Below, piece after piece: positions 1 to 64,000 of a stretch of DNA of 64,000 nt. Below the pieces are notes generated by a model. That model was not told the origin of the DNA. It was given only the letters and a program-made list of their open reading frames with translations, and made no database searches. Source of the stretch: Asterochloris sp. CNOR1 (Eukaryota > Chlorophyta > Trebouxiophyceae > Trebouxiales > Trebouxiaceae); NCBI GenBank assembly GCA_963969365.1, contig OZ017753.1:1302001-1366000 (forward strand), in the 5' to 3' direction. The position numbers and the translations under genes are program-made. The stretch's first letter is position 1, and every line of letters begins with the position of its first letter.

Positions 1-137
1 ACCGGCTTCGCCTCGCAGACAAGTCTGCCTGTGCCATGTCCCTTGTCCTGCACACACCCTTGAACTATCAGGGCATGGTCCCTTCCGGCCATCGTCAGGC
101 TGCTGGCATGTTCCACAAGCTCTTTCATACGCTGCAG

Positions 138-595
138 CTCATCATCATGCTGACGCCAATTTCGCAGTTTTTTAAAGTTGATTACCAGACGTGGTATGAG
201 TGGCTCATCGCCATTGCCCTTGGAGTGGGTGCCCTCTTGTGGGCCTTCATTGTCAAGCTGGTTTCAAGGTAGGCCTGGCACACTGCACCACTTGCTGCAT
301 CAGAAGCACGCAGCTCTGTGGCAGCAATAGATCTCAGCCATCCAGCAGACCTGTCAGCCAGTAGTTCAGCATGCAGCACTCTGTGCACATCAGTCACCAG
401 CCCATGCAGCCATTGTCTCAGACAAGCCCACGAAGTCCGAGATTTCAGCTAAGCAGTCGTAGCCACCCCTGCACAGCCCAAGCCTCTGCTCTAGGGTTGC
501 GTCCTGAGAAGCGCTTGCTCCCCATGTGCAGAGCTATGCAGGGCAACACTTTGAAGATTCGAACTCGGAAGGATTCCAAAATTGAGCCCGTCTGA
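138..595 (+). CDS. P-type Ca2+-ATPase, C-terminal exons (partial)
   Basis: Last two exons of a gene entering from the left edge. The first (about 138-268; its 5' limit is uncertain) encodes the motif LTPISQFFKV followed by a hydrophobic segment (WLIAIALGVGALLWAFIV), the order seen in the last two membrane helices of plant/algal type II calcium pumps. A GTAGGC donor follows. The second exon (532-595) joins in phase 2 and adds a short basic tail ending KIEPV before TGA. Such pumps export Ca2+ from the cytosol using ATP. The catalytic domains lie outside the window, so the subfamily (plasma-membrane or ER type) cannot be fixed. The gene is convergent with the BtuF-like gene. Confidence 0.62.
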
Positions 596-1089
596 TGCTG
601 CAGACGCCAGACTCCTTTTCAGGCAGCGCAGTTGACCACTTGGTCCGTCACAGACATGCTGAGGTCAAGCAAAGCTTGTATGAAGCAACAGCTGTTGCGC
701 AAGCAGTATATCCAGCTCACAGACTCAGCTCCTCTGGCTGGTGGCTTCCCTGAACACCCCCGTCCTCAGTCCCACCCATGATGGGATGACAATTACGCAG
801 CAGTGCTCACGCCCTACTTGTTGGCATGACCTCATCCCCTCGACAACACCAGATCAGAGTTCTGCTGGTTAGGGGTTTGACGTGAACCAGGCTTGAGGTC
901 AGAGTGCTTGCTTTTCTACAACCTGCTGCGGTTGGAGATACATGGGTCAGCCGCAAAGACTTGAATGTGAGGAAGACTGCTCTCAGAGTAAAGCAGTAGG
1001 GAAGGACAAGGGGGCCAACAGTTGAGACTTGCATACAGCATGCATTTTTGACAGACTAATTGTGGTTCTGGGCTCTCCTGCTTGACAAG
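596..1089. other. convergent intergenic region
   Basis: About 490 bp between the Ca2+-ATPase stop and the stop of the minus-strand BtuF-like gene. I see no supported exon, RNA gene or long repeat. It must hold the 3' untranslated regions of both genes. Confidence 0.5.
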
Positions 1090-3574
1090 TCACTTCTTCA
1101 CTGGCTTAAAGTAGGAGGCCAGCATCTTGGGCCTGCAGCGCTGGCCGCCGCGAAGCGCAAGACGCATCACTGCATCGTCTGAGCTAAGATTTGAGCTTAT
1201 CAGTTCCGGATGCAGCAGGTTGGCCAGCAACTGCACCCCTTCCACAAGCCTGCGTGATAGGGGCACAGCTTTGGTTGCTCAGGGATGCCAAGCCCAGGCT
1301 CACAGCATGCTCGCTGCACAAGCAAAAAGCTTGAAGCACAATATGGAAGCTTGAGTACCTGGGCCCAGGTGTGGTGAAATAAGCCGATGGGCATATGAAC
1401 ACAAGTCCCTGCCTCACGGCTGGCAGCGCCCACCAGCCAGGCTGCTGGGCAAGCTCACATACGTCTTGCAGGGAGCAGCCTGAGCCCGGAGCATCTAGGC
1501 ACAAGACTATCACCTGCACAACACATGTGGGTGACTTTCAGAGTGGAATGCGTGCTGTTGACAGCGCAGGCAGCATTGCAAAGGCTGTGCATGCAGGCAC
1601 TGGCTTGATGCCTGCTTTTCTCAGCAATGAAGAACCAGTGGCATTTGACTGTGCAGGCAATGGCTGACCTCTGGGGCATGCTGGCGCACTGCATCCCAGC
1701 TGGGTGCAAGAGGGCACGCCCCTGGCTCCAGCCAGGAATCTGCGCCGCCTGCCAGCTGCACCATTTCAGGCACCCACTGCCCCCCTACAGGCCAGGCAGA
1801 ATGTGCAGAACGTGAGAAGAGCTGCGCCTCAAGCGCGATCTGGGCGCAGCGCAGGTGCTGCTGCACATGTGGGAAGGCGAGGCAGTATTGTTTTTGCAAC
1901 CGTCAAGTCACCGCGGCAGGCGGGCCCCAATCCAAATCCACTTTTTAGAAATGCAGCATGTTCAGGCAGGGCTCCATGCAGCTGAGGTGCTGCTGCATGT
2001 GCACACAGGCAGCAGCTTGCTGCAGGGCAGTCCCACAGTAAGGTGGCAGCGGCAAAGTCCACCATCCGCCCCAGAAAGTCAGTCTGATGAGGCAGGCTGT
2101 TGCAACAGAGCAGTATACATTGCAAGCAGGCAGAGACGGACATATGAGCCTGCCCCTGATGGTGCTGCACCTAGCGTGAAGGGTTTAAGACCCTGCAGCA
2201 CCAGCGTCCTGGGGTGGCTGGCCTGGCACACTGCAGCAACTATGCCCCGCAACTGGGCCCTCAGCTGGTCCACCAGTCTGTTTGCCTCGACAGCTGCCCC
2301 CATGACCAGCCCAATCTGTGGGTGACAGGGCTGAAAAATGTCAGGGCATCACTCAGCTGCCTGCCGTCCTCTTTGAGGTGTTGGTCACACCAGACTGTGT
2401 CAGCAATCAAGACTCTGAGGGTAATGCATGGTCCAGCTGTGTGCCTGGTCCAGCTGTGTGCCTGGAGGATACTGTCCAGCATGTCAGACAGTACGTCAAC
2501 AGGGGGTGGGTTTCTGGTGAAGCATGAGTCACTGGGTGCAACTGTGGATGTGCAACGTGTGGGTGGTCTGTGCACCTGAAGAATGCTGTCCAGCACGTCT
2601 GCCATGGTGCGTGGAACCATCTTCAGCAACTGGACCTGCGGCTGCGCACTCAGCAGTCCTGACCGTTGCAGCGCCTGCAGACACAAAACATTGCCAGCTC
2701 AGGCCAATAAGCACAGCAGTCCTGCACCATGTCAGCCTGGACATGATCGAGCTCTTTCACAGAGCACTGCCTGCAGCAGGGTGGACTGGCAGAGCTGTCA
2801 TGAGACTAACTCTTGCAGCAGCTGCAGACAGCAGACTTGCCTGGTGGATGCTGCTGTCTGAGGAAGCAGCGTCATCATTTGAAACGACTAGAGAGGGTTT
2901 AGTCTGAGTAAGCCAGTCTTCATCTAAGGTCAACTCTACTGAATAGTCCTGCATGTGGACAAAACAGTTTTATAGACCAGCCCTGGCCTTATCTCGCCTG
3001 AGTGGTGAACAGCGCACTGCAGCAGAGCGCACACTTACCAAAACGGTCAGGTGTTTAGTGCCAGAGGGCACCCCTTGACTGACTCTCGGGAGTGCCGCGG
3101 CTTCGGCAGGGAAGGTACAGAGTGGGCTGACTCCAGCAACCCTGCAGCAGGGGCCAGGTTCAATCAGAGCCTGCTGGGTCCACAGCTTACACGAGGGCTG
3201 AGCCACGTCCCCAATTACACCTCAGCTTGTCATGCACCGCTGTAGTCCCATTGGCAACCCGCGACGTGTGTGTGCAGCCTGCTCACCTGGAGCCGAGTCC
3301 CAGTGCAAAAAGCGCCTCAGTGGGCCCAGGCAGGAGGCTGACGACGCCCCCGCTGAGACATCTGAGGCTGGTGCCCCAGCCCTGGCGCTGCTGGCAGGCC
3401 CTGGCAGCAGCCTCACTGCCTGCCGCCTCGCCAGCCTACACAGAAACGAACTGTGAGGATGATGTTGTGCAGGGCGTACATTGCATGACATTCAAAGGCT
3501 GGCACTTTGTTGTGACAGGCGCGATGCACCTGACAAGCCTGCGTGGCCCGCAGCTGCTGATCACTTCGCAACAT
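1090..3574 (-). CDS. BtuF-like cobalamin-binding (PBP-fold) protein
   Basis: Eight phase-consistent exons: 3435-3287, 3141-3039, 2948-2841, 2674-2576, 2315-2171, 1784-1669, 1513-1359, 1249-1090. A possible 45-nt first exon at 3574-3530 would add an ATG; the total is then about 359 residues. Family landmarks in order: VVSLLPGPTEALFALGLG (usual VVSLLPSATE), VSPLCTFPAEAAALPRVS, DEDWLTQTKPSLVV, PRTMADVLDSIL, GQWVPEMVQLAGG, PGWWALPAV and AYFTTPGPRLVEG. These match bacterial periplasmic cobalamin-binding BtuF/FecB-type proteins. No signal peptide or lipobox is visible, unlike bacterial BtuF, so a cytosolic or organellar role is possible. The third exon in this list ends in a GC donor (CAG|GCAAGT). 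The 5' end is the weakest part: E1 at 3435 has an in-frame stop just before its acceptor, so an upstream exon must exist. Function in B12 binding is inferred from family only. Confidence 0.78.
2461..2620 (-). repeat. partial duplicate of BtuF-like exon 2674-2576
   Basis: About 100 bp downstream of the true exon end (…DVLDSILQ, then GT) lies a diverged copy reading DMLDSILQ, ending CCAG|GCAC. The copy sits in the next intron. A 17-bp direct repeat (unit TGGTCCAGCTGTGTGCC) adjoins it at about 2430-2465. Confidence 0.65.
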
Positions 3575-3601
3575 GGAATGCACAAGCAGGGCATGTCGTA
3601 C

Positions 3602-5021
3602 CTGCAGAGATCGCCTGTGATGGAGCGGCTGCTGGTGCTGCAGCTCCGGAGCCTGCCGACTGCCCTTGGCACCGCCCTTGCAGCCCTGGCCCCCCTCTGG
3701 CAGCACAAGGCTGCCAATCCCGCTGCCAGACAGGTGCTCTGCATTGCCCAGGAGGCCATGCTGCCCGTCCGGCGCCAGCTTGCTGTGGTGCTGCTGCTGG
3801 AAGCCCGAGTGGCTGTGCAGCAGCGGCTGCTTTACAGGCAGGCCTTCATGCGGCGGCTGCTGCTGCTGGGCCAGGATCCCCTTCTGGTAGAAGGGGGTCT
3901 GGGGCGTAGACGGGAGCTGGGAGTGGTCTGCAAGCACAGGAGCAGAAGACTTTTGCGGTCTTGGTTTGGGACCCAAAACAAGCTGCAGACACGCCCGTGA
4001 GGCAGTCGCAGACACGACGGCACTGCTGTGCTGACCATCTGAGCAGCCCCTTCAAGGGGGCTCTGGGGCACATCAGCTTACAGCACACACCCACCTGTGC
4101 CAGGAGAGGGCGGCTGGGAGCTGGGCTGCTGCTGGTGCCGCCACTGAGGCTGCAGGCTGTACCCGCCCAAGCCACCAACAGGCATGCTGCCGGCGCGGTC
4201 AGCTGTGGGCAGTGGCCGCCCGCGGTGCAGCCCACTCCAGTCACCGGTGTGCCGGGCGAAGCGCTGCGAGGCCATAGGTGCTGGCCACACACCATGGGGC
4301 ATGTGGTGCTGCTGCTGCAACCCTGCTGGCTGCCCATACTGCGGGTGGGGTTGCTGCTGGGGGTGCTGCTGCAGCATGACAGTTGCACTGGCGTGCTGCG
4401 CCTGCACAGCATAACGATGCTTGGTGGCATGCAGCAGTTGGCAGCCACAAAAAAAACCCCTTCCCTGCTGTCAGCAGTCGCTCAATTCAAGACTGCACAC
4501 GCCGCTCTTGCTGCTGTGGGTAGCACAATGCTTCAGGGACTCAGCTGTTCATCAGGTGACTTGTGTGTCAGCACATCCTAGAGGCAGGCAGCCTGAGTTG
4601 GCATGGAACCTTGACTCAATGGCAGCAGGCAGCGAACCAGGGGCAGCACCTTGTCAGGGCCGGAGTGTCTGCTGTTGAACACTGCCCCAGCACCAAGCCA
4701 AAGCTGTGCATGATCCTTTGCAATGGACACCCTGCTCAGGGCCCCCCTGCCAGAAGTGCAGTCAGCTTTTCTCACCTGACATCCTGCACCAGCATACCCC
4801 AGAGCCAGATCGTCCGTGAGGGAGGGGGAGGGGCGCCCTGTCAACCGCCCTTGGCGGCTGGCAACCACTGCTAAGTCTGGGGCTGACAGCGAGTTGGGCA
4901 TGCCAGCGCTGTCAGACAGGTGCACATGGTGGCTGGGCACGCTGCCCCAGCCAGTGGGGTTGCCCAACTCCCACACATTTGCCGACAGGGTGGGCGCTGC
5001 TGCCTCCGCTGCAGCTACGGA
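3602..5021 (-). CDS. unidentified Q/S/P-rich protein exons
   Basis: Three exons that join in phase: 5021-4776, 4401-4095 and 4038-3602, each with clear AG acceptors and GT donors. They encode about 330 residues that are low-complexity: runs of Q and H (QQHPQQQPHPQYGQ), S/P-rich stretches, and motifs such as MPNSLSAPDLA. No enzyme domain is recognisable; the composition resembles disordered nuclear or RNA-binding regulators. No start codon in a convincing first exon was found. The last exon ends in phase 0, like the neighbouring CobB-like and BtuF-like exons on the same strand, so these exons might belong to either neighbour rather than to a separate gene. Confidence 0.45.
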
Positions 5022-5284
5022 CTGCAGGGGGACGAGGAACTTGTTGCAACACTGACATGCCCCTCTCAAGAGGGGTGCGTGGGTGCCAGCAAGGGTGGCG
5101 CTGCTGTCTACCTGCAGCCACAGGCTGTAGGGAGGGAGAGGCCTCAGCCTGGCTTCACTGTTGATGTCCCAAGCAGTCTTTCGGCAACAGCAGGCAAAGC
5201 CCTGCAGCTGAGTGGACTGCTGAGTGGACTGCTGGAGATGTATTCGGGCATCAATCACTGCAGATACTCAATCTGCAGGTAGGG

Positions 5285-8200
5285 TCAAAGGCTGACGCAT
5301 GCAGATGCAGTGCGAGCAAGCCTTCCTGGAGGTGTCAGAGGGGTGTCAGAACCCCTGTAGATGTTGTGGTTGACACCCAGCAGCAGAGGACTTGCCTGAC
5401 TCAGTGCCTGAATGTCCACCTGCCGGCAGCGCTCCACAAGTGCTCGCGCTGCCTCAGGGCATGAGGCAAAGTGCACGTGCACGTAGGAGGCAAGCACATT
5501 GTTGCAGGTGTACCCCTCTGGGACCGTCCTGCCCTCGCTGGCTCCATCTGCCTGCAGGGTTTGCAGCAGAAAGCCTCTGTCTATCACTTGTCTGCAGCAT
5601 CTGGAACACGCAGCATGCCGGAAGCTGCCAGCTATACAGATGCCAGGGTTTGAGGTGAGACCAGCATTCACAGCAAAGCCCTGCCCCTGCTGCCTGCAAA
5701 GCTTCAGCTTGCGTTCTGGACATACTGAGGCTGGTGCATGCATGCAGCATGCCAGATGCTGAGCAATGCCAGCTGGAGAGGAGTGTCCAGGGTCAGGCTG
5801 CAGCCAATCAGTCACCAGCTTGTTTGCCACCCGGCCCTCTGCAGTCGGCTGGTGGGCAGGATCCCATTTGTGCCTTGATGGCTCACCTGGATGGTGGCTG
5901 AATAGGTGTGCTTCCAGGCGCGCTCCTGGGAGGTGCCGCCCGCAGAAAAGGCACCCAGAACCTGCTCCTGCAGGCAGCATGCAGCACACCTCTGCGAGCC
6001 TCACAAACACCGTCCGGGCAGTCAGGGGCGGCAGTCTGACCGGCAGGCTAAACTCCACGACCAAGCTCCAGACATGGCAGGCCAGATCAGAGACCAGTGC
6101 CCTCTGCGTAACTTTGTCCACCCATCGCAGTCTCACAGAGCTCTGCGGGCCTGAGCAAGTGCGCAGGGAGACCGCATCCTGCTGGTGTGGCAGATGTGCC
6201 CTTCTGCCAGCCTACACAGCAACACATTCCATGCAACTTGACAGTCCCAGAAGTAGAGGTTGACCAACCTGCAGGAAGATGCGTGGCACATATTGCTGCC
6301 TGCGGGGGACAGGCAGCCCTGCTGGGCCTCAGACAAACAGTTGAAGACCCCACCAGGAAAAGAAACACCACCTGAGGAGGATCTCTTGGGGATGTGGCCG
6401 TGCAGCATGCAGCCTGTAGGGAAGATACAGACCTCCTGCACCGCCAATTCTGCCCCCCACAGCAGCCCAGCCCACACAACATGTGGATCCCAACAGAAAG
6501 CAGGACCCCACCTGCAAAATCTCACTGGAGTGGCAGATGTGGCCGCGCAGCTTGCAGCCTGCAGGGAAGAGGCAGCCCTGTCGTGCCTCCACCTCAACGT
6601 ACCCTGTCCTGCCTCCCCTGCGGGACATGCTCGTCCTGAACGGGAAGACGCCGGCTGCAGCACACCACAGCACACTCTCTGCCACAGCGATGCAGGCAGG
6701 CCCCAGAGAGTCCTGATGAGGTGCAACATGAAGGGGATGCCCCTCCTACAGGGCAAGTTGGCAGGGGAGCTTAGTTTGTCCTTCTCAAGAGGTTCCTGTG
6801 CATCAACAGACGGCTGCCAGACCTTCTGCTGAGCGGCTCAGCAGCTGACAGCAGGTGTCAGCGCAGCTGACAGCTCTGCAGCAGCTCTACGCCGCAAGAA
6901 GGCAGTGTGCTGCAGACATAGCGAGTCTTCCATCCCACAGCAGTGCTTGTGTAGTTCACCCACTGTGAGAAGGCAAAAATGCAAGGAGGCCACCCCTTGC
7001 AGCAGCTCACCCATTCTGCTGGGGAGCTCATCCAGCGGCTGGATGCTCTGTGAGAGGGCAATGAGCCCCCCAGACTCCGCATAGACCACTCCACCGCCAT
7101 CCGCAAAGGCCCTCACCGCCTGCATGAGCCCCCTGTTGGCTGCCAGCTGCTGGGCATGCCTCTCAGGGTAGCCACCACCCAGGTAGAGGCCCCCAATGTT
7201 GTGGGGCAGGCCCTCTGTGAGGGGCGAGAACGTGACAAGGTCTGCCCCTGCCTCCTCCAGCAGCCTGAGGTTGCTGCAGGACACACACCAAAAGAGGAGT
7301 CGTTTGCAAAGCAGATCACAAGGAGAGGGTTGAGACTAAGTTGGGGTCTGCCCTTGTCTCCTCTAGCAGATCAAGGTTGCGAGGCAAGTGCAGGCAGAGC
7401 TTGTGAGGGCAGTTGAGTACGAGAGGCACCAATTTCAGGGCGGCAGGGTGCACTGAGATGCAATGGGATCTACCTGTTCACCACACTTGAATTTGGCCAA
7501 GCAGCCAGAGACACCCTGTATAATGCAAGCAGCAATGGTCCAGATGAGCACATGAGGGTCTGGAAAGGTGCATGCTGTGTCAAATTGCCAGTCTCAAAAC
7601 GCAACTGCGCTGGTTTTCAGATAAATCCTGTATGTGCTGGGCTTCCCACTGTGCAGACTCAGGTAGCTGGCACGCAGCCAGAGCCTGTCTCTGCTGGGCA
7701 GGCAGCCAAAGTGCAACCGCGGTCTGCATGCTGCATGCAGCTGCTCACTCGTGGTAGTAGAAGCTGAAGGCGGCATCCCTGGCCACGGCCACGCGCACGT
7801 GCAGCTGTCCATTCAGCCAGGGCCGCGGGGAGTGAGCGGGGCGCGGCACCTGCATCATGCAGCGCCCCTCAGGCACCCTGCGCGTGCACATCACAAGGCA
7901 CAGTTGCATGCAGCGCACGCTGCTCTGCAGATGGCTGGCTGACTGCTGCCAATCAGCACATGGCTCATGTGCACTGGTCTGCCGCTGGCATCTCCTGCAA
8001 TCTGCACCATGGGCCAGCCCATGCCAGGCTGCCAGACCAGCTTGCTGTGCAAAGCGACGCTCCCTCCCCTCCCCCCTCCCCCCCCACGTCTCACCTTAGC
8101 ACTGCCTGCTATCTGCACCAGGGCCTGGATGTCCAGGTGTTCGTCCATGAGGTCTGCCAGCTCAGAGAAGCGCTGCCGCTGCAACGAAGGATCCAGAGGC

Positions 8201-9465
8201 ATGGGGCCAGCAATGTCCTCTTCCTGCACACACCTGGAAACCTGGTGAAGGGGTCCCTCATGACCTCGGAGCCACGCATTCAGACCTTCCGCCTTCATGT
8301 TCCATGGGCAAAACAATCTGAGCAGTCAGAGATGCCTTGAACCGCCACCTTTCTAAAGACTCCCCCCAGGCAAGGCTTGAGTTGCAGGTCAAGTCCTGTT
8401 CCTGACACAGCCCTGTTTCCAGGACTGCAGGCCAGCTCACCCTGGGAATGCCGCCCAGCACCTTGGCCTGGATGTCTGTCTTCTGCAGAGCCTCGCAGAT
8501 CCAGTGCTTGTGAGGCTCCCCTGCCACCTTGTTTAACAAAATGCCCTCCAGGCGAAGGTCCGGGTCCCAGGCCTGCACGCCCTTGATGGCAGCCGCCCCG
8601 CTGAGACTGGCACTGCCGCAGTCCACCACGAACAGGACTGGCGCTCCTAGCAGCTTGGCCATTACTGCTGTGCTGCCGGCTGTCTTGCCGTCCCTGCGAG
8701 GTTGAGGCCGACACAGTCAGCTGAGCTTGCTGCTAGGGCATCCACCAAGGAGGCTGGCAAACCTCATGCACAGACAAAATCAGAGCTGGTGTGCATGCTG
8801 CAGAGATCACTTGATGTGCTGTGACTGTTGGATTGCCAGCACATCTGTCCATTGTCCAGAGCCAGCAGCAGTAGTGCGTTCTATACTTTTGGGGACCCAC
8901 CTGTCCCAGCGCACATCGATGAGGCCAGCCACTCCGTCCACAATGCAGAGGTCGGCATCAGCAGCATGCCTCCAGAAGCTTTGCAGGATGTCCTCATGGC
9001 TGCTCAGCCAGTCATCCAGGTTCACTACAGGTCTCCCTGTGGCTGCCTCCAGGCTGCTGCAATTCTGGAATCCTGCATGCCCCTGGCCGAAGATGTTGTT
9101 GCATGCGGCACAGCTCATGCAAGTAGCACAGGATGCTCTGCACAACAGGCAGGCTGCCAACGGCGCCGTTTAAGTGTGCCTGGGGGCAGACTTAGCCGCC
9201 TCAAACTGTGAGCAGTATGGCCAGGCAGATGACGTGGACTGCGCTGTGGCTTGCCTGGTCCAAGCCTGAAGGGCTGCACTGATACCCCCCTCCGCCTACA
9301 CCACACGGTCAAGCACACTCAGTATGGGATCAGGTGGGGCCGAGCAGAGCTCGTTGTGAGGGCGCCCCACCTGAAAAGAGCCATCAGTCCCAGACTAACA
9401 GTGCTCTTGCCGACACCTGAGGATGTTCCAGCTATCACGATGACTGCAGGCTGCTTGTCTCTCAT
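5285..9465 (-). CDS. CobB/CbiA-like cobyrinic acid a,c-diamide synthase
   Basis: Nine phase-consistent exons: 9465-9371, 9295-9255, 9072-8901, 8693-8441, 8223-8095, 7849-7749, 7273-7011, 6654-6512, 5551-5285; 487 residues, the usual CobB length. N-terminal ATPase half: P-loop GTSSGVGKST (residues 13-22), QPFRLGPG, EAATGRPVVNLDDW, DGVAGL, GSTAVMAKLLGAPVLFVVD. C-terminal glutaminase half: VARDAAFSFYY, LGGGYPE, then AESGG where the family has AECGG (Ser at about 331), GYVEVEA, and NVLASYVHVHF, which carries the conserved His. The ATG at 9465 is the first in-frame Met after a TAA. Exon 2 ends with a GC donor. The family amidates cobyrinic acid in B12 synthesis; green algae are not known to make B12 de novo, so the substrate here is unknown. 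The final 45 residues are not conserved-looking. Confidence 0.85.
6270..6600 (-). repeat. tandem decayed copies of CobB-like exon 8 end
   Basis: Plus-strand sequence GATGTGGCCGCGCAGCTTGC (from about 6536, inside the true exon) recurs as GATGTGGCCGTGCAGCATGC (about 6391) and more diverged at about 6275. The flanks also align (accctgcaggaag-like and CAGCCCTG blocks). Period is about 115-145 bp. The two extra copies sit in the following intron. Confidence 0.7.
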
Positions 9466-9869
9466 CGTCAAGGTCGAGCTCAGCAGCTTGGCGATGTCTT
9501 ATTCATGTTTTGTTCAGTCCAGAACGCTGCAGAGAGCAGCCGTGGCAGCAACAGGATAACGTTGAAAGACATGGACGTGCCGCAGCTGCCACCTCCGCCG
9601 TTCATGCACATATCTATTCAGGCCAGCAATGCAAGCTGTCAAGATCAAGGTTGGCATTGAGCAGCCATGCACTGGCAGACTTGCAGCTGCCTACGATCTG
9701 CATGCAATTTGCTTCCAACCTGTGCATCTCACACTTTTTGTTACAAGCGAGTGGGCCATCAGAACACTTCACATGTTGCTCTCACTGACTTGGGGACAAC
9801 GCTCAGACACTGTAAGGTATTGCTCACGGTGCTCGTCTGAGCCATAGTAAAGGATGTATACTGCATCAT

Positions 9870-11325
<1,456 letters not shown>

Positions 11326-11513
11326 TCGTGGTGGACTCACAGGTATTCCTGTCCTCAAGCGTCCTGTGTGACGGCATTTCTTTATTTATGGGGTCTTGTC
11401 AGGTTCTGCCAAGGCCACTCACAGAGCCTGTGCACAGCTTGTTGGTTGACCTGACTGCCAGCTAGTTGCCAGAACCTCAACGACCGGGGGAGCCCTCAGC
11501 GCATTGTGCAGAC
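11326..11513. promoter_or_regulatory. bidirectional promoter region, DHAR/TBP
   Basis: The 188 bp between the divergent DHAR and TBP start codons must carry both 5' untranslated regions and core promoters. No clear TATA box is seen. Call is by position only. Confidence 0.45.
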
Positions 11514-14073
11514 ATGAGTGCTCCCCTAGTCACTGCTGAGGTTGCCCAGCCTGCTACTGCAACCGAAGGTGAGCACAGTGTGACTCTGAGACTTGGCAAC
11601 ACCTGCTTGCACACCAGCAGGTGGTCACCTGATCTCTTGCTGCTTCTGATCCAAGCTCCGTTGTCCATAAGCCTGCCATGCCAAGCACTAGACCTGCATG
11701 CCTTGCCCTGGCTGCATTGATCCGATGCGCAAGTGCCTGGTCTGGCAAACTGCAGCACAACTTCCAGCTCTCCCTGGATCGTCCTTCAGCTCCTCTTGTC
11801 TCACAGGGCCAGAGTCAGGCAGTGCACCAACCGCGCCGCAGCAGCAGATCATCCGCGTGCACAAGTCTGGCGTGGAGCCAAAGCTGCAGAACTTGGTGGC
11901 CACTGTCAACTTCGGCTGCAAGGTGGACCTGAAGACCATTGCGCTGAGGGCCAGGAATGCTGAGTACAATCCCAAGGTGAGCTGGCAGCATCCTCACCCA
12001 GCAGTGCTGGCCGGCGGGCTGCAGGGTAGGGGATGGCAATCATCCAGGCGCTGCAATGGGCACAGGCTATTGACCCTTGCTGCTCCTGATTTTGCCATTG
12101 TGCACCAAGCGAACGGACACTCTGTGCTGCAGCGGTGCTTTGCAGCAGTCGTCATTACAGTGGGTTTCGGGGTGTGAAGAGCTGCAGTCAGATCTATGCT
12201 TAAGTTCTGTTCCCTGCAGCTGAGCCTCGTCATGCCTGCACGCTCTCAATCGTGCATGTTACCTCCTGCAGCGTTTTGCTGCGGTCATCATGCGTATCCG
12301 GGAGCCCAAGACCACAGCCTTGATCTTCCAGTCGGGCAAGATGGTGAGTCGCAGTCTCCCAAGCAACTGCAAGGGGCAGTGTACCTGCAACAGGCACTGT
12401 GTCTGGAGAAGACACAACACTTTGGAGCCATTGACGTCGAGCTTGCTGACAGGACCCCTGCTGCATGGCTCACTTTAAGAGGCCTGTGTGCTTTCATGGG
12501 ACCCCCTCCTCAGCGTCCACACACAGCACTGGTGTCTCAGCGATGCACCCCACTGTTGGTGTCGGAAGCCTAGCTGATGAAGAGCGCATGAGTGCAGGTG
12601 GTGACAGGTGCACGGACTGAGGATGACTGCCGCCAGGCAGCGAGGAAGGTGAGCTGTGCATGCAGGAGCCTGGGCTGCATGCTGTCAGAGCTGCACTGTG
12701 CTGATGCAAGCTTCATATACCTCCCTTGAGCTTGGACAGGTGACCCGCCACGCTGCTTGGCTTGGGCAGCCCCTGCTGCTGAGAGTCACTGATTCCCACA
12801 GCTTAGCTGACAAGTGATCTTGCTGTCTGCAGTTCTGCAAGATGATTCAAAAGCTCGAGTTCCCTGCACAGTTCAAGGTGGGCAGAAGCCACAGCCAGAA
12901 TGTCCTCTTCAACACTCTCCACTGTCCCACATACAAGTTGGGACGCTGACCTAGCTGCTGGGTCCCTCTGCAGGACTTCAAAATCCAGAACATGGTTGCG
13001 TCCTGCGATGTCAAGTTTCCTATCAGGCTGGAGGGTCTGGCATTTGCACATGCTCCCTTCTCCAGTGTGAGTGTTCGCTGTGGTCAAGCCATCACTCTGC
13101 GCTGATGCATAGGTGCACCAGCGGCCCAGCGGGCACTCCTCAATAGGGCTGAAGTGGCTAGCAGCTGGCTTGCTGGCGCAGTATTCTAGCCCCATTCCTC
13201 ATACTCCTGCCTGCTGAAATGCTACTTTGACTACTCCTGGCAGCTTCATCATGGTTGCTGGCCACCTGTTTCTGTGCGCAGCAGCTTGAATCTTTGTTTG
13301 CCAGACCCTCGTCTGCTGAAGTGCATGCTGCCAGCATCAGCTCGCTCCCTCACTCTCATATTCTTCTACTGCAGTATGAGCCTGAGCTGTTCCCTGGGCT
13401 CATCTACCGCATGAAGAGCCCAAAGATTGTGCTGCTCATCTTTGTGTCCGGCAAGGTCGTGCTGACAGGTGCCTGCCCTGCACAAGATTCGCCTCCTGGC
13501 TGCCTTCCTTGCTGGCTGCCAACTTTGCTGTCTGCACCTCCAGCCGTCAGCACCTGCGCGGAGCAGGCTGTGCGCAGAGTGTCTGTCCCGTGAGGCTGGC
13601 GGTTGTATGGTGCAGATTGCAGTGACAGCCTGCATTGGCATGCCGCTTCCAGACATGAGCTGCGCTTCTTCGCCTCGCGTCACTGCGTCACTGCTTGCGC
13701 CCTTTAATGGCTGTCTGCACTGCAGTGCTCAACATGGGAAGCTGTGCCTCTATGCGCAGAGATTTGGGCTGCATGGTGCTGCTATCTCAGCGACGGCTCC
13801 ATCTGCCCTGGGCACTGCACTGCAGGTGGCAAGCAGCGCATTGACCTGTACCAGGCATTTGAAAACATCTACCCAGTCCTGCAGCAGTTCAAGAAGGGCG
13901 ATGTCGCGCAGCCAGGTCCCCAGCCGCAACAGCAAGCCCAGCTGCCGCCGGGCCAGGCTCTGCCTGCGCTGCCTGCCCCGCCTCCAGCGGCACCACAGCA
14001 GCAGCGGCAGCTGCCACCTCTAGGAGGCTTTGGTGCCCCGCAGCAGCACATGCAGTACCCTGGCGGCCGGTAG
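11514..14073 (+). CDS. TBP: TATA-box-binding protein with C-terminal Q/P-rich tail
   Basis: Eight exons in phase: 11514-11568, 11807-11976, 12272-12343, 12598-12648, 12833-12877, 12974-13066, 13375-13468, 13826-14073; 275 residues. TBP nucleates the RNA polymerase II (and I/III) pre-initiation complexes. The two saddle repeats are complete: [20 protein letters not shown]…[18 protein letters not shown]…[14 protein letters not shown], then [21 protein letters not shown]…[13 protein letters not shown]…[16 protein letters not shown]…AFENIYPVL. The N-terminal domain is short (about 37 residues). Unusually, about 60 residues rich in Q, P, A and G follow the core, where most TBPs stop. The reading frame of the tail is continuous with the last core exon, so it is not a model error. 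Confidence 0.96.
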
Positions 14074-14203
14074 TGTGGATTGGCAAGAGCCTCTGCTTGT
14101 GTGGCCTGCCAAACTGTGTCCTTCACCCTTCATTTCATGGCCCCCTTGCTGCTTCACCTTGAAAGCCATCAACTTTATAGTGATGTGCTTCTGCTTTGTT
14201 TTG

Positions 14204-14208
14204 TGTAA
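14204..14208 (+). terminator. TGTAA poly(A) signal after TBP
   Basis: TGTAA lies 131 bp past the TBP stop in a T-rich stretch. This is the known chlorophyte polyadenylation motif; use here is inferred. Confidence 0.5.
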
Positions 14209-14437
14209 CAAGAGATCAATTCAAGCAGTGCTACAGCAAAGAATTTAAGAAGGTTGGGAAGGGCTAGATGCTGCAATCTGAACTCCAGATTGCAGCGCCA
14301 GGGGACCCGCAATACTGCTGACTAAACAGCAGATGACATCAAATTCACTTTGCCCTCTTCTGTGCCCCATCCTGCCTGACAGGGGACTCTAAATACGTGC
14401 AAATTTGGTCTTCTGCCCAACATTTGCACACCAGACG

Positions 14438-17400
14438 ATGAATGGCACCATCAGGGTCCTCCTGGGTCTTCTCATCGCAGGCTGTGCGGCATGCAGCCAA
14501 ATCCTGCTGCAGGTCAGATTGCACAATGACCATGCATGGCACCAGATGGCCAGACCTGAGGCCTATGGCGTACCCTGCAGGGAGGCACAGTTGTCAATTC
14601 AGATAAGCAGGAGCTTGCAGATGTCCTGATCAACGATGGGCTCATTGCTGCAGTGGGGCAGGGGCTTCAGGTCAGTGGACCTGAGAGGCACTTGCATCCT
14701 TGCATGTCAAGGCGCAGCCTGGTCCACGCTGCATGCAATGCAATGCTGACTGCAGAAGTCTGCACGCCAGGACCTCGTCAATGTTGCATTTTAGTAGTGC
14801 GCCTGTATGGTCTGCAGGCACCACCTGGGGCACAGGTCCTGGATGTCGCGGGCAAGCTGATCTTGCCAGGGGGCATTGACCCTCACACCCACCTCCACTT
14901 TCCTTTCATGGGCCATGTTGCAGCAGACGACTTCCTCAGGTGGGGTGGATGTGCGCTGTGCCTCTGATATGGTTATCTGTTAAATTGTGGTCTTTGGATG
15001 ACAGGAGCTGCACAGACAACGCTGTTCCATTACGCCAGCTCTGCTCAGGTTCCCCCAAGACTTTGCCATGACAGGAGCAGCTCAAGTTGAGTAGGATGTG
15101 CAGGGCTGTTACCAGCTGAGGCTGTACTCTGCTGCCCAACTCTAGAGAACCTCAGGTAGCTTCTTAAACACCTGCAACCCCACGCCATGCACCTGCAGTG
15201 GCCAGAGTGCAGCACTGGCAGGAGGGACGACGATGCACATCGACTTTGCTCTGCCCCTGGAGGGCGACCTCATGGCAGGCTTCGACCTGTGGCAGAAGCA
15301 GGCTGCCAAGTCTGTCATGGACTATGGCCTGCACATGGCCCTCACTGCCTGGGATGGAAAGGTGCGAGGGTGTTCCCTTGCAGCTGAGGGTGCTCTAGCT
15401 TGCCTGGCTGGCAGCTGAAAGACATGCATGATGCCATGCCACCGCACTCCTGCATCAGCATGGTGTGCTGCTCCGCACTGCTTGCACAGGTAGCTGCACA
15501 TGCTCATCTGCACCAAAGTTCTTCCTGCCAACACAATTCAATATGTTCTGCTCTGCATCTGGATGGGCTCCGTGCAGGTCAGCGCTGACATGGCCAAGCT
15601 TGTCGATAAAGGTGTCAACTCCTTTAAGTTTTTCTTTGCCTACAAACACGAGGGCCTCATGGTTCGTGACGAGGTAGGCAGGCTGTGCAGCAAGCCACCC
15701 CGCTCTTTGCCAGGTTGCCTGCACACATTGGGCTCTGCTGCAGCACATCCGAAGACACTTTGGGGTGTGCAGTGCCTTGCTGCCCTCTGCTGCGTTCTCA
15801 GCTTGCATTGCAGCAACTGTCATGTGCAGCAGTACCCTTGCGTGTGTGCTGCTTCCGGCAGTAGGACCTGTGGCATCCTCTGCTGCCCTCTGGCTGCAGC
15901 TCAATGCGGCTGCACTGGAACTGACGTCCTGCATTGTTCCCTGGCTGCAGCTGTTCCTTTTTGCGCTGCAACGCTGTAAGGAGCTGGGGGCGCTGGCCAT
16001 GGTGCATGGCGAAAATGGAGATGCGATAGGTGCGTGTTTGGTGCTTGCCTTGAGCTGGTAAGCTTCGTTGATGGCCTGTGCTTGTGAATGCTGCGGTTGC
16101 GCAGCAGGCACTGGCACTTCTGGCAGACGGTGACTGAGGTTGCAGCCTGGCAAAGCGCCTGCGACACTTTGCAGATGGTGCTGGGCCAAGTCATGATCTC
16201 ACTCCAAATTGAAGAGCAGGCTGCTGCTTTGCTCAGTGTAGCCTGCAAGGCACAGGGCCACTGTGACCTCATACAGCATCCTCAGGCTTCAGTCGTGCAT
16301 GCCTGCAGCGTATCTGCAGAAGGAGACCTTTGAGAAGGGCATCACCGGTCCAGAAGGGCACAGCGTGTCCAGGCCAGCATACCTGGAGGTGCGCACCTGT
16401 GGCAGCCAGCATCTGATGAGCTGCTGAAGAGCCCTGTGTGCCCTGCTGTAAGCCTGGCCTGCCTGCTCTGGCTGCCACGGCAATGCGGTCAAGTCTGATT
16501 CATTTGTGTGCATGCTTGCCTGTCCTTGCCACCCCTGGCAAAGGCAGGCATTGGGACACACAAAGTTGGCAGTGACCGGATGTCCTGCGGGCCAGGGGGC
16601 GGCCACTGCAGTCAGGCTGGCCTGTGTGACAGAGACCCCTCTGCATCCGGCCCAGTCAGCTTTGTGCTGATGCTTGTCTCAGTCTGCAGGGGGAGGCCAC
16701 CGGGCGGGCAGTCAAGCTGGCCCGCGTGACAGAGACGCCGCTGTACGTGGTGCACGTGATGAGCAAGGATGCAATGGACGAGATCAGGCTGGGTCACGAG
16801 GCAGGGCAGAAGCTGTTTGGGGAGGTGGTCAGCGGAGCGCTGGCGCTGACGGATGAGCCCTGGTGGGTGCTTGTGCCTAGATTTTGGGCTCTGCACAATC
16901 GCTGTGCAGAGCCTGTGAGGTTGGGGATGCATCCTCTTCACCTCTAGGGAGCACTGCACGTCATCTGAACATGTGGCTGGATGTGCTGCAGTTGGGACCC
17001 AGACTTTGTGAAGGCCGCTGGCCACGTCATCAGCCCTCCCCTGCGCAGCAAGCCCCATCAGCTAGCCCTGCGCAATGCCCTGGCAGGGGGCATCCTGCAG
17101 CTGGTTGGCACAGGTGGGGCTGCCATGACAGGGTACTCAGCAATGATTGTGCCCGTGTGTTTCAGACAATCTGCAGGCTGGTTGGCACAGAATAGGCCAG
17201 TACAGCTTGCTGAGCAACACTCATGCTGTGATCAGCTGCCAGCCTCCCTGTCTTCGTTTGTGCATCGGGCGGGCTTTTTGAAGCAGTGAGGTTTCAGGCC
17301 GGCGCTCAACGCCACTCAAAGAGATAACCTAGCATGGTAGCTCCTTTGCAGCGAGCATATGGCTGCCCCTTGCAGATCACTGTGGCTGGAACAGCACCCA

Positions 17401-18831
17401 GAAGCTGGCTGGCCGACATGACTTCAGGTGAGGCTGGCCTCCCTGCTCAGCCACTGCTTCCTTGTGCCACAGGCTTGTCTTCCACTCTTAATGAGACATT
17501 GACCGGCACCTGCCAGTGCTCAGCCAGCCCAATGAGCAAGGCAAACAGCCAGTGTGAAGCTCACTGAGTGCCGGCCTGCCATGTGCTTCACAGGAAGATC
17601 CCCAACGGCATTCACGGCATTGAGGAGCGCCTGCACATCCTGTTTGAGACTCTGGTCAACACGGGCAGGATGACTCCCTCAGACGTTGTCAGGCTCTTCA
17701 GCACAGAAGCCGCCAAGGCAAGCCAGCCATAAGTTGTGCACCACAACTTAATCTGCTGAGACACACACACAACATCCAGCACAGCCTGTCTGCAGAATTA
17801 TCAGTGGTGGTAGCTTCAGCTTTTAGGCACAGCTGCAGTTGGGGATTTGTGCGTGGACCGTGCTCTGCTTATCCTGCTTTGCACCCTGCGAGTCTCACAA
17901 CCCTTGACTTTGCCGAGCTGACTGCTCTGTGCTGCCATAGGTCATTGAACCGACTACCTGAGTCTGGTTGGATGGCAGCTCATGTCTGCCCTCGGCTTGT
18001 GTGTCGTCAAAGTGCTGATGTCACTTCTGCTCTTGCAGATTTTCAACCTTTACCCCCAGAAGGGTTCCATTGCCGAGGGTTCAGATGCAGACCTGGTGGT
18101 CTTTGACCCCCAGCAGGAGCACACATTGAGTGTGAAGACGCACCATTCTGCCCTGGACTACAGTGCTTATGAGGGAATGCACATCAAGGGTCAGGTGAGC
18201 CCTGCCTGATAACGTATCGGCATTTTGCTGTCAGCAGATCTGTGGCGCTCACGAGGGCATGCGTAAAAGAGGTAAGGTGCTGACCTGGGGAAGCAGACAC
18301 TAGTCTTTCCCTGTTGATGCTGCTGGCTTGTGGTTGGACTTCTGGTTGGCTCTCGAACTGTGCACATCATGGAGCCAAAACTGGGGTTACCGGGCTCTGC
18401 TGGCATACTGCCACTGTGCACTCGTTGATCCTGTGCTTTGCGAAGGTCATGTCAGCCCTGTAGGCTGGCGCTCGCTGCGGTGCAGCTGCAAAGCATGCAG
18501 CTTTGATGCCAGACTGGTTGTCTGCAAGGGAAACATCAGCCAGGGTGCTATCTGATGGCAAAATTTAATGACGGCTAGCTCAAGGCTGTCTGCGTGCCTG
18601 CAGGTACAGATGACCATTAGCCAAGGCAGTATCGTCTGGCAGAACGGCAAGCTGAATGTCACGCCTGGCTCAGGGCGCTACATTGCCATGAACCCTTTTG
18701 CGCCGCACGTCTACAGCGGCACCAAGCAGCGCGAGGGCCAGTGGATTGGCGACTTTTTCCCATATGGAAAGACGCCAGTGGTGCGCAAGGGCGACAGGGC
18801 CCGTTCCACCCACAGCAGAGAAGAGCTGTAG
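14438..18831 (+). CDS. DPYS: dihydropyrimidinase / hydantoinase
   Basis: Thirteen phase-consistent exons (14438-14512, 14581-14670, 14818-14939, 15199-15361, 15578-15673, 15951-16029, 16309-16388, 16690-16862, 16992-17113, 17376-17427, 17594-17717, 18039-18194, 18604-18831); 519 residues. The enzyme opens the dihydropyrimidine ring in uracil and thymine breakdown. Binuclear metal ligands are visible: GIDPHTH (His 78 and 80), the carbamylated Lys in NSFKFFFAYK (about 167), VHGEN (His about 201), YVVHVMS (His about 257) and GTDHC (Asp). A hydrophobic N-terminus (VLLGLLIAGCAACS) directly precedes the first strand ILLQGG and could be a signal peptide or anchor. Exon 11 ends in a GC donor (AAG|GCAAGC). 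The gene follows TBP on the same strand. Confidence 0.95.
16582..16750 (+). repeat. partial duplicate of dihydropyrimidinase exon 8 start
   Basis: Intron sequence 16582-16645 (…GTCAGGCTGGCC…GTGACAGAGAC) repeats the start of the real exon at 16690 (…GTCAAGCTGGCC…GTGACAGAGAC), about 100 bp upstream. A similar echo of exon 13 (AGCCAAGGCAGTATCGTCTG) lies at 18530-18565 as AGCCAGGGTGCTATCTGATG. Confidence 0.7.
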
Positions 18832-18845
18832 CTTTACCCTTTCTT

Positions 18846-18850
18846 TGTAA
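18846..18850 (+). terminator. TGTAA poly(A) signal after dihydropyrimidinase
   Basis: TGTAA only 15 bp past the stop codon, in a T-rich context. The short distance makes it a possible rather than certain signal. Confidence 0.4.
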
Positions 18851-19191
18851 CTTTGCACAAACCCTGGAGCTTCATGTGGCAGAATTGACTGCTGAACCCC
18901 TACCCAACCATTTGAACCCGTTCTGCAATTGACACCACCTGACATCAGTCTGATACTGAAAATGATCAGAGGGGCAGGGAAGAATCCCTCGAACAGCTGT
19001 GTGCTGTTGGGCGTGTTGCATTGAAAGGGGAGCCATGCTTTCAGTGGCCGTCTTGAAGGGGCAGGGAGGGTGTGGGCACGGCCATGTATGACTGACACTG
19101 AAGCCAAAATTGACAAACCAAGGGCATGGTAGGGGGCATGGTCAAGGAATTGGGCCTCAATAAATAGTGTTGCCTTGCCTCATATACATGG

Positions 19192-22100
19192 TCAAGATGT
19201 GGCAAGGGAAACCTCATGCTGCACCTCAAGTTGCATGAAAGCTGCTGTGCAGATGACGGCCCCAACAGCACAGATGACTAGGAAGTTTAGTGCAGTGCTC
19301 CAGCCGGGTCCTGTCTTCAGCCAGCGGCCCAGAAGAAGGTCAAAGGCCATCGCGCCCGAGAATGCCACCGTCTCAGTCAGTCCTGCACAGGTTCAGCCCT
19401 CAAGGCAGAGGAGGCAGGGGCCAGGCAGCGATGCAGACACAGGCAGGCACAAGGGATGCGCTGGACCAAATCCTCACCTTCAAGCACCGCTGAGTATGAG
19501 CCGCCCTTTCGCAAGTTGTAGGCCGGCAGTGGTATGTAGTAAGGCGGCGACCAGCATGCCCCCAGCATGCAGATGCTTGCGATCACGATGGCAGGATGTG
19601 AGAACCTGCAGCAGTGCGGGACAAGGGGGACTGCCAGAGCCTGTGACCTGGACGTAACCAGTCCAGGCAGAGCAGGCAACAGCATGCACGACAGGCAAGC
19701 AGGAGCAACAGTGCGCAGGAATGCGTGCACTTTGTGGGGGCCACTCAGATGGCGAGCATGTCTGGCAGACCCCGCAAACATGCAGCACAGGTACTTTGTG
19801 CGAGCCTCACAGCTGGGCCAGCATCACAGCAGCAAGCCAAGTTGCGAGTCCCAAGCGAAAGCGAGTGCAGCGCACAGGGTGATAGCCGGACTCCTTCATG
19901 GCGACAGCAATGCAGCATGCACATGGTGAGCGTCACACATCCGTCTCCAGCTGTCAGCAAAGCAACTGAGCTACACACTTTGTGAGGGCCACCAGGGAGG
20001 CCACCAACCCCAGGCAGGTGGCTGTGATGAAGTTGCGACGTCCCCTGCTCTGCATGCGGCAGAAAAGGAACCCGCCGCCCAGAACTGAGGCCGCGCTGCT
20101 GGCGGAGAAGCCCGCAGATATCTGCACGAGTCAGGGGAAGCATGGCTGCTGTGGCAGAGGAGGCCCGGGTAGCCACCAGCAACATGTGAACGGTGCGACC
20201 AGCAGCTCTATGCTATGCACTTGCATTCTGCCAAGCTGCATGGGGCTCATGGGCAAGAGGCAAGCTTGGCCTTGTCAAGCAGCAGAGGGCCCTCAGTCCA
20301 CCTCCTGCACCATGCAAGGGGGTGTCGAACGGGGAAGGGGGGAAAGGGCTGGAGCGCAAGGCCTCTCTGGCCAGAGTTGCTTTGCTTGGAGGCTGGGGTC
20401 ACCTGGGCTCCCATGCCGCCTGACATGTTGAGGGCCTGAGTGGAGAACATGCCCAGGTAGCTGGAGAATTCATAGATGATGTGCAGGAATGTGCGGGCCA
20501 GGATGGCTATCAGGACCTGCACACCAACAAACCCATCCTCAAGTTACGTAAAGCCATGACGGCACCCAGCCATTGCTGACTGTCCCCCTGGTGTGTGGCA
20601 GCAATGTGGGGGCTTCCAGATTGTCGCATGCAGCCACCACCCCTCGTGCGCAAGCTGAGTAGAGCTGCAAACTGGCTGCAGATGCTGCTCAGAGTGAGGG
20701 CCATCACACAGCCACATGCGCAGCCGGCACAAGCCAATGTGGCGGGCTGCTGGCACCTGTGGTGTGGTGAGGAAGGCCTTCATGGCCCCATTCAGATTTT
20801 TAGCCACAATGGGGGCGCCTTGTGGGACAGGTCTGAAGGCTGGAGTGCGTTCATACCCAAGCTCAGCACTCAGCACCTGCACGCAGAACACGGCATCCGT
20901 CCATGTGCACACAGAGGACGAGACTGGAGCGCTCCTGGCTGGGCTGGCAAAGTCATTATGGCTGGGGGGAAAGCATCTGCTGGGCTGCTGCTGCAGTGTC
21001 AGAGGTGATATGGCCTGAAAATCAATTGACCTGCATGTCCGACTGTCACAGAGACCAGCTCAGGCCAATGTGAGACCCATGCAGTCTGGCTTGCCTTGCC
21101 TGCCCCTTCGCCAGTTGAAACGCTGGGGACTGCATCTGGAGGCCTGGTCATAGTGTTATAATCACTGCGTGCATCGGGTGTTGTTGCTTAGTTTGCAGCA
21201 CAGCTTGAGCTGTCAACAGCCTCCGCAGCTTTGCAAGATAGAGGCCAATCAGAGAGGCTCCTTGTGAGATCAAGCCTGGTAAGATTGTGGAGGTAGCTGG
21301 CGGCCAGCAAGTGCGCACCTTCCCTGGTTGTTGAGAGGGTAAGGATGCTCTGCAGGCAGCATGATCATCAGCATCGCTGCCATCAGCAGTGCCATCGCTG
21401 ATGAGATGTACCACAGCCATCGCCAGTGCACCTTGAGGAGCAGCAGGCCGCCCAGGAATGAGGCGCCGATGCTGAAGCCTATCTGTAGCCACAGGACAGA
21501 AGGGGTTGGCAGTGCTGGGTCTGTGCCACACTCTGTGGGCAACCCACCCCATGCCATGCTCAGGCATGCCTCAATGCTGCTGTCTGACTCCCAATGCAGC
21601 ATGAGCATGGGCAGGCCATGCTGGAGACGCACCAGCACTGACACAAAGTCAAGCTTCTGCCACAGGTGACACTTGACACTAAGTGGCTGATGTAAGCACA
21701 GTATGCAAGCCCACCCTGTGTCGATGCAGATGGCTACCTTCCTTGAACGCTTGCCCCGAGCACAGAACACACACCCTCTTCTGGCATTCACAAGCTCAGA
21801 TCAAGTAGAGCAGGCGCCTACTGGCCTACAGGGATGCTGCCGATAGCACTTCCCCTGGGCTCACCCTGGCGGCAAAGGCAAGGCTGCCAAGACTGGCTCC
21901 TCTCTGCTCCTCCGGAGTCCAGCAGCAGATGAGCCGGGAGGCAGCCACCCACCCTGATGCATAGATGCTCCTGCAGCAGCAGAGGAGACGTCCTGCAACA
22001 GCAGGTGGGCCGGCAGCAGCATTCACGCTAACACTGCCAGACGAAGGCCGACCAGGCCTAGCCACAGGCAGGAGGGCATGCCTGCTCAGCAATGTGACTA

Positions 22101-23228
22101 GCCTTGTCCAGCCTTGTAGGTCGAGAACATGACCTGGCTTGGAGCTGCTGGCAGCCATGAGGCTGTGCATGCCTGGCGCAGCAGCATGAGTGCCACTGTC
22201 AGGCCTGGGGTGTGAGCATCAGCCTGACTGTGCCAATATGATTCCCTCTCACCTGCTGAGGCACCACGTGACAAGGATCCACGCAAAGCTGGTTCCGCAG
22301 GCTAGGGCTCCATTGAGCAGCGCTACGCCGGCAAGGACGGCAACAAGGGCTGTCTTGGGGTTGACCTTGTCCAGAAAGGCTGAGGCAATGATCTTGCCTA
22401 ACTGCACAGGGGGTCACAATGTGTGAGGTGACATAATTGAAAAGCGGCTAGGCGCAGGCTGGTCAGACCTGCAGACCAAGCTCCAGGGCTGGGAGGCCGA
22501 GCTGCTGGCTCTTGCAGCCTGTAATGCTGTCAGCCACTGCCCAGCAGCATCACAGTGAGCCAGGCTGCCTCGAAGGAGACTGACGAGCAGGCTGCCAAAC
22601 TGGACCAGTCAATTCGCAATCAACGCTATGGCAACCAGCAGCACCACCTGACAGATGCACAGAGAGCTCTATAGTCCTTTAGGTCCAACAGTGGTCCCTG
22701 GCAGCACCCTGCTTCTGTCAGTCATAGTGCTGGGCGCGGCCACCATCAGCAATACCACCCGTCGAGCTGCAGATACTGCAGGCTACACTTTGCGTGAAGG
22801 TGGCAGCTTCTAGTCACAGCCTGGTGTTGTTAGCCATCATGCTGGATGGCAGTGCTGAGCCAGGAAGGAGACTTACAGAGAGCCCAACACTCATCTGACC
22901 TCAATGAGCCGAGCAATCCTTGAAGCCACCAGGTTGTGCCAACCTCTGGCAGCAGCAGGCCTTTGAGACTGAGCGCAACAAAGGGCCTCACAGTGAGCCC
23001 GGCAGTCCCCAGAGCCATCAACTTGCCCACTGCGGCCTCTGGCAGCAGCCCGCTGCTGTCAGCCACCATGCTTGGCATCGCCACCATGAGCACGACCACC
23101 AGGTTGATCTCAGCCAGGTAGGATACGCAGATCAGAGTGCGGAACAGCTCTGCGCGATCCTCGGGTGCCACTTTGGTGCGCAGCAGCTGCAGTATGAGCG
23201 CCTTGGTGCCCCGCAAGGTGCTGACAAA
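19192..23228 (-). CDS. major facilitator superfamily transporter
   Basis: Nine exons identified: 23228-22992, 22401-22253, 21970-21865, 21482-21319, 20876-20757, 20516-20403, 20121-19979, 19605-19478, 19382-19192; about 450 residues. Most junctions are in phase; the one between 21319 and 20876 is not, so a small exon is missing there. The protein is strongly hydrophobic with alternating helices (for example EINLVVVLMVAMPSMV, LVAVLAGVALLNGALACG, ALLMAAMLMIML, ALNFLVICAVGAVI). Loop motifs CWTPEEQRGASLGS (loop after helix 4) and LGKIIASAFLDKV (loop 2-3) fit the MFS pattern. Substrate cannot be told. The first recognised exon already begins before helix 1, so only a leader (possibly a plastid transit peptide between 23229 and 23900) is lacking. 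Convergent with dihydropyrimidinase. Confidence 0.72.
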
Positions 23229-24033
23229 CTGCAGGGCAAGATGACGGGGTTCCAGTGTATGGTTGTGGGGATAGCAGCCAGCTGGGTCATTGCAGCACCT
23301 TTGCAGCAGTGGCTTGCTGTGGCTGCACACAGGTCGATGTCTGGCCATGCTGCCTGACGTTCCATGCATCTAGTGGGCTTGGCTTGCTTGAGATGCAGTG
23401 ATGTCCCTCCTTGCTGTGCACTGCTTTACCTTGGCTCAGCATTTGCACTGGGTGCATGCTCACCGCATTTTGGCGTGACACGCTGCAGAAGTCATACACA
23501 TTGGTCACGACAAGCTGGCGCCTGCCAGGGGCACATCTGTGGTGGCTGCAACCCAGCTCCTGCAGCAGAGGTGCAGTCACACTGCGAGAAAGGGGACAAG
23601 AGCACCTCTGGGGATGCTGGTACCCTTGATGCCGCAAGGAGCACGGTAGGAGCGACCTTGAAAGATATCTGAAGGCTGCTTACAGCTGGTTTCAATACCT
23701 TTGGATGGTGGTGTCGAGAGCTAAAGCTCCCCGTGCGCAGCCCTAATGCAGCTCCACAGGGCCTTGCAGAAGCAAATGCCCTGCATCTGGCAGGGGCATG
23801 CAAGGTCAGACCTGCCTGTGACCATGGACTCGCCTTGCTACCTCTGATCTGACAACAGCATGCACCTTAGCTTTGGAATGGTGAGGGCCGTGCAATGAGA
23901 GGTGACCAATTGGCCACGATTCGTCCAAGGGTGACCCATTGGCCTACAGGCAGTGCCGCCACAGTCAAAAGTCAACAGGAGATTGAGCAGAGCTGTGGAT
24001 TCGCAATCGTGATCCAGGGTGGCAGTGCTGAAT
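23229..24033. other. region between MFS gene and unknown plus-strand gene
   Basis: About 800 bp that should contain the missing first exon(s) of the MFS gene and the promoter of the divergent gene at 24034. A minus-strand stretch at about 23800-23560 rich in S, R and A could encode a leader, but I could not find a start codon in the right frame. Confidence 0.3.
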
Positions 24034-25328
24034 ATGCACTTGACCAGGTCAAAGCTGACCCGTGGGCAGATGCTGGCACACAGACCCAAACACAGTTTTG
24101 AGCTCCGCATCGATAAGTCCCGCACATCCGGCTTCAGGCAAGCAACAGCGGCACGGAAAATGCCAGCTGCCGATAGACTCTCAGACGCCCTGGACCGCCT
24201 CAACCTCCTAGGCTCCTGGTAGGCACTGCTTTAGCTGAGCCCAGGGTGCACTGCGGTGTCCCCGCCACCTCAGTGCTGAGCGTGACACCAACTGCTGCAG
24301 GCAAAAGGATCAGGCAGCGTCAGACATGCACTGCTATGGACAGCAGCTGTCCCTGCTTGGCATCAAGGGCATGAAGAAGGCAGCAGCAGGTGCGCACCAG
24401 GTTGGCTTGCAGTGCTGATCTCAGCGTGAGCTGGCTTCTCATGTCTCCTGCCCCATGCAGTACGCCTTCTGAATGGCCTGAACCTTGGGAGTGACGGCAG
24501 CACCATGTCTTTGAGCTTCAGTGTCGATAAATTTTCGTTTCTAAATCAGGTGAGGACACCTGCATTAGGATGTACAGCTGAAACTGTACAGCTACCTCTG
24601 ATGCTTGTGCTTGCAGACCACTGCCCTGGCAGACCACTGCCCTGGCAGACCACTGCCCTGGTCACCTGGCCTGTGCCTTTGGTACATGCAGGGAGCTGTG
24701 CTGTGGGTTCCTGTGGCTTGTGTCTACAGGACACAGCTTGTGCTCATGGTGTCTGCTTTTGGCCTGTGACTTCTGCCTGTACACCCGGGAGCCGTGCTGT
24801 GGGTTTCTGGCCTCTTTCTTCTGCATCAAGACAAGTGGCTACGCTCTGTATGCCTGACCTGAGTGTTTTCAGACCAAGACCTCGGCGCAATGGTCGGACC
24901 TGAGGCCTTTGGCTGCTGGCACAGAGGCATGTGCTGTAGCTTTCTGACAAGATGCTGATGCTTGCAGACTGAGAAGTATGCCCTCGACGGCAGTGCCACC
25001 TACATGTCCAGACGAGATGGCAGAAAGGGAGAGCAGACAGCAGTGGCCCAGCCACTGGATGATGGCATTCAGGTGTCCATTGACATGCCCCCATTCCAGA
25101 TCACTGAGCGTTACAGGGTACAGAGGGATGAGCTGAGAGTGGAGAGCTCAACAGAGCGCGGTGGCAAGCAGCTGTTCTGCACCCAGGTCAGGCTTGTGCT
25201 GCTATACTCAGGGTGTCAGCTTGTTGAACTGAACATAATGCAAGTGTCAGCTACTGGCCCTGTAGGAACCCTTACATAGCCTCCACCTTTGGCAACCCCT
25301 GGTGCAGGTGTATTCAAGGAAGTCATGA
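24034..25328 (+). CDS. small conserved-looking protein of unknown function
   Basis: Five exons in phase: 24034-24218, 24301-24389, 24461-24549, 24968-25186, 25308-25328; 200 residues. I do not recognise a family. The first 45 or so residues are basic and S/T-rich, like an organelle transit peptide. The rest reads as helices with LSDALDRLNLLGSWQKDQAA and YGQQLSLLGIKGMKKAAAV, then a beta-like region, LSFSVDKFSFLNQTEKYALDG and VSIDMPPFQITERYRV. The last exon has only seven codons (VYSRKS then stop), so the 3' end is less sure. Divergent from the MFS gene and convergent with PurN. Confidence 0.6.
24614..24661 (+). repeat. 16-bp minisatellite, three perfect copies
   Basis: The unit CAGACCACTGCCCTGG is repeated three times without mismatch inside intron 3 of the unknown gene. 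Looser duplications continue to about 24830. Confidence 0.9.
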
Positions 25329-25589
25329 TACAGCAAGATGTTGCTGGGCCGTGCCATCATTTTATGATCACCTATGCACCTGACCACCAGGTTTTGATTT
25401 GATATGCATCTATAGCAGCTGGATTCAGCACTGTATTCCCAATCCCCTGCTCAGCTATGTGTTTGCTCCTCTCAACGTCCCTGTTCGAGAACCTTGAAAT
25501 CCATCATCAATAGTCTCCATCCCACCACCTCTTCCAAGATTCCTCCGCCCCTGTCCCATGTAATGTTGAAGCTTTGCATCCAGAGAGCT

Positions 25590-27302
25590 TCAGCTTGGGC
25601 TCCAGATAACAGGCACCCCATCATGCCTCCAGGAGATGCGCCCCTCCACTAGCGCTGCCACTGCTTCGGGGTACACCTCATGCTCCTACACAAGCAGCAG
25701 CGGTGAAATTAGCTTGTGCTTTTTGTTTGCTGTGAGCTGCACTCTCCAAACACCAAGTGCAGATCACTGACCACATACAGGGCAGATTAATCAGTTTGCT
25801 ACCCAGAGCCATGCTACATGTGCAAAGTGAGTGGACGGCACACGCAGGGCAACTGAAGCATGTAGCAGCCTCAACTACACTACATCATCAAACTCCCAGA
25901 CACCCTGTATCACTTTCAAATATTGATCCCTGCCGCCCTGAAGTAGAGGCATTGGCCAGCAAAGTCATCACTCACTGTGCCAAGACAGACCTGACTCATA
26001 TGCAGCTCACGTCACAGACGACTTCACCTGTTTCAGCACTTTGGCAGCCACATTCTCAGGGCTGTCATTGGGCCGCACTGGCACCACCCGCTGTGCCAGA
26101 ATGGGGCCTGTGTCAAAATTCTCGTCCACAAAGTGCACTGTGGGGCCAGTGAACCTCACGCCTGAGGCCACCACAGCCCTGTGCACGCGCCCGCCGTAGA
26201 ACCCCTTGCCACCAAAGGCTGGCAGCAGGGCTGGGTGGATGTTCAGCATGGCTCTTTGATAGCGCTGCACCACCATGTCTGGCACCAGCTGCAGGACATG
26301 TCACACTATTGGAGGAGCTGGTGGCTGTGGGAGGGGTGCAGCACCTCCCACATGACCAGAGAGGTCAGGGCCCAGACTGCCTTAACAGGCAGAGGCTGTT
26401 GGGCACATGGGTAGGTTATAAAGTTGTTGTGTGGCCCACGCAGGAATCTTCAGAGAGTTGCAGTCACTGTGTGCTAAGGCTATGTGGCAGGGCACAGCTG
26501 AGGAAGGCTGTCAGGCCTTCCAGAGCCTGCTATGCATGTCATTGCCAGGACACGTGGTACGCAAAGCGGACATGAAGAGTGGCCTGAGGCGGCTGACCAG
26601 CTGCGCATAGCCTCATGCTGCCTCCTGTGCTGGTTGTTTACCTTCATGAAGCCAGCCAGGATGACAAAATCTGCTTTGTAGGTATGCTCCAGGGCATGCA
26701 GCAACTGCTCTGCAGCGGCTGTGCTTCTCTGCTCACTGCCCTCCTCTGGCCACTGCAGGGTGGGGATGCCAGACGACTCGGCATACTGCCAGGCAGGGCA
26801 CCCCTGCTTGTTGCTGACGCACACCTGCAGAGGTCAAGGCGTGTGAAGGCCTTCCAGGTGCCCTATGCGCTGTGCATCACAATGTGATAAGCACAACTGA
26901 CATCAGGGCAGCCTGAAATTGCCTGATGCCCTTGGCGGACAACTTGCATGGGTGGGTTAGGCCTCTGTGACTCACTGCAACCTCTGCTTTAAACGCGCCA
27001 TCCACCATCTGCTTGTGGATGGCCTTAAAGTTGGAGCCGCCACCTGACACAAAAATTGCCAGGCGTTTAGGAATGGCCGCTGCCTTGCCAGCCAGTGCCT
27101 CCGCTGCAGGCACATCAGCCTGAGGCATAGCAACTGCTTTGGCAGCAACCTGGCACTGCAGCCTCCTGCGCTTGCAGCTCGGACTTTGCAAGGGCTGTTG
27201 TTGATGCGAAGTCACACATTGCAGATGTTGCAAGCGGTGAGGTGGGCTGTGCACACTTTGCTGCGCAGATCTGGTCGAGCAACGCATCTGCCTGCCAGAC
27301 AT
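25590..27302 (-). CDS. purN: phosphoribosylglycinamide formyltransferase
   Basis: Four exons in phase: 27302-26976, 26824-26642, 26288-26028, 25685-25590; 288 residues. It transfers a formyl group from 10-formyl-THF to GAR in purine synthesis. The first 80 or so residues are rich in Q, R and S and look like a transit peptide, in line with plastid purine synthesis in plants. Core motifs: LAIFVSGGGSNFKAI (phosphate binding), ILAGFMK, and the active site NIHPALLPAFGGKGFYG (Asn and His) with FVDENFDTGPILAQR (Asp). The end matches the family's YPEAVAALVEGRI. It is monofunctional, unlike the animal trifunctional enzyme. Its start codon is 21 bp from that of LpxC on the other strand. Confidence 0.95.
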
Positions 27303-27323
27303 ACTGTGGGATAGGAGACAGGG
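27303..27323. promoter_or_regulatory. 21-bp gap between divergent PurN and LpxC starts
   Basis: Only 21 bp separate the two first in-frame ATGs. Any 5' untranslated region must overlap the other gene's coding sequence, unless a later Met is used (for LpxC the next in-frame ATG is about 80 bp on). Confidence 0.6.
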
Positions 27324-30300
27324 ATGTTCAAATTTGCAGAAACAGGCATTTGCAAGCTACCGCCGTTTTCATCCAGACCTAATTTCTCGGTTTGTGCAGG
27401 CATGCAGTGCTCCACAGCGGGCCGCGCCTCCGTTGTGCAATGCAAACCTCGCCCTGCACCTCCTCTGCAAATGTCTGCACCGCCATGCAACCAGCATCGC
27501 AGATTTCGGAAGAGGAGCTGGAGCAGTCTGCAGATTAAAGCCAAAGCAGCCTCTGCTGAGACAGAGGAGGCTCCCAAAGTGACCAGATCGCGCGGCAGGC
27601 CTGCCAAGAATGGCAGCACCGCCGCGCCCAAGCAAGCAAGGTCACAGGAGCCCCCACCACTGCCCCTGGTACGTCAGCGTAGTGGTGATCCTTCTTCAAG
27701 TGCTCCCCCCATGTCTTCACCAGCCTGGTGGCAAAATGCCGACCTGGCATGCCTTAGCTTTAGCTTGCAGCAGCTGCTGACCTGCAGCGCTTCCTGCCTG
27801 CAGCCTCAGTCATACCAACAGACACTGAAGCAGTCCTTCCTGTTGGGAGGTGTCGGCCTGCACACTGGGGAATATGGTGAGCTCCTCGACTGTCTGTTCT
27901 GGTCCACTTTGGCTGGACGCTCAGCAAACATGGCAGCGTGAAGGGTTTTGCCCTGTGAGTGTCACTCTGATGCCTCACTTCGACCCAAACCCTCTAGCGT
28001 GGAGCGCCACATAAACCATATGGGTCGCCAGTCCTGCACCTCATCGGCTGGTTGCTCAGCATGCGGTGCAGCATGAGGACCTTGCTTTGGCATCAAGAAT
28101 CAGGCGCCTCGTTTGGGCTGTAGCGTCCGGGGCTGCATGAAACATTTTGCTTGGGAGCAACAGTCCAGGGCTCAAGTGGCCCATCTCTTGCCCTGCAGCC
28201 ACTGTCAGAATCATGCCCGCCATGGCGGGCGAGGGGCGCTACTTTGTCAGGGTACCGCAAGGTGAACAGGCATGTGGTGTGCAGCCCGGCGCATTGGCAG
28301 CAGCAAGGCAGCCCGCATGCACGCATCACTTGCAATCCCCTGAGCTGTGCTGTCTGATGTGAGCCCATCTGCACAGTTCGACCCCTGATAGCACTAAGTG
28401 TTATGCAGGGCACATCAGCCCACTGTTCGAGATGGATGCGCCCCAGGAAGTTGACTTCAGCACAGGTGCGCAACTTAGTGGGCATTCAATCGCTGGCGCC
28501 AGAAGTGCAGCTGCCCAGCAGGAACAGGACCCTCAGGCTGCTCCAGGGCACAGGTTGCAGCTTCAAGTGCCTGCCCAGTGCTGCCTGCCCTGTTGATCGC
28601 TGCACCTACATATCCCATATTGCGTAAGTACTTCCCGGCAAGCCCCCACGTGTTGAGGTGTGCTGTGGGGGAGTCACCCTGCAATGCAAAGTCTGGCAGC
28701 ATAGTCCTCACATGCTGGTGACTGCGCAGCATATGCAGTGCTACAATAGCTTTGGCGGCCGCTAATGGCTGCGGGGCTGCTGTATAAGGCTGTGTGCAAG
28801 GCTTTTGTGCCCCAGACACATATGGTATGCATTGCATGCACAAATGATCCATCTCAATGTCGTGCAGCGCCAAGGCTGCTGCCTGCGGGGACAGCATGGA
28901 GAACATGATAATCAGACACACATGCTCATGCTGTAAGCAAGCGCCAGCCCTGTTGCATCAAGATCATCGGGACCATTGCAGACATGCCGGCACCCTGCCC
29001 CACCCTGCCATTCAAAAGTCATGCACCCTCGAATCTGACAAGCTGTGCGTCCGCAGCAGAATGAGGGATGTTGACCTGCATGCGTATCTTAGGCCTCTAG
29101 TCGGCAATGTGAAACACAAATGGCTTCCTATTGCAGAGGACGGGGAGGAGGACATCGAAGAAGATGATGCCCAGATGAACCTGTTCCAAGAGTACCTGCT
29201 GGCTCAAGAGGAGGCAAATGATGGGGGGCAGCCTTTCCATGAGTGGGCACAGGATCACTATGAGGCCCCGGTGCGCGACATCATCAATGCCGCTGTGGCA
29301 GAGATGACGCAGCAGCAGGTGAGCTGCAACTAATCGTCCCTGAGCTTAGCATTGCCCTGTGTGAGGGCGTGTATTTGGTGCGTAGAGTCAGTCACAATTC
29401 AACAGGCACAGGGCAGGCGCAGGTTCCTTCTGCTGTGCAGTCCCCCAGCTGTTCGCAGGTTGTTCAGTCAGTGTGTTTGCTTTTGCAGCCTGCCAAACCA
29501 CGTGAGGAGGGCAAAGACTTTGTTCAAGCTGACCTGGAGCATGTGTCTCAGGCTGAAGAGGCGCACTTCACCACAGTGGGGCAGGGCGACAACCGGTGAG
29601 CCGACCGCCCTCAGACAGGCTGAGCATTCTTGGGAGGCTGATTGGTGTGGGACAAGTTGGCACACTTTGCCGCCGCGGGCCAAGGCGAGGACTCATGCGT
29701 CTAGCGCCCTCGCAGAGGCTGTGCATTCTCAGAAGGTTGCACTTCTAGGAAGAGGCACGCTGCCACCACATGGTGGCAGCAGGTGAGCCCGCCACTCTCA
29801 CAGACACTGAGTAACTCTGGAGCATCTGGTGTACTGGACTGCCTCCTGCTGGTCCTTGGCACCCATCTAGAGCAGGTCATAGATTAGCATCATGACCACC
29901 CAAACCAGGCTCTGCCAGAGGGCTACAGCGTCAGGTGACAGTGTAAGTAATGCCGGCTGGCTGGTGGCTGTTACAGCGTCGAGTGCCTGGTGGCTCAGCT
30001 GCATTCTCCACAGTCCCTCGGTCTTGGCTGACGGCTGGACCATGAAGCTTGTCAGATGCATTTTGTAAAGGCCTTGGTCACAGCCTAGGGGACCGCTTTT
30101 GAAGCAATGGCTGCTCACTCCTGCCCTCTCGCTGCAGGGTGCACTCTGTGGAGGCCCTGCTTTCAGCCCTGGAGCAGTCGGGTGTAGATAATGCTCGCAT
30201 CGAGATTGAGGGGGGGCACGAGATTCCCGTGGTGGACGGCTCGGCCATGGGCTGGGTGATCGAGACGCAGAAAGCAGGGTTGGTGCCGGCACCCATCAAG

Positions 30301-31968
30301 GACAAGGCCTCCGGCAAGCTGGACAGGCTGCTAGAGGTGCGAGGCTGAGGCTCATTATGGGAGACAGGTGCCGACAAGTTTCCTAGTGGATATCGCAATC
30401 TCTGCCTTGCCCAAGCCAGTGCACAATAGCTGTGCAGGCACACTGCCACTCCTGGACAATGCACCATCAGCTACAGCTCATTTCGTGAATCAGTGCCTGT
30501 AAAGGCATGGACCTGGGAGGATTGCGCATCGGGCCTCAATTCACAGCCCTGTCAGACATGTCAAGCTCTCTGGGTTTGCCACTGGAGGCCTGCGCCATAC
30601 CACAGGCTTTGCCGTCCTGGCTGTCCAGAGCATGCATGACGCGGCCTGCACAAGCAGCCGTGCACACTGCGCACAGCACAGACCAGTCAACTTCATGTGG
30701 CTGTGCTTTCACAGGCACCCACCTCAGTAGTCATGGTGCGCGAGGGGGACGCCTTTGTGACATTCTACCCTGAGAGGGCGCAGCGTGTGACCTGCGGGAT
30801 TGATCACATTGGCGAGGCCATGATCATTGGGAAGCAGTGGATGAGCTGGGCGCCTGCGGAGGATGAGCCCTACCGGTGGAGCCTGTCCCCCGCACGTAAT
30901 TACTACACACATCCACAGGTGCGCTCAGGCTGGTGGTCTCGGCAAGCCTGCTGCTGTGCTGCACCCCTTAAGTTGCTGTGGCTGTGCCGTCCCCTGCGGT
31001 AGGGGCTTGGCAGGAGCCCCGGCTGGCCGCTGCTTTGCTGCATGTCAGCTGAGCTGCGCTGGACCCGTCCCCTGCACGCCATGCTGCGCCACCTCCAGGT
31101 GCACTGTCAAGGGCGGGCCCTGAGCTTCAGCTACACTCCAATGTTCAATGTGCCAGTCATCCCAACAGAGTTTATTCAGCTGCACATTGCTGTATACTGT
31201 GCAGTGGCTGTGCTTCTCTCTGCGTGCAGGTGCGCTGGGGCTCTGAGGCTCTGCACTCCTGCTGCTGTGCTGCGCCCTGCTGTGCATCTACGAAGGGTGC
31301 ATAAGTGCAGCCATGAGTCCAGCATCATTGGCAGCTGCAAGCCCAGCAATTTTTGTGATCAGTTGGCCTGGACACAAAGCCTTGTTGACTCCCTGCATCG
31401 CTTTTTATTGGAGTCAGCCATCCCACACAGACAGCAAAGAACTTTGCCTGGCACTTGTTTTGTGCAGTGTTGCTGCAGAGGTGCTGCAACCTGAACGCCG
31501 CTTTCTGTCTTGCAGCAAGTATTAGCGCTTTATAATGAAGGCTACCTGAAAGGTGGGACTGACGATGCCTCAGTTATCGGCTTTAGGGACCGGTGGTACC
31601 GGCCCAAGGATGTCCGCTTCTATGATGATGAGCCTATCAGGCATAGACTTTGTGACCTGCTGGTGAGTGCACTGGTGCTGCAGTCGAATGCAAATGGGTT
31701 TTGATAAGACTATGCTGCGCGGAGCCTTTGTGGCTGCCTCATTTTGCTTGAAAATGTGGCATGAAAGCTTCATGAAGATTATCGAGCCAGTGCCGCTGTC
31801 ATGCTTGCACAAGCCCTCACCCAGTTCGTTGCATGTCTGCAGGGCGATTTGGCATTGCTGGCAAAGAATGGCAATGCCGGGATGCCCAGAGGCCATGTGG
31901 TGGCTTACAAGGCCAACCATGCTCTGCACATAAAATTTTTGAGAGAGTTGAGCAAGATCATGACATAA
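27324..31968 (+). CDS. lpxC: LpxC-like UDP-3-O-acyl-GlcNAc deacetylase with N-terminal and acidic extra regions
   Basis: Exons: 27324-27668, 27804-27876, 28199-28261, 28409-28465, (one unresolved junction), 29057-29318, 29489-29595, 30138-30336, 30715-30918, 31516-31662, 31843-31968. LpxC removes acetate from the lipid A precursor; plants also carry it, in mitochondria. Motifs: LLGGVGLHTGEY, ATVRIMPA, VHSVEALLSALEQ with the His of the metal site, VVDGSAMGW, RVTCGIDHIG, YLKGGT, DDEPIRHRLCDLLGDL (Asp/Arg-His metal region) and KANHALHIKFLREL. Exon 1 codes a basic leader that includes RGRPAK, an AT-hook-like motif. Between ATVRIMPA and VHSVEALL there is a roughly 120-residue acidic stretch (EDGEEDIEEDDAQ) not usual in LpxC. 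The 28465/29057 junction needs an extra exon of 3n+1 bases. Confidence 0.85.
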
Positions 31969-33217
31969 CTGTTAAACCATCTCTAGAGCTCCGTAAATCA
32001 ACCGTTCCAGGCTATGCCCCAGTTGCAGTCGCTGGCAGCCAAGTCTTGCCCACGACGCCTGTGAAAGCCTGGCTTGCTATCATAGATCTGGGTAGACTAG
32101 CTATAACACCTAGCCACTCATGCATGTAGATCCTTTTTTGGCAGTCTGGCATTGACGCTCAGCAGAGCTATGTAGGAACACCAGTGGCAAGAACACATTG
32201 TGCACACCTGCACACCTCATTTTCAGAGAGTCTGATATGATTGCCCCGCAGGGCACCTGGGATTGACCAGCCATGCCAATCACTGACTGCGTAGTTGCCA
32301 TGCTGCAATGCCAGCCTGAAGAGATGGCGCACATCCCTTACCCAGCCCTTCATCAAATGATCACTCCCTTATTGCGAAGTCCTGGTCATATGCTGGGGCA
32401 TCCCTGTCTTGGATTGCTGCGACCCTGGTTGCCATGAGGGCACATTTTGTGCAATGTTGTTTGCAGGAGCGCCTTGTTTGCAGGAGCGCCTCCCTCAATT
32501 AGACTGACCAGATGCAGCCAGCATTGCGCCATAGGCCGCACCTATATTGAGCTATGTTTTGGCATGGAACAGCTCCCCTTTGTACATGACGCTTAGCGTG
32601 TGTCAATCAGGCCCCAGCCCCAAGCAGCTGGCATGACAGGGTCTTTGGTCACGCAGCAATGGGCAACGGCTTGTGACGCCGGTCCTCCCTCCCCCTTCGG
32701 TGCTCCTGGGGGGGGGGGGGGGGGGGGGGGTTGGTGTGCCTGAGGAGGCTGTGCCTCCTCTTGTGACTCTGCTACTAGCATGGCTGACTTTCCTCAGCCT
32801 GCCCGCGGCTCCTCTCAGGGATCTTCCTGGCCATCCTCTGAAGCCGCCAACAATCAACCTGTGGCCTCCCCTGATTGGCACCTACCAGCACACGCTCAGC
32901 ATCTTGCCTCAGGTCATGGACCCCTGCGCCCAAAGAGGTCTGAATGTTCTGATGTCTTCCCTGTGCATATAGTGAGTAAAGCCTGTATTGCAGTTTCAGA
33001 GCCTGCTGGCTGAGGTTTCCTCTTACTCCCACATGCACTGTCCGCAAGACCTGAGAAAGCCATATGAACGTGGGAAAAATGTTGTCATATGCCTAAGTCA
33101 CGTTTCACAAGGGCCTTTGGAGCCTGTGAAGTGCAAAGACAGGGACCACGATGCAGTGCATCCGCCCCGTGATGACACTGATCAGGCATTGAGGGTGCCG
33201 ACTTCAGGCTCCACGTG
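31969..33217. other. intergenic region between LpxC and nucleotidase
   Basis: About 1.25 kb with no exon I can support. It contains the 23-base G run and is otherwise unremarkable. A 90-residue minus-strand frame at 32775-33047 lacks recognisable motifs. Confidence 0.45.
32708..32730 (+). repeat. G homopolymer, 23 bases
   Basis: An uninterrupted run of 23 Gs, able to form G-quadruplexes. The exact length may be unreliable, since sequencing handles such runs poorly. Confidence 0.85.
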
Positions 33218-34978
33218 ATGAGGCCTCCAGCACAGCCAATCGAAGCTGTCCTGGTGGACTTAGATGGTCAGGCTCCCAGATCCTTCACACTTGACGCACT
33301 TAAGTTGCATGAGCATCTGGCACATTGCCGCCTTACAGGAGGCCAGGGCTCAATGTGCAGCCTGGGTGTCTATGTGCCTTGCAGACACTCTTTACAGAGT
33401 GCCCGACATTCCTGAAATTGTACGAGAAAACATCCAGCAGTATATGGAGACTGAGTTGCAGATACCACCCAGCCAGGTGAACAGCAGCCTCCTGCACAAT
33501 CAGCCACAGCTCATGCTGCTCTGCTGTTGTTTCTCTGCTGGCCTCCAGCATGCGGCTGCCTGCTTCCCAATTCATCACTGGTAACGCAGATTCCAGACCT
33601 CTGTCTAGAGTCCTACACAAACTTTGGCACCACCATGGCAGGCCTTGTGGTGAGAGCTGTGCTGCCGGCATGCTATCACTGCATGTTCCTTTTGTTTGGC
33701 ATCACTCACTCTGGCTTGGACAGGCAGTCACAATGATTGTCTGTGTGCCTGCAGAGCAAGGGCTACAGGATTGATGCGGATGCATGGCATGCGGCTGTGC
33801 ATCACACCCTCCCATATGCTAAGTTTCTGAAGCCGGAGCCAGCCATGCGGAGCTTCCTGGAGGCCATCAAGCTGCCCAAGTACATCTTTACCAATGCGGA
33901 CATCAAGCATGCCAAGATATGCCTGCAGCTGATGGGGCTTGACAATGTCTTCGATGTGAGGCTCTCTGCGTCCTGCTGCACAAGTCTTTCTCACAGAGCC
34001 CTACATTTGGGCTTCAAGCATGCAGCCAGCCCTAAGTAACAGCCAGCCCTAAGTAAAACTGCTGAGGGACAAGCAGCATGCCCTCCTCATGAGCTGCTGC
34101 CTGAGCAATTGTATCTCCTCACAGCCTCTGCAACTCCCTTGCTGGTCAGCACAAACTCTGCACGACGAATTTGCTGCGCTGATGCCTGCAGGGCATCATA
34201 TGCTTTGAGGGCGTCATGCAGCTGGCAGAGCAGAAGGGCATCAGCAAGAAGGGGGTGCCAGTTGTCTGCAAACCCCATGCCAAGGCAAGATCTGCAAAGC
34301 ACTGCCATCTATGGCATGAAAAGCAGCAAAAGCGCTGCATGCATGACAGAAGCTTGATGGCACATGACCTGCGGTGTTACAAGTCCAGCCCTAATCCCTT
34401 GCAGTGCTGCATGACTTGCAATGTACAATGCCTTGCAGCTTCATATGGACCACGTCACTGTGTTCATCTCAGGCACCTGCGCTCTACTTTGCAGGCCTCA
34501 TACTTGTCTGCAGGCTTTTGAGCTTGCGTTAGAGATGGCGGGCAACGCCCAGCCTGAAACCACCCTCTTTTTGGACGACTCCACACGCAACATCAATGGG
34601 GCGCACAGGGCTGGACTCAAGACAGTGCTAGTGGGCCGAACTGCAATGCCTGATGTAGATGCAGACCTGCAGGTGGGCTTGTACTGTGGCTGTGCTTTCA
34701 CACACAGTCCTGCCCAATCTGCATGCCCCTGGGTGCGGTGCTTCTGCAGAGATGCAGCCTCGAGCTAAACTGCCCTCCTTCAGGTGCTGAACCTTCTGGA
34801 CTTGCCAAAGGCGCATCCAACGCTGTGGAGCAGCCTCACCCAGGCTGACAACAAGATTTCAGTACAGCACCCTGAGCACTCAACATCAGTTCCACTGAAT
34901 GGACAGGTGGGAAATGTAGCAGGGAGCAAAAGTGGTTGTCAACAATCATCTCAGTCAGGCAATCGTCCAACACACTAG
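33218..34978 (+). CDS. HAD-family pyrimidine 5'-nucleotidase (SDT1-like)
   Basis: Seven exons in phase: 33218-33266, 33385-33476, 33590-33649, 33755-33955, 34192-34284, 34514-34672, 34784-34978; 282 residues. All four HAD motifs are visible: I, DLDDTLYR (residues 14-21, nucleophile Asp split across the first intron); II, YIFTNAD; III, VCKP with the Lys; IV, LFLDDSTRNI. Between I and II is the helical cap, with ESYTNFGTTMAGL typical of the pyrimidine 5'-nucleotidase group, which in yeast dephosphorylates pyrimidine nucleotides. Exon 5 ends in a GC donor (AAG|GCAAGA). The last 23 residues follow a GT that could be a donor, so the true C-terminus may differ. Upstream exons are possible but not needed. 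Confidence 0.9.
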
Positions 34979-35294
34979 AAAAATATGTGAATTCAACTGA
35001 GGGTTAGCCCAGAGAAACGCACGTTCATCATTCAAACACCTATTGCTTTCCAGAGGGACTCAGTCCACTTGTGTGAGGAGAACCTCTGCTGCACAAGCTG
35101 CAACACACCACAATCAGAATGAACTGGTGCTTTGAGACCATGAAGCAGCATTTCATGCCATCCATGTCGGTGGATGCACAAAGCTGATGACCATCCGGTG
35201 CTCCAAGTGACATAGCAAACAAGCTTGTGGCGTCAGCCAGTCAGACTTCATTCATCTGCCACAATGAACCGCCAAGAGCTCATCAGCTGCAGCT

Positions 35295-37703
35295 TCAGAA
35301 CTCACCAGCATCAAGTTCTGCTGAGCTGAAGAGCTGCTGCACTTTCTCAGTAAACCGATGGCCGTGCGGCTGCAGCTTGATTTCGCGCCACCTCCTGTCT
35401 GCATACGCGTCATCTTCAACAGGAGTGTCAGGATCTTGCAGGCCAGCTGGCATGCCATGTGCAGCAGTGTGCTGTACAAGCTTGGGTCTGCTGCTTGTCA
35501 GACGTTCCTGCATGCACACACATGCTTTTAATGCTGGTGCATGCTTGTGCAGGAGGGCAGTGTGTTTGTATATGGACAGCTGCATTGTGCAGCATCTGCG
35601 GTCCCATCTGACCGGGATGTCTAGGTCTGGCCTGCCCTGTGCAGCGGGGGCTGGGCCAGGACGAGGGTAGCTGCTTGCTCTCTCTCTCTCTGGATGCTGT
35701 AGCTTGCTGTGGGTGTCAGGCATTTAAGCCATGTGAGGATACGTCTTGTCTGCCAGTCAAAGGCAGGCAGTGTGTTCCCAAACAACAGGTACACAGGCTG
35801 CCAATGCGCTGATCTCCTCTAGCGCAATGCAGTCAGCGTTTGCAGAACTTTGCTGGAGCTGCAGACACTGCATCTTCTTGGCAGCTGCAGTCGTGGCAAC
35901 ATGCATGCACTAGCAGGTAGCCCCTATGTTCACATGTCAGCTGGATGTCGCGCAGGTAAGTCAGCAAGGTCAAGCACTGGCTGCATAGGCTAAGATGATA
36001 AGGGTGAAGGACAAGCGGATCCTCTCTCGAGGCTGCTGACAGGGCTTTTGTGTTGTGAGCAGGACGTAGGCAAGCTGAAACAGCCATGGCAGAAGCTGAC
36101 CTGACAGGCTCCATGAGAAATGGGTCCTGTTTCTTCTGTGCGGCATGCCATGTATTGTATGTCCCGCTCCAGTCACGCCAAGCACTAACCTGATAGGCTG
36201 TGTTTACTAGGGTGAAGAATAGGTCTAGCCGCTCTATAGGGGCCTGTGGCAGCCGGTCAGACCACTCGATCAGGCACACGGCCTGCTTAAGGGAAGCATC
36301 CATCTCTAGCCTGCCCAGCCCCCGCCCACTCTCTATGCGGTACAGGTCAAAGTGGTGCACAGGGGGTCCTGCAGAGATGACCCTGCGTGTGTCTGCGACA
36401 TTGTGGCGCAGAGGCGTCTGCTTGACATAGACATGGTAATGCCTCAGACGGTGTGCAAGTGGTGCAGCAGGGCGCCTGCAGCCAGGAATGATGACCACGC
36501 ACACCAGGCTTGCCTGAACATGGCATGCAGATGCAGCGGTGCAGGCTGCACCGTACGGCACAAGTGGGGCCTGCAGGCCCAGAAGCATGGTGCTGACTCA
36601 AGCTGTATCAAGGCCTTCCAGCACGCAGACGTGTGGCGACTCACACATGCCCATCAGGCTGCACCTCTGCAGCCTGATCCAGCGCAGCTTCACAGCTGCA
36701 ATTGGAGTGAGGATAGGCCTGGCAGCAGCTGCTGGCCTGCTGCGCAATGTGCAGCCAGGAACAGGCAGTACTGCCGTCACAGTCTTTCAGAGCAAAGCAA
36801 ATTTGTCTCTGCGCCTTGACTGCAGAGGGCAGCTGCAGGCACCTACCCTGCTTGCTCGCTGTGCATTATAGGTCAGAAGTGCAGGGAATTGGGAGCCAGT
36901 GCTGCAAACGTCTTGCCTGCATGCTCGTCGTAGATGGTCTGCAAGAGGTAGGTGGGGGATGGCACTGGCAGCTCATCGTCCTCCTCCACAGCTCTGATGA
37001 AGGCGCGGCTGCAGCCAGCACACAGAGATGCTGTTGAGTGCTGAGGGAGAAGTGCTGCAGACTGCGCTCCTCCACAACCCTCAAACATGCACGGGCTCAG
37101 TCGACACAGAGACGTTGCTGACTGCCAATCAAGCTCATGGCTGCTTCCAAAGCTCTATTCAGAGCACAGCTGCAGGCAGCAATAGTGCAGGTAGAGTGCT
37201 GGCCCACTGCTGACATCACAGCAGGGTGGGGCGTGGTGGTGGTGCTGCAGCGACGCCTGTGGTGTATCAGGCTATTGCAGATGCTGCTGGCTGGTGGAGT
37301 CCCTCAGGTACTGTGCAAAACGCCTTTCCTCCGCGCTTACCTGGCTGCCCAGAGCCTCGTGCCTGGCAAGATGCTTGCACAGGTGCAGCATAGTGCCACC
37401 CCTGTTGCTGCTGGCACTGCAGCAAGCTAGTGCAGAGCAGGCAGCAGTGATGAGAAGTGCCCACCTAAATACACTCTTGCCGGCGCCTACATCGCCATGC
37501 AGGCAGTAGCAGTCAGCTGCTCTGATGTCCTTGGCCAAAAGACGTGCTAAGGCTTCTGTCCCTGATTGTGATGTGGCTATGAGTGTCCTTGGCTCACACA
37601 CAGCTGACTTGGTGGCAGCGAGCCTCCTAGACGGTGCAGCGAGCTTGTGCAGATGCCTGGCCCCCACCAGGCCAGACTTTAGGCCCTGACTGGCCTGCAA
37701 CAT
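35295..37703 (-). CDS. tsaE: TsaE tRNA threonylcarbamoyladenosine synthesis ATPase
   Basis: Four exons in phase: 37703-37465, 37008-36917, 36368-36190, 35507-35295; 240 residues. TsaE is the small ATPase that works with TsaB/TsaD in making t6A37 in ANN-decoding tRNAs in bacteria and organelles. The first 35 or so residues look like a transit peptide. Motifs: GDVGAGKS (Walker A, about 69-76), the conserved PSPTYLLQTIYDEHA, VHHFDLYRIESG, CLIEWSDRLPQAP and YADRRWREI at the end. Exon 2 ends in a GC donor (GCAG|GCAAGA). The gene lies just 89 bp downstream of the HUS1 stop on the same strand. Confidence 0.92.
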
Positions 37704-37792
37704 GGCATGCCGGCGACCGAAGTGGGTGTCGTAGAAGTCAAGTCAAACCTGTTGACCTTGATCTGTCTGAACATGTGAGCATTTGATGTCTC

Positions 37793-40542
37793 TCAGATAA
37801 AATCATCCAATCTGATGGGCACGGAGTATGACAGAGCAATGTCCTGCTCAATGTCACCCCCATCTGGCTGCCGGTAGACGCACATGAAATGAAGGTAGCC
37901 TCCCTCCTGCTCAATGCCGCAGAGCAGCTGGGAGGGGCATGTCAGAGTTGCACTGGCCAGGGTCTTGAACAGGTGCTTGAGGGCAATGGACGCCTGCTGT
38001 GCATCCTCTGACTGCAACGCTTCTGCCAGCCTGACCCTGGGGTTGTCCCCCCTGCAAGCGGGCATAGCAGTCTGGTTCGAGTATACACACACTCTGCTTC
38101 TGGCAAGCCTGATAGCCATGACTGCGACCACTTACGTGAGAGGCTGTGCCTCCTGCGCAATCTGCTCTGGCAACACCTGCAGGCCCCGAATCTCAGCGTT
38201 CAGCTGGACATTGTTTCCGGTTACCTGCAAGAACAGCACATCGGTCAGCCAGATAAGCATTGTTGAAAGGCCAGATGATCTGGCCGAAAGAGCAAATCCT
38301 TGCTGACAGCTCATGTTGCAGAGCAGGTGTAATCATCACATGCTATAAGTCCCGCACCTGCATGTGCATGTCGCCCTGGGGTGTGAAAGCCACGGATGCC
38401 ACCTGGTTGATGCCCTTCATCTTGTCAGCGATGCCCTGCAGGCCGGCAGCTGGACTTGTGGCTGCGGCGCACGTTGGTGGCCCCCAGACACACGACACGT
38501 CTTTGGGAGCCCACACAGCTACGCATGACAGTTGCTGCGCCCCACTGGCCGCCATTACAGGCGGAGGCATGACTCTGGGCAAACATCGCCACCAGTGCAG
38601 ATGCTTCCCCTGCATGGCCCGCCCTTGCCCAATCCGCCTGGATTCAGTTCACCCCTCACTGCCAGGGACATCACCTGTATTCTGGCCAGCTCTGGCAGCA
38701 GGTCCACATAGAAGCTGCACAATCGTTCTGTGTCCTTGTGACGAATGAGCTCGTCAATCCCTGCAGCACAAGTGCAGACCTTGAGGCAGCACATCAAACA
38801 TGCACGAGGCTCCCGCAAGCAGCCCTGGTGCACATGCTTGGGCCAAGCCACATGGGAGTTTTGGTGCTGCTGCTCGTCACACAGGCACCCCGCAGGCAGC
38901 TCTGAGCTTTCAAGGTTTGGTGTTGCGGTGCCAGTGTAGGGCCAGACCCGGGCAAGCAGACCTCAGGCCACCTGCCAGGCAGGCCCAGGCCCTGATGGCA
39001 CCGCGCTGCACTTATGAGCATCCCTCACTGCCATGCTGAGGAGGATGTTAGCTACAATGACAGTGTGTGGCCAGGCCTGGCATGCGACATCAACGGCAAC
39101 CTGCCAGGCCGGCCACAAGATGTCACGCGATGCTCACTGCAGCAGGAGGCTGGGCACCAACACAGACAGCTTGGGGCCAGGCCTGCCACATGAGATGGCT
39201 GGAACGTGCTAGGCAGGAGCAAGGCCATGTGGCACTTCACTGCATATCTGAGCTCCGTACAGCCGCTTTGTGTTTGTTGAGGCTGTGCATCGCTTCAACA
39301 CAGTAGGGCTGGGCCTGGCTTCAGCAAGTATTGGCAGAACAGACAAGCGCAAGCCCATGTGACATGCCACTGACTGCAGCTCACGTGAGGAGGTGTAGGG
39401 CGGGCTGATGGGCAGGTCCTGGGTCATGCTCAGGCGGGGGCCAGTGCTGGTAAAGGTCAGGTAGGGCTTGGCTGGCGGCACCTCGCCTCCAGCGCCTAGC
39501 AGCAAGGCCGTAGCACTTACAGTTTCAAGACAATGAAGCAAGTTGACGCGTTTGCATGGTGCGTCATGCTCTTCAGCACTTAGCAGCAGGAGTGCAGCAC
39601 TTGCAGGCTCCAGACAATGAAGCAGCTGCATAGATCCGTTTGTTGGACCGCCGCGGCAGAGGCAAGCAGCTGGTGTGCCAGCCACTGCCTCGGACACAGC
39701 GATGGCAGAGCATCCTGGGCGCCATGAGTAAAAGCTATTGACCATTCGAGCAGCTGCACTCCAGCATCAAAGCGGCTCTGCAGAGGCCTTGTCTACATGA
39801 CAGTAGTGAGCCAAGCAGCTGATGGCTCACTATAATCGCAGGCACCAAGGACTAGTGTTGAGGCAGTATAACCACAGTGCTTGCCCACCTGGACCCCCAA
39901 GGGAACGCATTGCCAGCTTGACCTGGGTGCGGTCTGCGCCGTTTGTGGTGGCAGCCTTGATGACGCGCAGCATGAGCGCCAGCTCAAAGTGGAAGGCCAC
40001 CAGGTTGTGGTGGCGACTCTGGACGCACAGATCTGGCTCAAACAGCATGGCCTGCAGCCAGTGTGGTGGTCTTCGTGGACTTTGTTGGCACAAGTCTGTC
40101 TGAAACCCCACACAGCCTGCACACCGTGGACCAGCAGGCTGTGATGCGCACTCCATCAGTATCCTGGGATGTCTGCACAAAGTGGACATCTTGTGGCCCC
40201 AGCAGTAGCTGGCAGGTCTTGCCAAACTTGTCTAGCGCTGGCAGCAGGCCTGCAGAGACTCTGGGGATGAGAAACAAAGTGTTGTCTCTCTACAACATAG
40301 ATGCACAGGGCCATGGAGGTCACATGCAGGCTCACCCTTGCTCAAACTTCCAAGCCCTTGATCTGAGAAGGCTGCCTTGAATTTCATTGAAAGGCATACC
40401 TGATGAGTGGTTTGCTCCCATTACATGGGGTGTTGACCTCCCTACCTGACAGCATTCCAGCCAGTGATGCTGCTGGCTGCATTGCGCCCTCTCACCTTTG
40501 ATCTGCGCGAGCGGGTCGCTTGGCAGACAGCCTTAGGGACAT
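37793..40542 (-). CDS. HUS1: HUS1 checkpoint clamp subunit
   Basis: Eight exons in phase: 40542-40496, 40260-40125, 40051-39889, 39495-39385, 38760-38675, 38435-38358, 38224-38136, 38051-37793; 322 residues. HUS1 forms the PCNA-like 9-1-1 clamp with RAD9 and RAD1, loaded at damaged DNA. Family marks in order: LLPALDKFGKTCQLLLGPQDVHFVQTS split motif near the start, EPDLCVQSRHHNLVAFHFELALML, PYLTFTSTG…QDLPIS, IADKMKGINQVASVAF, GDMHMQV, and a C-terminal PIRLDDFI. The sequence is divergent from animal HUS1 but the order and spacing fit. The first exon (16 codons, MSLRLSAK…) is the least certain. Intron 4 (624 bp) is unusually long for this window. Confidence 0.8.
39480..39632 (-). repeat. duplicate of HUS1 intron 3/exon 4 junction
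   Basis: The sequence around the exon 4 acceptor (AGCAGCAAGG…GACAATGAAGCA on the plus strand, 39493-39545) recurs about 85 bp away at 39578-39632 (AGCAGCAGGA…GACAATGAAGCA). The extra copy lies in the intron. Confidence 0.7.
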
Positions 40543-40697
40543 AGGACCTTTGAGCAGAAGACATGTGAACGAGGCCGACAGCATGATCAAGTCCGAGAGA
40601 TAGGTGCAACAGCATGCTGGTTCATCTGCAGGTGCTGCTGGGATTGAGTCTCCGCAAATGAGGCCAGTCTGACAGCTCCAGTGGCTTCCCTCCCCAA
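40543..40697. promoter_or_regulatory. bidirectional promoter region, HUS1/TPR-J gene
   Basis: 155 bp between divergent start codons. No TATA box seen. Called by position only. Confidence 0.4.
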
Positions 40698-43600
40698 ATG
40701 TGCATGTGGCCTTTCTGCTGCAGAAGTCCCAGAAGCGGCCAACACGAAGAGCGTCCACCTCAAGGCAGGATGCAGCTACAACAGCAGGAACTGGCGGCTT
40801 CCAAAAGCAGCCCAGAGCTGGTGAATCAGGCGGCATCAAACACCTTGAGCCATCTGCAGCGCCAGCTGGACTCAGCAGGGACTGCACAGGCAGGCCGAAG
40901 GCTGAGTCACTCCCCCACCAGCAAGCACAGCCCCATGTCTAGGTGTGGCCCCTGCAAATGCATACCAAGCAGAGTGTGGTTTCAGTCTAAAGCGCGCAGA
41001 CCCTGCAAGGCCAGCAGAGAGGGAACTGCACCTACTGCCTGCAGATCAGTGGAGCTGGATGTGCAGCGCCTTGCCCACATCCGTGCCTCACTCCACAACA
41101 TCAGGAGCCGCCACAGCAGTGCTATGGCGAACAATGCTGGGACCTCCTCAGGTGCAGGCTCTGCAGGGGGCCCACGCCTGCAGGGAGCTGCACCACCGGC
41201 AGGGTCTGGCCCCCTCAGCCATAGCACCGTGCTCAGTGGCGCCGCTGCAGGGCCAGGAACACCGCAGAGCAGCACAGGCTCTGCTGCCATCAGGCTGCCC
41301 TCTGCTGAGGTCAGGAAGCGTCAGCAGGTAGCTGCTGAGCCAGCAGGCGGCAAACTGCTGGACAAAGCAGCATCCAGGACAGGGCAAATGGCCCCTGAAA
41401 TGCCAGATGCTGCCGCGGGGCCCGGCGCTGGCCAGAGGACTGAGGCAGAGAGGGGGGAGCGACTGCAGCAGACGGCAGACTGGGCAACAGCTCAGAGCAG
41501 CCCCGTGGGCAGCAGCAAGCTGTCAGACAGCAGCATAGAGAATCACAGCTATGCGGCCCAGCCAGGTTCCAGCCTACTGCGCAGCGTGGGCAGTGGCGCC
41601 CAAGGGATGCCATTTGCTAGCAGAGACCTTAACAGACAGCTTCATGTGAGTGACTTGACGGCTTAGAACTGCAGCTGTTGGCATGTGCCTTTGCAGCGCA
41701 CCTCCTCCTCTCTCTAGTCCGCTTGCATGCAAACACTTACCCAGTCATGACCCACCAGGCAGCCTCCACCCATGACTGTGGGTCGCGGCTAAAACAGCTG
41801 CTAGTGCACCTGCATAAGTCATGTTGAGCTGGGATTGATGGATAGGCTGTAGGCTGCCCTGCCAGAAGAGATGGGCATCCTTCTGATGTCTGCATGGGAG
41901 CGGCGAAGACAAGTCGCCTGCCCTCTTACCTGCAGGAGCCTGACGGCCGCCTGGGCAAGGGTCTGCACCTGTCAGATGCAGTACAGCTGCCTGAGGTGGT
42001 GTCCAGGCTTCAGCAGCTAGAGCTGCGCGCAGCTGAAGCCCCTGCACACAGTACCGTGCCAGTGGATGTGGAGCAGCAGGCTGCAGGCGCCAATGAGGCT
42101 GCAAGCAGCCAGGCTGCTGAGGCAAGGCACACTTTTCCTGTGGCAAATGCCGCAGCATTGCCTCTGCATACAGAGGCTGAGCCAGACGTGACCGCAGCTG
42201 ACTCACATTCTGGCCAGCACCACCGGCAGGATAAGGTGGCTGAGGCACAGCTATGACTTGCATTCCCACACACATTCAACCTCCAGCACGTCTGAGACAA
42301 CCTTCTAGGGCCCATTCTGCAGTGACTCTTTGCTGCTGCAGCCGCAGCAGGGCCTCAGCCCACTGTATCCTGTGCAGGTAGCTGACAATGCTGGGCCTGC
42401 ACATCTGAAAGGCCAAGCCCCTTTTGTGCCAAGCAGGACTGCTGGCAGACTGCAGTCACCAGCCTTCACAACTAGGCCACTGCAGGAGGGGCTCCTGGCT
42501 GGCAGGCGCTCATTGCCTGCTGCCTTGAGGGGCATGGGACCCCTGGAGGCCGGCGCTGCTGCGTCAAAGCCTGCAGAGGCCTTTGTCCGGCATGCTGCTG
42601 CTCCCCTGAGCACAACCTGGCAGAACCCACAGCCTGAGCCTGTAGCATCAGAGGGTGTGGAGCTGGGTGCAGATGCTGGCAGCAGAGCTAATGTCCCTGG
42701 AGTTGAGGCTGACGAGCCCACTGCTGCAACAGGCAGCAGGCTGCACGACGTTTCAGAACACCTGTTGGGGGAGGCTGATAGTGGGCCTTCATGCAGCAAC
42801 AGGCTGAGGCCAGCATCAGCAGGTACCCACCCTGCTGCTGCTGACCTGAGGCCACGCAGCACCCGGCCGAGCTCTGCGAGCGTGGCAGCAGATGGCAGCA
42901 GCAGGTCTGGGCTCATGCACAGCATGTCAGCATTCCAGGTGAGCCCAGGGTGACTGGCCTTGCTTGCTTTGTAGCACCTGCACCTTGCTGCAAATGCCTC
43001 AAGCTGCTCCATTGATTCTGTGAGAAGCACCGCTCTGTAATTCACAGCATTACCTGCCTGCTGGCCAGCATGCAGTACTTCCTGAGGGCAAGCCTCACGT
43101 GATGTGCGGCTGCTGAATTGCGTGGTGCTGGCTGGCAGGGCTGCAGCAGGTTGTTGCTGCCAGAGCTGAACGCAAACCTAGGACAGACCCGGCTGAGAGC
43201 TGTTGTGCACTTGGATGCAGGCGCTGGCTGATGTGGCTGCCGCAGATGCTGTTGCTGCTAAAGGCGGCCTGCATGCCAATGCTGGGCAGGTCAAGCTGGC
43301 GCTGCGGTCCATTGTGACCGACGCTGTGAAGCGTGGCATGCAGAGCTCTGCTGAGGCACCGGCAACTGCGCAGCAGAGCGTGCTTCGCCACACGCTGGCC
43401 AAACATGGTGACCAAAACTATCTTGTCTCGCACATGCCAGAGTGCAGCGCCCAGAAGGGCGCTGTGTTTCCATCTGCATTTCTGCATCTGCCTCAAACTC
43501 ATATCCGGCCGAAAGGCGGGTTTGACCTCACCTGAGGTCCACAGCTATACAGTATGTACAGCAGCAATGTGGCAGGCTGACGTGGTTGGTGCAGATGTCT

Positions 43601-46600
43601 GGTGCAAGTTGTTGTCACGTACACTTGCTGTTTACCGTCACATGCTGCTACAGGTGAAATGATGCTGGAGCTGCAGCGTGTGGGCAGCAATTGTAGGGAC
43701 ATTGCAGGGGAGCTGCACCGAGCACAGCAGGACATTACGACTGGTGGCGGGCATCAAAGGGCTGAGGAGCTGCAGCAGGACCTTGCACGAGCCGCCAGCA
43801 GGTCTGGTGTGATCTGTAGGATCCATCTGTGCTCCACTAGCAGAAAATCTGCTCCGGGGTTTTGACGGGCCACTTATTTTTTATTTCTTGCTGGTGCTTC
43901 TTTTGTCTGGTGCAACTCTCAAGTTACACGTATAGCAGTTGGCATTTGACTGCAAGCAGACCTGAAATCTAAAGCTTACTGCATGCGCCCCAGCTGTGCA
44001 GGCAGGAGTAGCTACATGCAAAGCTGCGTCACTGGCACCCTGTTAGTTTGTGCTGCTGAAAGCAGAGATGGGGGATCTCTGCTGCTGTGCAGGCAGCAGA
44101 CGTTGACAGAGGAGCTGCATCAACGCCAAGCAGAAGCAGCAGAGGCAGCCAGTGAGCTGGCCCGTGCTCAGGAGGTCTGCCGCGAGATGCTGAATGCCAG
44201 ACGCAATGCGCGGGAGGCGCTGAGCGACATGGCCCAGCAGAATGCGCGGCTGGTTAGTGCCTATGTGGAGAAAAAGCAGGAGCTGAGGCAGATGCAGGAC
44301 AGCATGCGGGACGAGCGGCTGCAATGGCAGGTGAGCACTGCCTGCTGGCTGGCCAGGGCAGGTGCAGGACAGCACGCAGGACAAGCAGCTGCCAAGGTAG
44401 ATGTGCAAGATGCACTTGGGCAGCTGCACTGGCATGGGGCCGGGCTTGAGACAGGATGGCATGTGCGATCAGCAGCGGCAGCGGCAGCTAAGCATTGAGC
44501 TGACACAGAGGCAGGACGCTATGCGGGAGGTGCAATGTAAGGAAGCCTTGTGCAGAGCAGTATATGGGTCAAGTGACTGCGATGGGCGCAGGCCCCAAGC
44601 TGATATAGAAGTGGGGCTGCTTGTTATGAGCAGATGGTAGCTGATTGTCAAGGCTGGGGCCAAGGCTGCGACATGTGGGATGAGCGGGTGCAGTGGCAGG
44701 CGAGCAACACTAAGGAAAGCTCTTGGCAGGAGATAGGCGCACAGCTGTACTTGTACACGTATGCACACCCATTGCTTGAGGCAGCTGGTGCCGATCTGCA
44801 TGGCATGCATCTTGATTGAATGCGATGCCTGCCCCTGCTCCAGGCCCGCATTCAGGAGCTGGAGGGGGCACTGCACAACGCGCACTTCAGCAGCATCTCG
44901 CTGCAAAGGGTCCTGCTGCGGCAGTCGTCCTGCAATGGCACAGAACTGCACAGTGATGAGGAAAAGCAAAGCCCAGGTCAGTCCTGCTCCTGCTTTTCCC
45001 TACAAACGGCACCAGCGTGTTGTTTGGAGTGTGAGCGTGCAGCATGATGAATGTTGCTGAGGGGGGCGCATGTTTGTGGCCTGTGTTGCCATCTCTTCAG
45101 CATCAATCTGTTTTCAATGGCACCGACCTGCACCAGCAGAGGTTTGCAATGCAGGTGCAGCTGAGGACGCAGCCTCAGATGACAGCAGTGAGTCCTGCAC
45201 CGTCCCTGCCAGCTTTGGGGGCAGCGCATGGGCAGCAAACGGGCCCAGCACGTCTGGCAGGTCAAGGGAGCCTGCAGGCAGCAGCAGCAGGTTTAGCAAG
45301 AGGCAGTCATACCAGCGAGGCCCTGCCAGAAGCCACTTCAGCTTTGGCATCCTTGGGGACAGTGAAAGCGACCAGTCTGAGACCTGCAGTGTCCCCACTG
45401 CGTCAGGGGCTTTTAGGGGTGGTGAGCTCCTTGCCTCACGTTTGACTGGGCCAGCTCTGCTGAGAGGGGTATTGGTACTGTTGTACGATGGCAGACAGGC
45501 AGGGCTGACAACTTATGTGTCTAGAATGCGACCCTTCTGAAGGTCTTCCTGGCAGCCACAACACTCTGGCCTGCTTCTGCATCCCCAGGCAACAGCAGCA
45601 GCAACCTGATTGCTGGGCTGGGGAATGTGCAGCGCCACAGCAGCAGCCTAGACCAATCCCTTAGTGCTTGATGGCACACCATCTGTTCTGCCCAACCTCC
45701 TGCAGGAAACTCATGCCTAGCCCCTGCCTGCAGACAAGTCACCTGGCAACAGCAGCAGTGACCTAGACACAGGACTGGGGGATGTGCAGCGCCAGCAGCA
45801 GCAGTGGAGCGAGGAGCGTGACGGCCTGCTGGCCCAGCTCTCGCAGCTCAAGCGGCAGCTCAACGCAGCGGCCGCGGACTCCCCCCACCTGACAGCATTT
45901 CTGCGCAAGGCCCCTGCCAGCCCACAGCAGCGCCCGGGGTCAGGACTAGGCTCGGGTGCAGCCAGAGGCAGCACCGGTGCAAGCATTGGCAGGCGGGACC
46001 GCCATGCTGCCAGCGAGGACCATGGCAGGGGAGACTTAGGCGAGGGGGCTGCCTGGAATGGGTTCAGTCCAGCGAGTCACAACCCAGGGTTCAGCTATGC
46101 AGACCTGTCTCCCTCGCCCACCCGCAGCGGGGACCTGGCGGGCAGCGCCCGTTTCGGGTTTCGGCGCGGCGGCAGTCCAGGCATCTGGCAGCCAGAATTC
46201 AACGCTGCGGGGGCCAGTGGGCAGTCTTGGCAGCTGCAGGGAGAGTCCTGGCAGCCGCAGGGAGTAGGCGCAGGTCGCCAGGGGAACACCGCTGCACAGA
46301 GGCCGGGCAGCCCTCTGCAGCAGGGCCTGGGGCGGCTGCCCCAAGAGACCCCCAAGACGCAGCGCATGAGGCTGATGGAGGCCAAGGCCGAGGAGTTGGA
46401 GAAAGTGGGTATTGCCTTTGCAGTGAAAACATATTCTTGCATGATGAGGCAGTCGAGCTGGAGAGAATGCATTCTGGTTTGCAGAGGGGCCTTGCACTGC
46501 ATCAAGACCTCAGTTGTGCAGTGAAGGCCACACTGAAGAGGTTGAGACAGTGGACTTTGTACTGGATGGTTTCACAGGCTCCTGCGCTTCTTAAGCCTAG

Positions 46601-48672
46601 GCACAGGAGCTAGGGGAAGCGCATGTTTGGTCGATATGTTTGCATGTTGGTGGTCTGCCAGTATGAGCTGAGCCAGCCCCTTTAAACAAAGAATGTGTGC
46701 TGCAGAACAGCAGGGCAGTACAGTGTTCCTTTAAAAATAACAGCATGGTCAGCATTACTGTGTATTGTCTGGCAAGGTTCCTGGCCTGCAGCCATGGCAT
46801 GTGGCCCTACAGAAGGTCTCTGCAATTTTGCAGGAGAACGCGCAGCTGAAACAGCTGAATGCAGAGGCTGAGGAGCGCACAAGAAAAGCCAACCAGCGCC
46901 AGCAGGCAGACGTCCACAAGCAGGTAGTGACAAACAAGCTATGTAGCAGCTGGTGGGGCGTCATGTGCACCTTTGATCTGAATCGAGAGCCCTCACTGCC
47001 TTCCTAGACAGCCCAGGCTATCATGATCAGCATCTGCAGCCTGCAGGTTGCCAAGAATTCTTCCAGGCACCCGGGTTGTGCTCAAGATGCTGACCCTTCA
47101 GGCCAGAAAGAAGGCGCCGCCTGTTAGTAGATGTGCCAGCAGTGCCGAGGGTCTGCTAGATGCTGGGCCTCTTGCGGAGGTCCCCTACAGACAAGCAAAT
47201 AAGCCTCCCAGCAGCAACAGGAGCCTCTGTAGACTCACATGCTGGTCAGCATTTGGTTGCTGATGGCGCCATGCCCCACTGCAGGCTGGCAACAAGGCTT
47301 GCCAGCAGCTGCGCTGCCGGCCTAGAACCCCCAGCTGCTGACTGCAGCACACCTACCCTGGCCCTGAAAGCCCTTGACTCCCCACCGCAGGCGGGCAACA
47401 AGGCATTCCAGCAGCAGCGCTACCAGCAGGCCCTGGACGAGTACAGTGCCGCCCTGGCCGCCAGCACCGACGACCCCGGCGTCAACGCAGTGCTGCACTG
47501 CAATCGCGCGGCGGCGCTGCACGCGCTGGGCAAGTATGTGGAGGCCGTGGCAGACTGCTTTGTGGCGGCTGAGCTGGACCCTGGCTACATGCGTGTACAC
47601 CAGCGGAGGGCTGACGCATACACAGCAATGGGGGACTACGCCAGCGCGGCGCAGGTGGGGCTGTGCTGAAGACTCGCCGTCGTGCCTGAAAGGGTGTTTT
47701 GCAGCTGCACAGAACGCAGGCGGGCAGGTTTTGCTAGCGTGAATGTTTCCTGAAACTTTGTCAGGTATGTGAGGCGCCGGAGCAGACTGCTCTGTGTGGG
47801 AATCGGACTCTGGCTACGTATGTGCACAAATGTCCTGCTGAAGATACCAACACCACTGAGCAGCTGAGCTTGAAAACAGAAGAATGCCCCACGCAGGGTA
47901 CTGGCCTCGTCATGCTGGCTGTGCAGCACTTCGTATTGATCGCGGAAGTGTGTACCATGAGCTGCATCACATGCCCCAGGCAGCAATGCAGAATATACAC
48001 AATTCAGGAGGGAAGCAGCTACACGCAACACGAGCTGCACTGCAGAGCTGAGATGCGCTGTGACAAATCAAGCTGAGCTGCAGGACCTGATGCTGATGGC
48101 AGCAAAGGGCGGCAGCGACGTGCAGCACGAGCTGCTTGAGATGCAGCGCAAAGCAAAGAGCCAGGGCACAGCCAACCACTACAAGGTGCTGGGCGTCCCA
48201 GCCAGTGCTTCAGCTGCAGACATCAAGGCTGCCTACAGGTGCGCTGACGCTTTGCCAGCGTGACGGCCGCACTGCATGCGCTGGTTCAGCATGATCCTGG
48301 ACTGTGATCTGCTGTCTGCGGACCAGCCCCAGCCTGAGCCGTCGCAGGCAGCCTGCTGCCTGTGTATGCTGGACCGGCGTCCCTTGATGGGTTGCTGCAT
48401 GTCTCCCACACCTGCTCGGTGCAGATGGTGCCAGGGACTGAGCTTGGCCTCAAGCCCAGCTTCTCTGTTGCAGGCAGTTGGCACTCAAATTCCACCCCGA
48501 TAAGGCCACTACCAAAGCTCAGAAGGCAGCAGCAGACGCTCTCTTCAAGCTCGTATCCCAGGCTAATGCCTCCCTGTCAGACCCTGAGAGGAGGCGCCAG
48601 TTTGATGCCACCCTGTTGAAGAGGAAGTTGAGGACCTCCACCAGCATGCGTTGGTCCAACTACCGCTTCTGA
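40698..48672 (+). CDS. large coiled-coil/TPR/J-domain co-chaperone
   Basis: Thirteen exons, every junction in phase: 40698-41645, 41936-42235, 42342-42938, 43221-43407, 43654-43801, 44093-44330, 44844-44976, 45155-45421, 45734-46404, 46834-46923, 47391-47654, 48084-48238, 48474-48672; 1,398 residues. Residues 1-about 690 are A/S/Q-rich and look disordered. Coiled coil follows (EELHQRQAEAAEAASELARA, VEKKQELRQMQDSM), a second S/G-rich part, then another coiled coil that runs straight into a TPR (AGNKAFQQQRYQQALDEY, HCNRAAALHALGKYVEAV). The J domain at the C-terminus has HYKVLGV, the HPD triad in LKFHPDKA, and LSDPERRRQFDA. Layout resembles plant TPR15/TPR16 DnaJ proteins, which partner Hsp70/Hsp90. 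The protein stops soon after the J domain. Confidence 0.82.
44291..44710 (+). repeat. three copies of TPR-J exon 6 end
   Basis: The exon 6 tail (GCATGCGGGACGAGCGGCTG, 44302 on) recurs as GCACGCAGGACAAGCAGCTG at about 44372 and as ACATGTGGGATGAGCGGGTG at about 44671. The last copy keeps CAGTGGCAGGCGAGC, a GC version of the real donor. Confidence 0.72.
45587..45808 (+). repeat. duplicate of TPR-J exon 9 start
   Basis: GGCAACAGCAGCAGCAACCT…GGGAATGTGCAGCGCCA at 45587 matches the real exon at 45742 (GGCAACAGCAGCAGTGACCT…GGGGATGTGCAGCGCCA). The upstream copy has its own CCCCAG acceptor but reaches a stop (CTTAGTGCTTGA) soon after. Confidence 0.78.
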
Positions 48673-49093
48673 AGCGTTGTGTTTCAGCATCCATCCCCGT
48701 GGGCAACTTTTGCAAAACATGCAGGAACCATCAAGAATTTAAGTGAGCCTCCATTAGACTGAAAGGGAGTGGAAGCACGTGTAGGCCGCAGCCCAGCATT
48801 CAGCGCTGTATACTTACTGCGGACGGGCCGACATCCTCTGTGTGAAGAGCTGTTACATCCTGCTGGACATTTGACTGGCATGCAGGCATCCATGCAACCG
48901 CAGTGTCATGCAAAAGAGATCAGCTGCCGGCATCAGCAGCCAAACCACTCAGCAGGTCAGCTGCCAAAAGCACCTTCACAGATAGGTGAGAGTTCAGTCA
49001 TTCAGTGCAAACGCAATTGTCAAGCATTCCTCAAAGCACGCTCTTAGCCGTTGCAGGTCTGAGACAGGCCATACGGCTTTCGCACATCTGCAG

Positions 49094-49437
49094 AGCCTAC
49101 ACAGCTGCCATTGACATACCCACAGCCTTCACAGACCCTGCGCTGCGGGCAGCCTATGAAGCAGGTCACAAGGTACTGCCAGCTGCTGCCCTGCAAGGCC
49201 TGGACAGAGCACATACATCAGCAGCAGGCACCCTGCCCCAGGCTGCTGTCCCTTGCACTGCAGGCTGGGTTCAATGCTGCATCCTCGGAGAGCAATGGCG
49301 CAGCAGATCCCTACAATGCAGCATATGGCAGCTTTGAGGGGCTGCCCTCCGAGGAGGACCTCAAAAAGCAAAAAGATGCAGAGAAAGCCAAGCGGGCCAG
49401 GGTGAGCATGAACCCCGAAGAGCTGGGTCCAACCTGA
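49094..49437 (+). CDS. two unassigned exons
   Basis: Two stretches (49094-49172 and 49264-49437) join in phase and end at a stop. The joined frame reads FTDPALRAAYEAGHK, then DPYNAAYGSFEG and a charged helix LKKQKDAEKAKRARV ending EELGPT. The first part faintly resembles the end of a J domain (…LSDPE.RAAYD). They could be a small separate gene with missing first exons, or alternative 3' exons of the TPR-J gene 420 bp upstream. Not recognised as a known family. Confidence 0.4.
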
Positions 49438-50275
49438 GTGATCTGGCTGTCACTAAGCTGCGCGAGTTGAGTGCCTCAACACAACATAAGCAGTTTGTAT
49501 TGGTGCACAGCATCCTTTGGGTGCCTCAACCCAGCTTAGGCAGCTTGTGTTGCTGCTCAGCACACTTTGGTTGCCATGGTCCCACATGTATAGCTTAGCT
49601 TGCCACCCAGCAAACGCCAGATCGCCCAAGGCCGAGTCTGGAGGCTGATGTGCACAGGACTGGGGCGTGTGCAGCTTACACTGTCAAAATCGGGTGCTCC
49701 ATCTCATGCTGATGCAAATGCGTGAAATGCGCATAGTGCAGGTGATCCAGCACCTCGTCAGTGCTCCTGGCCCTTGGCAAACAGGGATAGGTTCTGCTGC
49801 AGGACTCCATTGCAAGGAGTGCCATTAAGGGGCTGTGCTGGCGAGTCTTTAGTACATTACTGACCGTCATTCTGGTGCTGGTCGTTTTGCGAGGCAGTGT
49901 CAATGTAAGCTCTCTGAGTGATGCTGTGGCAGTCATACTCCTGCATGCATGCCTGCTTTGCACCATGCTGCCGAGGGGCCTTGATGGCCAGCTATATGCT
50001 TACCCACCAACATCCATCGGTCATGCTATTCTGTGCCTGCAGCTAAAGGATGCACTCAGTCTAGGATCGGTAGAATTCTTCAGCAAGTATGTGATGTACA
50101 TAGCCCATGAACAGCTGTGGGCCTACTTTGGCTCTTCTCATTGATCCAGCACAGAACAAGAGAGCGCTAGATAGTTCCAATAGACAGATGCTTGCAGCAT
50201 GTTCTTGGTTGACTGCCTTTGCGTTTCATTTCATACAGGCTGCTGCAACACATGGATCTCAAGCTTAGTGAGGTT

Positions 50276-53200
50276 TCAAATGCAGACCTCAGGCAGGAAT
50301 GCAGAGCTGAGTTGAGGGTTGAGCGACTTGGACATGCTGCCGCCTGCAATGTGAGATGCAATTATTTCTGCTGTGGCTGGCCCCAGTGTAAGACCAGACC
50401 CTTCATGCCCAGCAGCCACGAACACATTCTGCAGACCCCGCAAGGGCCCAATAATAGGCCGACCACCAGTGACAAAAGGTCTCAGTCCCACTCGGGTTCT
50501 GGCTACATCTGCTGTCATCTGCTGCAACCTCAGCTCATCGAAGAGCTCCATTGCAATATTGGGCAGGAAATGAGCAGCCCGCTCCAGTATCGATTTTACA
50601 ATGGCTGAGCTTGGCATGGTGTTAAAGCCAGCAAACTCCCGCGAGCTGCCCAGTAGGAGATTCCCAGACACGTCCTGGGTGGCAGTGAAAGTGATGTTGG
50701 CAGCTTCGTCACCAGCTCCAGCCGCTGGCTCATAGTGCTGCACAGCAAGTGCAAGGGGAGAGTCAGCCTGTCAGCAGCAGCTCCTTCACTGCCTCCTTGC
50801 CGGGTGCTTGGCCACGGGAGGGCAGTGTGCTATCGCGGAGGCCAGGCAGTGCAACCACCATTCTCCTGCGATATGCAGGGCACACACCGGGCGAGGACCG
50901 CGCCACAGCATGGTCCGTCCAACTGCAGCTGCACATTCGGTGTGACTTGGTCACCAGCGCGAGTGCAGCCCTGCCTGATGTTTGTGTGCCCCATCCATCA
51001 CGATTTCTGCTAGCAAATGCCCGTGCCGCTCAATGCGTCGCAGCACTGGCCAACCTGCACACTCCATCAGGCACCAGCACTGGGCACCCTTCATGTGTGT
51101 CATGCCAAACTCAAGTCTCAAAAGCAGCTTCACAGCCCACTCAGGGTTGCCCTGCAGCTGTGCACTGCCTGACCTGTGTGTAGCACATCTCGTGGAAGGT
51201 GCCTGAGTGGTGAGTGTGGCATGTCTTGGGATCTCAACGGCAGCCCTCAAGCCTTCCCAGAGCTTGGCAGCAGCAGGCACTGCTCGCATGGCCCAAGCCG
51301 CCGGTGACAACCTGCCGCTATCACCTCCATCACAGATCTGACCAGCAACTGCCCACCCTGCATGCTATGGGCTTCCCTAAAAGCTTCAGAGGCCACTCAA
51401 GTGTACCTTGCAGCTGCGGTACTGAACTGACCTGCGTACACCATCATGTCTCCCCTTTGGAGGACTTCTCCTGTAACTGCAATGTCCATTACTTCACACC
51501 TCTCAGGAAAGTAGGTACCTGCGTATAGCCCATCTCCATCATGCCGTGGTGCAGCAGCGGCATTGCAGTCGGGCGCTGGAAGCACAGCAGGTGCCCCTTG
51601 CGTGGCCTGAACAGGGCCTCCCATCGTGGATCGCCCAGCATGTCTGTCAGCATCTGGCCTGTCCAGGCGCCAGCTGACAGGACCGCCCCACGCCTGACGG
51701 CCACTCTGCAGGGTGAGGCAGCTGGAATTGATGTATTGTCTGTGTGTGCTAAGGTTATGCCTGACGGCCACCCTGGACGGCCACTCTGCGGGGGAAGGCA
51801 GCCGAGATGCATGAACAATGTGGGCTCGGGTAGGGGACACCAGTGATGCATGTCAAGGGCGGGCTCGACAGGCATTCTGCAGGGTCAGGCAGGTGGGATG
51901 CAGGCGCGGCGTGGGCTTGAGTGAGGGGGCTAAGCATGCATGCATGCAGAACTGTTCAGACACGCAGCGCATGGCCCTGTGAGCAGCTCTGCCCCCAGGA
52001 AGACCACCAGCAGAGGCAAGGCATTCCAGCAGCTGCACCAGCTCACTCAAGAATCAGCTGCAGTCCACTCTGGCTGTCCCAGGCGCACTGGAGGGTGCAG
52101 CTCTGAATGGAATCAGTGCTCTGCACGCCTCCACTGACCAGCACTCTGGCTCACTCAGGCCAATGTCCCTGGAGGGCCTGACCAGCGTCAACCTACCTTT
52201 GGGTGGCCGTCTGCACCTCCTCCAGTTTGAGACCACAGGGGGACAGCTTCATGGCTGTGACTGGCTCATTCATGAGCTCCACAAGGCGCCCGCTTGCATC
52301 CCCCAGGTGCCTGCACTGCCTCAGCAGCGCCTGTGCTGCCTCCCTGCCATTCTGCAGGACACACCTGCTTGTATACACTTGCTATGCTTGGCGTTCAGCA
52401 GGATCGCAGGCTGTCCGTGACAGCTTGCTGCTGGCTGCCTCTCCCAGCTGCTTGCACCAAGCAGCGCATGTGCCAGACCCCTGCTGTTCTGCAATGCACA
52501 CATGCAGCCGCTCGCCTGGACTCATCAACCTTCAGGAGAGTTGCTGGCGTCCATGCAAGCATGCAGCCATGAGCTGCTTGCTGACACTCAGCGGGGTCAC
52601 CGCCGCTTGCTGCTTTGGGAGCACGCTTACTGCCCCAACAGTGCGGCTTGTCTCGCGGCACTCTCGACATGCTGCAGGTGGCTGGACTCTGGCTGCCACT
52701 GGAGTTGTAGCTGTCCACACAGGCGTGCTGCTGGCTGCTTCCAGGGACAGCAGCAAACCCGCTTGTGAAACAATTCTGCTCCCTTCTGCAAACCGTGCAT
52801 ACACAGCATCAAAGCTGCTTCAGGCACAGGACCACTGGGCCACAGCTCAGGCCCGACTAACATGCAGGCCTCCTGAGACGCCATATTCTCGCACCCTGCG
52901 CAGGGCACCCCTCACCAGCTGGGCGTCGCATTCAACAAGCAGCCCGCCACCCTTTGGAGGCAGCACAACCGCCGGCTCCACACTGCGCAGCTCCGCAGCA
53001 TCCATGAAGCGGCTCTGGGTGTCATGCTTCCCCAGCAGCTTTGCCCGCTGCTGCAGGCTGGCCACCTCAGCTGGTGTCTGGGCCAGCAGCAGGCTGCCAT
53101 TCTCCTGCAAAATGGACTCAGGGGTCAGCCTGGCCCTTTGGCAGTGCTGGCAGCATTGCCTGCGTTTCAACTCCACAGGAAGCCGGCAGAGGGTCTACTT

Positions 53201-54032
53201 CATCGTGCAGAACACTGCATGTCCTGATGCAGACCAGGATGTCACATAGAAGCAAAGGGTTAGCAGAGCTTCCTAAGCTGTTTAGTGGAATTCGAAGATG
53301 CTGCTCATGAAGTGCACAGGCTCACTTGCCATTGCAGCTCTGTAGGGTTGAGGTGCGCCTGCCCGGCGTCAGGCAGCATGCTGTTGCGCCAGAGTTGGTT
53401 GCTGGCCTGAGCAAGCTGCCAGCAGGGCTCGTCCATTGGGTTGCGATGGGCCATCCAGATGTAGCCCTGACCTGCAGCAGCCACTCTGTGTGAGAACCTG
53501 CAGACACTGCTGTTTTGGCTATGCTGTAGTGGTGTGAAATGCAGTCTGTCATCACAGAATGTGATGGCAGAAGAAGATGGCGGATGAGTCAACAGCATGG
53601 CTGTGGCTGCAATGCTGCATGGGAGCAGTGCATGATGCACTGAGAAATCACCTGCCCCAGTTGCTCCTGCACAGGGCTGCTGGCGCTCTATGAGTGCAAC
53701 CGAAAGATTGCTTGGCAGCTCTAGCAAGCGCTTTGTGATGCACAGGCCTATGATGCCTGCACTGGACAGGCAACGATGAGTCCTCTAACATATGTGTTTT
53801 CATGTGCATAACATGACTGCAATCATACAGCGACGCAATGTAACTTGCCCGCGCCAATCACTGCCACGTCCGTGTGCTGCACCTTTGCATGTGAATGCTG
53901 CAATGATGATTTGCACCTGAGCCTAGCCTTCCAGATGGCAGTGGGTCGCGAAGGCAAACTGCCCGCGCCAGCAGGCTCCACAAAGACCTTCGGTGGGCAG
54001 GCTTCGTGTGCAACGCCTAGCTGGAACGTCAT
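50276..54032 (-). CDS. FAD-dependent oxidoreductase, D-amino-acid/sarcosine oxidase-like
   Basis: Seven exons in phase: 54032-53849, 53756-53652, 53471-53326, 53104-52916, 52351-52197, 51705-51519, 50737-50276; 475 residues. The first 50 or so residues look like a plastid transit peptide. The FAD-binding dinucleotide motif DVAVIGAGIIGL is split by the first intron, which has a GC donor (GCGG|GCAAGT). Next come VALIERQ (ribose-binding acidic residue), ATGAGQGYIWMAHR, VLSAGAWTGQML, PRKGHLL, and the C-terminal VGLRPFVTGGRPIIGPL…GHEGSGLTLGPATAE. This is the DAO family layout; plant homologues are known but their substrate is not. Likely an amine or amino-acid oxidation in the plastid, by inference. 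Confidence 0.87.
51690..51905 (-). repeat. decayed copies of the oxidoreductase exon 6 acceptor
   Basis: Plus-strand block CTGACGGCCACTCTGCAGGG (from about 51696, spanning the real acceptor) recurs in altered form at about 51759-51800 and 51861-51890 (CATTCTGCAGGGTCAGGCAG), period roughly 70-90 bp. Confidence 0.65.
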
Positions 54033-56209
54033 GTGGCCATCATTTATGCACCTTGTCACGGGCTTTTCCAGCAGAGTTTCTAGCGGTTGAGACTGAAGCA
54101 ATGCTGTCATTGAAGAAGGGAAACCATGTTATGCCCGCCCTCATGCTGAGCACCAGACCAGAGCTGAAGTGGTGCCCGTTCTGGACCCAGTCTGGCCAGC
54201 AGACGTGAAACCCAGACACACAGAATGTGTGCTAATGGCAGCCAGTCACCCTGACTCTCCTGAATGCTGTGTCTGGGAGACCAAGCCAATTCGATGGGTA
54301 TGCTGAGATGCACAAAGCTTGTGCTGGTGAGTGACTGCATGTAATGCTCATCAGACTCTGGTGTGGTTGCAGGCAGCTTTAGTGCCATTGCAGGGCAGAA
54401 GCACACAAGGAGCAGTAGAGCTAAGTGCTGGCCTGTGTGCTTGGGGCAGCTGTCAGCTAGGTGGTCAACAGGCTTCTGGACTGGGTGTCACTTGGGCGTG
54501 AGTCCGCCTTTCTGGGCTTGCAAGCTGCAGCAGTGCTGCAGCTTGCTTGTTTCTCAAAGCCACCAGCGCTGTCAGAGGCCCACACACACAAGCAAGCCTG
54601 AGCTGAGCGTGGCCCCAATCAGACTGGGAGCTGACTTGACTTGACACTGGCCAGGCAGTGCCTCAATGTGCGCAGGTGCAAAGCCTGCGCTTTGTGCAGC
54701 CTTGATCACCTGCCAGCTTACAGTTGCCTAGTCAAACACCAGCAGCTTGTTGCCTGCTTGCACGCCCTCTGCACGGCATCAGGTGCACCCAACTTGCTCA
54801 AATTGCAAAGGACGTGAGCCAGCCTGGGTGGCACACCTGCTTTTCAGCACAGGTAAGTGAATTGCCGCTCACCAAAGAGCCCAGTGCATTTCAAAAACAT
54901 CATGTTAGCAACATCCCCTGCACATCACACCTCAAGCCATGGCCAAGGACCTGATCACGCAAAGCTTCACCAGTCTCTGGGTGCCATCAACAGGGGTCTA
55001 GCTCTATCAAGCCATGACTGACAGTGGGACAGTAACAACCCCGCCTTGGGAGTGACATTGAGCACCAGGAGCAGCAGTCAGCTGCAAGGCCAACAGCGTC
55101 GATCTGGGCCAGACACTGAGCTCACAGTCCAGCTGCAGGAGCAAAAGATGTCGTCACAGTTGAATCCTGGTGCATGTGATCCCCTGTGACTTGCAGAAAG
55201 GGGCATTTTGTGGCAGTTTTTCTTGGGATGTTCTGTGTCACACCGTTGCTGCTGTTACTGTACAAGCATGCAGCCAACTGTCAAATCTGGATCTGTCAAA
55301 ACTGGATGGCAGCTGGCCTCCAGCGGCGCATAAGCAGCATCATGTTGCTCTGGTCAAGCCTGCCCATGAAGCATGACCATTTGCAATGAGCTTGCAGCAA
55401 TCCATCCTGGCCAAACAAGGCACTTGCTCACACCCTCTGAATGGCTGCCACCATGTTCATGGGTGCAAGCCACCCTAGCCAAGCTCCACCAGGGTACGCA
55501 TGATTGGGATGCTGGGTATCACATTGCACCTTGAGCTCCTGAAGCGTGACACAGACTTCGTGGCCAAGCTGCGCTGTGTAAAGCCTTGACTTACAGCAAT
55601 CTGTTAGGGGCAGAACACAGCTCTTTCAGCTGGTAATCTCGCTGGAGCTGATGATTGTCTCAAGGCCAGCTGGGCCTCAGCTCAGTCATGATGATATGCA
55701 AGTCCGCACGCCAGACCTCACTGCTGCCCCTCCTGATCCCCATCTGAGGCACTATCTGCTGGTGCACCATGCTTGCCAAGACACTGACAATACCCATCAG
55801 GGTCCACACCGGAGGTCTGTGTTCTGTAATGGGTGAAATGGCCTGCACAGCAAACTAGCGACTGAGAACAACCAGCACCTCGCCAGGTGACGATATTGGA
55901 GGCCAAAGCATGCTTTTGGACCAAGCCGCCAAGTGTTGGGTTTGGATGGAATTGAAGGCACAGAAAGGGTTTTGCCTGGTCGCAGAACTGTCACTGGACA
56001 TTGGAACAGCTTCAAACCTGGGGAGACCCCCACAGCTTTTGAGCTGCCGTGAGACATAGGCTCTAGGTCCAGCCCGCCAGCTCAGCACCTTCGTAAGGGC
56101 CGCAGTTGCAATTCAGCTGAGCAGCGCAGCTTTGTAAAGAACTCCAAGCTTTCATCCATCATCAACCTGTCCAGAGCTTCCTGTGTGAACTTGCCTCATC
56201 TGCTCAGCG
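54033..56209. other. 2.2-kb divergent intergenic region
   Basis: Between the oxidoreductase start and the thiolase start. I see no exon chain on either strand with splice sites and recognisable protein, no long repeat and no mobile-element hallmark. It is the longest gene-free stretch here and must carry both promoters. Confidence 0.45.
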
Positions 56210-59200
56210 ATGGACAGGGCTCAGGTTCTGCTGAACCACTTCATGCCCCAGGCAAGTGCAGCATTGCGCTGCCGCCGATTCGCATTCAAGCCCTTTCCCA
56301 CATCTCGATTCGACATGATCTGGCGTGTTTGCAGATGGCAGCAGCTGAGAGGGAGCATCAGATGGCTCAGGAGGCCCAGCTGCAGGTGAGTCTCACATCG
56401 CCACAGCTGCCTCCATGCCTGGTCACTCAGGCAGCCAGAGGTATACAGAGTCACAGCAGACAATATGGTGCTGTCTGCTGCAGGCGCAACCCTGCATGGC
56501 TGGCGACTCCGCAGGATATGAGCGCAGGGCTTCTGCAGAGGATGACGTGGTCGTGGTCACTTCATTGCGGACACCCATTTGCAAGGTGCACAGAGCTCGC
56601 AGACACCTGGTGTCCTCATGTCGCTGGTCCTGTAGGGGTAGCTGCGCCTGAGCGGCATGGCACCCTCATCCTGTGGCCGCCACATGTCGTGGACTGGTAT
56701 GCCTGCTGTCTGCCTGACTGCCTGTGTGCACCAGGTGCTTGCAGAGCAGCTCGCTCTGGGCGGTAAGGACCAGGTCGGCTCTCTGTGCCAAAAGCAACCG
56801 CTTGGCACCATAGTCACTCCGTTGAAAGCCGCCTGCTTGCTGCAGGCTAAGCGTGGCGGGCTGAAGGACTGCCCAGCAGATGACATGTTTGCAGCTGTGC
56901 TGGCGGCCACCCTGGACCGCAGTGGCGTGGAGCCAGAGGTGGGGCTTTCTTGCCTATGCCTCCACAGCAAGTCAGCAGAGGGCAGTACTTTTTCAGCAGC
57001 ACATGGCTATCCCATGATGCAGTGCAATACGTGTACACACACAGCGCCGCCAGTCAGCCAGCTCAGCCTGCTTTGAGCGGTACACAGCTGTTATGCCAGG
57101 TCTGCAACAGGCCCTGTGCTCAGGTGATGCTCTCCCCCAAATAAAGTCAGTAGGAGCAATCAATGGTGAGCCGCTGCTGCTTGCTGCAGGCTGTGGGCGA
57201 CATTGTGGTGGGCAGCGTACTTGGCCCCAGCTCCCAGCGAGCAAATGAGTGCCGCATCGCCATGTTCCTGGCTGGCTTCCCAGAGACTGTGCCAGTGCGC
57301 ACTGTGAACAGGTCAGCTGGGGTTGGCACATGGCATGATTGCGGAGGTGCATGAAAGCTGCGACCAGGCCCAGCAGAGCCTGTATGCAGCCTCGACACCT
57401 GGCACTCAACGCCTGCCTGTGCGCTGGACTTGGGCAGCCTGGCAGCCTGGCCTGTACAGCACTGGAGTCACCCACTGCCTGAGCACCCACTGGCACCCTG
57501 CAGGCTTTGTGCTATCTGACCCCTGTAAAAGTGTGCCTGCTGCTCAGTCTCTCAGCTGCAGTTAGAGCAGTCTCTCAGCTGCCCTGCCCTGTCCTGCTGC
57601 AGGCAGTGCTCCTCTGGCCTGCAAGCCATTGCAGATGTGGCTGCAGCCATCAAGGCAGGTTTCTATGATGTGGGCATTGGAGGTGGAGTTGAGACCATGA
57701 GCCTGAACCCCATGGCCTGGGAGGGGGGCGTCAACCCCAAGGTTGCTGCCAGCAAGAAGGCACAGAGCTGCCTCATGCCCATGGGTGAGTGTTCTGCTGT
57801 GTCAAGCCCCTGTTCCGGCTGGAATGCCAGCAGCAGGTCACTGCTGGTCGAGCAGCATGTATTGCGTGAATCTTGCTTGACCCAGTTGCCGGTGATCTAG
57901 TAGCTATGGTCGCCTAGGCATTCCACAAGCTGATGTCCCTCAAGGAGGCAGCCATACTGCTGCAGGCATTATCACAATGTGTTGCTGCGATGTTATGTAT
58001 GCTGCTTCACAAGCAAAGGCTGCATTGCCCTGCTGCACCTGCAGGCAGCTCATCACAAGAACGCAATGTAATTGGGCCCCCTGCTGCCAGCTATGGCCTC
58101 TGCAAAGTCTTGAGGATATCAGTGCCCCATTTGCAGGCAGCACAAGGGCAGTCTAGCACAATCTTGGGCACTGCAGGCCTTTGAAAGGATTGTTTCGCAA
58201 GACTGTAGCCCCTGCTGCAGGCGTGACCTCTGAGAATGTGGCTGCCAAATATAGCATCCCCCGTGAGGAGCAGGATAAGATGGCTGCCACCTCTCACAAA
58301 AGGGCCGCCGCTGCCACCGCCTCTGGCCGCTTCAAGGACGAGATAGTGCCAGTAAAGACTCTGTGGAAGGACCCCAAGTCAGGTGGGCTGCTTTCCTCTG
58401 CTCCTCAAGTGTAGAAGCTTGTCGAAGGACCATCCCTGAGACGAATCAATCGCAGGTGGTAAGTCAGCTGATCTGCTTTTGGCCATTATTTCTTGCCAAT
58501 CATGCTGACATCCATGCAGCATGGCTGTTGGCCCAGGTTCTCAATTTGTACTTCAGTGAGACCGCCAACTTCGTCTGCAGGTGAGGAGAAGGAGATTGTG
58601 GTGGACAAGGATGATGGCATTCGCCCTGACATCAGCGTGGCCACCTTGGGGGCCCTCAAGCCAGTCTTCAAGAAGGGCGGAACCACTACTGCTGGCAATT
58701 CCTCACAGGTTGGCACCGCAAACCCTGTGCTGCCCATGATGGGGCCTGCCATGCTCTTGCCTGCCATGCTTACTTTTGTCAAAGGTGGTGGCACGATGGT
58801 GCACCTCAGTACAAGCAGTAAGGACAGGCTGCAAGCAATCCTCCGGGGACACACATGGCAGATCTCGTCAACCAGGACAGTCACAGATGGGCCACGGCTT
58901 AGACAACAGCAACCAGCCTGCGTGCTACAGCTCAACCTGATTACCATACCTCAGTTCAGGCATCCCCTCTTGGGAGCATTGTATCACTGACCCTGTGCAT
59001 GACCTGCGGCACCATACACGACCTTGGCAGCTGCTTGTCTCAAGCCCCTTCCCTCTGGTGCCCTGCAGATCAGCGTGGCAGCCACCCTGCTGATGACGCT
59101 CAGGGCTCACTGTGCCACATCCTGCAGCTGCACAGCCTCACAGACCTTAACTGAATCCCGGTGCCTGTACTGCCCTGCAGGTCAGCGACAGTACAGCAGC

Positions 59201-60337
59201 CATCCTGCTGATGCCCCTCCACACCTTTTGTTGATGTGCCGATACAATCCTAGCACCACTGGTGCCCTGCAGGTCAATATTGCTACCCTGCTGATGACCC
59301 GCCACAGCTCACTTTGCTACTCATGTGGACACATACACTCTCATGCAAACCCCCTCCATGCCCTGCAGGTCAGCGATGGTGCTGCAGCCACCCTGATGAT
59401 GACTCGCCGTGAGGCCAACAGGCGCGGCCTCCCCATCCTGGGCATCTTCCGCAGCTTTGCTGCTGTTGGGGTGGACCCTGCCATCATGGGTGTGGGGCCA
59501 GCTGTGGCTATCCCAGAGGCCGTCAAGCAGGCTGGCCTGCAAGTTGAGGACATCGATCTCTTTGAGCTCAATGAGGCCTTTGCATCCCAGGTGAGAGCAT
59601 CTCACGACTTGTTCCGTTACTCTCTGGACAGCAGGCGGTGCCCCTTCAGCACCGTCATGGCCACACACCATTCGTCCTCCCTGCGCCATTGTGAGCAGAA
59701 TGCTCAGCACTCATCCTTGGGGAGCATGTGCAGAAGCGCCTGCCATCTGCAGATCCTGGACTTGCTGAACTTGCAGCACTGTGTGCTGCTGCAAGAAGCT
59801 GCCACTCACTGCGGTGCCTTTTGATGGCATTCAATGCATGTCACAGTAGCTTTGACTCCTGCAAGTCTGCAAGCTGCTGTTGTGGGCCTGGGCTATTAGG
59901 CTGTATCCTGCAGCATGGCTGAGCAGGGCCTTCTGCCCTGCTTCTCTGAGAGAGATGCACGTCTTCACCTCTCTGCAGCAAGCCTGTGGTGCTGCAAGAA
60001 GCTGGGCCTGCACCGTCAGCTTCTGTCCTGCAGCCTGAACAGGGCACTGACCCCTGACAAAATAAGCAGTCCAGTGAACACCCTGCAGCAAACCCCTTGA
60101 CATGTGGTCCTGCAGGCAACCTATTGTTGCGACAAGCTGGGCCTGGACCGCGAGAAGGTGAACGTGAACGGAGGCGCCATCGCCATGGGGCACCCTCTGG
60201 GCGCCACTGGAGCGCGCTGCACAGCCACCCTGCTGCACGAGATGCAAAAGCGGGGCAAGGCGGCCCGGTTTGGCGTGGTGTCAATGTGCATCGGCTCCGG
60301 CATGGGCGCGGCCGCTGTGTTTGAGCGCGGTGAATGA
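56210..60337 (+). CDS. KAT: peroxisomal 3-ketoacyl-CoA thiolase
   Basis: Ten exons in phase: 56210-56251, 56335-56385, 56484-56585, 56846-56938, 57190-57311, 57603-57784, 58221-58382, 58581-58708, 59369-59590, 60116-60337; 441 residues. It catalyses the last step of fatty-acid beta-oxidation. Exon 1 encodes [23 protein letters not shown] aligns with the plant thiolase PTS2 RQRVLLEHL, though Ala at position 2 is off consensus. Catalytic residues: [10 protein letters not shown] (Cys about 139), [16 protein letters not shown] (His) and [12 protein letters not shown] (second Cys). Other marks: [52 protein letters not shown]. Exon 1 ends with a GC donor. Exon 2 opens with an in-frame ATG directly after its acceptor. 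Confidence 0.96.
59061..59410 (+). repeat. four tandem copies of thiolase exon 9 start
   Basis: CCCTGCAG followed by a GTCAGCG-like and ACCCTGCTGATGAC-like block occurs at 59061, 59173, 59265 and 59361. The last is the real exon (CCCTGCAGGTCAGCGATGG). Spacing is 92-112 bp. Each copy keeps an AG acceptor. The first three are diverged and lie in intron 8. A similar echo of exon 10 is at about 59978-60010 (TGCAAGAAGCTGGGCCTG). Confidence 0.85.
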
Positions 60338-60887
60338 ATGCACTGGGCTGTGAGCCTGTCTCTGGCTGCAGTGCTGGCTGGTCAGTCTTGCTGTGATCTG
60401 GTGCCAACAAGCGCTGGCTCCGACTATGGGACACAGCTGCAGTCTTCAAGCTTTCTGGCTGGCCTGGTTTAGTGGCTTGCCTGAGGCTGCAGTGCTGGTC
60501 AACTTCTTCGTCCATCTGGCCGCACTGCCAGGCTGTGCAGTGCACAGTGGTGCGCAACCTGTTGGCCAAGCCTGCCGACTCAGCAATCTGCCACATGTCT
60601 GCCGCAGGTGGGGAGGTTGACCAGTACAGGAATGCACGCCCCAACCCTTCGCAAGGCTACCTGTCCAGGGACGCCCAGGCCTGAAGCCACCTGAGCCACC
60701 ATGCGCTGTTGTGAAGCAACCCCCTCTCCGCCATGCTTCACCCCACCCTAGCCTCTGTATGGCTTCACCTGTGTGTAGTGTGTCATTGAAGCTGCCACTA
60801 GGGCATTGCAATCTCAGAGTTGCCAGCTGTTGTGTCTGAACCTAGAGCAGCCCTATTGAACTTTGCCTTCTTATAAGCTCCAATTTG
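60338..60887. other. intergenic region, thiolase to GATA gene
   Basis: 550 bp holding the thiolase 3' untranslated region and the promoter of the next gene on the same strand. A TATAA occurs at 60872-60876, but only 16 bp before the next ATG, so it is unlikely to serve as a TATA box for that start. No exon is supported. Confidence 0.4.
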
Positions 60888-63800
60888 ATGTACAGAAGTG
60901 AAAGCATGCCGATGGACATGCTCCAGGAGTGGGGCCTAGGCAGCACGGTGAGCATCAACCGTCAGTCTGCGTTGATGCGAGAGACAAAACTGCATCCTGC
61001 TGACGCCCGGCCCGTACTGCTGCAGATGGGCTTGCTGGACGGAGACGGCCCTACATCCGAGGTGAGTCGGACTCCAGTGTCACCGCAGCACTTAACTGAC
61101 GCAACCGCTGAGCCTCTCCCCCCTGTAGCGAGCCTCCTGCCACCCTCCTGCAGGGCTCAAGGATCAGCAACGGCATACTCTCGTTTCCCCAGGCAGAAGG
61201 CCATCATGCTGGCATGGGTATGCTGTCAGCTGGCGACCTGCCCTCGCCGTTCTCAGTCGGGGACTTTGGCAGTGCACCAGACCTGGCAGGCCTGTCAAGG
61301 CAGGGTGCACCTCACATGGAGCCCTCCAGCTCATCACCCCGGCGCACCTTCAACATTGTGGCCTCCACCGGCCCGCACTCTCTGGGACCGCATGTCTTTC
61401 TGCAGCATCGTGCAACGATGCAGGCCCCGGCAGGTCTGGACCTGGCCCTGCCAGACGTGGAGACCCAGCAGATGTTGGGTTGGGGGTTCGATGGCATGGG
61501 CGACGGCAACCGCTCAGTCATGGCACAGCAGGTCAGCGCACGTGTCATGCACCACTGATTCCTCATTGCAGTCTGCCTCAAAAGACTGACTGAGGTTGCT
61601 TGTACACCTTGTTCAGCCTGCACTGCTAGCACAAGCCAGCCAGGCGTTCCGGCAGTGCAGCGTACTGCTTGGGTAGCAATGCAGGCATCTTGGTCTGCCC
61701 CAGCGCGACAACATGTACGTGCTGCAGGAGGCCTCCCCTCTCTACCACCACCACTCAGCGCCAGACATGCGCAGCTGGGTGCAGCAGGGGGCCTTTGGGC
61801 AGTGGCCTCAGGGAGCAGGATGGTCTGGGCAGGCTGCAGGGCTGCCGGCCGTCGGCGGCAGCAGAGGCGGCCATATGATGACAGCAGGCCGGGCTGAGCT
61901 GGTGAGTTGTGCAACTGCAGCGGCCTCCTAGGACGCACTGGCAGCAAGCTGCCCTGTGCGAGGTGCATGCAGTAGGCGCATGCTGCACACAGGCTCAGCA
62001 TGCACATCCAGTGTTTGAGTGCCTGGCAACAGCGCTTGGCTTGTCCAGGGAGTCAGAACCCAGCTAGCCCCTGCACCAAAGGGAGCATTTCTCACGGAGC
62101 ATTCCTTAGGGAAACTCCACATTGAAGCGGCGCTCACCCTTGCTGATGTGTGGCTGCAGGCGTCCTTTGGCAGCGGCGCAATGAGCGGGGCAGTGGCCAG
62201 CGCACAGCCAGTGAATGCTGTGTTAGGAGACCTGCGCTCATCTCTGGGACTGGGCACCCCGATCCAGCGGACCCAGCTGGCCCGCTCCCAGTCAGCCGCC
62301 CACGCATGTCTGCTGCGCCCTGGGCAGCAACCTCAGGGCAGCCTGCCAGCTGTCTGGGCGCCTGAGCTGGCGCGCGCCAACTCCCTGCAGGCCACCTTTG
62401 CCGAGGCGCAGGCCAGCCTGCTGCAGGCCCAGGCTCAGGCCAAGGGCCTGGCAGGGGTGCCCCCTCGTGTTGGGGGGTCAAAACGCGACTTCGCCTCCAT
62501 CTCCACCCTCGGCACCAACGACAGCGTGGCCAGCCACCAGACCGTGGTGCGCAAGGCTGCCTCCCCGTCCCAGGTGAGGTTACTGCTCTGAGGTCGCGCC
62601 TGCGCTTGCAGTGCGCGATGCAGCCCCGTCCTTCAAGATATGGTCACACCTGGCATGGTCAGGACCAGTTGAAAGTGCATAGGTCAAGACAGAGGCCAAG
62701 ACAAGGGAGCCTTGAGGCCTATAAGGTCCTGGCAACTGCTTCTGTGGTCATCGCATATGCGTGCAGGCAGCCTGCTGGCCCCACCTGCAGGGAAGCTCAT
62801 TGCTGAGGGCTGCCTCAGCCCCTGGAGACAGCCTCTGCTACACTTCTTGGCTGCATGATGCGCATGCCAGCTGCAGGGGCAGCAGACCGTCTCGCTGCTG
62901 TGCATACTGGAGTCGTGGGGAACCTGGGCGGCATGATGCGCCTGCAGCAGGTCTTGCAGCCACCCCTGAAGGATACCCAACGGTTTCAGCACACATCCAG
63001 TGACAAGCTGCTGATGTTTCTGTGCAGGGAACAGGGGAGCTCTCAGCTGTGGGCTGCCCCTAACCACAACGTCAGCCTCTGCCGACTGGCGCTGCTTGGC
63101 ACTCACCACACACACATGCTGAGTACCTGCAGCCGCACTCTCACAGTGACCACACTCACCTCACTGCCCCACCGCAGGGAACCTCATCGCTGTGGGCTGC
63201 CCCCGCCCCCGAGGACAGCCCCAGCTCACCCGCGCTGGTGGGGCCCCGCCATCGCTACACCACACGCGCTGCCAAGGCCGCTACTGGAGGGGCCGCCCCC
63301 AGCCTGGCATCTCCTGAGGAGGAGGGCAGCGGGGACAGCAGCTTGGGGCTGCCACCCCCCCAGCCAGCTCCCACCAAACGAGGTGAGGTCTTCAGTGCTG
63401 GGCTTGGTGACTTGCAGACTGCTGGCCGGCAGGTGAAGTACGGCTGAGTGGCTCTGTTAATGCACTCAACCTGCACGCTCTCAGGGGATGCAGCAGACAC
63501 GCCCCGATTGCCAGGCTACCATACACAAAGGGCAGCAGTTCAGTGCATAGGCTCCCGTGCAGCATGCTACATGTGCTCAAATGGCAGCTACTCGTTTGCT
63601 GGGCAGCCTTTGCAGTTGGCCTTGCACCGTCGGCCTGCAGGCGCTGCAGTGTGGCTGTAGACTGGAAACCCCCTGTTGTCCTGCAGGTGTCAAGAGTGGG
63701 CCACCACCAGTGTGCCGTAATTGTGGAGTCACATCCACCCCGCAGTGGAGAATTGGCCCTGGTGCGTTGCTCTTGCACCTTGCTGGCCCTCTCTCACTCC

Positions 63801-63962
63801 ATGGTGTCTAGGCAAGCATGCCAGCAGTCGCTGTTCCGTCGCATTGCATGCTGTGCTGTCATTTGCTGCGCTGGCATCATGTAAATTGGGCTGAGCTGAG
63901 CCTACTCTGCTGAAAACATGCGTTTTTGTGCGTGCAGAGGGACCGCGCACCCTGTGCAATGC
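60888..63962 (+). CDS. GATA-type zinc-finger protein (3' end outside window)
   Basis: Seven exons seen, all in phase: 60888-61061, 61193-61531, 61704-61901, 62160-62573, 63178-63382, 63687-63761, 63938-63962; about 476 residues to the edge. The first 400 or so residues are rich in Q, S, G and A without known domains (motifs GSAPDLAGLSRQ, LGWGFDGMGDGN, HHHSAPDMRSW). Near the edge comes VCRNCGVTSTPQWRIGP, then, after an intron, EGPRTLCNA: a C-x2-C-x18-C GATA finger of the plant/fungal class, missing only the last Cys and the basic tail. Such proteins bind WGATAR sites and regulate transcription (in plants, nitrogen and light responses). The intron inside the finger begins after GP. Confidence 0.85.
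62785..63230 (+). repeat. three copies of GATA-gene exon 5 start
   Basis: The real exon start (CCGCAGGGAACCTCATCGCT, 63173 on, then GTGGGCTGCCCCC) has diverged upstream copies at about 62785 (CTGCAGGGAAGCTCATTGCT) and 63022 (GTGCAGGGAACAGGGGAGCT…CTGTGGGCTGCCCC). All keep an AG acceptor. Both extra copies lie in intron 4. Confidence 0.78.
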
Positions 63963-64000
63963 GTGAGTGGTAGTGCTCGTTTGCGGCTTCTGCTCCAAAC

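Follow-up and report, generated by a model that had tools for sequence, protein, structure and literature searches.

Old, decaying copies of exon edges lie in the adjacent introns of a green-alga-like 64-kb genomic window

It is accepted that segments within genes can be tandemly duplicated (PMC3443670), and a new intron of the potato RdRp gene arose from a tandem duplication spanning a junction (PMC4974935). Internal gene duplication (Gao & Lynch 2009), as summarised in PMC3443670 and PMC4974935, involves within-gene segments that include intron-exon parts. The copies described here were found in a stretch of 64 kb of DNA, hereafter the window, and resemble these systems in part. As in the internal duplications of those summaries, segments lying within a gene, intron-exon parts included, appear to have been tandemly duplicated, and similar segments in direct orientation were found within one gene at short distance; unlike in that set, about 12 of the 16 genes carry copies, which are old, lie nearly all across one junction and follow a strict order rule, a contrast that concerns the pattern and is not a direct comparison of rates. 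As in potato RdRp (PMC4974935), the intron-exon border is copied together with its acceptor; however, the potato copy led to a new intron and an inserted exon, while here the spare copy decays inside an old intron. Tandem duplication near splice sites is shared with the AGGT model of intron gain, but the present copies are not flush with the opposite intron end, and existing introns were apparently lengthened, with none made anew. Introners (PMC9860276) likewise bring rapid change of intron content to many genes, whereas the copies reported here are gene-specific, with no family common to different introns (1/120 in introns of other genes; no dispersed family by self-blastn).

The duplication process itself is known; the new features, as seen in one 64-kb window, are how densely the copies occur at junctions, how strictly the order rule holds and the apparently common age of the copies. 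Internal duplication rates of 0.001-0.013 per gene per million years have been reported. Over tens of Myr these could yield as much as about one event per gene, and the density in the window may thus equal or exceed the highest known rates without being of a new order. A literature search returned no report of the exon-edge copy pattern in green algae, and the Coccomyxa C-169 genome paper makes no mention of exon-edge copies. A search for algal relatives found none: in viral contigs the matches to thiolase and purN queries were all distant, and TBP had no match either there or in genome contigs.

The window is intron-rich, green-alga-like nuclear DNA with 57.7% GC; its GC and intron length resemble the values published for Tetradesmus obliquus (57% GC, mean intron of 462 bp). 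Exon borders derive from gene models made by a small gene finder trained on the same 64 kb, and gene identities were checked with Pfam and PDB searches, which identified CobB-like, GST/DHAR-like, TBP, dihydropyrimidinase, MFS, purN-like, LpxC, HAD, TsaE, Hus1, TPR-DnaJ, FAD oxidoreductase and KAT2-type thiolase genes. Two genes labelled 'BtuF-like' and 'GATA' in an initial annotation of the window had no Pfam match, and these labels are left without Pfam support. When the chosen exons are joined without the copies, the resulting thiolase and dihydropyrimidinase proteins match homologues along their length, and the exon borders of these two genes are therefore secure.

For about one in five splice junctions in the window, the neighbouring intron holds, approximately 100 bases away, an old and decaying duplicate of that junction's exon edge. 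When 60-base junction segments from 60 acceptors and 60 donors were compared with their own intron, a copy, called at p ≤ 0.01, was found at 14/60 acceptors and 11/60 donors (25/120 in total), while the introns of other genes gave 1/120 and the reverse complement 3/120. Exon interiors gave 2/80 and intron interiors 4/104. A Smith-Waterman comparison of whole exons with adjacent introns placed 17 of 158 exon sides at the floor p of 1/201, where 0.8 are expected and the reverse complement gave 2 (158 sides), and self-blastn of the window yielded 29 direct and no inverted pairs when a score of 30 bits or more and a spacing of 50-500 bp were required. With the intronic flank removed, exon-only queries still recovered 22/151 versus 2/151 for the reverse complement; the copies therefore do not result from splice motifs common to all junctions. 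Near-diagonal blastn pairs touched exons in 20 of 30 cases versus 13 (sd 2.7) expected by random placement, an excess to which slower decay of pairs with one constrained partner may contribute. The presence of decayed duplicates of exon edges in adjacent introns is thus confirmed.

Low-complexity sequence rich in CAG and CTG could give similarity by chance, and CTGCAG is indeed the commonest 6-mer in the window (228 occurrences versus 138 expected from dinucleotides), probably because of the acceptor consensus and the many CAG/CTG words. Single cases whose z is below about 4 are uncertain and may include chance matches; however, introns of other genes, the reverse complement, exon interiors and wrong-side introns are all near background, and these controls refute chance similarity for the whole set, for which we consider it exceedingly unlikely.

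All eight genes in which the initial annotation had noted exon-edge copies carry at least one (BtuF-like, CobB, dihydropyrimidinase, HUS1, TPR-J, oxidoreductase, thiolase and 'GATA'), and copies were found in four more, LpxC, TsaE, the MFS transporter and a coiled-coil gene (Table 1). No clear copies were found in the TBP, DHAR-like, purN-like and HAD genes. The direct orientation of the copies, claimed in that annotation, and a density near exons above background, which it had named as support to be sought, agree with the pair and junction counts given above, and its spacing of mostly 70-240 bp was close to the measured offsets of 63-402 bp (median 107 bp in the homology-supported set). The HUS1 gene also holds direct repeat pairs, matching at about 78%, that are wholly intronic (39487-39540 / 39571-39624 and 38929-38985 / 39058-39114); duplication is therefore not confined to junctions.

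Table 1. Exon-edge copies and related copies in the window (positions in the window; strand of the gene where given).
Feature	Position	Strand	Remarks
Thiolase exon (VSDGAAATL...), source of three acceptor-edge copies	59369-59590	+	junction spanned by alignment to Arabidopsis KAT2
Thiolase decayed copy 1 (acceptor and exon start)	59059-59111	+	
Thiolase decayed copy 2 (acceptor and exon start)	59171-59220	+	82% over 50 nt
Thiolase decayed copy 3 (acceptor and exon start)	59263-59303	+	
Acceptor-edge copy, thiolase exon 60116-60329	59973-60019	+	
Acceptor-edge copy, dihydropyrimidinase exon 16690-16862	16593-16645	+	85% identity; border homology-supported
Acceptor-edge copy, TPR-DnaJ exon 47391-47654	47274-47321	+	85% over 48 nt
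Acceptor-edge copy, 'GATA' gene exon 63178-63382	62778-62843	+	84%
Second acceptor-edge copy, 'GATA' gene exon 63178-63382	63032-63108	+	
Three donor-edge copies, coiled-coil exon 44093-44330	44357-44407, 44444-44494, 44656-44706	+	
Acceptor-side copy, coiled-coil exon 45734-45938	45569-45703	+	
Acceptor-edge copy, CobB exon 7011-7273	7323-7380	-	AG lost
Copy of CobB exon 6512-6558 including both flanks	6365-6434	-	another copy at 6286-6330
Acceptor-edge copy, exon 4866-5008	5084-5141	-	
Acceptor-edge copy, oxidoreductase exon 52197-52351	52436-52505	-	
Two acceptor-edge copies, oxidoreductase exon 51519-51705	51768-51813, 51859-51904	-	
Donor-edge copy, BtuF-like exon 2576-2674	2454-2496	-	
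Acceptor-edge copy, BtuF-like exon 2576-2674	2771-2845	-	
Acceptor-edge copy, HUS1 exon 39889-40051	40068-40128	-	
Donor-edge copy, TsaE exon 36190-36368	35971-36038	-	
Acceptor-edge copy, TsaE exon 36917-37008	37132-37201	-	
Donor-edge copy, LpxC exon 29489-29595	29659-29729	+	
Donor-edge copy, LpxC exon 30715-30918	31022-31105	+	
Interior copy, MFS exon 22944-23228, short of junction	22685-22788	-	in downstream intron
Interior copy of TPR-DnaJ exon, short of junction	47758-47860		in downstream intron

The copies follow a strict order with respect to the exon. For acceptor edges, a copy was found in the upstream intron in 17/60 cases, in the downstream intron in 2/60, where in one case the entire exon of 47 nt is copied, and two introns up in 0/45; donor edges recur downstream in 10/60, upstream in 0/60 and two introns down in 2/45. 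Pooled, 27/120 lie on the edge's own side versus 4/210 elsewhere (P = 1.3e-9), and for genes with protein homologues only, 13/94 lie on the own side versus 0/94 on the wrong side, with a median offset of 107 bp.

Taking into consideration (i) the junction excess, (ii) the direct orientation and (iii) this order rule, which together support the frequent local duplication across exon-intron borders proposed in the initial annotation, we consider it probable that the copies are what is left of small tandem duplications that arose locally, with offsets of about 65-400 bp, each across one splice junction. The flat codon-position mismatches, the frameshifts and stops, the match to homologues of proteins assembled without the copies, the multi-copy introns and the greater length of introns with copies, all described above or below, speak for the same reading. 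A duplication spanning an acceptor would leave the intron end and exon start present twice, with only the downstream copy joined to the whole exon, while after one spanning a donor only the upstream copy would be so joined. The exon-attached junction would still be spliced, the mRNA would be unchanged and the intron would be longer by one unit, while the spare copy would be spliced out and decay free of coding constraint. Copies would always be on the intron side because, after a one-junction tandem duplication, splicing goes on at the junction attached to the whole exon, and they would be visible mainly at exon edges because selection holds one partner still and because within-exon or whole-exon duplications are usually harmful. 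Beyond about 15 nt into the intron, homology did not exceed the null, and abutting tandem units are therefore inferred rather than directly demonstrated; long gapped intronic extensions looked like full tandem units but failed the null test. Also counting against the tandem-duplication model are the near absence of a third-position excess, the lack of young copies and the two copies, in the interior of the MFS and TPR-DnaJ exons, that lie off the junction and may be remnants of larger duplications.

The copies are about 62-85% identical to the exon, and their mismatch rate is flat over the three codon positions (0.298, 0.269 and 0.299), with frameshifts or stops in many copies. These features argue that they are not alternative exons, and the expectation of frame and codon constraint for tandem or mutually exclusive exons failed; new exons, as suggested in the initial annotation, are thus not supported. 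Some copies are nevertheless open in frame, those of dihydropyrimidinase and TPR-J among them, and AG is kept in about 8/13 acceptor copies, as might be expected if the copies were retained parts of alternative or mutually exclusive exons, or decoy splice sites selected for splicing regulation. However, most partial copies have no second splice site, AG retention is no better than neutral decay predicts, and donors are mostly lost, GT being present in just 1-2/9 donor copies (AG and GT were read by eye, with small shifts allowed). The earlier statement that splice sites are often kept thus stands for acceptors and not for donors, and decoy sites do exist without being better retained than by neutral decay; we regard selected exon parts or decoys as a quite unlikely explanation of the copies. 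A special conservation of decoy acceptors was seen with queries that included the flank and vanished with exon-only queries.

Several copies of one edge occur together in introns of the thiolase, coiled-coil and oxidoreductase genes, and in the coiled-coil intron each copy resembles the exon more closely than it does its fellow copies. At one site the three copies of the edge of thiolase exon 59369-59590 carry CTGCTGATG, whereas the exon itself carries CTGATGATG. The corresponding residues of Arabidopsis KAT2 are Leu-Leu-Met; sharing these residues with KAT2, the copies appear to preserve an older coding state than that of the present exon.

Introns could also be born when exon segments containing AGGT are tandemly duplicated (Rogers model), a proposal that has tandem duplication near splice sites in common with ours (PMC3443670) but in which the copy lies flush against the opposite end of the intron. 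Comparisons of the intron start with the downstream exon start, and of the intron end with the upstream exon end, gave 0/120 at p ≤ 0.01; AGGT intron gain is refuted for the detectable copies, and we give it almost no credence here.

Small duplications across a junction would, by their geometry, make introns grow, as the initial annotation had supposed, and this fits the median length of 534 nt for introns with a copy versus 293 nt for those without (P = 0.002), although longer introns also offer more room for copies. The summed offsets come to about 3.7 of the 26.4 kb of intron.

At most one of 22 copies is at least 88% identical to its exon, and that one is a 23-nt stretch, whereas a simulation of duplication at a steady rate gave an expectation of 36% of detectable copies at this identity (binomial probability of one or fewer in 22, about 7e-4). 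Young copies, which would mark duplication in progress, were not found in the window. This deficit, calculated for one 64-kb window under a simple mutation model, suggests that most duplication events are of similar, old age, and moderately supports the shared age class that had been anticipated; the absence of young copies hints at an old burst, and we infer that many copies come from one old period. Error-prone copying, by which copies would be diverged from birth and not by slow decay, would likewise leave no young copies, and it agrees with the scarcity of silent change in the exons, third codon positions having almost no excess mismatch (below expectation if silent exon sites drift freely), and with transversions being slightly more frequent than transitions. 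However, identities are widely spread, no mutation class dominates, unlike in known directed mutators, and noise in the alignments would make the pattern flat as well; we judge such copying highly unlikely in comparison with slow decay of tandem duplicates. A wider reading, which we put forward as a possibility on the doubtful side, is that a lineage burst of junction-spanning tandem duplication gave a large share of intron length, so that introns would to a considerable extent be fossil exon edges and the visible copies would record older coding states.

Intron growth in transposon-poor genomes is poorly explained. A junction-spanning duplication would be nearly silent because splicing can keep the exon-attached junction, and this would give a simple ratchet of intron lengthening. 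The order rule provides a clean test applicable to any annotated genome, and exon-edge fossils could aid the reconstruction of older coding states and are likely to mislead gene predictors.

Other tandem repeats were also observed in the window. The longest-period TRF array, a 50-bp unit present 2.2 times (79% matches), lies at 49467-49575, 3' of the TPR-DnaJ gene, and at 24613-24809, in a stretch without a confident exon, a perfect 16-bp unit is present three times beside a direct pair at 24667 / 24760.
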